In this document: positions 1 to 64,000 of the stretch, in pieces
Layout of the letters: each line of letters opens with the position of its first letter
How positions within the stretch are numbered: position 1 is the stretch's first letter
Assembly: GCA_005656395.1 (NCBI GenBank)
Contig: SRSI01000079.1
Location: 2,474,623 to 2,538,622 of the forward strand
Reading direction: 5' to 3'
Source of the DNA: Strongyloides papillosus
Taxonomy: Eukaryota > Nematoda > Chromadorea > Rhabditida > Strongyloididae
DNA length: 64,000 bases
Made by a program: the position numbers and the translations under genes
The notes under the pieces: generated by a model
The model's database searches: none
Seen by the model: only the letters and a program-made list of their open reading frames with translations
Told to the model about the DNA's origin: nothing

Positions 1-2130
1 GGAGTAACATTATCTCAAACTGGATATTCAGTTGGAGCTGGAAGAGTAGAAAAACTATTAGCTATGAAAGTACCAGAAAATGCATCTCAACTAAAGTCAT
101 TTTTGGGCCTTTGTAATACAATGATAAAACATGTTAAGAACTTGGCGAAATATAAGAGAACTTTAGAAGTAAAGTTAAATGGTATAAGAACAAAGAAGGA
201 GGCATACAAATTTGAGAAATTTAATGAAAAAGAAATTGAAATGTTTAATCAACTAAAAAATGTGATAGCTAACCAGATGATAGAAAATTGTTTGGTAGAT
301 GTAAAAGAAATAATTGAATACAGAATTCAATCAGATGCTTCAGCAGAAGCAATTGGATCAATGTTAGAAGGGAAAATAAGAACTAAAGAGGGAATGAAAT
401 GGTTACCACTGGAATGTCATAGTAAATGTTTCCAAGGAAGCCAGAAGAAATGGCCAATACAACATAAAGAAGCATATGGTTTGTATGATGCGGTAAAAAG
501 ATGGTTTGGACGAATAATAGGAGTAAAAACAACATTATTGACAGATCATGAAAGTTTAACAAAAGTTTTTTCTCCTGGACCTAATGGTTTAGCAAATAAG
601 ACTTATAGTGCAAGAATTTGGAGATGGGCACAAAGTTTGCTAAGTGTGGGCACGTTAGAAATATCATATAAAGGACAAAAATCTGTTGCTTTTGCAGATT
701 GTTTATCCAGACTCACAGATGCTCAATTTTTAGGAGACGAAGAAGATGAAACAATTGCAGCAAACCATATAAATTTTTTGGAAAACAGAACTTTTACATT
801 AAAAGAAGTGAGAGACTTAGGTAAAGAAGACGTGGAATACCAAGAGTGGCTCAACAGTATCAAAAATGGAAAAGTTCCTGAATGTTTTAAGAAGCAGGAA
901 GATGTTCACGTAGAAGGAAATGTTATAAAAATTGGATATAAAACGGTACTGCCGTTTGATTTGCAAAAAGAAGTGTTGAAAATAGCTCATGAAAGCCATA
1001 TGGGAAAAAAAGGTCTAAAATATAGACTGGATAAAGAATTCTGGTGGCCACAGATGAGTAAGGACATTCACGAAACGTGTGAAAAGTGTAAAGAATGCAT
1101 CAAATATATGAGGGCACCAAATAAGAAAGAAAAAGAGTGGGAAAAAGCAAGTTATTTTCTTCAGAGAGTTCATGAAGATCAAGGACAATTTTGGAACACA
1201 AGATGTAATTTCCTGGTAATGAGGGATTCATATACGGGATATGTTCAAGCAAAAATTGTGCAGAATGAGAGACCAGAAGAATTTATAAATTTTATTGAAG
1301 AGATAGAGAAATACATGGGTAACATAACAAGTATTGTAACTGATCAACAGAGGAGTATGGTATCAACTGAAGTAAAAAAGAAGTTTGCAAACAAACAGTT
1401 CTTAGTAGTTGGAACAGAAGTTCACAAAAGTAATGGACTAGCTGAAGGTATTGTTAGAGAAATTAAGAAAAGAGCTAGAAAAATGGATTTTTCATCAGCG
1501 ATTAAGCATAATCAAATGAAAATTTTAAGTAAAATAGTTGAAAATATCAATAAAGTTCCATGTGGTGAGAATGTAAAATCGCCAAATGAAATGATTTTTC
1601 AAGAAAATGTTAACAAAGATAGAATTTTACTACAAATTGTGACGACTGAAAAACTATCAAAATATATTGTTGGTGAAAAGATATTGTTTAAATTGTCTAG
1701 AATGGAATGTTTTGAAAAAGGTATTGTAATAGAAAATATAGGATCACAAATATGCAAAGTTAAAAGAATATCAAACAATAGAGAGTACATTATCCATAAT
1801 GATTCTATTAGGAAAGATAATCGACAAGTTAAAAATAAGGATAAAGACAATTTCATGTGGGATCTGTTATCTGAAGAGAGAGAGGAGAATAGGCATGAAA
1901 ATAGAAATGAAAATCTGGAAAATGTTAGTGAGATTGATCAACTAGATAAACAAATAGAGAACCAACTTAGAAAAATAGAAGCTAAGGAGAATAATGATAA
2001 GATGTCGAGAATCAAATACAAAAATCCAAAACTTCCATCGACTATGTTAAATATGTCTTTAAGAAATCAAAAACAAGCTAACCCTTTATCAATGTCTTCA
2101 AGAACGTACTCTAAGCCTTGGAGAACCTAG
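1..2130 (+). CDS. Ty3/gypsy-type pol, 3' part (RT thumb, RNase H, integrase)
   Basis: The reading frame is open from base 1, so this is the C-terminal part of a Pol polyprotein that starts outside the window; the first ATG at 64 is not the real start. The first ~45 codons look like the reverse-transcriptase thumb/connection, ending in SFLGLCN. RNase H follows (IQSDASAEAIGSML, then LLTDHESLTKVF). Integrase has an HHCC zinc finger (HESHMG...CEKCKECI, about nt 990-1100), then a D-D-E core: D in VHEDQGQFW, D in IVTDQQRSM, E in SNGLAEGIVREIKK. The ~170-residue C-terminal tail is charged, with no chromodomain visible. No internal stop or frameshift interrupts these 710 codons, so the protein was intact until recently. 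The stop abuts a polypurine tract, as expected at the 3' end of an LTR element. Confidence 0.88.
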   Translation, partial: GVTLSQTGYSVGAGRVEKLLAMKVPENASQLKSFLGLCNTMIKHVKNLAKYKRTLEVKLNGIRTKKEAYKFEKFNEKEIEMFNQLKNVIANQMIENCLVDVKEIIEYRIQSDASAEAIGSMLEGKIRTKEGMKWLPLECHSKCFQGSQKKWPIQHKEAYGLYDAVKRWFGRIIGVKTTLLTDHESLTKVFSPGPNGLANKTYSARIWRWAQSLLSVGTLEISYKGQKSVAFADCLSRLTDAQFLGDEEDETIAANHINFLENRTFTLKEVRDLGKEDVEYQEWLNSIKNGKVPECFKKQEDVHVEGNVIKIGYKTVLPFDLQKEVLKIAHESHMGKKGLKYRLDKEFWWPQMSKDIHETCEKCKECIKYMRAPNKKEKEWEKASYFLQRVHEDQGQFWNTRCNFLVMRDSYTGYVQAKIVQNERPEEFINFIEEIEKYMGNITSIVTDQQRSMVSTEVKKKFANKQFLVVGTEVHKSNGLAEGIVREIKKRARKMDFSSAIKHNQMKILSKIVENINKVPCGENVKSPNEMIFQENVNKDRILLQIVTTEKLSKYIVGEKILFKLSRMECFEKGIVIENIGSQICKVKRISNNREYIIHNDSIRKDNRQVKNKDKDNFMWDLLSEEREENRHENRNENLENVSEIDQLDKQIENQLRKIEAKENNDKMSRIKYKNPKLPSTMLNMSLRNQKQANPLSMSSRTYSKPWRT

Positions 2131-2265
2131 AAGGAGGGAATGATATGGATGACAATGTTTTGATGACATTAATAGTATATAAATAGTCAACTTTATATTG
2201 TTAGTTTAGTTTTTATTATTTTAAATAAACTCTCTTATAATTACTAACTATTAATTCATATTTAT
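2131..2265 (+). repeat. Polypurine tract and probable 3' LTR of the first element
   Basis: Right after the pol stop comes AAGGAGGGAA, a good polypurine tract. It is followed by TGATATGG, a plausible LTR start, then a TATA-like AGTATATAAATAG near 2171 and AATAAA near 2224. The matching 5' LTR lies outside the window, so the 3' boundary is a guess. The LTR would be very short (about 120-130 bp), like the 131-bp and 112-bp LTRs of two other elements here. Confidence 0.5.
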
Positions 2266-2529
2266 CACTATTGAAAATGCATTTTCTAAGATTAAAAACT
2301 GCATTAGATAAAGATTATTAAGAAATAATGAAAATGGAGTTTCATCAGATATAATAATGTCTGAAGTAAATAATATTACATCAACTGATTGTAATAGATA
2401 CTTTAGATACATTACAAAAAATATTACAAATTGTGCTTCTGAACTTCCTTATTGCCATAAATGAAATCAATATTATTAATTTATAAATTTTTAAAATTGT
2501 AAGATTCTTATAGTCTATAACGAAAAGAA

Positions 2530-3960
2530 ATAAAAAAAAAATTTGTCTCTCTCATAACTCTTCTCAAACTTAACCGATTTTTATGAGCAAATAGCCAAAA
2601 AATGTGTTTTTTTCTAACTAAGTGGGGAAAATAGGTCTTAAAAGTTTTTGGGCTATAATTGGCTAAATTATCTTTAAAAAACAGTGTTTTTTTGGCCTTT
2701 TTAGCATAGTTTTGTACAGGGAATAACGTTATTATAAAATATATAAAATACAACGGTATATATGTCATTTGAAAGATCAAATTCCAGAATAGTGCGAAAA
2801 CACAATAATATGAAATTATGTCGAAGATTGGTCGAGTTATGGTCCAAAAAGTGGTGACCATTTTAAAAAAATGATTAAAATATTAAATAGCTATAACTTA
2901 GTCATAACTTAATAAAATTAAATAAAGTAGTATTTGTTATATAGACCTAAATCTAACTTAAAAAACAAGTATCTATCGAAGTTTTTAGCTTAACAAAGAG
3001 AGAAATTATATATATTTGAATGTCAACTTTTTCGCTTTTTTTCCCATTTTTTTGTAAAAATCAATTTTATTCCAGACATAACTCTTCTCAAACCTTATCA
3101 ATTTTTATGGTCAAATAATCATTTTATGTATTTTTTTTCAACTTAGAGGGGAAAAAAAACTTGAAATTTTTGGTTCATTACTGGCCAAGTTATGCTTGAA
3201 AAATATCACTTTTTTAGACACTTTTTTGTATAATTTTGTCTTTCGGATAACGTTTGTAAAAGTAAATGGAATGTTTTGATTTATGACTCATTTGAAAAGT
3301 ACAAGTCAGGAATAAGGGGAAAAAACAGCAGTAGAAAGATTGATAAAGTATTGGCCAAGTTATAGGTCAATAAGTGATGACTGTTTTTTTGGTAAAACTT
3401 AAAAATTTAATTACCTATTACTTAATGGAAACTTTATGAAATTAAGTAAATATGATTTTTTTTTAAATAGATCTTGATCTCGCTTTAAAAATAAAACTAT
3501 TGCGAAGTTTATAGCTTATCTACAAAACTATTTATGCCAATTTAAATGTTATTTCTCTTGCTTTTATCTATTTTTTCTGCAAAAATCAATTTTGTTCCAG
3601 ACATAACTCTTTTTAAACTTGGTCACATTTTACGGTTAAACATTCAATAAATGTATTTTATTCCAACTTAGGGGGGAAAATGTGTCATAAAACATTTGGT
3701 TCACGATTGACTAAGTTATGTTTACAAAAAGCCACTTTTTCGACAACATTTTTGTATAGTTTTTTACGAGAAATAAATCTTTTCAAATTTGATGAAATTT
3801 TATGATTTACGATTCATTTGAAAGATACAACTCATGAATAAGAAGGAAACTTAATATCAAAAAGATTAATAAAAAATGAATCAAGTAATGGATCAAAAGA
3901 TGATGATTATTTTTTTTAGTAAAAATTAAAATTTTCTAATATTATAATTTTATGCAAAGT
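2530..3960 (+). repeat. ~525-bp tandem repeat, three diverged copies
   Basis: The phrase CATAACTCTTCTCAAAC recurs at 2553, 3077 and (diverged) 3602, a spacing of 524-525 bp. A second landmark (CATTTGAAA...AGATTG...GTTATGG) recurs at about 2768, 3289 and 3817, keeping the same period. The third copy is truncated near 3960. There is no coding content; frames in this stretch are chance. Two inverted, broken copies lie at 42.07-42.52 kb and 43.10-43.49 kb, so this is a dispersed family as well as a local tandem. From 3960 to 4271 I see only AT-rich sequence. Confidence 0.75.
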
Positions 3961-4271
3961 TGTTTAAAGAAAATAAAACTAAATTTAGTACGTAGAACGA
4001 AGTTTTACATAAAATATAAAAACAATAACAAAGTTTGTACCTTAAAAACGAAAGAAGTTATTTTTAGGTATTAATTTTTTTTTGATTTATTTTCATTTAT
4101 ATATTCGTAAAATTAAGGTAAACATATAGATAATAAAAATAGTAACATTTAATTGTTTATACAAATTTAAAAAAAATAATAAAAAATCACTTAAATATTT
4201 ATAATGATTCAAATTTTTGTTCATCTTTTGGATATAAAATTATTTTTGCTAGGTAAATGTTTTGTTTAACT

Positions 4272-4402
4272 AGTAATAAAATTTTATTAAGTGGTGTCAC
4301 CCACATAATTTAACACGTATAAATATTAAAATTATATTCAAATTTCACAATAATAATATTTATATTTAATTTATAATAATAAAATATTATAATTTGATTA
4401 CA
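4272..4402 (-). repeat. 3' LTR of the gag-protease element
   Basis: 131-bp direct repeat matching 6595-6725 with about one difference (AATAATAAAAT versus AATAATCAAAT). On the minus strand it starts TGTAATCAAAT, directly after a purine-rich AAGGGAGA. Confidence 0.85.
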
Positions 4403-4411
4403 TCTCCCTTA

Positions 4412-6523
4412 TTAACCAATACCAACGATTTCCTTTGCATGGCGTTTCAGAAGTCTATCTTTGTTTTTTCCAACTTTCAAATTAACGTAGGGCGATTTTA
4501 CTTCAGTAATCGCACGAACTTGTGGTGTTTCAGACCTTATTTGATTTATAACTGTCTCTTTCATCTTTACTTTTTGCTTAGTGCGAAATTTCTTCTCCAA
4601 AGATGTAGGAATTTCTTGCAATGTTTTCAATCCTTTATAATACTCACGGCGAGTTTTTCCATTTTTACTTTGTCTCTTCAAAGCATAATCATTCTTAACA
4701 TAAATGTCATCTCCATCTTCTGAAATTCTTTTTATCTTCTCAGATACCTCTCCCCTATTATCCACATCGATTGTTTTTGATATGTTCAACTTTGTTGAAA
4801 TACAATGTTTTACACTATATTTGTCAACAGGTGCTGGTTTCGGTATTTCTCTTTGATTAAACTGAAACTTTGACACTTGAACAACACATGGCTTTACATC
4901 GTCACATGATACTGTTGGACGTATTGGAATCATGGACTCTCCTGATTTATTTCTTTCACACATCGTCTTCAATCTGTTCCAATCATTGTAACTTACTCCA
5001 TGATACAACCTTCCTCCAATAGTCATCTTGTTCTGACCATGATGCACTGCTACTTTTTTCATGTCCAGAAAATCAGTACCTAACGTGATCCCATAGCGTT
5101 CATCCTTCCTTCTTGTGGTTTCAACACACACCTTTAAGTCAACATCAAATCCTCCTTGAATTGGCATAAGTTTTACTTGATGTCCCTTCTTGAATGTTCC
5201 TTCTATGTTTCCTGCTAAGCCTACCTTAACTTCATCAAGATCATCTACTTTCCATCCCATAGCTTCTGCTAGATTGTAGGTGACTGATGTCTTGTTGGCT
5301 CCTCCGTCGATTAATGCCAAAATAGAAATATAATTGTTGTTCAACTCCTTTTCACTTTTGATCAACACGGGTAAAGTTACATCTTCACCGATTTCATCAA
5401 CTTTAATTCTGTTCATCAATATTAATTTCATTCTCTCATCAAGATCTATTGGTTCCACGTAATTCAACTTTGGCTCCTCTTCAACCTTCTTAACTTCACA
5501 TAGCTTGGACTGAATGCAAGGTTCTTCCTTTCGTTTCTTCGAACATTCATATCTCTTATGTCCCTGTTCACCACATTCAAAGCATGATGGGACGTTTCTG
5601 ACCTTGTTCTTCTCATTATATTGCTTCCCAAAATAATTCTCATGGCGGTTATGGCTTCCACTGACTTCCTTTCACTGAAGACCTCGTTCCTTCTTCCTCT
5701 TGAAGTGATCATTGGTTGATACAAGTGCTGATATCAACTCCGAAGGTGATCTCCATTCTTGACTTGTGGCTTTGTTCCATAACGTATCCCAATCTTCAAC
5801 TTCTCTCTCAATGCGGTTACATTGTGCTTCTACGATCGCTTCTTCAGATGCATTTGGTTGCGATTTCCTTACCAACTCAGCTAATTTCTTCAACTGCTCC
5901 TCAAACTTAGGTGCCATTGGATCCACTTTGAAATTCTTCAACCTTGATTTGATGGTTGATCTTGCCAATTGTCCATCATAGCGATCCTTAAGGAAGTCAC
6001 AAATGTCTTTGTACGTAGACTCCGGTTTTCTCTCCGTTTCTTTTTCAATACACATTACGATTTCATCACATACCAGTGTCATCAGTACCAATATTTTCTC
6101 TTCTTCAACTGTCTTCTGAAGCGTCATTGCTCTTCCCAAGCGATTCAACCATGGTTCGATGTCTTCACTAACATCCTCAAACATTTTCATCTTTCCTATG
6201 TAGTCCGGCATCTCTTCAATTGCTTTTACTATCACAGATGCGGTCTTTTCAATTTTCAACACAACTTCCACGTCACTCAATTTCTCTTTATTATCACCAA
6301 AGTATTTCACTATCACTGGTTTCTCAAGTCCCAGTGTTTTAATCAACGAATCCTTTACAGCGGCGGCTCTTTTCTTCTCACTTAAACTAGCAAACGGAGT
6401 AAGTTCTTCCAAAACTTCTTCTCCAAGATCCTCGTATCCGATAGCTGTCTGCAGCTCCTCTAGCACAGCTTCTACAACTCCTTTGATTTCCTGTCTCTGC
6501 ACAGAACTTGACCAATCTGACAT
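4412..6523 (-). pseudogene. gag-protease ORF with a single in-frame TGA
   Basis: Minus-strand reading frame starting with an ATG at 6523. Residues 1-283 are a helical, acidic Gag-like protein without recognisable motifs. It stops at CAG-TGA just after residue 283 (stop near 5672), then continues in the same frame without interruption: first a CCHC zinc knuckle CFECGEQGHKRYEC (about 5540-5585), then a retroviral-type aspartic protease with ALIDGGANKTSV (D-G-G in place of D-T-G) near 5300, then a basic tail to 4412. The same frame on both sides means the TGA is either one mutation or a readthrough stop, as in gammaretroviral gag-pol, though here it precedes the zinc knuckle. The protein fills the space between the LTRs; no RT is encoded. 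Confidence 0.75.
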
Positions 6524-6594
6524 ACAAAACCCGTCAGACCTTTATGTACTCTTCTTGTTCCCTCGCCCTCCAGTAATAGAGCTTCTTGAAGAAG

Positions 6595-6725
6595 AGTAAT
6601 AAAATTTTATTAAGTGGTGTCACCCACATAATTTAACACGTATAAATATTAAAATTATATTCAAATTTCACAATAATAATATTTATATTTAATTTATAAT
6701 AATCAAATATTATAATTTGATTACA
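6595..6725 (-). repeat. 5' LTR of the gag-protease element
   Basis: 131-bp copy of 4272-4402. On the minus strand it lies upstream of the Gag start at 6523, as a 5' LTR should. 6731-7083 beyond it holds no gene; a small GC-richer patch at 6925-6970 is unexplained. Confidence 0.85.
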
Positions 6726-7083
6726 AACTAAACACTTCCAATAAATGTAAACGTCATTAAATAATTCTCAAACTCAAAAATATTTCATAATGTATAAATA
6801 CATTATAACAATGTATTTTTGGTTATTTTATTTCTCCAGAAATATGTAACTCAATAGAAAAATTTTTTTATACACTCACTTTGACTAATAATTTAGTATA
6901 AAAATGCTTTAAAAAAAATATGCTCTGCGGACTAGCCTTGACCAGCCGAAGGCGGGTCTAAAGCTGGTTTTTTAAAATGTTATATATAATTTTATATTAA
7001 TATACAATATTTTAGTTAAACATATTTTATAACCAAGAAAATTAAAATTTATCTTTAAAAAGATTAGAATTGTACATCCAAAA

Positions 7084-8165
7084 AGATTGTAAATAGTTTC
7101 CAAGGTGTTGAAATTGAATAAAAAAATGTTGAATTTGAATAATAAAATGTTGAAATTGAATAGTAAAATGTTGAATTTATTAGGTTGGTGCATAAATAAT
7201 GGCCGCGGAGAGAAAAAATGAATTAAGACAATATTTCTTCAAGTTTATGTTAAGTAATTAATCAAAAATATATTCGTTAGAATCTACACATTTTTCTCAA
7301 CATTCTAACAGCTTTGGAATCTCCGTTTTTTAAGATTCAGGACTTTTTAATGAAAGTCACTGAAATCGCTTTCCTCCGACACCTGATTCTTAAACAATTT
7401 ATCCTGGAAAAATACATCAAAATGCTCAAACAAATAGAAAATTGTAAGAAAGAGATCAGGGGAGTACGTAGGGTGAGATAGAGCCCCATATTTCAATTCA
7501 CCAAATTTTTTTAAAACTAGTTTTGAAAAATGGCATCTTATCTTGTCATTCTATAATATTGGGTTATTCCTATTTTTATAGTCGGATGATTTTCTTTAGT
7601 TTTCCATTAATTTTCTCAAGCTTCTGTCAATATATTTTAACTCTCTTAATAACTGCTTTAGATTTAGCTCGACAATCTTCCATTAATTCTGAGTATTGGT
7701 AGTAAAGAGTACTTTTTTACCCTCTTCATTATTGAGGTCAAAATTAACCCCTTGAAATTTTTCAAACCACCGACGCAAATAGCGTTAAGAAGTTGACCCT
7801 TTCCCCTATGCATTCACTTTATTTCGATGTGCTTCAACTCTATTACATATAAGTTTGAACTCATGCAAGAAAATTACCTGTAATTCCCTTTTTGACAACA
7901 TCTTTAAGATTGGACATAACTTTTTTTAAAATTAATTTTTAAATCGAGGTAATATGTAAAATATTATCATGGCAAGTCCCCCTACATTTCTACATAAAGA
8001 TTGTTTTAATATGAATTTATTTATTTTAATTTTTTACAATGAAAAGTTGTAGTGAGTATTTGCGGCCATTATTTATGCACCAACCTAATAGTTGAAAAAA
8101 TGTTGAATTTGAATGGTAAAATGTTGAAATTGGTTGAGAAATTGTTGAAATTGACCGGAAAATGG
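7084..8165. repeat. 21-bp minisatellite split by a mariner
   Basis: On both sides of the mariner (7084-7179 and 8089-8165) the sequence is made of diverged units close to AATGTTGAAATTGAATAGTAA, about four to five per side. The array was continuous before the mariner inserted. Confidence 0.75.
7180..8088. mobile_element. Degenerate mariner element (909 bp)
   Basis: The ends TTAGGTTGGTGCATAAAT and its inverted match at the right are mariner terminal repeats, flanked by TA duplications (7178-7179 and 8089-8090). At 909 bp it is shorter than a full mariner (~1.3 kb) and contains no long ORF; remnants of a transposase-like frame seem to read on the minus strand. It is an inactive copy with internal deletions. 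Confidence 0.85.
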
Positions 8166-8854
8166 TATAAAATAGACTAAATTTTAAAATAACCGCTGTC
8201 TGTCAAATATAAATATTTTTGAAAACAATAATATTCAGAAAATTAAAAATACATGAATTTTGACAGAATATATTTTTTACGCTTTTAATATAATAATTTA
8301 CAATTTAAGTATTTTTTTTACTATTTAAAAAATAATAACATATTTAAAAACAAAAATGAGTATATTTTAAAAACAAAATTATACGTCTAAGAAAAATTTA
8401 AGTAAAAATAAAAGGTATTTATAATTGTGGTTTTTTTGTTTTCGTATTTGTTAGTTTACTTTTTAAGAATATTCCATTTTATAAATTTTGTTGTTACATA
8501 AAATTATATTTTATGATTTTGTGTTAAAGGTAATTTTGATTTTATTATTTAATAAACTTTATTATATTAATTGTTTTATCATGTTTTGCTATTTTTTGTA
8601 TTATCGTAATAAATTTATTATTAATACATTTTTCAAAAAGTATAAATAAGAATTTTAAAAGCAATTAAACGATTTTATATGATATATTTCATTAAATTGC
8701 TATCCATTATCATATTTAGAATACATCTACATGACTTATTAAATAATTTACAGCCAACAACAATTAAAAACATTCAAGAAAAATAAATAAAAATTGGTGA
8801 AAATTGATAATATTTAAATAATAACTTGTAGAGAAATAGATCACTCCAGGCATA
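8166..8854. other. AT-rich spacer, possible old repeat upstream of tRNA-Val
   Basis: No gene seen. The stretch from about 8205 (AAATATAAATATTTTTGA and onward) resembles 24665-25600, which also lies upstream of a tRNA gene, but in such AT-rich DNA the match could be chance. Confidence 0.35.
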
Positions 8855-8928
8855 GATTTCGTGGTGTAGTCGGTTATCACATCTGTCTAACACACAGAAG
8901 GTCGGCGGTTCGAATCCGCCCGAAGTCA
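8855..8928 (+). tRNA. tRNA-Val (anticodon AAC)
   Basis: A 74-nt cloverleaf: acceptor GATTTCG/CGAAGTC (one G-T pair), D-arm GTGTAGTCGGTTATCAC, anticodon stem TCTGT/ACAGA with loop CTAACAC, T-arm GGCGG-TTCGAAT-CCGCC. CCA is not encoded. A short T-run follows as a pol III terminator. It faces the interrupted tRNA-Val-TAC tail to tail, about 110 bp away. Confidence 0.95.
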
Positions 8929-9040
8929 TTTCTTTTGATAAATTGTTAAATTTATTTTGTTGTAAAACAAATTAGTTTTTCAAATTCATTTTTTTGAGGT
9001 AAAAATTGTTTGATTTTTGAATAAAATATCTCAAAAAAGC

Positions 9041-9093
9041 TGGCCATAGCCGGGTTCGAACCGGCGACCTTCTGCGTGTAAAGCAGACGTGAT
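9041..9093 (-). pseudogene. tRNA-Val (TAC), 3' part, cut by a transposon
   Basis: Reads on the minus strand as anticodon stem-loop (TCTGC-TTTACAC-GCAGA), T-arm and acceptor 3' strand TATGGCC plus discriminator A. The 5' part (GGTCGTA, D-arm) lies at 21495-21524. AGACGTGAT is present at both break points (9085-9093 and 21495-21503), a 9-bp duplication. Removing the insert and one duplicate gives a normal tRNA-Val, so this gene is certainly disrupted. Confidence 0.92.
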
Positions 9094-9341
9094 GGGTACA
9101 CGTCAATCTTTCAAAAATTTTTGTCAAAAAACGCAATCTAGACGATTGTGTGATTTTTGACAAAAAATGCAATCTAGGATTTTATATAATAGTAATATAT
9201 ATGTATATTATATACTACCATTATACAAAATACCAAATTGCCCCAGCCTCAGTAACTAAAACTGAAACTGGGTTTTATAAACCAACGACATAGTAAAAGT
9301 ACCTACCCCACACCTATTTCATTCACTTATAATTTTTATGT

Positions 9342-12312
9342 GAATTGTCGCTTTTTTACCGCCTGACGATAGCGTCTTTCTCTATTTTTTATTGTCATCA
9401 AAAATGGACAAATCTAAAGATCTATCGGAAAAAAGAAGAAAAGTGAAGATTAAGCTAGCATCTAAACTTCAAAATGACGAAACTGCTAATAATTTAATAT
9501 TTGCTACTTATAACTGCAGGTCTTTTCCAAAAGGAGGAGAACAAGAACTCATTTACCAAATGAATAACCAAAAAATAGATTTGATTACATTAACAGAAAC
9601 AAGAAGTAAAAAAAAACAAACTGTAACAGAAAATGGTTTCTTAATATCCCTATCAGATGGAAATAAATTTGCAGGGGTAGGATTTGCCATAAACAATAGA
9701 TTAAGAAGGTCAGTAATTCAAATTGAATATTACAACGAGAGAATTGGGTATCTAGAAATGAAAATTGATGACTACGAAATCGGCATATGGGTAATATATT
9801 TTTACACAGAATGTTCCAACAATGAAGAAGAAAAAGAAAAGCTAATAGAGATACTAATTGAGAAAGTGAAGTCCAAACAACACTTACACCAGAAAATGAT
9901 AATGGGAGATTTCAATGCGTGTATTAGTTAATAGTAAAATTAACAGAATAAATGGTGGGAGAAATTTTGAAAATATCAAAATTAACTCAAACGGTGAATA
10001 CCTACTTAAATTAGCAATTGATACAGAAATGGCTATTACCAATACGCATTTTCAGAAAAAACCACATAAAAGATGGACACATGAATTACCTGGGCCAGTT
10101 AATAAACGTGAATACAAAGAAGATAGATGGAAATATAGAAGAACACTCGATTATATTCTAGTGAAAGACATCCGAAGTATAAATGATACACAAGCATTAA
10201 ATAAAGAAAAATTTGACCCATTTTCTTCAGATCATAGACCATTATATTGCAAAATCGTAATAAACAAAAAGTTAATTAGTGCTATGAAATATGCAAGATA
10301 CCTACAGAAAAAAAAGAAAATTAACAACTTTGATGAGATACTATCTGGAAGAGCAAAAGAGATTCAGAAAGAAATAGAAAATAAACTAAAATCAAATACA
10401 AGTAACGTGGATAAAAAGATAGAAACATTAACAAAAGTTATAAAACAACAGGTAGAAAGACTGAAAGAAACTACAAAGAAAAATTCAAGAGATTATTATG
10501 AAGGATCAACAAAAAGTATGTTGAACGATAGAATGAATCTACTAAACAAATTGAAATCGTCATCAAAAATAGAAGAAAGAAGAAAGATAAGACAAGAATT
10601 ATTAATAATAAGTATGTACATTCGAAAGAAAATGAAAGAAGACAAAGAGTTAAAAGAAAAAAGAATAGTCGAAGAATATCTAGCAAAAAGAAAAGGTATC
10701 AAAAAAGCAAGAAAAGAATTGATAACAGACAAAATAGAAATTTTGATATACCAAAAAGTAATTCAAAAATATTATGAAGATCTCTTTAAACTAAAGGAAG
10801 AAGATCATGAATACGTACAAATATTCAAAAACGAAATAAATAATATCGAAAAAATAGAAGAGAAAGAAGAGAGCTTTACAATGAAAGAAATGTTTTATGC
10901 TTTTAAAAGTTTATCCAAATATAAAGCAATGGGTGTTGATAATCTGTTATCAAACGATATTAAATTAATTTTTAAAAATAATCCTTCAATTCTATTAAAA
11001 TTAGTTAATGAAATGTTTGAAAAAGTAGAAACTCCTAAGACATTTAAAATATCAAAAGTGATTCTACTTTTTAAAAAAGGTTTAAAAGAAGATCTCAACA
11101 ATTATAGATGCCTGTCAATAACAACACATCTATACAAATTAGTAACAATTCTAGTACTGAACAAACTTAGGAAATATACGGAAAGTGAGAATGGAATAGG
11201 AAAATATCAAGGAGGATTTAGACCAAATAAAGATTGTTCATACTGCATAACAACAGTAGAAAAAATAATTGAAAAAAGATTAGAATATGGAAAAAGTATA
11301 GGTATAATATGTTTAGACTTCTCAAAAGCATTCGATAAGATGTACAGAGAAGGAATAGAATAAGGACTAAGAATGTTACAACTACCAGAAAATTTGATCC
11401 AATTTATAAAAGAACTAACATTTCAAAATATCTTATCATTTGAAATAAATAATAAGAGCTTCCTAATTGAAACAGAAAGAGGTGTAAAGCAAGGGTGCTC
11501 AATATCACCAATTCTGTATACAATAGGCCTTGAAATGGCATTAAGAGAAGCTAGTAAAATTCTGGAGGAAAATGAAAAAACGTTAAAGAAAAACATGCAA
11601 CCAAATGGAATAGAAATAGGAAATAAAAACGAAAAAATGATACTAAGATGGATGTGCTATGCTGATGACACATGTTTGATAGTTCCAAACAGAAGAGCAG
11701 CACAATTACTATGTAAAACGGTTGAAGAATGCTGCAAAAAATACGGTCTCTCGCTTAATGCAAGTAAAACACAAATGATAGCAACGAGTACCTTTCTAGA
11801 TGGAGTGGAAATTGATGGGGTAAAATTAAAAGCTCAAAAAGAGCTGAAATACCTTGGAAAAATAATTTCAATTAAAGAAAGGAAACTTAATACTACAGAA
11901 ATAAGGAAAAAAATATGGAAAAAAAATGTTTGCTATCAAGAAAATACTTTAAAAATGGCCTAAGGGGAAAATTGGAACATATTTGTATAATGCAATTATA
12001 ATACCCACAGAAATATATGGAATATCATGTGGTTCAATTAATAAAACTGAGAAATCAAAAATAAATGGCACCTTGAAACAAATCACAAAGAAACTTGCCG
12101 TATCTTTTGACGAACAAAAAATATGGGAAAGAATCTACAAAGATAAAGAAAGAATAATATGTAAAAATGTAATGGTAAAAAAGATAAAAGAAAAAGATGA
12201 ACAAAAAAAGAGGAAAAGAGGAAGACCAAAAAAGCGCTTAGAAGAGTAATGTTAAATGTGAGCAAAATTAATATAATTTTCGAATCCAAGTTGTAAATAA
12301 ATAAATAAATAA
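9342..12312 (+). mobile_element. RTE-like non-LTR retrotransposon, dead
   Basis: Sits inside the tRNA-inserted element: ATAATTTTTATGT (13 bp) is present on both sides (9329-9341, 12313-12325), and copy 2 of the host element at 44.2 kb has the site once, without the insert. It ends in a TAAA repeat tail rather than poly(A), as in the RTE group. Length 2971 bp with a short 5' leader of ~60 bp. The target duplication is perfect, so the insertion is not ancient. Confidence 0.88.
9404..12249 (+). pseudogene. Endonuclease-reverse transcriptase ORF, broken
   Basis: The first ATG is at 9404. N-terminal apurinic-type endonuclease: ATYNCRSF, LITLTETRS, MGDFNA, and further on SSDHRPLY. Reverse transcriptase follows: LDFSKAFDK, RGVKQGCSISPILY, catalytic CYADDT, LNASKTQM. 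The C-terminus ends in RKRGRPKKR, an AT-hook-like motif. It is broken by a frameshift near 9920-9930, an in-frame TAA at 11361-11363 (frame resumes at once), and a frameshift near 11950. Endonuclease plus RT with no RNase H and no gag ORF fits the RTE group. Confidence 0.85.
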
Positions 12313-12833
12313 ATAATTTTTATGTCACTTTAAATAAAATGATCTAATAATGATTAATATATACATTTTTTCGATAAAATATAAAGTGATAAATTATATA
12401 ACTTATGAAAATATACATTATTTTGATCATATTTGGTATAAAGAAAATTTTTAAAACATAAATTGTATTTAACAATAATAATTGTATTAGTGTTACATAT
12501 TTTTATTTAATATGAGTATTCTATTTTTCCAATGTACAAACATATCCAGTACATATATTAACGAAGAAATCGCTCTTAGAATTTTATAACCTTAAAATTG
12601 GTGTTTCAGTCTTAAAAAGTATATATTTCACAAGGATAATAATTTTGTTATCATTATTACGATGTAGTAAAAAATTCGTACTTCAAATTGGTAAAATCTA
12701 AAGTAAATATACTTGATATTTATATTTTATTAATAACTATCTTGAGTGAAACGAGAGAGACCTCGTTTCTTTTTATTTTGTTTTGATGACCAAAAGGGTT
12801 ATGTGACCCAGTCATCCTTATAATTTCTTTACC

Positions 12834-12840
12834 TATAAAA
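12834..12840 (+). promoter_or_regulatory. LTR TATA box
   Basis: TATAAAA in the context CCTATAAAAGGAGG, about 90 bp into the LTR; the likely pol II promoter of the element. The same site is in the 3' LTR. Confidence 0.65.
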
Positions 12841-13007
12841 GGAGGATTACCTAAACCTCCTGGCTTGTTTCGCTTGTTAGTTTTATCCTTTTTACCCACG
12901 TAATTGTATTAACCTATTCACCCTCTAATATTCTAATTTCCCTACTCCTACTATTGTATTCTCCCTACTACACTGGTGATTCTTTATTGTATCTTTTATT
13001 TATATAT

Positions 13008-13013
13008 AATAAA
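13008..13013 (+). promoter_or_regulatory. LTR polyadenylation signal
   Basis: AATAAA about 75 bp before the LTR end, placed as expected for R/U5 polyadenylation; repeated in the 3' LTR. Confidence 0.5.
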
Positions 13014-13084
13014 GTTTCTATATTATCACTAGTGTACTAACCTTAGAAGAACTGGAGACCAGGCACAAATCACTTAATTTTTGC

Positions 13085-15798
13085 TGGAAGTTATAACCTG
13101 GTTGTGGATCTCTAAAAGTCCACCATCTCCAACCGTATCCGAAGCTGGTCAAGGATACGTAGTCCAAAGATTGGATCAGTCATCTAAGGCGAATCTCCAA
13201 CAACTCGGAGTCTTATCGGGAGATCTTGTCAACCCAAACTAACAATTCTGTAGAATCGTGCACCCGTGTTTGCACACTTTTTTGTTCGTGAATCCCCGTT
13301 ACTGGAGCCGTGTGAAATCCACCAACATTCTTATTATTCTACTAGTAGCCGTTATTATTCTTACTTTACTACCTCTATATTACATTATTTCTCTATTTCG
13401 CGTACTTCTTTGGGAAAATTCGAGGATCCCAAATATTTATTAATTTTTCTACATTTATCTATCCTGTTGGAGCCGATACCCAACAGAATCTTATTTATTC
13501 GTGTTCTACCGTGGTCTACACGTAAGCCGCCTTCGTCTAGCGCCGTGTACATAATTCTGATATCAATAGTCCATCTAGAAAGGACAATCCGTTGGTGAAG
13601 ACAGGGTCAGCTGCATCCTGTAGTGTGTGTGTATATGAGCCATCTCTTGGAAGCTCCTCTTCTATTCTGTAAGCCTGTGATTAGTGTCACAGCATCTTCA
13701 ACTGTTCTGGAGGACCCGTGGGAAAGGTCCGTCTCTACTCTTGGGCTCTACATAGTGGTACTGGATCCACTATTCTCAACTCTTGTGTACGTGAGAAGCA
13801 ATCGATAAAGCTCTCACTTTTCTACATCTGACTACTCTTGGGGGATTATCTGTGAAGAATTAGAATCTTCTCTGGACTTGGAACTCGGACTTGGACTTAA
13901 CTTGGATCTTCGTGTATTCTGGACTCTTTTATTCTGGATCACTACTATTCTATATTCTTCTATCTATTACTCTATACTATCTATATTCTTCTATCTATTA
14001 TTCTATTCTACCGGTATCATATATTCCAATATATATACCGTCTATCTATTCAGTGGGATATAAGCCTTTGTGAGCGTAAGACATTTAATCTAGTGGGAAC
14101 AAGCCCTGCATCTGGGAAAGTGCAGTCATCTAAGAATATCGCTAAGAATTGTGGAATCCTCTGTCATACTGGTATATTATTTAGCACTTTTGAATCTTCT
14201 AAACGTTTGGGGGTATATTTCTGTGAACCTATTGGCAGCTCAGCAAACTCATCTTCTGCAGCATATTATTCTACTTTATTTATTACTAGCCGCATTACCG
14301 TATTCGTGCTATTCTATATTCTTTTTTTTATTCTTCTATTATCTAATAGTAATCTAATCTCAAGCCTGGTGAGAACGTTGCAGAATTCATCACTCATTTC
14401 TCAGTCACCAGCCGTCTTCAACTCTAAAGTCAGCAGCAAGCACATACTAGTAGAAGTCACTACTAATTAACTTCTATCTAGTTCTTCAATAGTAAATAAT
14501 CAACCTACATCAATAACTCTACTACATCAATAACTCCAACTCACTACAATCTTAACCAAACAATCCCAGTACAAATCCTGATCGAAAACTGTAGGGATCT
14601 ATGACGCACAAATTGGATTAAAAATATCCAACATATTATTTATTATTTACTATTTATTATTTATTTACTTTGTTTTACTATTATTTACTGTGTTTATTAT
14701 TATTTTACTACCATTTTATTAACTTTTTACTACTATTTATTTATTTACTATTATTTTTATTGTGCTATTTATAATTTTATTATACTATATATTACCCTTG
14801 AACACCCACAAGGATATTTATACTTGAAGAAACATTTGTGATCTGGTGCGAACCATTATCCAGATTTTGTGAACGAAATTATTAAATAATTCTGCCCCGA
14901 TCGAACTATTATTAAAGGGGAAACTCTATCACTTGAGAACGAACTATCTAAAATTCTGGAGAACAACTATTTGCTCTTAAATTCGAATTAAATATAGTAA
15001 GAGCTAGCGAAATCTTGATCTATCTACATTATTATTATCGTTCAAACTAAAAATTTTATTATTTCTCTATATTTCTAAAAACTATAATTTATCGTGCTGT
15101 TATCACTTTACAGCTCGATCCATTTAATCTCCAGCCGCATTTATCTAGCAGCTTGAAAAATTATTTACTTGCTATTTATATTTTGCTATACGAACGAATT
15201 TTTACTTCCTACATTTATTTGCTATTTCGAACTACGCAACTCAAGTTACGCACATACCCTTATTACTACCAATTATAAGGGAACTCTTAAACTATATTTA
15301 TTATCTATTTATTAGCAAACTCCAAAGGAGCTTGATACTTTTGTTGATAACTCCTCTGTAGCTTGCGATTATTTTACTATTTATTTAATTGCTATTTGGT
15401 TATCTATATTATTTTATTTACTTGCTATCACTTAAACTTACAAAATTTTTGGGCGTTCACTCAGGGATTTTATTTCATCAGGAAGATCTTCGGATTCTCC
15501 ACCTGATCAAGACCCTGATTCTGAAATCTCACTTGAACATAGTGAGGAAGAATACCGTCCTAGTTCTCGAACTGTTCTTGAATCTCACGAAGTTATAACT
15601 CGCAGTAAAGTTAAAACTAGGAAACCATCTACACGTTCTAAAAAGATACAGGAGGACGAACTTTATCTCCTTAATTCTACAAATAGTCTAAACTTACAAT
15701 CTCAAATAGCAAATAACCAACCTTCGCACATTCAAATAGCAAATAACCTATCACGCATCAATAACCTTCCAACTACGCAACTTAAAAAGCCAAAGAAA
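13085..15798 (+). other. Unusually long leader of the LTR retrotransposon
   Basis: 2.7 kb between the 5' LTR and the first gag ATG. It is pyrimidine-rich (many CTATT/TTATT runs, a TTTA-type microsatellite near 14625-14790) with several short chance ORFs. From about 15436 the gag frame is open with no ATG for ~120 codons before 15799, and CAG acceptor-like sites (near 15464 and 15481) lie at its start. A spliced leader that extends Gag at its N-terminus is possible; it is not shown. Confidence 0.6.
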
Positions 15799-18700
15799 AT
15801 GTCATTTGCTTGGACTTCACTTAAACCTTACGAACTTAAAGACTCGAACTTGAAGGCATATATTACCAGACTAGAACGATTGCTACTTATTGACGACATT
15901 ATTGATGACCAAAAGAAACTTAATGCTTTATTATCACTTATGCCTGATCCTATACTTCATTATTACGAAACTATTCAAAGTCCAGCAGAATCCTATCAAG
16001 CTGTTAAATCTACTATTCTCGAAAAATTTGGTGATAATATTTCTGTAGCAGCCGCACACTCTCGTCTCCGTGCGTTTTCATTAAACTGGAAGGAAAGCGA
16101 ATTTATGCAGAGCCTAACCGAATATGGTAATCTAATTAAGGCAACTGCTCCTTCACTTAATCATGAAGAATTACTGGCCACGCAAATTAACGCGGTAACC
16201 AGGTTAGTTAATGCGAATGACTCGCTCTTTAACAGATTGCTAAATAAATGCGATTATAAGACTTTTTCAGAAGTCGTATTGGACTTGCACTCCATTCTCG
16301 TCACTAATAAAGCTAGAAAAGAGAGGACATCAGCAGCTCATTCTATTCGTCGTAGCCGTAAACCCACAAAATGCTTTTATTGTGGTCGTCTTGGTCATGT
16401 TGAAGCTGATTGCCGTACTAAAAGAAGAAATCTAGCACGTTCCTCTACTTCGCAATCTCAATTTTCTCAAGCCTCTCAATCTAGTAATGTATATCGTCCT
16501 ATTTATTCTACTTCTTCATCTAAAGCTAATGCAGTTAATTCGAAACCACGTCATCCTACTAAACCGAAACAAAATCCTACAACTTCAGTAGTAAATTCAG
16601 TCGAACTAAATAAAGATGATCGAAATGGACCTCAAACCATAGTTCCTCTTACTATTCAGGACTATGAAGGTACTGCTTTAGTGGACACTGGCGCAACAGT
16701 GGACCTTATTAAAGAAAGTGTTGTAAAATCTATTAATCAACCTATATCTTCTCGAACTCGCATTATTAGAACTGCTTTAGGCGATCTTAAATCTACGAAA
16801 GGTCAAACTTTAATTACTTGCCGTCTTGGATCTTCAACTTTTGTCTCTATAGCAGATATCGTTGAGGATAACTTCATGGACCGTTGTTATGATATGATAC
16901 TTGGCACTCATTCTCTTCAAAAGCTGGGTAAAATTACTGTTAGTTGGAAAGACCGTTTACTCTTTATCAGAAAGAATGCTATTCCATTTATTGAAATCGA
17001 AACTCAAACCAACACTGTTAATGAAGTTAAAATTGCGAAACCTGAAGATACTATTGACGTGAGAAAAGAATTTCCTGACTTGCTAGATGTATTTAGCAAA
17101 GACAAATACGACATAGGTGAATGTACTATTCAAGTACCACCTCAATCATTTACGGAAGATAAGCTACCTCCTTTAAGAAGGTACAATTTTCCGCCCTCTA
17201 TTATTAATGTTGCTCGTGAAGAAATCGAAGCACTAGTTAAATCTAAAGTTCTCGAACCTGCTGATAACTTAACTCATCTTCACAATCTCATCTTTGTGAG
17301 AAAGGAAGATGGATCCTTGCGACCTACTACTGATCTTAGACCTACGAATAAAATAACTGTAAAAGCCACATATCCGAACAAATCTCTAAGAGAAATGCTA
17401 CGTATTAAAGAAGCCGGTTTATTCACTAAATTAGATATGACTCAAAGTTTCCATCAGTTTAAATTAGATCCGAAGGACTATGATCGTTTTGGAGTTTACA
17501 CACCATGGGGATGCTATCGCTATCTCAGGCTACCTCAAGGTTTCTGTAATTCTCCATCTATCTGCCAAGAAATAATGGATAGAATCACTCGCGAAACCGA
17601 ACATGCTACTTCTTTTCTTGATGATGTTATTATTTCTACTCGACCTAATCGTGAATTTCACTTACAAGAAGTTAGAAACACACTTCGCATCTTTAAAGAA
17701 TATGGACTTAAGTTAAATGAAAAGAAATGCGTATTTATGAGCAAGGAAGTTACTTTCCTTGGACACCGAATTAATTATGAAGGTATTTCACCTGATAAAA
17801 CTAATGTCGATGCTATTTGTAAAATTCAACCACCTACGAATATCAAACAACTACGCATGTTTATTGGCGCAGTTGGATTCTTTAGTATGTTTATACCGAA
17901 CTATAGCAATCTTATGAAACCTCTATTTGATCTATTAAAGAAAGATAAACCTTTTACTTGGTCATCTGATCAACAATCCGCATTTCAAAAAGCTAAGGAT
18001 TCTTTACTTTCGAACAAAGTCTTAGCACATTATGATCCTTCTAAAGAACTTTATATTTTCACAGATGCTAGTCAAAAAGGCTACGCAGGAATCTTATGTC
18101 AGAAGTTTGATGGACATTTTCGACCTATTATGTATTGGAGTAAATCCAGACCCAACCTGAAGCGTAATTATTCTTCTTGCTTAATTGAACTTCAAGCCGG
18201 TGTACTTTTCATGAGGAAAGTCAAGCATCTACTGCTGGGGAATACAACTATTTGGTATACGGATAGTAAAAGCCTCAGTCAAATTCTTCATAATTCCGAT
18301 GATATCAAATACTCTTCCTATATAGACGAACTTCAGCATTACAACCTTCAAGTTAAGCATCTTCCTGGTACCAATAATTCAATGGCAGATCTTCTTTCTC
18401 GTTGTGACTACTTCCAACAGAAGTGTTCAAATCTTACTGAACCACCTGCAGCTAATTTTGTATCAGAAATAGATTTAGTTGGTGAACAAGCCAAAATTGA
18501 AAAATTCTTAAAGTCTAAACCTGAAATCCAAAAAGTTCATAATATTTACGGTATCTACGAAAAAGGACCTGATGGTATTATCAAGTTCAAACCTTACCTA
18601 CCTGATCACCTTCTCGAACCTATTTGCAAAGATGCACATCTTCAAGGTCATTTTTCACCTCCGAAGATGGAACTTATGATAAATCAATGTTGGGCTAATG

Positions 18701-20061
18701 AGAAAACACGTAAAGCCTGTGAGAAAGTCTATTCCGAATGCAAAGAATGCCTATTCCGAAACCGTCTTAATAATAAAATTACCGATCCTCGCATTGTAGC
18801 TTTCCAAAAGCCACGAAGTTGCTATAATCTTGATATTTGCGGACCATTTCCTACTCACCTAAGTCAAAACGGAAATCGGTATATCCTACTTTGTGTGGAT
18901 AGTTTTAGCCGTTTCTGGATGGCAACACCGCTTAAAACAACCTCAACTAGCGAAGTTAGTTCTACTCTTATGAAAGAAATAATTTACCGTTATGGTAGAC
19001 CTATTCTTATGAAAAGCGATAACGCAACTTATTTGAACAATCCTGCTATGGAGCAGATTTGTAAATCTGCCGGAGTTAAACTTTATCATGGAAGACCTTA
19101 TATTCATACCAGTCAAAGTCTAGTCGAAAGAGCTTTTCTCAGCCTGGAGAACATTATCTCCAAAATAATCAACTCCGACTCTCAACCACAGTTTAAATAT
19201 TGGGACGAATGTCTTAATATGGCTGTGCATTTCTATAATAATTCACCTCAGTTAACTCTGAAAATCTCACCTTACGAACTCTTCTTTGGTACTGAACCAT
19301 ACTTAGACTTCCATACCGTAATCGAACAATTTGATGAAAAACTAGTTGACCGCGAAAGACAGTTTCAAGAGTTAGCATGGAAGAGGAAAAATAGTTATAT
19401 GGCAGCTTATCAAGCTATGCTAGAATCACGTCTCAAGGCAGCTCAAAAATTAAATAGACAAGTCATTAATTTTTCCATGGGGGTTGGGAAACAAATCCTG
19501 TTGAAGAAGGCTAATCCTTCAACAAAATTTGATTATATTTACGAAGGGCCGTACACTGTTCTCGAAAGTGACCCATACACTGTCAAATTCAAGAAAGACC
19601 CAAGCAGCAGAAAGATATTTCACGTACATCTTTCTCAAATCAAGCCTTATCGTGTTGAAGACGAACCTATCCAACCTACTTCAACACAATTCGAAGATAT
19701 TTCTCTACCTATTCCTACTTCTAATATTCAAAGTAATCCTAATTCTTCTAGTATTCCTAATTCTTCTTGTATTCCTAGCACACATATTCCTACTGATGGC
19801 AGCAATCTTCTTCTCTCTTCTTCTGAATTGCCTAGAGTCAAAAGACCTAGAGGCCGTCCTCGTAAACAGCCGTTAAATCAGCCACCATCTTCAAAACCAA
19901 AAGCACCTCAAGTTACTAAGCGACCAAGAGGTAGACCGCCGAAACGGAGAAAATTTTTATCTGCTAGGAGAAATAATAATCTTGGACCTGGAACCAAGGA
20001 TTCACATGGACCTAATGTACAAGTTAGGAAACGTGGGAGACCACGTATTCACGCTAACTAG
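15799..20061 (+). CDS. Gag-Pol fusion polyprotein, Ty3/gypsy type, 1420 aa
   Basis: A single ORF without stops. Residues 1-180 are retrotransposon Gag; the zinc knuckle CFYCGRLGHVEADC is at ~192-205; the protease active site VDTGAT at ~295-300. Reverse transcriptase has LDMTQSFHQF, LPQGFCNSP and catalytic FLDDV. RNase H has FTDASQKGYAG and YTDSKSLSQ. Integrase has the HHCC finger (HLQGHF...CKECLF) and D-D-E residues in DICGPFP, KSDNATYLNN and SLVERAFLSLENI. The last ~80 residues carry three GRP-core AT-hook motifs (RPRGRPRK, RPRGRPPKRRK, RKRGRPR). Gag and Pol share one frame, so no frameshift is needed. The ATG at 15799 is the first in frame, but upstream in-frame sequence may add an N-terminus. 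It looks competent for retrotransposition. Confidence 0.95.
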   Translation: MSFAWTSLKPYELKDSNLKAYITRLERLLLIDDIIDDQKKLNALLSLMPDPILHYYETIQSPAESYQAVKSTILEKFGDNISVAAAHSRLRAFSLNWKESEFMQSLTEYGNLIKATAPSLNHEELLATQINAVTRLVNANDSLFNRLLNKCDYKTFSEVVLDLHSILVTNKARKERTSAAHSIRRSRKPTKCFYCGRLGHVEADCRTKRRNLARSSTSQSQFSQASQSSNVYRPIYSTSSSKANAVNSKPRHPTKPKQNPTTSVVNSVELNKDDRNGPQTIVPLTIQDYEGTALVDTGATVDLIKESVVKSINQPISSRTRIIRTALGDLKSTKGQTLITCRLGSSTFVSIADIVEDNFMDRCYDMILGTHSLQKLGKITVSWKDRLLFIRKNAIPFIEIETQTNTVNEVKIAKPEDTIDVRKEFPDLLDVFSKDKYDIGECTIQVPPQSFTEDKLPPLRRYNFPPSIINVAREEIEALVKSKVLEPADNLTHLHNLIFVRKEDGSLRPTTDLRPTNKITVKATYPNKSLREMLRIKEAGLFTKLDMTQSFHQFKLDPKDYDRFGVYTPWGCYRYLRLPQGFCNSPSICQEIMDRITRETEHATSFLDDVIISTRPNREFHLQEVRNTLRIFKEYGLKLNEKKCVFMSKEVTFLGHRINYEGISPDKTNVDAICKIQPPTNIKQLRMFIGAVGFFSMFIPNYSNLMKPLFDLLKKDKPFTWSSDQQSAFQKAKDSLLSNKVLAHYDPSKELYIFTDASQKGYAGILCQKFDGHFRPIMYWSKSRPNLKRNYSSCLIELQAGVLFMRKVKHLLLGNTTIWYTDSKSLSQILHNSDDIKYSSYIDELQHYNLQVKHLPGTNNSMADLLSRCDYFQQKCSNLTEPPAANFVSEIDLVGEQAKIEKFLKSKPEIQKVHNIYGIYEKGPDGIIKFKPYLPDHLLEPICKDAHLQGHFSPPKMELMINQCWANEKTRKACEKVYSECKECLFRNRLNNKITDPRIVAFQKPRSCYNLDICGPFPTHLSQNGNRYILLCVDSFSRFWMATPLKTTSTSEVSSTLMKEIIYRYGRPILMKSDNATYLNNPAMEQICKSAGVKLYHGRPYIHTSQSLVERAFLSLENIISKIINSDSQPQFKYWDECLNMAVHFYNNSPQLTLKISPYELFFGTEPYLDFHTVIEQFDEKLVDRERQFQELAWKRKNSYMAAYQAMLESRLKAAQKLNRQVINFSMGVGKQILLKKANPSTKFDYIYEGPYTVLESDPYTVKFKKDPSSRKIFHVHLSQIKPYRVEDEPIQPTSTQFEDISLPIPTSNIQSNPNSSSIPNSSCIPSTHIPTDGSNLLLSSSELPRVKRPRGRPRKQPLNQPPSSKPKAPQVTKRPRGRPPKRRKFLSARRNNNLGPGTKDSHGPNVQVRKRGRPRIHAN

Positions 20062-20537
20062 TACCTATTCTCTAATTAACTATTATTATCTATGTTAAAT
20101 TTATACCAGTGTTAGTAGTGGACATTTGATTATGTTATTGTCCTATTGTCATTATTTTATTTTTACTCTATTACCTATTTTATATGCTTACACAAGAATC
20201 TTCTTGTGCAATTTTGTTCTTGTAATCTTTTTATTGTAATCTATCTGATGTTTTATGTACTACTGTGAATTTTGTTTACTATCATCTTTATCTTGCTATT
20301 TCAAGTTGCTATTTCAACTTGCTATCTCAAGTTGCTATTTCACTTTGTTTAAATTTTGGCAACCTGCTAAAGTTGCTATTTCATCACTTTGTTATTCTAA
20401 AGTTATTTTACTCTTGTTTTAATGCTATATAGCAGATTCTTCCCTACTTAACTTTATTATTATATCATGTTGCTACCTAAATTATACTCTTATTATTTCA
20501 TATTAGATTTTCCTACGGAAATCTCCAAGTGGGGTAG
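20062..20537 (+). other. 3' untranslated region with a short tandem repeat, then polypurine tract
   Basis: At about 20293-20342 a 15-17-bp unit close to TTGCTATTTCAAG is repeated three to four times, with diverged copies further on. The tract AAGTGGGGTAG lies directly before the 3' LTR. Confidence 0.7.
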
Positions 20538-20877
20538 AGTGAAACGAGAGAGACCTCGTTTCTTTTTATTTTGTTTTGATGACCAAAAGGGTTATGTGAC
20601 CCAGTCATCCTTATAATTTCTTTACCTATAAAAGGAGGATTACCTAAACCTCCTGGCTTGTTTCGCTTGTTAGTTTTATCCTTTTTACCCACGTAATTGT
20701 ATTAACCTATTCACCCTCTAATATTCTAATTTCCCTACTCCTACTATTGTATTCTCCCTACTACACTGGTGATTCTTTATTGTATCTTTTATTTATATAT
20801 AATAAAGTTTCTATATTATCACTAGTGTACTAACCTTAGAAGAACTGGAGACCAGGCACAAATCACTTAATTTTTGC
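20538..20877 (+). repeat. 3' LTR (340 bp)
   Basis: Identical by eye to 12745-13084; followed by the duplicated target TCTTG. Confidence 0.95.
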
Positions 20878-21494
20878 TCTTGCAAAATATCAAAAAATAT
20901 CTTTTAGATTTATGACATTATTTTTGTTAACATTATTTATGATGCAGTAAAAATCTTATATTTTCAGAATAGTAAAAATTTAGATTGATTTTGTTGTAAT
21001 ATTTAAATTGAATAATATTTACCCTTACAAAGTAAAAATTTGTTTTTATTTAAAATTAATACCATATTTTCTAGTTTAAAATAATTTTGCTAACGTTATT
21101 AATATTCATGACATAGTAAAAATCTATACTTTAAATTTGTAAAATCTAGAGTAATTATGTTTAACAATTGAATTTTATTAACAATTTGCTTAATAATTAA
21201 CAAGACTTTACTTACATTTTAATTATTAATGAATACATAGATTACCAACATAACATAAAATTTTTTTATATTCAAAATGTTACTATATAAATTTAATTTA
21301 CCAATAAAACAACAATAACATAAGTAATACATTAAATCATCAAAAAAATATTAAAAATTACATTTTTTCTTTGTTTATAATAGAATAAATTTACATAATT
21401 CTTATATTTTATAAACATAATCCGACACGAAACATGGTAAAAAATCACTGTGTGATTTTTGGCAAAAAACGCATTGTAAGATTGACGTGCTACC

Positions 21495-21524
21495 AGACGT
21501 GATAACCGACTACACCATACGACC
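21495..21524 (-). pseudogene. tRNA-Val (TAC), 5' part
   Basis: On the minus strand it reads GGTCGTA (acceptor 5' strand), TG, then the D-arm GTGTAGTCGGTTATCAC, ending in the duplicated AGACGTGAT. It pairs with the 3' part at 9041-9093. The internal A-box region stays with this half and the B-box with the other, so pol III could not make a normal tRNA. Confidence 0.9.
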
Positions 21525-21631
21525 TGGGGGTAGGGAAATTTTCTTCTCACAACTAAAATTATTTTGTTAAAAAATTGTCATAAAACTACATATAAACGAC
21601 TTTTTCTTTCCATAACTAAATATAAAGTATA

Positions 21632-23224
21632 GTTAAATTTTATAAGAATTTGTATTATAGGAATTTGTACTGGCGCGTTTCTAGGCCAGGTTGAGAGTCC
21701 GATATGTTTCAGATACGTAAAAATTTTATTAAACCAAACACAAATTAATACAGTAAAAATCACTAATAACTTTACAAAATCAACTCTTTAAAATTACTGA
21801 CTATTTAAAATTATATTTTAAAATTGGGCCCACTAAAATTTAATGAGGGAGATAACAAAATAAGATAACTTACATTTATTACCAATTTTAACTTGTAGCC
21901 CTGTGAGTTCACACAGAGAAATTTACACAAAAAATCATCCTCAATTATAAATTTTCGTCTCCAGACTTAATTTTTCGTCCCGAGCATATAATTTCTATCT
22001 TAAACGCACAATTCGACAGTTATATTTATTATTGTCGCTTACAATATATTTTGTAATATTTATTTGGAATTATGGTTTTTTTTAAATATATTAAAACAAT
22101 TTATATATGAAATTTGATAAAAGATAGATATTTAACAAACAGCAGCTCGCTTCACTCGTTCCACTTGGACAAGCTATTTACCTTCTTTTCAATTACAAAA
22201 AAAATGTATCAAAAAAACTTAAAAACCTTTTGTTTCATAATAATGTTGTTGTAAATTATCAATTCACATTTTATTTTTATCATGTTTTATAATATTAATG
22301 ATTAGTATTAAAATATTACATAAGTTTTTGAATTGTTAAAAAAGTATAAATATTCTTTAAAAATTGTTTTATTATATATTTTAATGATTTTAAAACAGTT
22401 TGATATTTGAATAACTTTTCTTAAATTTTTAATAATAAAATAGTAAAATAAAAAGAGTAATTAAATTAACCTTCTAATTAGTATAAAAGGTTAGGTTTAT
22501 ATTATTAAATATGATTGAAATTCAAAGTATACATTAGTTTTCACTTCCATTATTTTTTTTAAACATTAGTAATGTTTGAGAATTGGCATATAAAGCTACG
22601 TATATTAAGATAGATAAAAGTTTTAATATCAAAAATAATTTCCTAATCTCTCTTCCTTATATTTTAAATATAGGAATTATCTAGTATATGTTAACTTAAA
22701 ATGTATGGGACTAAGTTCTAGATAATGTTTATCTAGATATTTTATATGTTATTAAAAAAATTAATAAATATTTTTAATTCTATCTGATAAAAAATAATAA
22801 TTTATAATCTGTTTAAGAAAAATATTGTAAAAAAAGCAGAAATATTTTACGATATGCGACAAAATGATAAGATGGTAATTCATATATTTAAAATTGAATA
22901 AAATTTTATGCAATTTTATTTTGAGGACTAAAAATTATGGCATAAGGATGTTTTTTTGTGTAAATTTCTCTGTGTGTTTATCAGCGCACAAGTATTAACT
23001 CAAACCCCTAAAATAGGCAAATACGTTAAATTATGAAATACCTCATAAAATTAAATCAGAAATGTAAAATGAAATGATTTTAAAATTTCTAAGCTTATAT
23101 ACCAAATGTCATGATTGGTAAAATGTAATTCATTGTCTAAGCTAACTAATTTCGTGCGAGAGATTAAAGATCAAAATAAAGAATTTACAAAAGTACATAG
23201 ATAATTTCCCAAAATTATCTTACT
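21632..23224. repeat. Repeat R, copy 1, split by a CAC-ended MITE
   Basis: About 520 bp (after removing 21910-22978) closely matching 48769-49272. Shared landmarks are TGGCGCGTTTCTAGGCCAGG, TGGGCCCACTAAAATTTAAT, and an end near AAATTATCTTACT. No terminal repeats or ORF could be seen, so the type of element is unknown. Both copies lie next to tRNA genes (Val-TAC and Ser-AGA). Confidence 0.75.
21910..22976. mobile_element. 1.07-kb MITE with CAC...GTG ends
   Basis: The ends CACACAGAGAAATTTACAC and its inverted match form a terminal repeat of about 24 bp. The paralogous copy at 48.77-49.27 kb has GTGAGTTTATC where this copy has the insert, so the TT on each side (21908-21909, 22977-22978) is a 2-bp duplication. 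No coding sequence. The end is close to the CACTGAGAGAAATTT end of the CACTA-like element at 51.9-58.6 kb. Confidence 0.85.
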
Positions 23225-25670
23225 GTATCTTAAGAATACGTCCTTCCTAACTTTTTAAATAGTAAATGTAATAAAACAACATTTTATTACTGTTAAGATT
23301 AGTAATGAATAATTAATATTGTTTTTTTCTATCATTTTTGTAAATTTTAAAACGTTTTTAAAACTTTAATAAATCAAAATTTTTAGAAATTTTTTTTATT
23401 TAAAATAAATAAAAATTATGTAAAACGAGGGATTTTATAAAAAAAATAAGGGGTTTAATAGAAAAAAGAAATTTGGCAGTAAAAAAATTTTTTACATTTG
23501 TAAAACCTTCTTATTTAAATGTTTAAACCTTAAATGTTTTAAAAAATGTCTTTTATATAATAAAAACATATTCGAACTAGATATAAACTATTTTTAAAGA
23601 ATTTAAATTTTCAAAAATTTTTCAAGTGCATTTTTTTATATTAAAAGAGGTTAAAAGTCAGTAAACAATATACAAATGTACGTAAAATTTAAAAATGATG
23701 AAAAAGTCTTAGTAAACTGTCAATTTACTTTAATTTTACTTAAAAAATAAATATATCACTATTATATTATTATGTGCTACTGTTAATTATATGTTTTTTT
23801 AGGTACACATAACAATAAAATAAAGTTTACTAGTTGATCTTTTTGGTTCACAATAAGAAAAAGATGTAGTCTCACTGCATTTATAAAAAACAAAGATTCA
23901 CTAGATAACTTTTAACAATTCATTAACATAAAATTGTATTAATGAGTTAGTTTCGTTTACTATTTAACTCTATCCCCTATATGGAGTGGTTAACAAAAGC
24001 AATGCCTATTAGTTAATGCAATGCTTAAGCTTTATCAAAATATTAATAAAATAATGTACTATCTTCGAAAAAATTATGAAATTATAGCTGATGAAATTTA
24101 GATAATTATTAATAAATCTTATTACTTTTATCAAAATAATAAAATATTTTGGAATAAAATTTAAAAAATTAATTTAAAAACAAGATTGCGAAACAGTTAA
24201 AAAAAACAATAATACAATATCTTACTGCTAAAAAAACAAATAGGCTAAATAAAATTGGTCATACAAACAAATAAAGATTAAAAATTGACACCAATTTATA
24301 AATTTCAGCCAAAATAATACTCAGAAACACAAATAATGAAAAAAAATTTGCTGCAAATACTACCAAATGCTACTAAATATAGTTATTTATTCATTTTTAT
24401 TACAAAAATACTTTTTACCGCCAAAAAAAGTGACATATTTGACGACATACATGAAGAGGACCCATATTCTAAAGATTGACCCTAAATATTGTATAGCAGT
24501 ATTGAATAAAAGTATTTTTGATAATTTAGTGAGAAAATTATATGAAAGAACTTTTTTATAAAAATTTTTATCAACATGATAATATAATTAATTCTTATTA
24601 TACTCTTAATGTAAAGTAATTTAATTTTTTATATAAATAAATTTTTTAATTAATTATCATTTTTTAAATATAAATATTTTTGAGAATAATAATATTTAAA
24701 GCAGTTTTAATTATATTAATCTTAACAAAATATATTTTTTACATTTGTAATATAACAATTCATATGCTAATTACTTTTTTTTACTATTCAAATAAAAAAA
24801 TACGAAAAAATTTTTTTAAATTGGTTTGTAGAAGCTTTATAAAAATGAAAAAGATTAATAAATACATTTTATTAATTCGATAACAAAGTTACAAAAACAG
24901 TATATGATAATTAACTTTTTCTACAATCTTATTGTTACAAAAAATTTAAATGGCAAACTCAATTTCAATTTTTACTTAAAGGAATAATTTTTAGAATTTA
25001 ACTCATGTTTTAAAACAAAATCAATTTTTTTCTAAAAATTTAAAAAATGTCTATGGAAAATTTAAAATAAATAAGAGATTCTTTATGATTATTGTTTTTT
25101 TCATTCATTTGCTAATCTTTTTCTTATGTGTATTCAATTTTTTAAAGTCACGGAAAATAATATTTTACAATTCCGTGCAAAATACTAGCCTGATTTAATT
25201 ATTTGATAAATTTTATTAAGTTTTTTTTTCTATTTTGTTATTGTTTGTAATATTGTTAAGTTCATCCATTTTTATAAAATAAAAAAATGACAATATAGAA
25301 ACTTTTATTTTAAAAACTAACTAACATCGGTAAAAATTACTTTTTTATAGTCGCAAAGTCACTAGAATTGTCATCGAAATTGTCATTCACAACAAATATC
25401 GAAATAAAATATTTTGTAATTTTAAAATACCAATATGTCTTTAAAAAAAGTATAAATGTAGATAATAATTTAAATAAAAATTAAATTAAATAGATGTAAA
25501 AATATTTCATCTAATTAAAATTAATACTCATTATTTTATTTTAAATACATCTATATAGCCATAAGAGTTATTAAACAACTAAAAAAACATTAATGAATAT
25601 TAATAGAGATTGATGAAGTTTAGTGAGTTTGGTAAAATGTTTTACGGAGAAGTAATTCGTCCTCGTCGTG
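23225..25670. other. AT-rich desert
   Basis: No gene or clear element. Short ORFs at 24367-24561 and 24680-24883 have biased, low-complexity composition and look like chance. 24665-25600 may share ancestry with 8205-8760. Confidence 0.5.
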
Positions 25671-25743
25671 GCCTTCCTAGCTCAGTTGGTAGAGCGTTAG
25701 ACTTTTAATCTAACGGTCAGGGGTTCGAGCCCCCTGGAGGGCT
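25671..25743 (+). tRNA. tRNA-Lys (anticodon TTT)
   Basis: Acceptor GCCTTCC/GGAGGGC, D-arm GCTCAGTTGGTAGAGC, anticodon stem TTAGA/TCTAA with loop CTTTTAA, T-arm AGGGG-TTCGAGC-CCCCT. 73 nt, no CCA. T-rich terminator follows. Confidence 0.96.
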
Positions 25744-25872
25744 TTACTTTTTAAATTATCATAGTTGGAAGGGTTAATCTTGTTTTTTTAAATATTAAAA
25801 TTTTATATTTACTGCCTACTATTTTTGATATTTGTCTACATATTATATTAATTTTAAGAATGGCTTGAGGTA

Positions 25873-26282
25873 CACTCAGCTAAAATATTTTTACCGTTTG
25901 GTAAAGTGTAATTTTTGTGTATATAAATACAAATTTAATTTAATTTGAATTAGTGATACATGATAGATTAAATGTTAAAATTATTATCATTACTTCAACT
26001 TTTGGAAAAAAAGCGGGAAAATACTTTAAAAATGTATGATTTATAGTGATTGTGTTAGAAAAATTACAATTAATTATACAATCAACTTTAGAATGTTTTC
26101 TTCTTATAGAAGACTTCTTACTTAATAAAGAAGTCTACCATATACTTTAATGTTAAATATCTTTTATTTAAAAAAAAGATGTTCTCATTATTGTATTTTT
26201 AGTCGCTTTTATTAAATTTGTTTACAGTAAAATTAAATTACGATTACACTTTACCAAACGGTAAAAATGTTTGAGCTAAGTG
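25873..26282. mobile_element. 410-bp MITE with CACT...AGTG ends
   Basis: The left end reads CACTCAGCTAAAATATTTTT and the right end, inverted, CACTTAGCTCAAACATTTTT. The two then agree through ACCGTTTGGTAAAGTGTAAT, giving an inverted repeat of ~45 bp. No ORF. No certain target duplication (TA on the left, TC on the right). The CACT termini suggest the CACTA group, but the family is not proven. Confidence 0.7.
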
Positions 26283-26521
26283 TCCTATGAGCCTTAAGAA
26301 TACATATACGATATGATTAAAATACTCTCAATTAAAGTTAATATATTATAATTAAAGTTTTTAGATAGAAAATCTCTGTTTATGGTTTTGTTATTCTTAA
26401 ATATAATACTGTTATAGGAATAATTAAATAATTGTTTTACGACTAAGAAACATAATAACAAAAATTCTTTATATATTTAATACTTATGGTAAAATACATT
26501 CAACAAAATATAAAAAGTAAA

Positions 26522-26603
26522 CGCCTTGAGCAGGATTCGAACCTACGCGGGCAGAGCCCAACAGATTTCAAGTCTGTCCCATTAACCACTCTGGCATCAA
26601 GGC
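26522..26603 (-). tRNA. tRNA-Ser (anticodon TGA)
   Basis: 82-nt class II tRNA: acceptor GCCTTGA/TCAAGGC, anticodon stem CAGA/TCTG with loop CTTGAAA, a long variable arm (GGGC...GCCC), T-arm with GGTTCGAATCC. Confidence 0.95.
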
Positions 26604-27290
26604 TATCCTCGCGACCTTTTTTTATTATTTGTGGAAATAATAATTATTTGAAGTAAATAGTTTTTGAAAACTGCTAATTTTTTAGTTTAATAAATGTAAA
26701 TAACAAATTGAAATAAAACAACTGGTAGCTTACTATAATAGTCAAGTTATTACTTAAATAAATTTTTACCCTTATTTCTTAATCATTGTAGAAAAATAAC
26801 CGTTCATATTTTCTTAAACAATTAAGAATTGATATACAACATTTAATGATAGCATAATACTAATCATAATTAAAAAATGTTTATTTATTTAATTTTATCT
26901 TACTACTTTTAATGAAATTTTATACATAGAAAATAATGCAATTTAAAAAATGTACTTTAGATTATAATCTTATAATTATGTCAAATTAATTAAAATTCAG
27001 AACGATTTAAAAACTTTAACAATGTTTTGTTAATAAAGCTATATTATTGTTAATTTAAATGTTTGTTAAGTTTTAATTTAATCAGTGAAATATTATTCTT
27101 TTAAATAGAAAGTCAGATGAAATTATTTATGAACATATTAATAGTAAAAATTAAAATATTAATTTTTTTTACTATCAATAGAAAAGTAAAAATCATAGGT
27201 TTAATAATTTAAATAATTTTACTTAATAACCATAGGGTATTAAAAGAAATACGATTTAAACATTTTCTAAATTTATTAAATTATGTATGC
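26604..27290. other. AT-rich spacer
   Basis: Nothing recognised between tRNA-Ser and the LTR retrotransposon inserted at 27297. Confidence 0.5.
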
Positions 27291-27296
27291 TATAAT

Positions 27297-27408
27297 TGGA
27301 ATAAAGCATTCCAAATGGGAAAAATGCATGAGATTTTGTCTAGTATTTCTTTATTATGTTGTCATTCATGTCATCTTTATGTTTCTACTAATAAAAACCT
27401 TTTGACTC
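27297..27408 (+). repeat. 5' LTR (112 bp)
   Basis: Identical by eye to 32434-32545. Unusually short; no clear TATA box. Confidence 0.92.
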
Positions 27409-28170
27409 TAGAGAAGACTCTAGAGTCCATGAAACAAGTAAGGACCGAGAATCCATGAGAGGAAACGGCCACAATGTAAAAATTGGTAAAAATGTAAGTC
27501 AGACATGGTCCAAGAGGCGCATGCATGTTAATGGTGTAATCCAGGTGATGTACACAAGTGAGAAAACACAATGTAAAGGAAAAAGTCGAGATAAAATATG
27601 ATCCCATGATAAAGTAAAAAACGAAGACATAAGTAAAACATGGTCCTAGAGGTATGGGCATACAAATTCCATTCCAGATAATAAAGTGCAAAGATGATAT
27701 ACAAATGAACAAGATTGAGGTACCAATCAGGTGCGAAAGAGAACGCGCGAAACGACCGCGTGAGAAAACATAAAAAGAGATGCTAACATCACAGAGGTAA
27801 GCATAACATGGAGAAAAAGATAACACAAATGATAATGTCCTTCCGGAACCACTTGAATATCTGATCCTAATCTTTTGACTGGGCATGGGGGATCAGATGT
27901 CAGGCGGTACCAAAAACAAAGAAAGACATATATAAAGAGAAAAAGGGAGGGAAAAGGATCCCGAACACAAAGCATAAAATATAGTAAAAGAGAGAGGTGT
28001 TGGATGGTCGAGACAATCTGAACGATTGACACTATCATTACACAACACAGTCATTCGGCAATAAATTAAAATAGACTTTGCGTGCTTTGATAAAACGAGA
28101 TAAATTAATTGTAAAAGCTAGTTCATGATTATATTTGGTTTATTTACAGATAAAACTCAATAAACGAGAA
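27409..28170 (+). other. Leader of the LTR retrotransposon
   Basis: About 760 bp, purine-rich, with only antisense chance ORFs. TTTATTTACAG at 28140-28150, just before the gag start, resembles a 3' splice site. Confidence 0.5.
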
Positions 28171-29181
28171 ATGGACGAGAGACAAAAGAAAAGCTTCATC
28201 AGAGATGAGATGAACCGCTTAGAAGAATCTCGCCTATTGGGACGTAATGATATGAAGAAGGTTATCGACAACCTCTTGGAGGAATTCAAAGATGTACCTG
28301 AAGTTGACAAAAATGCTGTAGCCTTAGAGGTAAACGGTGTGTTGATGGAACTCTCGGAAGAAGAATACGAGAGAAGAAAGGGAAGAGTGATGGGAAGAGG
28401 AAGCCTCCATGATAACGACAATCTCCCTAGGACCATTATGGACAAGAAAGACCCTTTCGAAAAGGCCCACAAACTGTTAATGACAATCCCGAGATTCAAG
28501 ACAACTGACAAAAACAACAGTTGGAAGAACCACATAACTCGTGTAACAATGCAAATGAATCATGTACCAGAACTGACAACCCAAGAGAAAAGAGAGCTCC
28601 TAATCCAAACCTTAGAAGGCGAAGAGATGTTGAAAGCCCTTGAAGTTGAGATGAACGAGAACATGGAATGGAACGAGATGATAGAAAAGGTCTACCAAGC
28701 CATTATCCCTGCTGGACATAGAGCACACCAACAAAGAGAGATACTGCTATTCAGATCCCGTATCACCAATCTCCGCGAAGACGTCATACACTATCAAAGA
28801 ATGTTTAAAGACTTACATGGTAGAGACCCAGCTACAGAGGTACTCCAATATTTAATCATACAAGCCTTACATACCAGACAAGACGCCGTAAAAAGAGTAT
28901 TAGAAAACACCGATCCAGAAGAAGAATGGGAAAGCTTCTTTCACAGAGCATGTTATGAAACGGAGTCCTTTGGAAACCGTAAAAGAACAAACAGATGGCC
29001 AGATAAGAGTAGAGAGCTAGAGAAAAACAAAAGATGTGACACTTGTGGCAGGAACAACCACACCACAGAAGACTGCTTCTTCAAAAATAAGAGAGGAAGA
29101 ACAGGCGTACTCGAACCACCATTTAAAAGAAAGCACAATGACAATTACGCACCAAACGACAACCAGACAAAAAACTTGTAA
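28171..29181 (+). CDS. Gag protein of the 112-bp-LTR element
   Basis: ATG at 28171; the open frame extends further up but has no other ATG. 336 aa, charged and mostly helical, with long Glu/Arg-rich stretches in residues 1-100 and a capsid-like middle. A CCHC zinc knuckle CDTCGRNNHTTEDC lies near the C-terminus (~29035-29076). The frame ends at 29181 (TAA), two codons after the slippery heptamer. Gag packages the RNA in virus-like particles; Pol follows in the -1 frame. Confidence 0.88.
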   Translation: MDERQKKSFIRDEMNRLEESRLLGRNDMKKVIDNLLEEFKDVPEVDKNAVALEVNGVLMELSEEEYERRKGRVMGRGSLHDNDNLPRTIMDKKDPFEKAHKLLMTIPRFKTTDKNNSWKNHITRVTMQMNHVPELTTQEKRELLIQTLEGEEMLKALEVEMNENMEWNEMIEKVYQAIIPAGHRAHQQREILLFRSRITNLREDVIHYQRMFKDLHGRDPATEVLQYLIIQALHTRQDAVKRVLENTDPEEEWESFFHRACYETESFGNRKRTNRWPDKSRELEKNKRCDTCGRNNHTTEDCFFKNKRGRTGVLEPPFKRKHNDNYAPNDNQTKNL

Positions 29182-29204
29182 AGTCCAGGCCTATAGACCT
29201 GGAC
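29169..29204 (+). promoter_or_regulatory. -1 programmed frameshift signal (slippery site plus hairpin)
   Basis: Slippery heptamer A-AAA-AAC at 29169-29175, in the gag frame as X-XXY-YYZ. A 7-nt spacer (29176-29182) holds the gag stop. Then a perfect 7-bp stem GTCCAGG/CCTGGAC (29183-29189 with 29198-29204) has an 8-nt loop. A -1 slip leads into a frame that is open from 29175 to the pol stop at 32441. Site, spacing and stem match the classic retroviral arrangement. Confidence 0.85.
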
Positions 29205-32200
29205 GTTAATAATCTAACAACCTCAGATGATCCACCAGCAAACACAGACTACACAGCACTTGAGAAACAACTTACACCAGAAATAAATGCAATAGAGTGT
29301 CCTTTCTTCACACAACATCATGATGATGGCAGAAACCTCATTATCCTTCCAGCTATACTAGATCAAGAAAGTATAAACATCGCATTAGACACAGCGGCAT
29401 CTATGACAATGATTTCAAGAGATCTTGCAGAAAAACTAAACTGGAAACCCACAGAAACCAGAAAATTTAAAGCCAATGGAATCCCAGTAGAATATCCGGT
29501 TGTTAATGAAGCCCATAGATTAACGATAATGAAAAAGGAAACCATACTGAACAGAATAGCGATAAACAACAAAAACTACATCGGCTTCGAAATGATTTTC
29601 GGTCTACATGACATGATCAACTTTGGATTAATCATCGACTGCAGATCCAAACGTGTATTCATTGAAGATAATGACGAAACCAATGAACAAATCAATCTAA
29701 TCTTAGGATTTCCCGAAAACGAGGAAAGAAAAAAGAAGGAGGAAGCATTCAAAACAAAAATGACATTGAAGTACCCAAAAATAATCCCCACAAATGAATT
29801 TGACTGTGGTGAAGGTAAAATAATGATTCCAGAAGAAATATGGGAAAAACCGACAGATCCAGACAAACGATATCCATTTTACATGCCAGCACAAGATGAC
29901 ACCTTAAAAAGAATAATCCAAGGGTACTTAGACAACAACATCATTGAGCCATCAAATTCGGTAGAAATCTTACCATACCAGTTAATAATGAAAAAGGACC
30001 AAAATGGACAACCACAAAGATCAAAATTTGACAATCAAATAAGATATAGACTAGTGGTGGACTGTCAGAAACCTAACAGTCGAATGGTAAGAGCCTCCTT
30101 TGATGCACCAAAAATCTCCGATCTTATCTTTACTGAAGGAAGAGCCAATACATACACCAAACTAGATTGCAACTCAGCCTACCACAGTCTCGTCATTCCA
30201 CCTAAAGATAGAGGAAAATACGCAATAAAATGTTTTGGACAAACCTATCAATTCGTCAGAATGATAATGGGACAACGAAACTCGGCAGCCTACTTCCAAC
30301 GGTCAATCGAAATCATGTGTCAAGAAATACGAAATCAACTTTCAGGTAACCTGTTCGTCTACCAGGATGACATATATTACGGCAGTATCGTACAAAAGGA
30401 GGAAGACATGGAAAAGCACTATACAGACGTGGATACTATTCTGGGAGTCTTAGCTGATAACGGAATAAAACTAAACATCTCAAAATGCCAGATAGGTCGA
30501 CAAAAAATAGACTACCTTGGTTGGCAACTACACAATGGTCAACTAAAAATATCAGATTCCAGTGCAGCCAAGATCCTACAAAGACAAAAACCATCCACAG
30601 GAAAAGATTTATACAAGTTCACTCAAGCATGCAATTTCTTCAGATTAGCCATTCCTGACTTCACAAAATATGCATCCAAACTCTGGGAAAAACAAAAAGA
30701 TAAAATCATACAATGGGACGACGATAGCACAACTGCATATGAATACTTAAGAGCACAAGTATTTGAAAGGAAACCTCTTGATGTACCACCAAACAATACC
30801 ATTCTCAGACTACGCGTAGACTCATCAAAAAATGGATGTGGAGGATTCCTATACTACATAGACAAACAAAATACAAAACGAATAATCGCATACTTCTCCT
30901 CAAAATTTGAATCCTGTAAACAACTAAAAGCTGCCTTTCATCTAGAACTGTTAGGAATAAGAGAAGGTCTGAGGGTATTTTCAGATTACATAAGAAATCG
31001 ACAAGTCATTATAGAATCAGACCACAAACCTCTCTGTTACATATTTGACCAGAAAAGAATTGCACGCTACTCCTCCATAATACAAGAGATACTACAATAC
31101 GACTGCAGCATCTCTTACATTAAAGGGACTGACAATTGTATGTCCGATCTTCTTAGTAGAATATTTGACGGTGAAGACAAACATGACATGACGGAGATCG
31201 AAGCAGCCATGGAAAATGAAGTAGTCACAGAGATAAATTCATTACAAGAAGAAGTCAACACCACCACCAACGAAGTACCCACCAGAAGAGGAAGGGGAAG
31301 ACCAAAGAAGATCAGAAAGCTCTTCATCGACAAAGAAGGAGAACTGGATGACATAAGACAAAGCCAACAACAATCAATCGAACTTCAAAACGCAATAAAA
31401 AATCACACGAACTACCACAACTTCACACTACAAGACAATACGGACGAAAAATACATAAAAACCAAAACCGGCCAAATAGTTATTCCAGAAAATGATGAAA
31501 ACCTGATTAATCAAATACTATACATATCACATGACATGAGTGGACACTTTGGCCAGCAAAAAACAATGTCAATATTAGAAAGATCCGTTGCAATACCAGG
31601 ATTATACAAAATAGTACGAGAATACATCAATCAATGCGAAATCTGCCTAGCCACCAACGCCTTTCCGTCGAAAGAGGGGAGAGGAGTAGTAACTCCGTAC
31701 TACTCAAGACCTGGTGAATCAATAGCAATGGATCTAAGAGGAAAGCTCCCACTGATAAAAGGCTTCAACCATATCATGATGATAGTAGATGCAAATACAA
31801 AAAAGTGGTACACTAGAGCACTAAAAGGATGTAAGACAGAAGATGTAATAAAGGGACTTGAAGAATACATGGCCAACAACCCAACACCCAAACATATACG
31901 TCTCGACCAGGCAAGAGGACATATCAGCAGAGAAATGAAAACATGGGCTGCAAAAAGAAACATTGAACTTGATTTCTCAGCTGCTGGTCATCACTCCGCC
32001 AACTCTCTAGCAGAAAGATCAATAGGAACATTGAATCTCCTAATGTCGAAGCACCTACTACAACGAAATACCAAAGACTGGACCCTCATCTTGAATGAAA
32101 TCACTGAGAAGTACAATCTATGTCCAAACATGTCGGGAAGGTCTCCAATCGAAAATGAAAGAGAGTCTGAAAAACCCATTGACATATTAAGTATGAAGCT

Positions 32201-32441
32201 AAGAGAAAGAGGGGAGACCAGTCAAAAGAAAAATGATGAAGAAAATGAACTAGTAGGCAAAAATGCAACATATAAGTTAAGAAACAGAGAAATTTTTGGA
32301 CCTAGAAACTCCATGGTGTCAAAAATAGTAAGACAGCGAAAACATCAAGTACAATTAGCTAACGGACTCTGGAGACATCAAGACCAACTTCGCGTTGTGG
32401 AGGATAAGGAGAATCTCAAAAGGTCCGTGGAATTGGAATAA
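29175..32441 (+). CDS. Pol polyprotein reached by -1 frameshift
   Basis: Open for 1088 codons from the slip site; the ATG at 29403 is internal, because the protease active site (ALDTAASM) lies just upstream of it. Domains: aspartic protease with D-T-A in place of D-T-G; RT with LDCNSAYHS and catalytic VYQDDI (YQDD, not the usual YxDD with M/V/L/I); RNase H with LRVDSSKNGCGGF and ESDHKPL; a linker with an AT-hook motif RRGRGRPKK (31281-31310); integrase with zinc finger (HDMSGHFG...CEICLATN) and D-D-E candidates in AMDLRGKL, IRLDQARGH and SLAERSIGTL. The stop lies inside the 3' LTR. Ty3/gypsy domain order (integrase last). Confidence 0.9.
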   Translation, partial: LVKSRPIDLDVNNLTTSDDPPANTDYTALEKQLTPEINAIECPFFTQHHDDGRNLIILPAILDQESINIALDTAASMTMISRDLAEKLNWKPTETRKFKANGIPVEYPVVNEAHRLTIMKKETILNRIAINNKNYIGFEMIFGLHDMINFGLIIDCRSKRVFIEDNDETNEQINLILGFPENEERKKKEEAFKTKMTLKYPKIIPTNEFDCGEGKIMIPEEIWEKPTDPDKRYPFYMPAQDDTLKRIIQGYLDNNIIEPSNSVEILPYQLIMKKDQNGQPQRSKFDNQIRYRLVVDCQKPNSRMVRASFDAPKISDLIFTEGRANTYTKLDCNSAYHSLVIPPKDRGKYAIKCFGQTYQFVRMIMGQRNSAAYFQRSIEIMCQEIRNQLSGNLFVYQDDIYYGSIVQKEEDMEKHYTDVDTILGVLADNGIKLNISKCQIGRQKIDYLGWQLHNGQLKISDSSAAKILQRQKPSTGKDLYKFTQACNFFRLAIPDFTKYASKLWEKQKDKIIQWDDDSTTAYEYLRAQVFERKPLDVPPNNTILRLRVDSSKNGCGGFLYYIDKQNTKRIIAYFSSKFESCKQLKAAFHLELLGIREGLRVFSDYIRNRQVIIESDHKPLCYIFDQKRIARYSSIIQEILQYDCSISYIKGTDNCMSDLLSRIFDGEDKHDMTEIEAAMENEVVTEINSLQEEVNTTTNEVPTRRGRGRPKKIRKLFIDKEGELDDIRQSQQQSIELQNAIKNHTNYHNFTLQDNTDEKYIKTKTGQIVIPENDENLINQILYISHDMSGHFGQQKTMSILERSVAIPGLYKIVREYINQCEICLATNAFPSKEGRGVVTPYYSRPGESIAMDLRGKLPLIKGFNHIMMIVDANTKKWYTRALKGCKTEDVIKGLEEYMANNPTPKHIRLDQARGHISREMKTWAAKRNIELDFSAAGHHSANSLAERSIGTLNLLMSKHLLQRNTKDWTLILNEITEKYNLCPNMSGRSPIENERESEKPIDILSMKLRERGETSQKKNDEENELVGKNATYKLRNREIFGPRNSMVSKIVRQRKHQVQLANGLWRHQDQLRVVEDKENLKRSVELE

Positions 32442-32545
32442 AGCATTCCAAATGGGAAAAATGCATGAGATTTTGTCTAGTATTTCTTTATTATGTTGTC
32501 ATTCATGTCATCTTTATGTTTCTACTAATAAAAACCTTTTGACTC
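32434..32545 (+). repeat. 3' LTR (112 bp), containing the pol stop codon
   Basis: Identical by eye to the 5' LTR. The pol frame runs in and stops at the TAA of TGGAATAA. Confidence 0.92.
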
Positions 32546-32852
32546 TATAATTATTTATTAAAAAAATTTTACATTAAAATAACCACAATTTAAAAGGTTG
32601 GATTCAATTTAAGTTGAAGAACGTAGCTGAATTTTGAAGATCTACAACTCCACTCAGAATAACAATATCGCTGTGAAATTTTAAAATTATATTTGTATGA
32701 ATTTTAGCTGCAAAATGACTATGATATATAAATTTTAGATTAAATACAAAAAATTATAGATATTAATTTCCGGAGAACTACTTATGGACAACTTTATATT
32801 TTCAACAAAAAATTTTACAAATAATATTTTGGTGATAGTAAATGGAAAAAGT

Positions 32853-32924
32853 TTCCCATGCCGGGAATCGGACCCGGGCCGCGTGGGTGAAAACCACGAA
32901 TCCTAACCACTAGACCACATGGGA
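32853..32924 (-). tRNA. tRNA-Glu (anticodon TTC)
   Basis: 72 nt: acceptor TCCCATG/CATGGGA, anticodon stem CGTGG/CCACG with loop TTTTCAC, T-arm with GGTCCGATTCC. The stretch 32552-32852 downstream of it holds nothing I recognise. Confidence 0.96.
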
Positions 32925-33317
32925 TACCAAGGCACAAAAATATCAACTCTCACTTTATATTAAAATATTATTACATTTAATTATAGAGAAAACTTATATA
33001 AAAACGGTCATAGTAATATAATATATTTTAAAAATAATTTAAAATACTATTTTATCATTTTTATGTTGCTAAACTTTATGCGCAAATAAAATATTTTATT
33101 GTTTTTTTTGTTTTTGAACTTTTACAACTAATTTTATACTAATAATAATAAATAATGTGTGCTATAGCAATAAAATTGTTGTAATGTGGTCTTTAGACTT
33201 TTAAATAATTAAAATTATTGTTTAAATTCTGCAAAGTAATTTTTTATGCGACATATTAAGCCTTCAATTTGTTCTATTTTAAAAAAAATCACTTAATACT
33301 CTTTAAATATTTATGTA

Positions 33318-34245
33318 ATTAATAATACACACAAAACTTAGTAAAATTCAAATTTTTCTGACTTAAGACTAATTTTATCGCAATTATCCCGTACATATAA
33401 ATTAAAAGTAACAATTGAAGAGTTGGTAAAATAAGTTACTTTTTTTCTGTGATATTATTCTCATCATAAAATTTAAATTGTGTTATATAATACATTTACA
33501 ATTACAAAATTAGATGCTAATTTTAAATAAAATTGTAAATGATTTTATAAAGAAAATATTCTAAAATAGCATAGTATTTTTTAAAAGTTTTAATATTTTT
33601 AATTATTGTAAATTATATTTTTTTTCGGTAAAATTGTACTCATCTGAAAGCACAATTGTTGCTTTTATATTATCTTTAAAAACCATATTTGTAAATTAAT
33701 ATTCTAAAAAAGTTATAAAATTATATGTATTTTGTTGAAAGTAAAAAATAATTTTTAAATATTTTAGTTCAAAATATGAGTAAATACTACAATAATGTTT
33801 TTAATTCTTAATACTTTGTGTAGTTAAACAATAGTTGTTTGCTTCTTGTTATTGTTTTAAGGAGATTTTTGAAATTATTATCACTTGTAGATCGTTTAAA
33901 ATAATGATTTTAGTTAAAACATTAACAACTTTACACGAAATCGACATCCAATAACGTATTTTATTTTATAAAAATAAAAATTAAAAAAGACTCTAATATG
34001 AGCATAATATCATAAAAAATAACATGACTAAAAAAAAGTTATATTACCTAAAAATATCAAATTTATTTTTTTAAAAAATGGTAAAATTTATATGTCAGCA
34101 TAATATTTTGCGTCATTTTTAAAGTTTGTGTTATTGTTTGATAATTTAAAAATTTGAGTAAAATTTAATTTTTTTTAACAGGTTAGACATTTTATTGCAT
34201 TTTATGAAGAATTGCCAAAATTTGTGCAGATTTCTTTGTGTAATA
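33318..34245 (+). repeat. ~0.93-kb dispersed repeat, copy A
   Basis: Aligns in order with 49843-50803: the phrases GTTAAAACATTAACAACTTT (34 kb) and GTTAAAACGTTAACAACTTT (50 kb), and GACATTTTATTGCATTTTATG in both. Ends are roughly TACACACAAAA on the left and TTTGTGTAATA on the right, a likely short terminal inverted repeat. No ORF. It lies upstream of tRNA-Glu as copy B lies upstream of tRNA-Ser-AGA. Confidence 0.6.
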
Positions 34246-34823
34246 AAGTTTCAAATGAAATAATTTTAAAAAGAAATATATCATTTACCATAATATTTAA
34301 AATTAATACTAACAAAATTTAAATATTATCATGAAGAAGAGTAAATAGTGAATAATATATGGTAAGATGTGGTGTTATTATTGTCAACGAAAAATTTTCT
34401 TTTTTTATACTAACGATCAGTGAAAGACAGATAACTAAGAGTCCATAAAAAGTAATTTTCTTTTTTAAATGGATTTATAGATTTAAAATTTTGTGCAAAC
34501 TTTTATTTTCCTATAAATTTGATACCATTTTATAGATGTGTCTTGTACTAGCTAATTTTTTGTAGAGCAATATAAGCAAATCATTGTGAAAATTTTTAAA
34601 AAAAATTAGCGTAAATGTTGAGAAAAATTTAAATAATTAATCATGTTTTTTGATTTTTTATACATCTATGTTTCGATAAATATTTAACTTTTACTTATTA
34701 TCAAAATAAGTGTCTTATTTGTTTCTATAAAATAATTTAAACTAAAAGTAATTTATTGTCTTAAATATTTACCAGTAACATATTTGTTTAAGATATTAAA
34801 GAAATTTAAATTGTAAAAGATTT

Positions 34824-34910
34824 TCCAACCAACCGGATTCGAACCAGTGACCTAAGGATATCAGCAACTAAATCTACAGTCCTCCGCTCTACCAACTGAG
34901 CTATGGTTGG
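34824..34910 (-). tRNA. tRNA-Tyr (anticodon GTA) with intron
   Basis: Acceptor CCAACCA/TGGTTGG, D-arm GCTCAGTTGGTAGAGC, anticodon stem GAGGA/TCCTT, loop CTGTAGA. A ~14-nt intron (TTTAGTTGCTGATA) sits one base 3' of the anticodon, the standard eukaryotic position. T-arm ACTGG-TTCGAAT-CCGGT. 87 nt in all. Confidence 0.96.
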
Positions 34911-37900
34911 GCAAAGGCAACAAATTGTATTTTTTACTAAATACAATTCTTTATAATTAACTTAAAAATTAGTTTATTTGATATTCTTTGAAACAAGCCG
35001 CGAACTCGCTTCGCTCGTCGTGACTTGCCTGCAGGGCCAGCATTTTTTTATATCGTTGTATAATTAAATATATTATGATGTTTAGTTAAAAAAAATAACT
35101 AAATGAATTTTTTACTTTAAAAATTATGTTTAACTTTTTTTCTACTTTTATAGAAATATTATCATTTTTTTTAAGCACAATATTTTTATAATATTAAACA
35201 TACGTATACTCTATAATTTCTACTGATTTTATAGAATAATCTAATAAGTATCTTTAGTGTTGACAGTAATTTTAAATAATAAAAAAATTTAATTATAATT
35301 AAGAATGTGTAAAGATGTTTCCATATCTTTAAAAAATCTTTATTTATTTGTAGAATTTGTCAAGAAATATTAAATATTTATCAACTTTGATCCATGTTAT
35401 TTATACATTTTCTTGATTAGTTATAAACTAAAAAACAGAACAATTATTTTTTTGACATTTAACATGCGTTGTTGTAATTTTAAACAATAAAATCGTTATT
35501 ATTGGTTTAGAAAATGACATCCTTAATACTAAATTAATTTTCAATCTTTTTAAAGAATCATTGTGTGCTCCTAACTACCTAAAATTATGAAGACAATTAT
35601 CTTCAAACTTGAGTTGTACATAACATTATATGTAAAACTTAAAGATAAGCTTAAACCATATCTATATAACTTTATAATTAAATTTTATTTTATTAACACG
35701 TAAATAGATCCATTATTTAGAAATATCCTAAAAATTTTTTTTGATAGACATATCGCAGTATTTATATTTTTTTGAATATTTTATTGCTTATTAGATTTAT
35801 GGATATAATTTGAAATTTTTAAGATGTTTTAAATTTAAAATGTTTTGTGTAGACATATCTCCCGAAATTTTATATTTAGTTAATGTGCGGTTACTATATT
35901 TTTTAATTATAATAAATAATTTCTAGTATTACTTAACAACGAAATTTCTTTAGGAAAAATATTTAACTTGATGAAAACCAAAAAATAGTTAAAAGATTAT
36001 TACATAATGCAATTGGATATAATCATTGTCTTGTCAGTTGATAAGAAAATAACCAAAATATTAAAAGTTCTATAACATGTGCAGGATTTTTATAATTAGT
36101 TTTAATTAATTTTTCACACAACTTGTTGCTAAAAAAGATTATACTACTTATAAATTGATTATATATTTAGTTACAACTCTTATAAAACTTATCAATTCTA
36201 ATAATTGATATATTAAAGTGTTTGTACATTAAATTCTAAATAAAAATTGTTGCGATATAAAAATATTAACTGTTCGTTTTTTGCTACTTTTGATAGAATA
36301 AATTTAAAAAAATAATAAAAAATTGTACTTTTTTTTCCTATTCCAAGAATGGGAATTTAGATTAAGTTAATATTTCCGTGTAAGTATATAAAAATACATA
36401 TTTTGTAATAAAAAAAGCATGAAAAATAATTTTTCAATTTTAATTTCTCCCCTAATATATGTAAGGATTGGCACAATTGTCGGTAGAATAGTTTATTATT
36501 ATACTGTCATATATTTAAAATATCGTCTACTGATTAATATTATTTTTTGTGTTTAGTTTAAATTTCGAAGACATTTAATCCCTAATAATCGAGGACTTCA
36601 ATTCTCTAATTCTTGGGGGCTCTAATTTTCTAGTTCTCGATGACTTCTATTTTTTAATTCTCGAAGAGTTTCATTCCACAATTCTTGAGGAGTTTTATTC
36701 TCTCATTCCTTAAATCTCAAGGACTGCCATTCTCTAGTACCCTAATATTTAATCATAACTCAGCTTAAAGTTATCCAATTGGAATGATCAAAGTATCAAA
36801 ATGTAGCATTTTTTATGCTTAACAAAAGTTGCTCCTACATAAAATATGCTAACACTCTATTTTTGCTTCTTTTGCTACAAAATGTGAAAAAGTGCTAAAA
36901 AACAGTGTTTCGTTTTTTTAACATATCTCAAGAATGGGGAAAGATTTTGAAACGGTTTTATAACCAAAAGAAAAGCAACAATTTTCCTCTGAGCAGTTTT
37001 TAGAATTAGCATAAAACCTAAATTTTGAGATACTCTTAAGTCCCATTAAAGATGAAAATGTGTATACTCGAGATTCAAATTTTTTAATTGTATCTTAAGA
37101 TTGAAACATATTGTGATCTTGAAAGTTTGTTTATTAGATAGAACATCTGAAAATAGTTATTTTTTATTAAGATAAAAATATTAATATATTTATTATTTAA
37201 AAAGTTATAAGCAAAAAATTGATTTTTTAAAAATTGAAATTTTTTGAATTTTTTATTTTTTCCCTTCAACCACCTAAAATTTTTCTACAATTTTATATTT
37301 TAAATATTGACCATTGAATTCCCCCGAGACCTTTTTGGAATTAGAAAAATTCATGGCGAAAGAAAACAATTATTAACAAAAATGTTGATGAAGAATTTTT
37401 GATATAATGTAAATAAAATCATCATAACTCCACAATGATATAAATCTACAAAAACGTTATTAGCATCATTAGATAGATTATCATTTTCTGCACAATTAAG
37501 CTAAAGATAGTTTTCCTGAATTTTTTCATCTTGACATATTAAATTGAGAAATAATGAAAATTTTTTAAGAAAAGTAAAAAATCACAAAAAAAGTTCCGGT
37601 AAATTTTCATATGCTTAGTCTTATCCAAATTTCTTGGAATTACCCTTAAAATGTGCGGAATTAAAATGTTAAGAGGTATTTTTTTTGTTTTTCACAATTT
37701 CTTTTCCTGGACAGAGATATATCGTTTTAAAGCACTAAAATTGGGGGTAAAAAATAGCATTTTGGAAAAGTGTTCTGATCATAAGAATAAATCTTGAAAT
37801 ATCATTTCTTTAATATTCCATCGTAAAGAGCACAAAAAATTACTTGTAAATTTTCATATTTTTATCTTAATTTTAAAGGGGTGAAACAGGGTTACCGAAA

Positions 37901-38922
37901 TTCAAGATTTTGAGTACTTTAAAAGATGTATCTCAAGAACGAGATTTAGCATGGGACTGATATTACATATTTAGATTTACTATTATGAAACATCAATATT
38001 TTAATAAAAATTTTATTTGAAATCGAAAATTATTTTTCGAGGCACAGCTCTCCTCTAAGATATTTGGATTAATTTTTAAGTAAAAATTAACTTTTATTAT
38101 ATTAAAAAAATATTATTTTTGTTAATCAACTTAATATAAAAATAATGTTTAAATTCTAAAATAGTAAAAATACAATCTATAAAAAGTTTTTAATAAATCA
38201 ATAGTAAATTAAACATTTTTATCATCATATTTCTATTTGTTTTTTCGCCAGTTTTATCTATAGATTATTTAAATATTTTATTCATAGATGATTGGAGACA
38301 GATAAATAAACTTTACTTTATGTTAAACTTCTTTTCTTTTAATTAGTAAATATGTTGAAAGACTATGAATTCATGTTCTGGTGCGGTAATATTTGATAGG
38401 AAATTACTAATAGATAATAAATTAAAATATTTTATTTAAGATAATAAGAAATTTTACAATTAATAGGATTAAAGTTATTATATAATTTAGAAGAAAAGCT
38501 AGATTGTTTTTACTTTACTTAATATTTTGCATGATATCTCAGATGCATTAACATTTGTGATAATAATAAAATAATTTGGATCATTAAAAAAGAGTATATA
38601 CATTTTCACAATAGAGTACTATGTATTGTATGAAATAATCTTTTTATTTATTATATTAATTTATATTTGTTCTTTGAATATGGTATCATTTAAAGTAATA
38701 TCATTTAAAACTTATATAATATTTGTTAATGTCCCCGCTACAAATTACATTCATATCAAGACACATCAGATCATAATTACAAAAATAAAATAATATTGTT
38801 ATATAAAGAAATTCGTTAAAAAACGTACAAAGCTCTAATTTGCTATTTTAATATAAAACTCATAACGTAATATAAAAAGACAGAAACTTAATTAAAAGCA
38901 CTTTAGAAAGCAAAAAAGTTCT
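34911..38922. other. 4-kb AT-rich desert with a minisatellite
   Basis: No gene. A GC-richer patch lies at 34995-35040 (CGCGAACTCGCTTCGCTCGT). At 36570-36745 a 25-27-bp unit resembling GACTTCTATTTTCTAATTCT is repeated about six times. At 36900-37950 phrases such as TATCTCAAGAATG recur, suggesting another old repeat. Confidence 0.5.
36570..36745. repeat. 25-27-bp minisatellite, ~6 diverged units
   Basis: Units end in TTCTCGATGA, TTCTCGAAGAG, TTCTTGAGGAG and similar. Divergence is high. Confidence 0.55.
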
Positions 38923-38994
38923 TGGAGATATGGGGAATCGAACCCCAGCCCTCTCCCATGCTAAGGGAGCGCTCTACCCCTGAGCTATATCCCC
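38923..38994 (-). tRNA. tRNA-Ala (anticodon AGC)
   Basis: Acceptor GGGGATA/TATCTCC, D-arm GCTCAGGGGTAGAGC, anticodon stem CTCCC/GGGAG with loop TTAGCAT, T-arm with GGTTCGATTCC. 72 nt. Confidence 0.96.
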
Positions 38995-39318
38995 ACGAGC
39001 ATTCGACTTTTCTATTTTGTTGCTGAAATAAACTAGTAAATTGTTATTACTTTTTTAAAAGCTAATATAGTAAATATTATCTTTTTTCAGATGTAAATTA
39101 TTACTTTGTTTTAGAATTTTTTACAGAAATATAATATTGTAATCATTTCTTTATAAAAGCTAATAATAACAATAAAGTAAATTCACCCTACATTTATAAT
39201 AAATCAAAATTCAGTTGAAACAGTAGAAGTTATGATTATTTGTTAACTATTTACACGTTAATATCATATTAAATAAATTAATATTATAAATTAATGTTCA
39301 GAATGAATAAAAATATAT

Positions 39319-39532
39319 AGTCAGATATATTCATAAATATCTCTTGACACGAATTAGTCAGGATCTGTTTTACTGTATAATTTTATCATGTTTTATCATA
39401 TAATATTCATTTTATCATTCCCCACCATTCCCCATCATTTCATAATTATTGTTATAGTGTGTTCCCTTTTTAAATATATATTCATGTTTGTATTTATTAT
39501 AGGTTACACACCAGCTTAAATAAAATTTTAAC
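39319..39532 (+). repeat. 5' LTR (214 bp)
   Basis: Matches 41428-41640 except for one T in a run. Confidence 0.9.
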
Positions 39533-39793
39533 TTGTCGATTAGAGAGTAAGCAATTTTAACTGGATTCGCTGAAATCTAGGGGCAAGTTAACTCCAAATT
39601 CAAACGACGTATTTCAATCATCTGTTCTTATCGCTAAAGGAAAACGTACACCTGCATCAAAGAAACCACTGTCATCCACTCCAAATCTGTCTGTCTTACA
39701 GATCAAAAGTAATCAAATTCTTCATACACCAAACCATTACAAATCTATCCAATACAACTACCTTTCTACTCTACTACATACAATCCGAAGAAA

Positions 39794-41512
39794 ATGACAT
39801 ATCACTTTACTCTTGCCGTTACCAAATACTCTCATACTGAAACTTTCAGAAAGTTCTCAGCCTTTCTTTCTCAAATCCGCGATGCCTTTTCTATTGATGG
39901 TGTTACTGATGAAAATATCAAATTTCCACTTTTAAGAAGTTGTCTTGATGACAAAACTCGCGAAATGATATCAACTACGAAACCAGATGAAACCTTTGAA
40001 CAGTACTTGATCCGTCTTGCTGCAATATTCGATGATACCTTAATCACGAATGATCTTGAAACACAATACTCTTTCTTCAAACTGAACTTCTCCAGCGATA
40101 AGTTTGAGGAAACTCTCCGTGAATTCGTCCAGCTCCATGAAACCATATATCGTGATCTTCCGGCAGAACTCAATTTTCAATCTTTCCGTCGTCGCTTATT
40201 AGATCTTCTCACTCCAAAGCCAAATCTCTTCAAAGTTATTCTCAACAGTACTGCTACAACAAATCCAACTCTTGTTACTACACTGGTTCACTTCTTCAAA
40301 GCGAATGGTCTCTTACACAAGCATTCTCTAGACACCTGTATCTCTACAATGGACAACTATATTCCAGCTTCACTATATACAAAACAAGAACATATTTCGT
40401 CTCCAAATACTTTTACTGTCAAAAACGAAGTTAACAACACATCTACAACTACCGTTCAATCATCACCTATTATTATCAGACAAACTACGACGAACAATGT
40501 CTCTTCAAAAACTATCATGGACCCCGACTCCAACGCTATCTACATTGATCCAAAAGTTAAGAACCAAATTATTCTCTCTAATGTTCTTGAATCTATCAAC
40601 CAAATTTCATCAAATGGTCATCCACATTCTACCATACCCGCTCAACATCCAACTATTAAATCTCTAGATGGACATTCTTATGCATCAAACACAGGTTTTG
40701 ATAATCCTACCAAAGCACTAGATCCCGAAAATACACTGAGAGATGACTCTTTCCAAAAATACCTACCAATTACCCACCACAACGATTATGAAATGGTAAA
40801 TGGAAAAATTGAAACACCAAAACAAACTTTCTTTTCTGAAACTGATAGCAAAACTACGTATGGTTACAAATCTTCAAATCAACTAGCTGATTCAATTAGC
40901 CTTTTCTTCCCTTCAAAAACTTTTCTTCAAAAAAAACGCGTTAGGTTTAAAACCACACAATCTCTTCACTACAAAATTGATCAACTTGACTCTTCTGAAG
41001 CTTTTGTCTTCAAAATACCAACTAGCCAACAGCTACTCTTTGATGCCGCTAAAAATAACACCCCACGGGAAGGAGTCTACTTAAAACGGCGTGGCAATGA
41101 TGTTGTCACATCAAAAAATCAAATCATTCTGAACTCGTTAGAAGAAACATCAAAGGAGAACAAGCACATCATCCCCTTCACCGACATTGTTACAAAATAT
41201 AGAATTGCTGCTCCACTTCCCGATACTACTAGTTCAACAATTATGAACGTTATCACTTCAATCATTCAAACTCTTGGACCTATGAAATCATTACACACGG
41301 ATAACACTGCATATCTCAAGAAAAATCCACAAGAAAACTCGAACCAAAATTCTTTGATACCTGTCAACTACCATCTTTTTCTATTGATAAGAATATCCAC
41401 CAGGAATCTCAAAGTAAAGGATGAAGGAGTCAGATATATTCATAAATATCTCTTGACACGAATTAGTCAGGATCTGTTTTACTGTATAATTTTATCATGT
41501 TTTATCATATAA
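39794..41512 (+). CDS. Gag-like protein fused to an integrase remnant, 572 aa
   Basis: ATG at 39794; no stop for 572 codons. Residues 1-190 look like retrotransposon Gag (helical, with regularly spaced Leu/Phe). The middle is Ser/Thr/Asn/Pro-rich and unstructured, with no zinc knuckle. Residues ~461-508 (FTDIVTKYRIAAPLP... LHTDNTAYL) match the integrase core around its first and second catalytic Asp, but the Glu and zinc finger are absent. The last ~28 residues are read from the 3' LTR. It is best explained as an internal deletion that joined gag to integrase in frame. The open frame could be selection on Gag or simple youth. Confidence 0.7.
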   Translation: MTYHFTLAVTKYSHTETFRKFSAFLSQIRDAFSIDGVTDENIKFPLLRSCLDDKTREMISTTKPDETFEQYLIRLAAIFDDTLITNDLETQYSFFKLNFSSDKFEETLREFVQLHETIYRDLPAELNFQSFRRRLLDLLTPKPNLFKVILNSTATTNPTLVTTLVHFFKANGLLHKHSLDTCISTMDNYIPASLYTKQEHISSPNTFTVKNEVNNTSTTTVQSSPIIIRQTTTNNVSSKTIMDPDSNAIYIDPKVKNQIILSNVLESINQISSNGHPHSTIPAQHPTIKSLDGHSYASNTGFDNPTKALDPENTLRDDSFQKYLPITHHNDYEMVNGKIETPKQTFFSETDSKTTYGYKSSNQLADSISLFFPSKTFLQKKRVRFKTTQSLHYKIDQLDSSEAFVFKIPTSQQLLFDAAKNNTPREGVYLKRRGNDVVTSKNQIILNSLEETSKENKHIIPFTDIVTKYRIAAPLPDTTSSTIMNVITSIIQTLGPMKSLHTDNTAYLKKNPQENSNQNSLIPVNYHLFLLIRISTRNLKVKDEGVRYIHKYLLTRISQDLFYCIILSCFII

Positions 41513-41640
41513 TATTCATTTTATCATTCCCCACCATTCCCCATCATTTCATAATTATTGTTATAGTGTGTTCCCTTTTAAATATATATTCATGTTTGTA
41601 TTTATTATAGGTTACACACCAGCTTAAATAAAATTTTAAC
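41428..41640 (+). repeat. 3' LTR (213 bp)
   Basis: Copy of 39319-39532; the fused ORF ends inside it. 41646-42070 beyond holds nothing recognised. Confidence 0.9.
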
Positions 41641-42069
41641 TATATCTATTAAAATTATAATACTTTAAATCAAAATAAAATTGATAATATAAGATATCTG
41701 AAAAGTTTGCAATTATTTTTACTAGAATCTCATCTATTGTGCAAAAAACAATTGCTCTCGTGACAAAATGTACAATCACACTATATAAAGATATTTAAGT
41801 TTAATTTCATTGTAACGTTGATATAAAAATTTCCTTCATCTTCTAATGATTGTTTTTCTTCTGTATACCAATTTTTTTGGAGAAATCTTTAAATATAATT
41901 AGCGTTCTTACAGAAAAAGATGAAATGATTCATTTTGTACAAGTTATTTTTATCTATATTACCAACTGTAAACCTGCATTCGGCAGACTCAGCTAACCTG
42001 CAGAGCATAATTTATTGAAGAATTTTATGTATTAAAACATGAATCAAAATATTGTTATTAAAAATAGGC

Positions 42070-43490
42070 TATTTTTTACTGAAAACATTGACATCACTTT
42101 TTAGTATTTAACATGCTAGTTTTTGATCAATTTTTTTATATTAATTTTTTCTCTTATTGATTGCTTGCACTTTTTAAATGAATCATGAAACAAAAATACA
42201 ATTTACTTTTACCAAAGTTATTTGAAAGACAAACCTACACAAAAAAGTAGTATTTTTAAAAATAACATGGTCTATTATAAACTAAAACTTTTAAGGTTCT
42301 TTTTATTTACCAAGTTAACAAAAAAAAACTTAATAACTATTTAATCATGAAGATAGTGTAGTTTAAATAAAGTTATGTTAGTTAAAAAATTGATTTTCAT
42401 AAAAAATGAAAAAATTGAAATATTTGTTATTTAAGTAAAAATAACTTGCTATGTTATCAACTAATAAAATTTATTATAGATTTTTCTTTTAAATTAGACT
42501 TGGTAAAAATTATAGAGATAGTTTTTGTTGGAGTCTTGCACCGCTCAAAAGATACCTTTTATTTTAAACCACAAAATATAATCAGATTACAATAAACAGA
42601 ACAATTTAATTAACAGACTTAACTAACTAAGTATCCGATTTCAACTAAGTGACGGATTCAACTAAGACCTTCTAGAATACAAGAGAGATAATACAATAAT
42701 ACAATTAACATAATTAATTAAAGCTTACAGTTGAATAAAACAGATCTGTGATAACTTATCACCAGAATAATATCAGATTTCAGAAATGTAGTTTAACCCT
42801 AAAATATACAATAATTAGGTAACATAAAAATATACTAAAATGATGAAATAGTTATACAATGACTAAAGGTATAAATGAAATAAAATGACAGATCTGTACT
42901 ATATATAAAAAGAAAAGAATCTTCTAGAAATAAAAAACAAAAAGTTAGTTTTGGGATAATGTTTTTCCCATGATCTAGATAATTCTATAAGAGAAAATAG
43001 ATGAGAAATAGAAGAGCCTTAGGTACAAAGAGTAAAGTACAAATGAGAACATTCAATAAAAGACTATATTCTTACTACTTAGATCTATGTAAAAAAATAT
43101 TATTTTGTTTTTTAATCAAGTTACCACAAAGTTATACCTATTTGACCTTCAATTTTTTTAAAACAGTTGTCATTTTTTGAATCATAATCTTGCCGATTAT
43201 CAATTAATTCTAATATTACTATGTTTTCAGACTATTCTAGAATTTTACTTTTTCAATGTTATACTAGCCAAACTTTTTGTCAACTTTGATGTAGATTATT
43301 TTTTAAACAAAACTATACTAAAAGTCTAAGAAAAGTGTTTTTTAAAGAATAATATAATCAAATTCTATCTAAAAATTTTAAAACTTTTTAGTTTCTCTGA
43401 TTGAAAAAACAATCTTTTAGCTATTTATTCACGAAAATCGGTTGAATTTTAAAAACGTTTTGAGAAGATTAAATTAGTTTTTTTATATTT
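42070..43490 (-). repeat. Two inverted copies of the 525-bp repeat, separated by an insertion
   Basis: On the minus strand 43490-43100 and 42520-42070 align to successive parts of the tandem repeat at 2.5-4 kb; for example AACCGATTTT...AAATAGC, and CATGATTCATTTAAAAAGTG against the + copy's GACTCATTTGAAAAGTACA. 42527-43090 breaks the match and is a separate insertion. Confidence 0.65.
42527..43090 (-). mobile_element. ~560-bp insertion, possibly a solo LTR
   Basis: Interrupts the 525-bp repeat. It is less AT-rich than its surroundings and contains CTATATATAAA (42898-42908, + strand) and AATAAA-like signals, as an LTR might. Neither clean termini nor a target duplication could be fixed, so a MITE is equally possible. 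Confidence 0.4.
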
Positions 43491-43896
43491 TTACTACAAA
43501 AATTATTTCTATTTTAAAAAAATTAAGCAGTTAAAAATCTATACTTATTTTTAATAGATTAACGATATTTAGTTTTTTACGTTATATGAAAGCTTGGAAG
43601 AACCACAAAAGTTAATATATATGATTCAAAACGTCATCTTGTAGTTATCCATTTATTCTAAATCTTTATATTGTTTTCGTACTCAAAAAAGTACACTAGC
43701 TTTGTTAAATATGCATTTCATATAGAAATACAGTATTTCGTAAATCTAGTCACTTAAAAACTCATTTAAAACAATATAGTAGTAATATTTAACAGTTTTT
43801 TTTAAAAAGAAAACTATAGTGGATAAAGATATGTATAGACATACTTCTCTACTAGTATAATTACGGTAGTAGAGAAGTAGGTAATGGTCCTGAATC

Positions 43897-43970
43897 GCCT
43901 CATTAGTTCAGTTGGATAGAATGTATGACTTCTAATCATAAGGTCCTCGGTTCGAGCCCGGGATGAGGCT
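43897..43970 (+). tRNA. tRNA-Arg (anticodon TCT)
   Basis: Acceptor GCCTCAT/ATGAGGC, anticodon stem TATGA/TCATA with loop CTTCTAA, T-arm CTCGG-TTCGAGC-CCGGG. 74 nt. The D-arm is GTTCAGTTGGATAGAAT, slightly atypical. Confidence 0.94.
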
Positions 43971-44181
43971 TAACAAACACACTTTTTGATATTATTGCTC
44001 TTTACTAATGTTTATATTTATTCTAAACAATTAATACTATGAATTATTTTTTTAATTTGTTTCGGAATAAAAAAAGCTTTCTTATTCATCATCAATATGA
44101 ACTTTCTTGATAATAATAGCTACTAAATATTCAAAAATAATTTTTCTTTGTAAACAATAGAAAGAAGAGAACTTTAAAAGA

Positions 44182-44239
44182 TGCCTCATGCTGGAATCGA
44201 ACCAGCGACCTTCTGTTTACTAGACAGACGCTCTGCCCC
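44182..44239 (-). pseudogene. tRNA-Thr (AGT), 3' part, cut by a transposon
   Basis: Minus strand: anticodon stem TCTGT/ACAGA with loop CTAGTAA, T-arm GCTGG-TTCGATT-CCAGC, acceptor ATGAGGC plus A. The 5' part is at 45526-45548. CTCTGCCCC is present at both break points (44231-44239, 45526-45534), a 9-bp duplication. Confidence 0.92.
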
Positions 44240-45525
44240 GGGTACACGTCAATCTTTCAAAAATTTTTGTCAAAAAACGCAATCTAGACGATTGTGTGAT
44301 TTTTGACAAAAAATGCAATCTAGGATTTTATATAATAGTAATATATATACATAATATATACTACCATTATACAAAATACCAAATTGCCCCAGCCTCAGTA
44401 ACTAAAACTGAAACTGGGTTTTATAAACCAACGACATAGTAAAAGTACCTACCCCACACCTATTTCATTTCATTCACTTATAATTTTTATGTCACTTTAA
44501 ATAAAATGAAAATGATCTAATAATGATTAATATATACATTTTTTCAATAAAATATAAAGTGATAAATTGTATAACTTATGAAAATATACTTTATTTTGAT
44601 CATATTTGGTATAAGGAAAATTTTTTAAACACAAATTGTATTTAACAATAATAATTGTATTAGTGTTACATATTTTTATTTAATATGAGTATTCTATTTT
44701 TCCAATGTACAAACATATCCAGTACATATATTAACAAAGAAATCGCTCTTAGAATTTTATAACCTTAAAATTGGTGTTTCAGTCTTAAAAAGTATATATT
44801 TCACAAGGATAATAATTTTGTTATCATTATTACGATGTAGTAAAAAAATCCGTACTTCAAATTGGTAAAATCTAAAGTAAATATACTTGATATTTATATT
44901 TTATTAATAACTATCTTGCAAAATATCAAAAAATATCTTTTAGATTTATGACATTACTTTTGTTAACATTATTTATGATGCAGTAAAAATCTTATATTTT
45001 CAGAATAGTAAAAATTTAGATTAATTTTGTTGTAATGTTTAAATTGAATAATAATCACCTTACAAAGTAAAAAATTGTTTTTATTTTAAATTAATACCAT
45101 ATTTTCTAGTTTAAAATAATTTTGCTAACGTTATTCATGACATAGTAAAAATCTATACTTCAGATTTGTAAAATCTAAAGTAATTATGTTTAGCAATTGA
45201 ATTTTATTAACAATTTGCTTAATAATTAACAAAAATTTACTTACATCTTAATTATTAATGAATACATAGATTACCAACATAACATAAAATTTTTTTTATA
45301 TTCTAAATGTTACTATATGAATTTAATTTACCAATAAAACAACAATAACATAAGTAATACATTAAATCATCAAAAAAATACTAAAAATTACATGTTTTCT
45401 TTGTTTATAATAGAAGAAATTTACATTAATCTTATATTTTATAACCATAATCCTGACACGAAATATGGTAAAAAATCACTGTGTGATTTTTGGCAAAAAA
45501 CGCATTGTAAGATTGACGTGCTACC
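44240..45525 (+). mobile_element. tRNA-inserted DNA element, copy 2 (1286 bp, without nested inserts)
   Basis: Same ends as copy 1 (GGGTACACGTCAATCTT...; right end AAGATTGACGTGCTACC) and nearly the same sequence throughout, with a few substitutions and small indels. It has neither the RTE-like nor the LTR insertion of copy 1, so it is the empty-site reference for both. It is flanked by the 9-bp duplication CTCTGCCCC inside tRNA-Thr. No credible ORF. Confidence 0.92.
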
Positions 45526-45548
45526 CTCTGCCCCTGAGCCAATGAGGC
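45526..45548 (-). pseudogene. tRNA-Thr (AGT), 5' part
   Basis: Minus strand: GCCTCAT TG GCTCA, then the duplicated GGGGCAGAG. With the 3' part it forms a standard tRNA-Thr. 45549-46113 beyond it is AT-rich with nothing recognised. Confidence 0.9.
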
Positions 45549-46115
45549 TGCCCGGAAGTGGTTTATTTCTACATAAAATATTATTTCTATCAACTTATTT
45601 TTATTAATGTTTTTGGCTCTTATCTTAATTAACTTTTAAAGCAATATCTATGTATCTTTTTTTTAATTCTGACTAAAATTAATTTTGTTATAAAATTTAT
45701 AAATATTTTAAAGTAATAATATATTTAAAGTAATAATACAAAGAGTAATAAAATATAATAATTAATTGATAGAATTAAATTTGCTAAAATACCAAATAAA
45801 CATTAAGGTTTTGTTTTTATAATAACGAAATCTTTTATTTCATAAAATTCAAATGCAGTTGTTATCTTCAACTATTTATCTCTTTTTAAGACAAATGAAT
45901 ATTGTGACAAGTAATTTGTTTCTAACTTTTTATTTCGTGATTCATTTATAAAATATTTGTATTTATTAGGGGCATCTTTGTCAAAAACTAAATTGTTGCC
46001 TTTAATGTTTCTTTAATTTGAATATAGTTATTGTTAAGATCTCCATAAACTTAACTTTTAGAGAATACATTAATATTTATTTTCATTATAGATTCTATTT
46101 GTTATAAGTATAATA

Positions 46116-47003
46116 TTAGGTTGGTGCAAAAGTTCTGTCGTTTTTTTCAATATCACTTTTTATCACCAAAAAAAAATTATCACAATTGACAAAAAATTAA
46201 GTCATTAAAATAGATAGATTGTATCACTTATTAACTTTAAAATTTGCATAATAGCAAGTTGTTATATCATCTATGCTACATTTTCTTTTGCTAAACATGA
46301 AGGCAGTCAGAAGTCATTTTTGACATTATGTCTTCTAAGAGCTCCAACTGAAACAAATGACAACTTATGCTTTTAGAAATTTATGTGTAGTATTGGGGAG
46401 AGATGTGGTATATTTTGGAACTATGTAAAGATCGTTCTCAAAGTTTCAAGACAAAGAAGTGAATGTTGAAGATGAAGCATTCATTTGTATGGCTTCAGCT
46501 TCCAATGAAGATTTTTTGAGATTTTATCAATTCCAAACTACTTTTTATGACCTTTAATGTAAAATGCTATCAAAATTAAACAAGAAATATTCAAAAAAAA
46601 TTACAAAATTCAGAAAATTTTAAAAAAGTTGTTTTTCAGTATGACGACATGCGACATTGAAGACTCGAAAAAATCTAGATGAGAGAAGCTATGAATTTCT
46701 CTCGCACACAATATATTCTCTTGATGTTTCAATATCTGATCACTATCTATTCTTATCTCTACATTACTTCTAGGATGGTAGACACTTTTGTAAAGTTGAT
46801 GAAGAAATTATTGGTTTTTTTGAAACTTTCTTCAAAAAGATTAAGAAATTCTTCAAATCTGGAATCGGTAAGGTAGCTACTAATTGAAGACAAGTTGTTC
46901 ATAATAATGGATAGTATATTACAAATTAATTAATTTTCAAATAAAAATTATAACCTTCTAAAGTTTCTGTTAAAAAAACGACAGAACTTTTGCACTAACC
47001 TAA
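46116..47003. mobile_element. Degenerate mariner element (888 bp)
   Basis: Left end TTAGGTTGGTGCAAAAGTTC; the right end is its inverted match (one difference), with TA on both sides (46114-46115, 47004-47005). It is internally deleted and frameshifted; the 65-codon ORF at 46679-46876 is a scrap at best. It belongs to a different mariner family from the one at 7180, as the inner terminal sequences differ. Confidence 0.87.
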
Positions 47004-47433
47004 TAAAACAGTTATTTTTATCATATTACTCTAATTTTAAATAAAATTTCTTTAAAAGTTTATTTATAATGTACAAAAAAAGAAAAACATATATCTATTG
47101 TTGTTTATAAAGATTTATATAACTTTGATTGAAATTGATTTAAATGTTATAAATTTTACAGCTGCATATATTTAAAAGATTGAAAGATATTTTAAAAAGT
47201 ATGTTCATATTTCTATTTTATCTATTACAAATTAAAAGCATATTAAGAATTATATTAATTTCTATAAATGAATTTCATCAAAAAATAATTTAACATACAA
47301 TGTTTTTAAAAAATTGTTAAACATCTTTATGCCAAACTTTGGTTTATTTTATAAATGATATTTAAAAAAAAATCGTCATACAATGACTTTTCGATGATTT
47401 TTCAGTAGAACAATTTCGGCTCTTCACCGGCAA

Positions 47434-47507
47434 GCCGCCATAGCTCAGTCGGTTAGAGCGTGGGTCTAATAAGCCCAAGGTCGCAGGTTCGACCCCTGCT
47501 GGCGGCA
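47434..47507 (+). tRNA. tRNA-Ile (anticodon AAT)
   Basis: Acceptor GCCGCCA/TGGCGGC, D-arm GCTCAGTCGGTTAGAGC, anticodon stem TGGGT/GCCCA with loop CTAATAA, T-arm GCAGG-TTCGACC-CCTGC. 74 nt. Confidence 0.96.
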
Positions 47508-48002
47508 TAACTTTTGCCTTTTTTAGCAATTTTTATAAATTATAATGTGTTTGTTTCTGTAAATTATCTTTGCTAATTTTTTAAAATAAATAAAATTCAA
47601 CAAAAGTAATTTTTTTCATTATTTTATTTCTACTATTATCAAAATATTTATCAATTATACTTAGACATAACAAACGAAAATATAAATAATTATTATAGTG
47701 TATAATTTTACTAAAAAGTTGTAAGTAGTGAATTAATAATTATTTTTTAACTTTAAATGATAACATTTTTATTTTACAATAAAACAGATAAAATTTCATG
47801 TCCAAAATTCAGGAGAATTTTGGTTGACAGGAAAATCTTTCAAGGAAATATAAAAATTATAAGAAAAATAATTCTAGAGAAAATAAGTTTTAGTGTTTTT
47901 TTTGTAAATTAAACTCAATACACAATAGACATATATTTTTCCAGATATGCGTAAGATAACCTTATAATATTTTGCATTGAGAAGGAATAATATTTGCGTT
48001 AA

Positions 48003-48354
48003 TCCTTTCGCGCCCTGAGATTTTTCTCTTTGTATTACGCACTCATTTGTGTGTAAAATAGAAAGAGTACTTTCACATAGAATAAAAGTTAACAACAGAT
48101 TGGTAATATATTTCTTTAATGAAAATTAATATTTATGAAATAAAAATAAACAAAAAGTGCAATTGTTAATGTATTTATATCTATTTTTTTTATTATCTTT
48201 AATTTATTTCTTTCTTCCCCTCTTTTTTTAATATACTTATTTTATATCACTGGAAATAACTTTATTACAAAATTTCCCCCCTCCGTACAAATTACCACTA
48301 TGCATTAACATTTTTGTTTATGACGCATATATGCGTCATCCGGGCGTGAAAGGG
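48003..48354. mobile_element. 352-bp piggyBac-like MITE
   Basis: Flanked by TTAA on both sides (47999-48002, 48355-48358). The left end TCCTTTCGCGCCCTGA and the right end inverted CCCTTTCACGCCCGGA form terminal repeats. TTAA plus CCYTTT ends is typical of the piggyBac group. An internal palindrome GACGCATATATGCGTC lies near the right end. No ORF. The spacers 47508-47998 and 48359-48768 hold nothing else recognised. Confidence 0.8.
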
Positions 48355-48768
48355 TTAAAACTAAAGAAAATTTCAAGTTTATTTAATGCAGAATGAAATT
48401 AAAAATAATCCTTGCAATTCCTCCAAATTGTAAAAAATTTTCTCCGTCAATTTTATGGTGTTAAATAAAAAGAAATTAATTTATTTTAAATATTTTTATG
48501 AGAAAAAATCTAGTGATACTCAATCATTGAATATAAAATTTCAATTATTTAAAAAAAAATATCTTAAAAATGATGATAACCAATTATTAAGTAACATCAT
48601 ACATATATATTTAACCCTTTCTACAAATTAACCGTAGAAACATTTTAAATTATAATGAAAAAAAGCTACCAAACTTTAAGAATTAGTTTATTTCTTTTTA
48701 GTTGCTATAAATTTTATCATATATATTATTTTTTTAAACATTTAAAATTATTAAGAATACAAGATTGT

Positions 48769-49272
48769 GTTAAATTTTATAGGAATTTGTATTATAGGAA
48801 TTTGTACTGGCGCGTTTCTAGGCCAGGTTGAGAGTCCGATATATTTCAGATACGTAAAAATTATATTTTATTAAACCAAACACAGCACAATAAATTAAAA
48901 TTAATCCTTTTAAAAAAATTACTGACTATTTAAAATTGGGCCCACTAAAATTTAATGAGGGAGATAACGAAAATAAGATAACTTACATTTATCACCAATT
49001 TTAACTTGTAGCCCTGTGAGTTTATCAGCGCACAAGTATTAACTCAAACCCCTAAAATAAGCAAATACGTTAAATTATGAAATACCTCATACAATTAATC
49101 AGAAATGTAAAATGAAATGATTTTAAAATTTCTAAGCTTATATACTAAATGTCATGATTGATAAAATGTAATTCATTGTCTAAGCTAACTAATTTTCGCG
49201 CGAACGATTAAAGATCAAAAATAAAGAATTTACAAAAGTACAACATAGATAATTTTCCAAAATTATCTTACT
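48769..49272. repeat. Repeat R, copy 2 (empty of the MITE)
   Basis: ~504 bp closely matching 21632-23224 but without the CAC-ended MITE; it gives the empty site GTGAGTTTATC. It ends 67 bp from the tRNA-Ser-AGA gene. Confidence 0.78.
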
Positions 49273-49338
49273 ATAGAATAAATTAAATTGTTTTTATAAC
49301 TTCTACTGATCTATATGAAGAATAAAAGCAAAACAATT

Positions 49339-49420
49339 CGCAGCCAGCAGGATTCGAACCTGCGCGGGCAAAGCCCAAGTGATTTCTAATCACTCTCCTT
49401 AACCGCTCGGACATAGCTGC
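49339..49420 (-). tRNA. tRNA-Ser (anticodon AGA)
   Basis: Class II tRNA of 82 nt: acceptor GCAGCTA/TGGCTGC, anticodon stem AGTGA/TCACT with loop TTAGAAA, long variable arm (GGGC...GCCC), T-arm with GGTTCGAATCC. Confidence 0.95.
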
Positions 49421-49842
49421 ACAACCGAGTACCATCTGATGAGCCACCGAACAAAAATATTTAGTAATGATTTTTGAAATCTTGTTGTATATTATGTCAC
49501 AAATGACTACCATACATTATTCAAAAAAATGTAGAATTTTGCAAAACGTCTGTCAGTTTTAATAATTACCAGTAATCTGTAGAAATATTATGAATTATTT
49601 TGGGCACCTACCATTTTTGTCTAAACATTCAGGCAAAACATACATATAAAAAAAACTATTTTTGAAATATCGATCATTTTTTTATCTAAAAAAAATATTT
49701 AAAAATGAGAATTAATTGTTTTTTTTAAAAACAATCAAATATATACTCTTTAAGATATATTAAATATAATAATTATAGAAAAATTAATTAAAAATTTGTT
49801 ATTTTTTTCAAATTTTGTGTTTCCCCGTCGATTTCCTATATG

Positions 49843-50803
49843 TACACACAAAAAAAAGTAGGAAACACATTTACGTAAAATGTAATAAATTTGTCCCACC
49901 TAATAAAATTTGAATTTTCTTGATTTGCGATAATTTTAACGCAATTATTTTGTACAAAAAATTAAGACGATAATTAAAATTAGTTTTTATTTTATATTTT
50001 ATTGTTTTTATTTTAAAACTTAAGTTATTTTTTACAATGCATTTTAAAATACAATATTAGAATTTAACTTATTATAAGATTAAAAAATGCTTTTATAAAG
50101 AGTATTTATCGACATATGATAGTATTTTTTTTTAGATATTTTTCAATTGTTTGAATAACTATAAATAAGATTTTTATAAAAAGTTATATTCATCTGATGA
50201 CTCAACTTTTTTATACTGTTTTTCAAGATCATCTTTAAAAGTCAAACTGATTAAAAGTTTTAAAACATTATACGTTTTGTTCATAGCAAAAAAAATTTTT
50301 AAATATTTTAATTTAAATAAGAAAAATAGCAAGTACTAAGATAATATTTTCAATGAACATTACTTTGTATGGTTAGATAATTATCACTTTTTCTTATTGT
50401 TGTTGTAAAATTTCTAAATTTTTAAATTTACTGGTGTTAATGGGTTGTTTAAAAGAATGATTTTTGTTAAAACGTTAACAACTTTACACGAAATTGACTT
50501 CTGATAACTCACTTCATAATATATTATAAAAACAAATTAGATTCTAAAATAGGTGTAATATTTTTAAAATTTCTAAGATTAAATAAATGTTTTATTACTT
50601 CAAAATATTTATTGTATATATTTTTGTAAAAAAACGACCAAATTTATGCGAAAATCTAACATTTTGCATTATTTAAAACATTTTTGTTGTCGCCTGATAT
50701 TTTTAAAATTTGAATAAATTTTGACATTTCAAAGTGGTGGGACATTTTATTGCATTTTATGTAATAATGTCAAAATTTGTCCCATTTTTTTTGTGTAGTA
50801 TAT
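49843..50803 (+). repeat. ~0.96-kb dispersed repeat, copy B
   Basis: The best-preserved copy: left end TACACACAAAAAAAAGTAGG and right end, inverted, TACTACACAAAAAAAATGGG. The two ends share AAATTTGTCCCACC-like inner sequence, giving imperfect terminal inverted repeats of ~60 bp. No ORF. Likely an old DNA-transposon derivative. Confidence 0.65.
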
Positions 50804-51139
50804 TATGAAGACAGTGCTAAACAAGTGGTGCATTGCACTATCTTTATCAGAAAATAAAAAAAAACTAGTGTTATTTAATTTAAAAATTACATGAAAATGC
50901 ATTTTTTTAACTATCGTTAACACTTTCGTGTCGAGTAAAATGTTCCATTATTTTAGAAATCATTCTAAAAAAACTTTTATATATGTACGTTATGCCTGAA
51001 AGTTTATTTAGAAATCTTTTTTAAATTTATGTTTTGTCTAAACGTTCGGGCGAATGTTCAAGCAAAATTACAGTTTGCCGCTATTTTGTAAGTTTTTCAT
51101 AGTCATTTTAATTGTTTTATTTTTTGCTTCTGTACACAG

Positions 51140-51738
51140 AATTTAACAATTTTTCAAATACTAAGTGAGAAAAAAAGTTTTAAACGACGCAAAATATTAT
51201 ATTGTCGCATAAAATTTGTCATTTTTCACAAAAATATATGTATTTGGCATTTTAAAGTAATAGTGAAATAAATTTTATAACAATTATGTTATCAATTATG
51301 AATTTGTATATAAGCCTAAATTTTTTTATTGGACCATATATTTCCATTTTTTTCTACTTCTTATGATAAAGAGTAGTTTAATTAATATCTGTTAGCCTTT
51401 TTAATATTTTATAGCTAATGAAAATATAAGATAGAATTGCTACATTATTTTCTAAAGTAAGCATCAACAATAACTTATTTTTTTATGTATTATTTATTTA
51501 ATCTTGATATTTTTTATGATATTATGCTTATCTTAAAGTATAACTAGTATTTTATTTTATAAAATAATTTACTATAAGTAAAGATTCCGTGTGATGTTGT
51601 TGACATTTTAATGAAGATCATTATTTTAAACAATTTACTAACAAAGATAAGTTTAAAAATTTTAAAAAAAAATAACAAAAAGCAAAAACTATTATTTAAC
51701 TACACAAAGTATTTACAAAGTTAATTTTTAATGTTAAC
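51140..51738 (-). repeat. Dispersed repeat, copy C (right part), inverted
   Basis: On the minus strand it aligns with 33.8-34.2 kb (AATACTTTGTGTAGTTAAA, TTTAAAATAATGAT). Its missing left part is at 58786-59295, so one copy was split by what lies between. 50804-51139 is AT-rich with nothing recognised. Confidence 0.55.
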
Positions 51739-52107
51739 TGGACTATATTCCTCAACGTTAAAGATCGGCCAGCCAACAACTTATCGGTGAGCTCCCACGA
51801 CAACAGAAAAACTTTCTTAAAACTTTATTTCAAATTTTATTTAAGATTACAAGATATAAATATAAAAAAAACCTAAATACACACTGAGAAAAATTTCATA
51901 GCCGCAAAATTTTCAAAATGCTCTATTTTAGAATGTTACCTTTAATTAGTATAATTAATTACACGGGTAGAACAAAAAAATATTTTTTATTAGAAAATTA
52001 TAGAATTAAAGAAAATTACATAAACTTTATTTTTATCCTCTGACGGTAACATTTCATCTTTCAATACTCCCTTGATCATCTTAACTGCTCCTGAAAAAGC
52101 TGGACTT

Positions 52108-52460
52108 TGTCTAAAATTAAATATATAAAAATATTAATTTTTAAACTTACGAAATTTAATTGTCCTGCACAAAAAAACAACTACTGTTTCTCTATAAATG
52201 ATAAAATTAGAGATATCAGTTTTTAAACTTACATATATTAATTGTCCTACACCAAAAAACAACTACTGTTTTCCTGAAGTTGATAAAATTAAAAATATCA
52301 ATTTTTAAACTTACATAATTGAATTGCACTGCAAAAAAACACTCCCTTACTATAATTAATAAAATTATTAGTATTAATTTTTAAACTTACATAATTAAAT
52401 TGTCCTGTAAAAAAAAACTACTTCCTTCTAAAATTAAAATTACGAAATAATGTTGTTTCA
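52108..52460 (-). repeat. Subterminal ~82-bp tandem array with repeated splice signals
   Basis: AAACTTAC recurs at 52143, 52225, 52307 and 52383 (spacing 82, 82, 76). On the minus strand each unit reads: pyrimidine tract plus AG (TTTTTTTGTGCAG), ~14 nt (GACAATTAATATAT), then GTAAGTTTAAAAA, AT-rich sequence and another AG (CATTTATAG). So each unit looks like a small exon of 14 or 35-41 nt followed by a ~41-nt intron. A final exon-like stretch runs 52109 to ~51992 and is open for ~39 codons. It may be a real spliced leader, or repeats that bind transposase as in plant CACTA elements. Confidence 0.65.
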
Positions 52461-52591
52461 TAGTTTTGGATTAATGTTCATCTTTGAATGAAAAACATAC
52501 ACCTTAGTGTACATATCGCGCGCGAAGAGTTATACTTTGAGAATACTTTATACATTGGCTTTCTGGTTATCCATTAGTAAATTCTTGCGAA

Positions 52592-54536
52592 ATGCCAAAG
52601 CTTGTTGATTTATATATTGTTTGCTCTCAATGCAATATTGTTTTTAAAAACTCCCAAATATTTAAAAAACATGTTATGCACCCTTTAAGTCGTTGTAAAG
52701 ATGTATACTTTACTTGCAAACAATCCAATATTGGTCATTCATGTAACAATAATTATACTGGAACATTAAAAAACTTTTTGTCTTATCACATTCAATGTTA
52801 TCATAATGGTATATCAGAAGTTCCAAGAAATATATATCTAATATCAGATGAAATCTCATTAAATGAGTTCATGGTAGGGTCTTTAAGACTTCCCCAAATT
52901 CACATATCATCAGAACCTGAATTAATGAATGAATTTGACAATGACAACGAAATTGAAGATGGAAATTTTGATACTAAATTTCTGGAGAATGAAGTATTGA
53001 ATATAGTATTCAATATAATAGGATCACGGGTAGAACACAAGTATATTAATACTATTATTAATTCAATTCTAACTTTGTTTGTTGTGTTCAAATGATCTTA
53101 AAAAGCAGCACACAATAATAAATATTATCTCTCAGCTTAATACTCGCCATAAAAGAGAAGTGTGTTTCGATAAATTGAAGTTAAATGAAATTAAAAAAGT
53201 TGAAATTAGAGATGAGATGAATCCACTTCCGTCAATTGAATCTCCCCTTCGTATTTACTATGTTCCTTTCAAAGTTATGTTAATGGACATGATTGAAAAT
53301 GTTAGAATACAGGAGGAATTGGTTTTTAAAGCAGATGACAATCCAGGAACATATTCTAGTATATTCAGTGGTAGAATAGCAAAAGAATATATTGAAAGGT
53401 TTGGAAAGTGCTTATTCTTTGCAGTATATGTTGACGACTTTTCACCTAACAGCAGATCCAGTTTAAGTTCTAAAGCATTAACTATTTGCAATATTCATTT
53501 GTTGAATTTGCCTGATCACTTTAGATCGAAAATTGATAGTATATTGATGACATTGTGCTGTCAATCCAATGTTTCTAAAAAAACAAATTTTAACTATTCA
53601 TATGACATAATTTGTTCTGAAATAAATACACTTCATGGAAAAACAATAACAATAGAATCTGAAGCTTACACAATATTCTTTATCGTTTTTATTGGAGACA
53701 ACAAGGAAGTAAATGCAGCAATGGGTATAAAGAATAGTTTTCATGGAAAGTCATCTCGTCCATGCAGAAGTTGTACTGCTACAACAACACAATTCACCAG
53801 AATATTTGAAGAAAAAAGTTGTGTTAAACGTCGTACAAACCCACCATCAAAATTTCTTGAAATGTACGATTACAAATTAAGTGACCGTCTGTTCTTTGAC
53901 ATCAGCCATGATCTTTATTTGGGAACTGCTACATTTTCTATGGGGGTGATAATTTGCAAAATAATTAAGGAGGCTAAATTTTGTTCGTTAGAAGAGCTGA
54001 ACAGTTGCATTTCAAAATTTTATTTTGGTACTAGTGATAAACCTAACAGAATAAAAGTGATAGATAGCAAAATATCGGGGAACCATATGTTAGGACAACA
54101 TTCTGAACAATGTCGTTCATTAATACGTTATTTTCCACTTATCATACATTCAATAAAAGAATTAAAATATGGTAATGTTGAATTTACAAATGATATTCTG
54201 CTTGAAACTATGATGTTAAAGATGAAGGATACAATGGAAATATTTGAAAATTTACGTTATATTGAAGAATTAATTTCTTCACCTTATATCGATGATAATG
54301 AGTTATTAATTTTGGATTCTCTTGTGAAAAAACATTTGATGTTTATATCTCAAAATAGACCAACATTACGTCTACGTGAACATAATATGGTACATTTTTC
54401 TTCAGCTATAAGATCATATGGACCATTATGTAATATTGCTTCATTAAGATACGAATCATTTCATCAAGTTGCAAAAAAATTTTGCATGTCTAGTAATAAC
54501 AAGTTAAATTTACCGTTTACAATTATGAATAAATAA
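52592..54536 (+). pseudogene. CACTA/tnp2-like transposase, N-terminal and central part
   Basis: ATG at 52592 opens a frame with an N-terminal C2H2-type finger region (CSQCNIVFKNSQIFKKH, then C...C...H...H up to ~residue 70). The frame changes near 53080-53095 by a one-base shift or a missed short intron; the second frame has no ATG start of its own. It then runs to 54536. The central part has CRSCTAT and the tnp2-like FDISHDLYLGTATFSMGV, corresponding to the conserved HD...EG region of that family, and later HFSSAIRSYGP...LRYESFHQ, the conserved GP...RxExxH block. The frame ends at MNK-stop where the foldback element begins. Confidence 0.75.
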
Positions 54537-55575
54537 CGACATCAAAAACCTAGGTTTTTGTATTCTAAAGACTTTTATATCTTAATATATTATACGCGCA
54601 CTTAAATGAAAAAAATAAATTTTGCGAACTTTAAAGAATGAAAATAAATTTTGATTCCTATAATATCACTCATCTGTATAAAAGTAGCGTCGTCTAGTGA
54701 CTTAGATTATTATCGTTTATTATTAAATCGAACCTGTGCAATTTTCATTTGATTTTTTAGTTTTTCTTAATGGTAACGATTATGTTTTCTATTGTTGGAA
54801 AAGAAAACGAATTTTAATATATTTGTAACAATATTAAGAGTGTATTATGTTAATAAAATATAATAATTAAACAACAATTTTATCCTTATCAGCAGTAAAT
54901 GGATATTGTGAAAATTTATTATGATATATAATTTCATGTATTACTTATTTTCATTTGCAAAAAATCACTGATAAGTAGAATTTACATTTAACAGTTTGGT
55001 TTCTGATTACATAGAATATATCATAGTATATGTTTACATAAAAGTTTTATTAAATCAAAGTTGTGTAATTATTATTTTTTTAAGGATGCCGAATATGTGT
55101 TCTATTGTTGGAGTAGAGAGTGGATTTTAATATATTTGCAACAACAATGAGAATGTCCTATTTTAATAAAATAGAGTAATCAAACAATATTTTTATCATT
55201 ATTAGCATTAAAAGGATATCGTACACGTTTCTTATGATATATAATTTCATGTAATATTTAATTTCTATTGGTAAATTAATGATTAAGTTGATTTTACATT
55301 TGCATTTCCAATTACATGGAATATTATATTATATGTATTTATAATTTTCTAGTAGTCATCGATATAATCTAAATTACTAGACGACGCTACTTTTATACAG
55401 ATGAGTGATATTATAGGAATCAAAATTTATTTTCATCCTTTTTAGTACGCAAAATTTATTTTCATTCTTTAAAGTTCGCAAAATTTATTTTTTTCATTTA
55501 AGTGCGCGTATAATATATTAAGATATAAAAGTCTTTAGAATACAAAAACCTAGGTTTTTGATGTGGTTATTTATT
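54528..55575. mobile_element. 1.05-kb foldback element inserted in the transposase gene
   Basis: Inverted repeats of ~185-210 bp (54528-54713 and 55362-55575) start AATAAATAAC and include the palindrome CAAAAACCTAGGTTTTTG at each tip. The right arm has one extra ~30-bp unit. Between the arms lies a ~311-bp tandem duplication (TTCTATTGTTGGA at 54787 and 55098). No ORF. A target duplication could not be separated from the arms. Confidence 0.8.
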
Positions 55576-56394
55576 TTCATTATTTTTCGTTACAAATAAG
55601 TGTAATAATCTAAAAACTTTGTAATTATCAATGTCAATAATATAAATTGCTAAATTAGTTGTTTAAAGGTGCATCTTTTCAATTATGTTATTTAATAATT
55701 TCTAAATCTCTTAAGTAAATTTCTATTTTTAAAAAAAATTTTCGACATCTCATATTTTAAAAAAAGTAGATTTATATAAGAAAAAAATGCGACCCATAAC
55801 TCTAAAGTAAAAAAAAATGCCACAGAAACCTTAACTCTTAGATTCATCTTAATTTCAATTTCCCAAAGAAAATCCTCTAAAAATTAACTTCAGAACATTC
55901 ATCGTGAAGTCTGAAGTCTCATGAAGTACTTCATTGGAGCTTGGATGCCGCACAGCGCACGATGAAACCGACTATTCGTTAGTAAATATTTTATTTAACC
56001 TCGGTTTGGCACTTCTTACTTTAGTTAGGTTGGTTAAGATCAAATTTTTAAACACACATACTAATTTGTCTGATATATTTTGTTAAAACACGGCGCGTCC
56101 ATTTACTGAGTAATTAGTGTGTATAATATATTTTGTTAAAATGCGGCGCGTCCATTAATCCAAAATTTGCATCATTTTTGGCACTTTGGCTTCATTTTTC
56201 TCTATGATGGAGAAACATTTTGGGAATTTTTATTTTAGATTCCGGTCGAGCGTGTTGGAATCTATATACATGCAAATTTTCAGAATCAAATTCTAAAATC
56301 TAGAGGGTCAAATATAGTTAAGAAAGCGTTTGCCGTTGCATACATACGTTAGTGAGTAGATATAAAAGTCTTTAAAAAAAACCAAACACGTCAT
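55576..56394. other. Non-coding insert or spacer between transposase parts
   Basis: AT-rich with GC-rich spots. A 53-bp duplication carries CGGCGCGTCC (56081-56100 and 56134-56153). GATATAAAAGTCTTTA near 56357 repeats part of the foldback arm, so another foldback remnant may end here. Confidence 0.5.
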
Positions 56395-56814
56395 AATATT
56401 CTAAAATGCAGAAACTTCAATATTAATCATTCTCAAAAATATATTCCACGTTCAAATGATATTGTTTTAATAACAAGGAGTACTGAAAACAAAAGATTAC
56501 TTTCCCAACGGTCATGTAATAAGCAAGTAAAATCAAAATACCAGTTGGTTAAGGTTATTGATGATTTAGATGATAACAATTTCCAAGCTTACATCCTTGA
56601 CTTTTATTGCAAAATATCAAGTATCCATTTTTTTGATGTTGGACTTTATGAAAGTAACATAACAAAATTAAATCTCACAAATTTAGTGTCTACTAAAGCT
56701 GAAATAAGTCAACCTCTTGACATAAATTCAGGATTATGTGAAATAAAGGCATTCATGTTTGGAACTTCTACAAGATTTTTTGATTCAGACAAATCAAAAC
56801 ATTACCGACATTAA
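56395..56814 (+). pseudogene. CACTA/tnp2-like transposase, C-terminal part
   Basis: An open frame from about 56395 to the TAA at 56812-56814 with no credible own start. It reads as a beta-rich domain (IVLITRSTENKRLL ... KYQLVKVIDD ... YILDFYCK) of the kind that ends animal members of this family. It was separated from the rest by the inserts at 54.5-56.4 kb. 56815-57256 after it holds nothing recognised. Confidence 0.55.
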
Positions 56815-57256
56815 TGTTGAAAACGAAATAAAAAGCAAATTATTTTATTAATTGTTTATGGTCAACTATTATAATAAATAATTTAAATATATTTATTTGA
56901 TGAAGTTCTTTAATTTATCTAATACAACAATAGTTAGATTACTGAAATATTTTTTATATTTGGTGAATTACAAAACAACTTCCCCAAGACTTTTGTCACT
57001 TGTGTACAAATTTAAGTTGGCATTATTGTATCAAACACAGTCAAAACAATCAAATTTCAAAATTACCATTATTTAACAAAATTTAAAATAATACAAATTT
57101 AAAATTAAAGAAAAAATTTAATTAAAATTTAATGCTAATTTAATAGCACTTGATGAAAAACCAAACTTTGTATTTTTGAAATTTCTATGTGAAATTTTGG
57201 AGACCACCATTAATGATTCAATAAAAAATTTGGCTTTCTTTTCAAAAGGAATTGTC

Positions 57257-58080
57257 TTAATGACAATTGATAAATAGCAGCTCAAAAGAATAGCCTTTAA
57301 AAATTGAAGAACATTTGTGTTCTACTCCATGAAAAATTAAAATAAATTTTTCTTTATTTTTTTTGGTGTATCTTTTGATGTAAGTAGAATTTCCACAAAT
57401 TTCAAACTAAAAAAATCATATATATTAAAAATTAAGAAACTTACTATTTCATTTGGAATAAATTGCTCAATTTCACCAAATTTTTCATAAACTAAATCGA
57501 AATTGAATGAATTCAATTTTTAAATATCATTCTCCAATAAATATCTTGTGTAACTTGATAACGATGGAACAAGTTCAAAAAATTTTTCGTACGATGAAAC
57601 AGCATATATACGATGACGTTCAATATAATGCTCAACAGAGTATTCCAAACCCTTTTCCTCATTTTTCAACATAGATTTTTCAAATTTTTTTGCTTCAGCA
57701 TGAATGTCAAATGTTTCATCAACATTTGAAGCATTGTTACTTCTTATACCATTATTTTGTTTTAAACTTTTTAAATATTTATCTCTCAAATGTCTATGAC
57801 TTTTGAAAATTAATTCTTTTGTAGTATTTTGATGGTCACTGTAGACATATTTCTTTAAAAATGCATTGACATACTTCAAACCATCAGTTTTTTTGAAAAC
57901 ACCGCAAACATGATATAAGCTTTTTGCAATATTTAAACATGCAGATTGTAAGAAATTAATTTCGATTATTTCTTTTTTGAATTCACTTTCCCATTCAACA
58001 TTATAAGATTTTAGTTGATTATCAATACTTTCAAAGAAAGTTTCAATTGAAACATTTAATGATGGAGGATAGTCGTACAT
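57257..58080 (-). pseudogene. Companion gene of the CACTA-like element, two exons
   Basis: Exon 1 is 58080-57445 and exon 2 57406-57257, with a 38-bp GT-AG intron (GTAAGTTT...TTTTTTTAG, 57407-57444). Exon 1 is exactly 212 codons and exon 2 is 50 including the stop, so the frame is kept. There is one in-frame TAA at 57520-57522, after residue 186. ATG at 58080; an in-frame stop lies upstream. About 260 residues, mostly helical and charged, with no motif I know. It faces the transposase, as second genes in CACTA elements may; an accessory DNA-binding role is only a guess. Confidence 0.55.
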
Positions 58081-58565
58081 CTTTCGTTTTACAATTATAT
58101 TATCTTCAGAAATAGCAATTGAACAATTTTAATTGTGAATTAACAAACGATATAACTTAACTTATAAAGTTTTTTGTTTTGAAAGATTTTTGTTCTTCTA
58201 CCACGACATTTACAACTGTTAATTCTTCTTCGATATAAGATACACATTTATACACCTTTATGTTTTTTGATCAGATATAGAAAAAAACAAATAGTTATTA
58301 TTGTTAAGAACATTGTTTAAATGTTTGTTAAACATGTTTTACCCTTTTTTTAAATTTTAAAAAATTTTAAATTTTTTTAATTGATAAAGAATAACTTCAT
58401 TAATGATATGAATATTCATTTTATTAACAAAATTAAATATATTTCATTCATAAATAAAATAACTACATAAATATAAATTTGACTAGGTTGGATTTTCTAC
58501 CAACCGCAAAAAGCCACAAAATTTTTTGCAACCGCAAAGAGCCGCACAAAAAATTTCTCTCAGTG
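58081..58565. other. Right subterminal region of the CACTA-like element
   Basis: Non-coding. The inner right end carries CAACCGCAAA twice (58501-58510, 58530-58539), with GCCACA / GCCGCACA beside them, likely subterminal binding repeats. The terminus CTCTCAGTG ends at 58565. Confidence 0.55.
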
Positions 58566-58623
58566 CAATAAACATAATTATACAATATTAAGACACATTC
58601 AAGTTTACCCTTTTCAGGCTTTT

Positions 58624-58777
58624 TTAGCAATTTCCACCTCCTGGCTTGTTAGTAGATTTTAGTTGGCAAAAATCAAAATAATCTTCTATTGTCAAATCTT
58701 TTTTATTTATAATCTTATTTACCATCACATTTGAGGCCGCCGTACCTCCAATTAAATATAAATCATTTTGTGATTTA
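58624..58777 (-). pseudogene. Orphan exon-like ORF (~50 codons)
   Basis: On the minus strand TTTTTAATTGTAG is followed by an open frame reading SQNDLYLIGGTAASNVMVNK and on to ...TNKPGGGNC-stop at 58624-58626. Composition is not low-complexity and is GC-richer than its surroundings. It lies outside the CACTA termini, in a ~360-bp segment (51739-51881 plus 58566-58785) that interrupts repeat copy C/D. It looks like the last exon of a gene, host or captured, but no family was recognised. Confidence 0.35.
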
Positions 58778-58785
58778 CTACAATT

Positions 58786-59295
58786 AAAAATATTATTTTT
58801 GTATTTGCTTTTATTTTAAATATAAAGATTATTTTTTACAATGTACAAAAATGCGCATATTTTTATAACTTTTCATAGGTTTGATTTTAAAAAAAGACCT
58901 TTTTTAAAGACATTATAAAAAAATTTTGAGTTTCTTTTGACTATAATTTTACAAAAAAATGTAATTTCTAACAACTTTATCTAGTAAAGCATATTAAAAA
59001 AGATACTATGATATGTTAATAAATGTTTTTTGTAAGGACATTTACAATCTTACTTAAAAATAACCTTTAATCTGATATTTTAGAATGCATTGCAAAAAAT
59101 ATCTTAAAATTTAAGAAAAAAAACAATATAGCAGAAAAATAAGAGATAATTTTAACAACTTTTCAATTATTGTTTTATTTTTATGTACGAAGTAGTTGAG
59201 ATAAAATTAGTCACAAATAAAAAAAATTTAAGTTTTATTAAATAGGAAAGATTTATTACATTTTACATGAAAACCTTCTCTTTTTTCCGTGTAAT
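58786..59295 (-). repeat. Dispersed repeat, copy D (left part of copy C), inverted
   Basis: On the minus strand it starts TTACACGGAAAAAAGAGAAGG near 59295 and aligns with the first half of copies A and B (ATGTAAAATGTAATAAAT). It continues at 51738. 59296-59569 is AT-rich with nothing recognised. Confidence 0.55.
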
Positions 59296-59569
59296 TTTTT
59301 AGAAATATAAATATACTAAAATATTTAACAAAAGTAGAACTATTATTTTTTAAATATTACATTAAATTAATACAATTATAACACAAAAAATATTTATATT
59401 TGCAATTAGTCTCACAATCTACTCTAACATAATTTTAATGCATCAAATGTGTAAAAAATATAGAAGAAATTGTATAAGAAAATAAAATTTTGATAATTTA
59501 TCACTATATTTAAAATAAATATAAATTGCATTTAAAATTATTAAACAATAGTAAAATATTTATGTTATA

Positions 59570-59786
59570 CTGGTCTCCTAATAGCCAGTGAAGACTGAAT
59601 CCAAATGATACAACAACGATTCAGATAAATTATATATTATACAAAAAACTATAAAGCGTTATAAAAAATAAAGGATTACAATATTACTTACCCAAGTAAC
59701 CCTTGGTCGTCACTATAACAAATATATGACCATGTCATGTAAAACTAGGCCTTATATACTAATTTGTCATCGTAAATACTATTACT
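59570..59786 (-). repeat. Probable 3' LTR
   Basis: On the minus strand it starts AGTAATAG directly after the purine tract AGGGTAGGGA and contains TATATAAGG and, near its end, GGAGACCAG, also seen near the end of the 340-bp LTR at 12745. The second copy is outside the window and the far boundary is approximate. Confidence 0.45.
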
Positions 59787-59999
59787 TCCCTACCCTAAAG
59801 ACAATAAGTCCACCTTATGAATAATGATAATAGCACAAAAATATAATAATAATAATACACATTACATAAATAAAGTTACTTACAGATGACATCTAGTATA
59901 AAGAAAATCTAACTTTAACTATGATAGACCAAGATTACAGGGCAATACAAATAAATATTAGTATAAATAAAATAATTAAAATTTAGAGTTAAGAATCCA

Positions 60000-62532
60000 T
60001 CAGTTGACAACACTAGCGACATCAGATAAGTGAACAGTCCTAGTTTTTCTGTGATCCTTAAAAGTAACAAGAGAGGAGTCAACATCAGTGACTAAGAATG
60101 GTCCTGCGTACAATAGTTGAAACTTTTGGTTAAGATTAGTTTTTTTCAGAAATTTTTAACATAAATTTTATCACCAATTGAAGGAGGATTCATTATCTTA
60201 TTTTTATCATTGACTTTCTCATTAGACGCATTTCTAACTTCTTCTAAAACATCTTTACAAATTTTATTTGCTAAAGAACGAGCTTTTTGACGTACAACTT
60301 CATCAAGTTCAAAATCAACAACATTTAACATTTGACGTTCAGATTCAAATTTATCAGATACCAAAATAGGATAACGATTAAATACCATGAAGAAGGGTGT
60401 TTGGTTAGTAGTAGAATGTTTGGTGATATTTAATGCAAAATTAACATGAGGCAGAACATCTTCCCAATCTAATTGTACAAAAGATTTGTCTATTTCTTCA
60501 GAAAGTTTCTTTGCAATACCACGATTAACAGAACGGAAAAGACGTTCAATGTTACTATTTCCACTATGATGATAGGCAGTTGAGAATTCTAGAGTAATAC
60601 CAGCTCTAGTACAAAAATCTTTAAACATATCATTATTAAATGATTTTCCATTATCAGCCTTTAAAAATTGAGGTCTTCCATAAACATAAATAACATTTTT
60701 CAAAAATGCATCAATAACAGATTGAGCAGAACTGTCATGAATAGGAATAAGAATAGAATATTTGCTAAGTACACATACAAGTCCAAGAATAAATTTATTT
60801 GAGTTTTTAGAAGGTTTTAAACCATCATTTAGGTCAATATTCATACGTTGAAAAGGGAAATAAGCAGTAGTAGTTTTGAGCAATGTATTTCTAGCATGTA
60901 ACAAATTATTCTTTTTACAAGTTTCACAAGAGTCAATAAACTTTTTAAAATCAACTGACATACCAGACCATGATTTTCTTTGTTTAAGCACATTAAAAGA
61001 ACGAGAGAACGAAGCATGATTTGTATTAATATGAACTTCTTTCATTAATTCAAGTTTATCTGGTGATAATTCAAAAGAGTCTTTACAAGTTTCATCTAAG
61101 TTTTGATTAACAGCAATTTCAAAGATATTAAAACATTCAGATACATTTATCCTACAACAAGATCTACTTAATGAATCAGCAATCACATTTGAATGACCAG
61201 GTAGATACACAATCTTTGCATTAAACTCTAAAATCGTTTCAATATGTCTGAAAAAATATCTATCCGTATTATTTGATATTAAACTTAAGAGAGGTTTATG
61301 ATCCGTATGAATTTCAACAACAGATCCATATAGCCATTCTCTAAAAAACACCAACGATTGACTAATAGCAGCCAACTCGAGATAAACAGATGGAATAAAC
61401 TTTTGACGATGTGGATTTGTTCTTGAGAAAAACGCAACTGGTACAAGATTCTTAGATTGACTAGACATACATTTTACATTCACCTTATCATGATCATTTT
61501 CTTTAACATTATCAGTATCATTAACATTTGGAGAAGGTTCTTGGAGAAGAGCTGCACCAAATGCAGCTTGAGAAGCATCTGTATGCAAAATAAATTTACG
61601 ATTTAAATCAGGATACATTAAATAAGTAGAATTTGCTAACATTTGATTAATCTTATTAAAACATTCTTTCTCCACACTACCCCAAGAAAAAGGTTGAGAT
61701 TTCTTTAACAATTTTAAAATAGGTTGTTCAATCATTGCAAGATTTGGAAGATAATTACGAAAATAGTTAATTTTTCCATGCCAACGTTTAATTGAATCAG
61801 CATTCTTTGGTTCAGGAAATCTCAAAATTGCTTGTACAGAAGTTTGATTAGGTTTATGGCCAAATTTAGATATAGTATAACCTAAATATGTTACACTAGT
61901 GCCAAAAAAATTACACTTAGAAAAATTTAATTTTAAATTATGAGAACCAATACATTTTAAGGTTTCAAAAATATCATTTTTGTGTTGATCAATAGTACCT
62001 TTACTGAAAATTATTATATCATCAACAAAACTAATTGCCTGTGGTTGATCACTAAGAATTTGATTCATAATACGCTAAAATGTTGCTGTTGCAGATTTCA
62101 GTCCATAAGGCATTCTCAAAAATTTATATGTTTTACCTCGTAATCCACGAAAACCAACAAGAGAAGAGGAATATTCATCCAATTTAATTTGAAGAAAGCA
62201 TTTGAAATATCCAACGTTGAGAAAAAATTACATCCCGAAAGATTACCAAGTATTTCCTTAATCGACGGAACCTTATATCTATCATCCTTCAGAACTTTGT
62301 TAAGAGGTCTAGTATCAAGACAAATACGGTCTTCTTCACCTCCTTTCTTACCAACGAAAACAAGATTTAATAGATACTGCTGATTCGGGTCTTCAACTAT
62401 GATATTAGCTTTTAACCAACCTGTAATAGTTCTTTCAAGACAATCTTTTTTGTTCATGGGTATGGGATAAGACTTTACTTTGACTGGTTGAGAATCCACA
62501 ACTTCAAGTTTTGGACAAGGAATATCACACAA
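60000..62532 (-). pseudogene. pol (RT, RNase H, integrase), broken
   Basis: RT N-terminus at 62532-62116 (CLDTRPLNKVL, STLDISNAFF). Then a frame change, an in-frame TAG near 62078, and the rest of RT with catalytic SFVDDI from 62068. RNase H has LHTDASQAAFGAAL and HTDHKPLL; integrase has the zinc finger (HTNHASF...CETCKKN), DLNDGLKP, LKADNGKSF and SNIERLFRSV. After a stop at 60146 another frame continues to 60000 with YAGPFLV, the GPY/F-like end of integrase. At least three frame breaks: no function. Confidence 0.85.
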
Positions 62533-63958
62533 ACCAAGATCATACTTATCTTTAGAAAACAGTGGTCAAAATCACTTTTCAGTTGATCAAAAAATTCAGG
62601 TTCAACATTTTCTTGATTAGTTATTCTCAGGATAACTCTACCTTTTGCTATATCATTTAAAGTATATACCGGGACAGCATGTTCACAAAAACTAAGCGAG
62701 AAATTACCAAAATCAACATTACTCTTCAATATCTTCAGAAGATCATTTCCTAAAATAATATGAGCAGAATTCGTTGCCTTTAAAATATCCGTAACGAAAA
62801 ATTCTCCCTCAAATACAACACCATTTTCAAATCTAAGAGACGCATTGATTAATCCATATTCAGTAACAATTTCACCACTAAATCCTGTTAAATTACCAAC
62901 TTTTGATTTAACTGGTACAATACCTAATTCATTACATAAAGATACATCCATGATAGTTCTTTGAGCAGCAGAATCAATGATAGCAAATACACGTACATTT
63001 TCATTAATCACAGTAGCAACAAACATATCATTTGAAGTTTGGACAGCACCTTTAATCATCAATGGTTCAGCTTCAACTCTACAAGATCTAAACAATATTC
63101 TCGGTACATTAACATTAGAAGAGTCTTTGATATTTGATTTCTTTTTAGGACAGTGATTAGCATAATGTCCTTTTTCATTACATAATAAACATGTTATATT
63201 ACTTAAATCTTTTTTCTTCTTTTTATCATCCAGTTTAACCTTATCTTGAGTTTTAAAATTCTTCTTATTCAAATTACGATAACGAGCATTAGTCAATTTC
63301 AAAGTAGCTTCAAGATCAGATGCCATTTCAGTAACATTTTTATACTCCTTATTATTCAACAATCTAGTCCATAAATGATCATTATGTTCTAACTTTGACA
63401 TTAATCTTGATATTTGATTGTTAAGCAGAGAAGATCCAGTTTCATCACATGATTGAGCAACAAGCTCACAAAATTCTATAACTGATTTGTAAAAATTTCT
63501 TCTCTAAGATCCATTCTAAAGCATTTTAAACGAGTTTGAGCAGTAACATAAGGTAATTTTCTATCATATCTTTCAATCAGTTTATTCTTCAACAATTCAT
63601 AAGTAGCAATATCAGCCGGTGGTAACGATTCAATAAAGTCATTAACATCTTCAGAACATTTTATCTTCACTATAGAAAACTTTAGCAGCATCACGTACTA
63701 TTTCATCAACATTCATGTATTCTTCAAGTATCTTTAACCATTTTCTAATTGGTTTACCAACTTTACCATCATATTTCTCATATGACTTCCACGACATAGT
63801 TGACGATTTGATGACAACTTTTGATGATTTATTTTAATCCAATTTTCTTGTTCAACTTTAAAAATCTTGTAAACAAAAGATACAACTTCAGCTAAAGATG
63901 AATTTTTCTCCGGTTGTAGATGAGTGATACTTTGTAGTGGAATTAACGATAAATTCAA
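62475..63958 (-). pseudogene. gag and protease, broken
   Basis: Three open pieces: 63958-63734 and 63694-63476 (Gag), and 63401-62475, which contains the Gag end, a CCHC knuckle CLLCNEKGHYANHC (~63185) and a protease with IIDSAAQRT (D-S-A for D-T-G, ~62970). Frame breaks lie between the pieces. The Gag start may be upstream of 63958. Confidence 0.8.
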
Positions 63959-64000
63959 GTTGATGTTCTTCTAAATCAGGAAGAAAGTAGTAAGAGAAGC

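Follow-up and report, generated by a model that had tools for sequence, protein, structure and literature searches.

A non-autonomous transposon family splits tRNA genes in Strongyloides papillosus and carries a sequence derived from a spliced-leader RNA gene

Two tRNA genes in a 64,000-nucleotide stretch of the Strongyloides papillosus genome (contig SRSI01000079.1; this whole stretch is called the window) are each cut in two by copies of the same DNA element, which raises the question of what this element is, how it comes to lie inside tRNA genes and what it carries. We interpret it, with good confidence, as a non-autonomous family of class II (cut-and-paste) transposons with terminal inverted repeats (TIRs), which would be moved by a trans-acting transposase, guided to genes of RNA polymerase III (Pol III) and equipped with a predicted RNA gene derived from a spliced-leader (SL) gene.

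Copy 1 (9094..21494, plus strand), a member of subfamily A delimited by its ends, its target site duplication (TSD) and a segment map, splits a minus-strand tRNA-Val(TAC) at nt 22-30. The 3' part of this gene (nt 22-74; 9041..9093, minus strand), which also has a partial Rfam match, and its 5' part (nt 1-30; 21495..21524, minus strand) were recognized by ARAGORN after joining of the empty site, and the 9-bp duplication AGACGTGAT lies at 9085..9093 and 21495..21503 (plus strand). Copy 2 (44240..45525, plus strand) is a full-length 1286-bp element of the same subfamily, whose longest stop-to-stop frame comprises 65 aa. It splits a minus-strand tRNA-Thr(AGT) at nt 15-23, the 3' part (nt 15-72; 44182..44239) and 5' part (nt 1-23; 45526..45548) of which, both on the minus strand, were again identified by empty-site joining and ARAGORN. 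The duplication CTCTGCCCC flanks this copy at 44231..44239 and 45526..45534 (plus strand), and its TIRs read GGGTACACGTCAATC on the left (44240..44254, plus strand) and GGTAGCACGTCAATC on the minus strand of the right end (45511..45525). Both copies, both split tRNAs and both duplications were exactly as described in the first-pass annotation.

The 12.4-kb length of copy 1 does not mark an autonomous form, because the segment map resolves it into the 1286-bp element and two nested retrotransposons. A LINE-type element (9342..12312, plus strand; RVT_1 domain, with an AP-endonuclease-like part seen by eye) is bracketed by a 13-bp duplication of element positions 241-253 and interrupts the SL-like promoter of this copy. 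A Ty3-type element (12745..20877, plus strand), classed by its domain order of protease, RT, RNase H and integrase, is bracketed by a 5-bp duplication of element positions 675-679.

A search of 58.2 Mb of genome sequence located the TIR element or pieces thereof at no fewer than 66 places, where it falls into several subfamilies of 0.7-1.3 kb. A 9-bp duplication brackets 41 copies, exactly in 38 and with one mismatch in three. This count leaves out L001-L008 (places fetched again, or the window copy itself), L013 (two mismatches in the presumed duplication), the single place covered by L029 and L085 (an incomplete copy with a right end only), and L023, L027, L028, L030, L031 and L036-L039, which are represented by the longer loci L080, L086, L081, L083, L082, L084, L043, L054 and L040, respectively. 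TIR bases 6-15 vary between subfamilies, yet they match within an element: the left and right TIRs agree fully there in 37 of the 41 copies and differ by one base in the other four. The longest frame is below 100 aa in 38 bracketed copies, and the remaining three contain nested retrotransposons. The family thus resembles MITEs in being short, in having TIRs and a constant TSD length, and in lacking a transposase. Since four other copies match the window copy along their full length, one at 100% and three at 99% identity, the family has spread recently. Two other sets of ends were considered and set aside: GGGTGCACGTATATTCATC (L068-L073), which has non-tRNA flanks and by eye forms part of a piggyBac-type transposase frame in L071, is not a further subfamily, and GGGAGCACGTAAA...GTCCCC (L088, L089), with 8-bp duplications at non-tRNA sites, is a separate family.

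The proposed insertion into tRNA genes with 9-bp duplications is strongly supported genome-wide, as 37 of the 41 bracketed copies split a tRNA gene, with 16 amino-acid identities hit. One further bracketed copy (L010) lies at the start of a signal recognition particle (SRP) RNA gene, its duplication being about 4 bases inside a Metazoa_SRP match (145.6 bits), and no recognized RNA gene was found at the other three (L026, L034, L074). The first-pass annotation had judged two tRNA hits in the window to be far from chance. For the 37 of 41, chance gives P ~1e-66 if 1.2% of the genome is taken as tRNA gene, the density of the tRNA-rich window. The first-pass annotation had also named a majority of copies outside tRNA genes, or 9-bp duplications missing elsewhere, as evidence that would speak against it; neither was found in the genome.

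Such a distribution might also arise from random insertion, if copies had survived only where the tRNA gene that they hit was dispensable. Selection certainly acts in this compact genome with its redundant tRNA genes, and 15 of the 66 fetched places have no tRNA flank by script. However, the concentration of 37 of 41 bracketed copies within roughly 1% of the genome argues against this explanation. Moreover, three of the four other full-length copies with at least 99% identity to the window copy lie in tRNA genes and one lies at the SRP gene, so the bias is already present in the youngest copies. We therefore regard survival alone as extremely unlikely. Including the 25 places without a matching duplication, a tRNA is found on at least one flank at 51 of the 66 places. 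Three of these 25 are flanked by two different tRNA genes (L049, L051, L086), and eight have a tRNA on the right flank only by script (L041, L052, L055, L057, L061, L075, L083 at 1932, L091). L090 has a weak match on the left flank only, both ends of L080 adjoin tRNA-Pro in a rearranged form, and the left end of L084 lies in tRNA-Val, in a copy truncated near the contig end. At the other 11 (L013, L035/L067, L042, L053, L064, L065, L066, L076, L077, L078, L087) neither flank matched a tRNA by script; by eye, the right flanks of L013 and L087 look tRNA-derived.

Within the tRNA genes, 34 of the 37 site centres fall into the first 36 nt and 32 lie at nt 10-35. TSD starts range from nt 0 to 49, and subfamilies A, B, C and D use several positions each. 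The orientation relative to the tRNA, uniform in the two window copies and first taken as a shared property, is not fixed genome-wide: 25 copies are opposite and 12 the same, a mixture with a bias (P = 0.047). The clustering of sites at nt 10-35 would suit a transposase that recognizes DNA sequence, namely a motif shared by many tRNA genes (A box and D loop), and not the Pol III machinery, and the duplications CTAACCGAC, CTAACCAAC, AACCGATTG and CTCCCAACT are indeed minus-strand D-loop/A-box sequence. Nevertheless, sites also occur at nt 0-12 (L056, L058) and nt 38-57 (L012, L062, L033), both orientations are used, the duplications differ widely and the start of the SRP RNA gene was hit as well, which makes recognition of such a motif unlikely. 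As site position and sequence vary, and as the only named non-tRNA target is also of Pol III type, we favour guidance by machinery or chromatin over a single target sequence: the transposase would find Pol III genes through the transcription machinery bound to them or through their open chromatin. Insertions in tRNA genes would survive, because these genes are multicopy and tolerant of loss.

None of the 41 bracketed copies contains a transposase frame, and an autonomous copy with the same ends, for which the first-pass annotation had advised a search, was not found. The suggestion of a Mutator- or Merlin-like transposase in that annotation is plausible from the 9-bp duplication but unproven. 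The genome holds 25 matches to the MULE profile and 11 to Merlin (PF12762). The element's ends are absent from the four MULE loci read (L087, L092, L102, L104), which have other or undefinable ends, and from the two Merlin loci read (L105, L106), which have 8-bp duplications and the ends GGTACTCTTCC and GGCTAAAG/GGAGCTAG. Merlin elements produce duplications of 8-9 bp, a range that the element fits. Its 9 bp also match the MULE size of about 9 bp (PMC3169594, in the part available to us), and the transposase acting in trans on the TIRs would be a DDE enzyme, most likely of Mutator (MULE) type. In the same portion of that source, the Mutator element Tm1 of root-knot nematodes is described with mostly 9-bp duplications and many MITE-like copies without transposase. 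Tm1 thus shares with our element the duplication length, the transposase-less copies, a nematode host and, in one group, an RNA-type hairpin motif, but it differs in having no clear target consensus, composite Foldback-type TIRs and a hairpin that is a histone motif instead of an SL gene (PMC3169594).

A further candidate is the Dada superfamily, known from tRNA and snRNA genes. Like our element, Dada comprises DNA transposons inside tRNA or other small-RNA genes, and some copies have one flank off target: single-flank copies of Dada-tL, ascribed to one-ended transposition (PMC3706591, as far as its available text goes), resemble the one-flank places found here. The A box and the surroundings of the anticodon are likewise where Dada sites in tRNA genes concentrate (PMC8869645, available sections). 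However, the accessible parts of these two papers give Dada duplications of 6-7 bp (PMC3706591) as opposed to 9 bp, describe Dada-U6 and Dada-U1 as having no terminal inverted repeats (PMC3706591, PMC8869645), whereas our element has short ones, and assign each Dada family a single position, which lies in one RNA gene or, in the case of Dada-tV, in the anticodon arm of tRNA genes of several kinds (PMC3706591, PMC8869645), whereas our element occupies 16 tRNA identities at many positions, even within single subfamilies. The element works like Dada, yet it departs from three of Dada's defining features, and membership in this superfamily is very unlikely. It further differs in its SL-derived RNA gene. 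Retrotransposons such as Ty1/Ty3 and Dictyostelium TRE also target Pol III genes, via the transcription machinery, but they insert beside the gene, whereas the TIR element inserts inside it.

What the element carries is seen on the opposite strand of its left end, where an SL-RNA-gene promoter and 19 nt of SL exon are followed by a strongly folding predicted RNA. The label 'non-coding' given at first thus holds for proteins, as the element has no protein frame of its own, but it misses this RNA gene. In copy 2, the promoter (-80 to -1; 44430..44509, minus strand) matches L093 and L095, two 5S-linked SL genes, at 81-82% identity, the 22-nt exon-like sequence (44408..44429, minus strand) begins with 19 nt of the genomic SL exon and has lost the 5' splice site, and the predicted RNA (44308..44429, minus strand) forms two hairpins followed by a T6 run (MFE -55.3 kcal/mol, z -10.7). 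In copy 1, the exon-like sequence lies at 9262..9283 (minus strand; contig positions 2483884-2483905) and the predicted hairpin RNA, based on alignment A1 and folds, at 9162..9283 (minus strand). Across elements, the promoter is 79-84% identical to L093 and L095, against a mean of 50% and a maximum of 66% in 200 shuffles; the upstream region of the third 5S-linked SL gene, L094, differs, and those of the other SL-like genes L098 and L099 are only 68-72% identical. The first 19 exon bases equal the SL exon in six of seven elements compared. At the place of the 5' splice site, subfamilies A and B read TTTCAGTTT, and C, D and F read TTTCTCGGTAG or TTTCTCGATAG. Promoter and exon start are therefore those of an SL RNA gene, as judged by two of the three 5S-linked SL genes read, while a GU 5' splice site directly after the exon is missing and the SL RNA body is not conserved.

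Mutator elements are well known to capture genes, and the block could be hitch-hiking host DNA of the Pack-MULE kind with no role. The lost splice site fits such capture, since without it the block of subfamilies A and B cannot serve as an ordinary spliced-leader donor. On the other hand, the hairpins of five elements have z values between -7.4 and -12.1, and both divergent groups retain the same hairpin plan and promoter. Of 56 stem substitutions, 37 keep the pairing; the null gave 15.5 on average and did not reach that value in any of 5000 draws. This count is biased in favour of the hairpin, as the alignments used for it had also served to predict the structure. As read on one strand, 37 of 46 stem transitions keep the pairing. 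Two-sided pair changes are scarce (one pair per alignment) and shuffle controls were mixed. The block occurs at 54 distinct places, in a list selected for carrying it. Altogether, a passive passenger seems somewhat improbable; the pairing constraint suggests that the SL-derived RNA matters, and judged from its sequence, this RNA is probably transcribed and came under selection as the element spread.

The SL identity of the mimic is independently supported by a parasite of its own. An SL-exon-specific LINE inserts at the same point in a real SL gene (L103) and in the element's mimic; it is nested in L022 and L045, with a 1343-aa RT, and present as a fragment in L056. We rejected this RT as the element's own protein because it lies at a single point of the SL-like exon, bracketed by a 9-bp duplication, because the majority of other copies have no insertion at that point and because the same LINE also occurs in L103. 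It is thus a parasite of the SL-like block, distinct from the TIR element. It shares the SL-exon target with NeSL-type LINEs (PMC4640811, in the portion at hand), with which it is grouped by this target.

In the literature searched, we found no description of a tRNA-targeting TIR element with 9-bp duplications and a reshaped piece of an SL gene, nor of an SL-derived RNA gene as transposon cargo. It is conceivable, if quite doubtful, that the element depends on its own snRNA-class RNA, taken from the host SL gene and acting in its life cycle, within a three-layer system of tRNA gene, SL-mimic transposon and SL-specific LINE. Such an RNA might, for example, guide the transposase towards Pol III loci, or titrate host SL/snRNA factors. 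In the textbook view, retrotransposons use Pol III genes as a safe haven, and Dada, each family of which keeps to a single position, is the established case of such targeting among DNA transposons. The 16 tRNA identities, the variable positions and the SRP RNA gene described here suggest machinery-guided targeting by a DNA transposase.

Insertion mostly within tRNA genes holds for this element family throughout the 58.2-Mb assembly, in which the window forms the end of contig C3. The Mo25 gene on contig C4 of this assembly shares 99% identity with a protein listed under a Strongyloides name beginning 'venez', compared with 84% for S. ratti, which suggests S. venezuelensis or a near relative as the source. 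A re-reading of the sequence bore out the first-pass annotation with regard to the two window copies (9094-21494 and 44240-45525), their ends, their 9-bp duplications and the two tRNA genes they split, Val(TAC) and Thr(AGT). The 1286-bp copy, used as genome query, gave at least 49 matches (40 of 126 candidates scored), and TIR patterns and a second-subfamily query added further places among the matches listed. For each place, flanks were fetched, a 9-bp duplication was sought, and the flanks were joined into an empty site that was examined with ARAGORN. A 9-bp duplication brackets 41 copies (38 exact, three with one mismatch), and 37 of these lie within a tRNA gene, which strongly supports, genome-wide, the targeting proposed from two insertions. 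The genes hit are those for Asp, Phe, Pro, Ile, Ser, Thr, Asn, Arg, Trp, Tyr, Met, Gly, Ala, Cys, Val and Lys. At another bracketed locus, L010, the duplication lies about 4 bases into an SRP RNA gene match (Metazoa_SRP, 145.6 bits); at three (L026, L034, L074) no gene could be named at the site. Within the 37 tRNA genes the duplication ranges from nt 0 to nt 57, introns counted, with site centres in the first 36 nt in 34 cases and at nt 10-35 in 32. The common orientation relative to the tRNA, claimed for the window copies, did not extend to the genome, where 25 copies are opposite and 12 the same (P = 0.047). Over all places together, at least one flank lies in a tRNA gene in 51 of 66.

Twenty-five further fetched places have an element end without a matching duplication. 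Three of them link two distinct tRNA genes, the outcome that recombination between copies would give. Eight have a tRNA on the right flank and non-tRNA sequence on the left; a tRNA on the left flank only was seen just in L090 (a weak match) and L084 (a copy truncated near a contig end). The polarity of these eight cases is suggestive only. For Dada transposons, similar copies are ascribed to one-ended transposition in the excerpted text of PMC3706591. Two duplicated tRNA-Cys loci on contig C5, L056 and L057, both carry subfamily D, and the left target duplication is kept in the bracketed L056 only. Since these loci have one right flank in common (98.6% over 280 bp), the left flank may instead have been lost later. 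At 11 of the 25 places our script matched no tRNA, and several of these 11 are broken or diverged copies.

The copies fall into subfamilies A (~1286 bp, including the window copies), B (~1287 and ~1147 bp), C (~713 bp), D (~965 bp) and F (~706 bp). Read inwards, their termini are GGGTRCACGT... on the left and GGTRRCACGT... on the right. Bases beyond CACGT vary by subfamily. Bases 6-15 of the two ends nonetheless match in 37 of the 41 copies and are one base off in the other four, the agreement to be expected of ends recognised by a single protein. The window copy matches one more subfamily A copy at 100% identity and three at 99% over the full length, so the family has been active recently. 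Six further exact left-end matches (C3:1477156, C14:318055, C16:92243, C22:182512, C22:190804, C30:574195) compare with five by chance in a reversed-pattern control.

No frame of at least 100 aa occurs in 38 of the 41 bracketed copies, and the other three hold nested retrotransposons. Loci L021 and L034 contain an extra ~2.1 kb and ~1.5 kb of unassigned sequence, with longest frames of 95 and 93 aa. Among 25 MULE and 11 Merlin domain matches in the genome, the four MULE and two Merlin loci read had no ends matching those of the element. We infer the source enzyme, with the 9-bp duplication favouring Mutator. Tm1, a nematode Mutator family, makes mostly 9-bp duplications and lacks a clear target consensus, according to the excerpted PMC3169594. 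Locus L087 (C10:1626800-1632800), with tRNA-Asn and a copy of the element close by, has a MULE transposase frame with an Ulp1-type (C48) protease domain; L106 (C12:1398600-1400900) is a Merlin-type element with perfect 34-bp TIRs, an 8-bp duplication and a 252-aa frame. Another TIR family (L088 and L089, on C5 and C6) has similar ends, GGGAGCACGTAAA...CACGTGTCCCC, with 8-bp duplications at sites outside tRNA genes, and is perhaps a sibling without tRNA targeting. A repeat at L062:301-1265 (C57:52720-53684) has at least 60 genome matches (40 of 552 candidates scored), and several of these fall on contigs rich in tRNA genes. Locus L064 holds, within an open reading frame, a ~100-bp stretch that by eye resembles both element ends.

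Dada is the nearest concept to this element, yet three tested Dada features, as given in excerpts of PMC3706591 and PMC8869645, are absent from it. The excerpted PMC1657053, PMC5014426 and PMC9203780 hold nothing on the element. Among the open-licence literature matches listed (titles and abstract starts, with Repbase outside the scope), there was neither a tRNA-gene DNA transposon with 9-bp duplications nor a description of a spliced leader (SL) gene inside a DNA transposon.

Such an SL-derived gene occupies the stretch best conserved between subfamilies, near the left end, where the minus strand reads GGTTTATAAAACCCAGTTT..., the start of the SL exon carried beside the genome's 5S rRNA genes. 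The 80 bases upstream of the SL-like exon match the promoters of the 5S-linked SL genes L093 and L095 at 79-84% identity, where a control of 200 shuffles averaged 50% and peaked at 66%. Identity to two other SL-like genes, L098 and L099, is 68-72%. A third 5S-linked gene, L094, outside this comparison, has a different upstream region. The first 19 SL exon bases are identical in six of seven elements compared, and the SL RNA body is not conserved. Instead of the 5' splice site, which is lost, the block encodes a predicted RNA with two hairpins followed by a T run, with MFE z-scores of -7.4 to -12.1 in five elements versus -2.4 for a real SL RNA. Rfam, at gathering score within the window, gave no family matching this hairpin RNA. 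Elsewhere, L096 and L097 have a full SL exon followed by sequence other than the SL RNA body, and by eye look like reverse-transcribed copies of trans-spliced mRNAs.

Pairing was assessed in two alignments, A1 and A2, each of 21 sequences from 45 distinct ones, leaving out L022, L045 and L056, which hold a LINE or LINE fragment. Of 56 distinct stem substitutions, 37 leave the pair intact, against a null mean of 15.5 and with none of 5000 simulations reaching that number. The count leans towards the structures, since RNAalifold derived them from these same alignments, and its events, coming from related sequences, are not fully independent. Among transitions 37 of 46 keep the pair, largely via G-U pairing, and this favours the SL-like strand. 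Two-sided changes affect one pair per alignment. Of 500 shuffles of A1, none reached the percentage paired, the two-sided cells or the covariation score, 195 reached the pairs with two-sided changes and 455 the further pair types; for A2 the respective counts were 88, 38, 35, 229 and 219. Given the shared alignments, the related events, the few two-sided changes and the mixed shuffles, selection on the fold of this RNA is likely, not proven.

The SL-like exon is also a LINE insertion site. L022 and L045 carry a near-identical LINE (97%; RT frame of 1343 aa stop-to-stop) at the same exon point, with flanking repeat GGTTTTATA, where L056 has a ~200-bp insert and L075 a diverged one. Its sequence also lies inside a real SL RNA gene, L103 (G000:C14:146950-147350), whose exon is broken by the 3' end of that LINE (L056/L045 99.5% over 197 bp, L022 95.7% over 211). 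Among named sequences, an RT of Parastrongyloides trichosuri is nearest to the LINE, at 48% identity. The excerpted PMC4640811 describes NeSL as SL-exon-specific LINEs of nematodes, and the common target suggests the label 'NeSL-like'.

Our data partly support the original interpretation of this family, and indicate a tRNA-gene transposon of the TIR class, which may be guided by machinery or by a motif, and which carries an SL-derived RNA gene.
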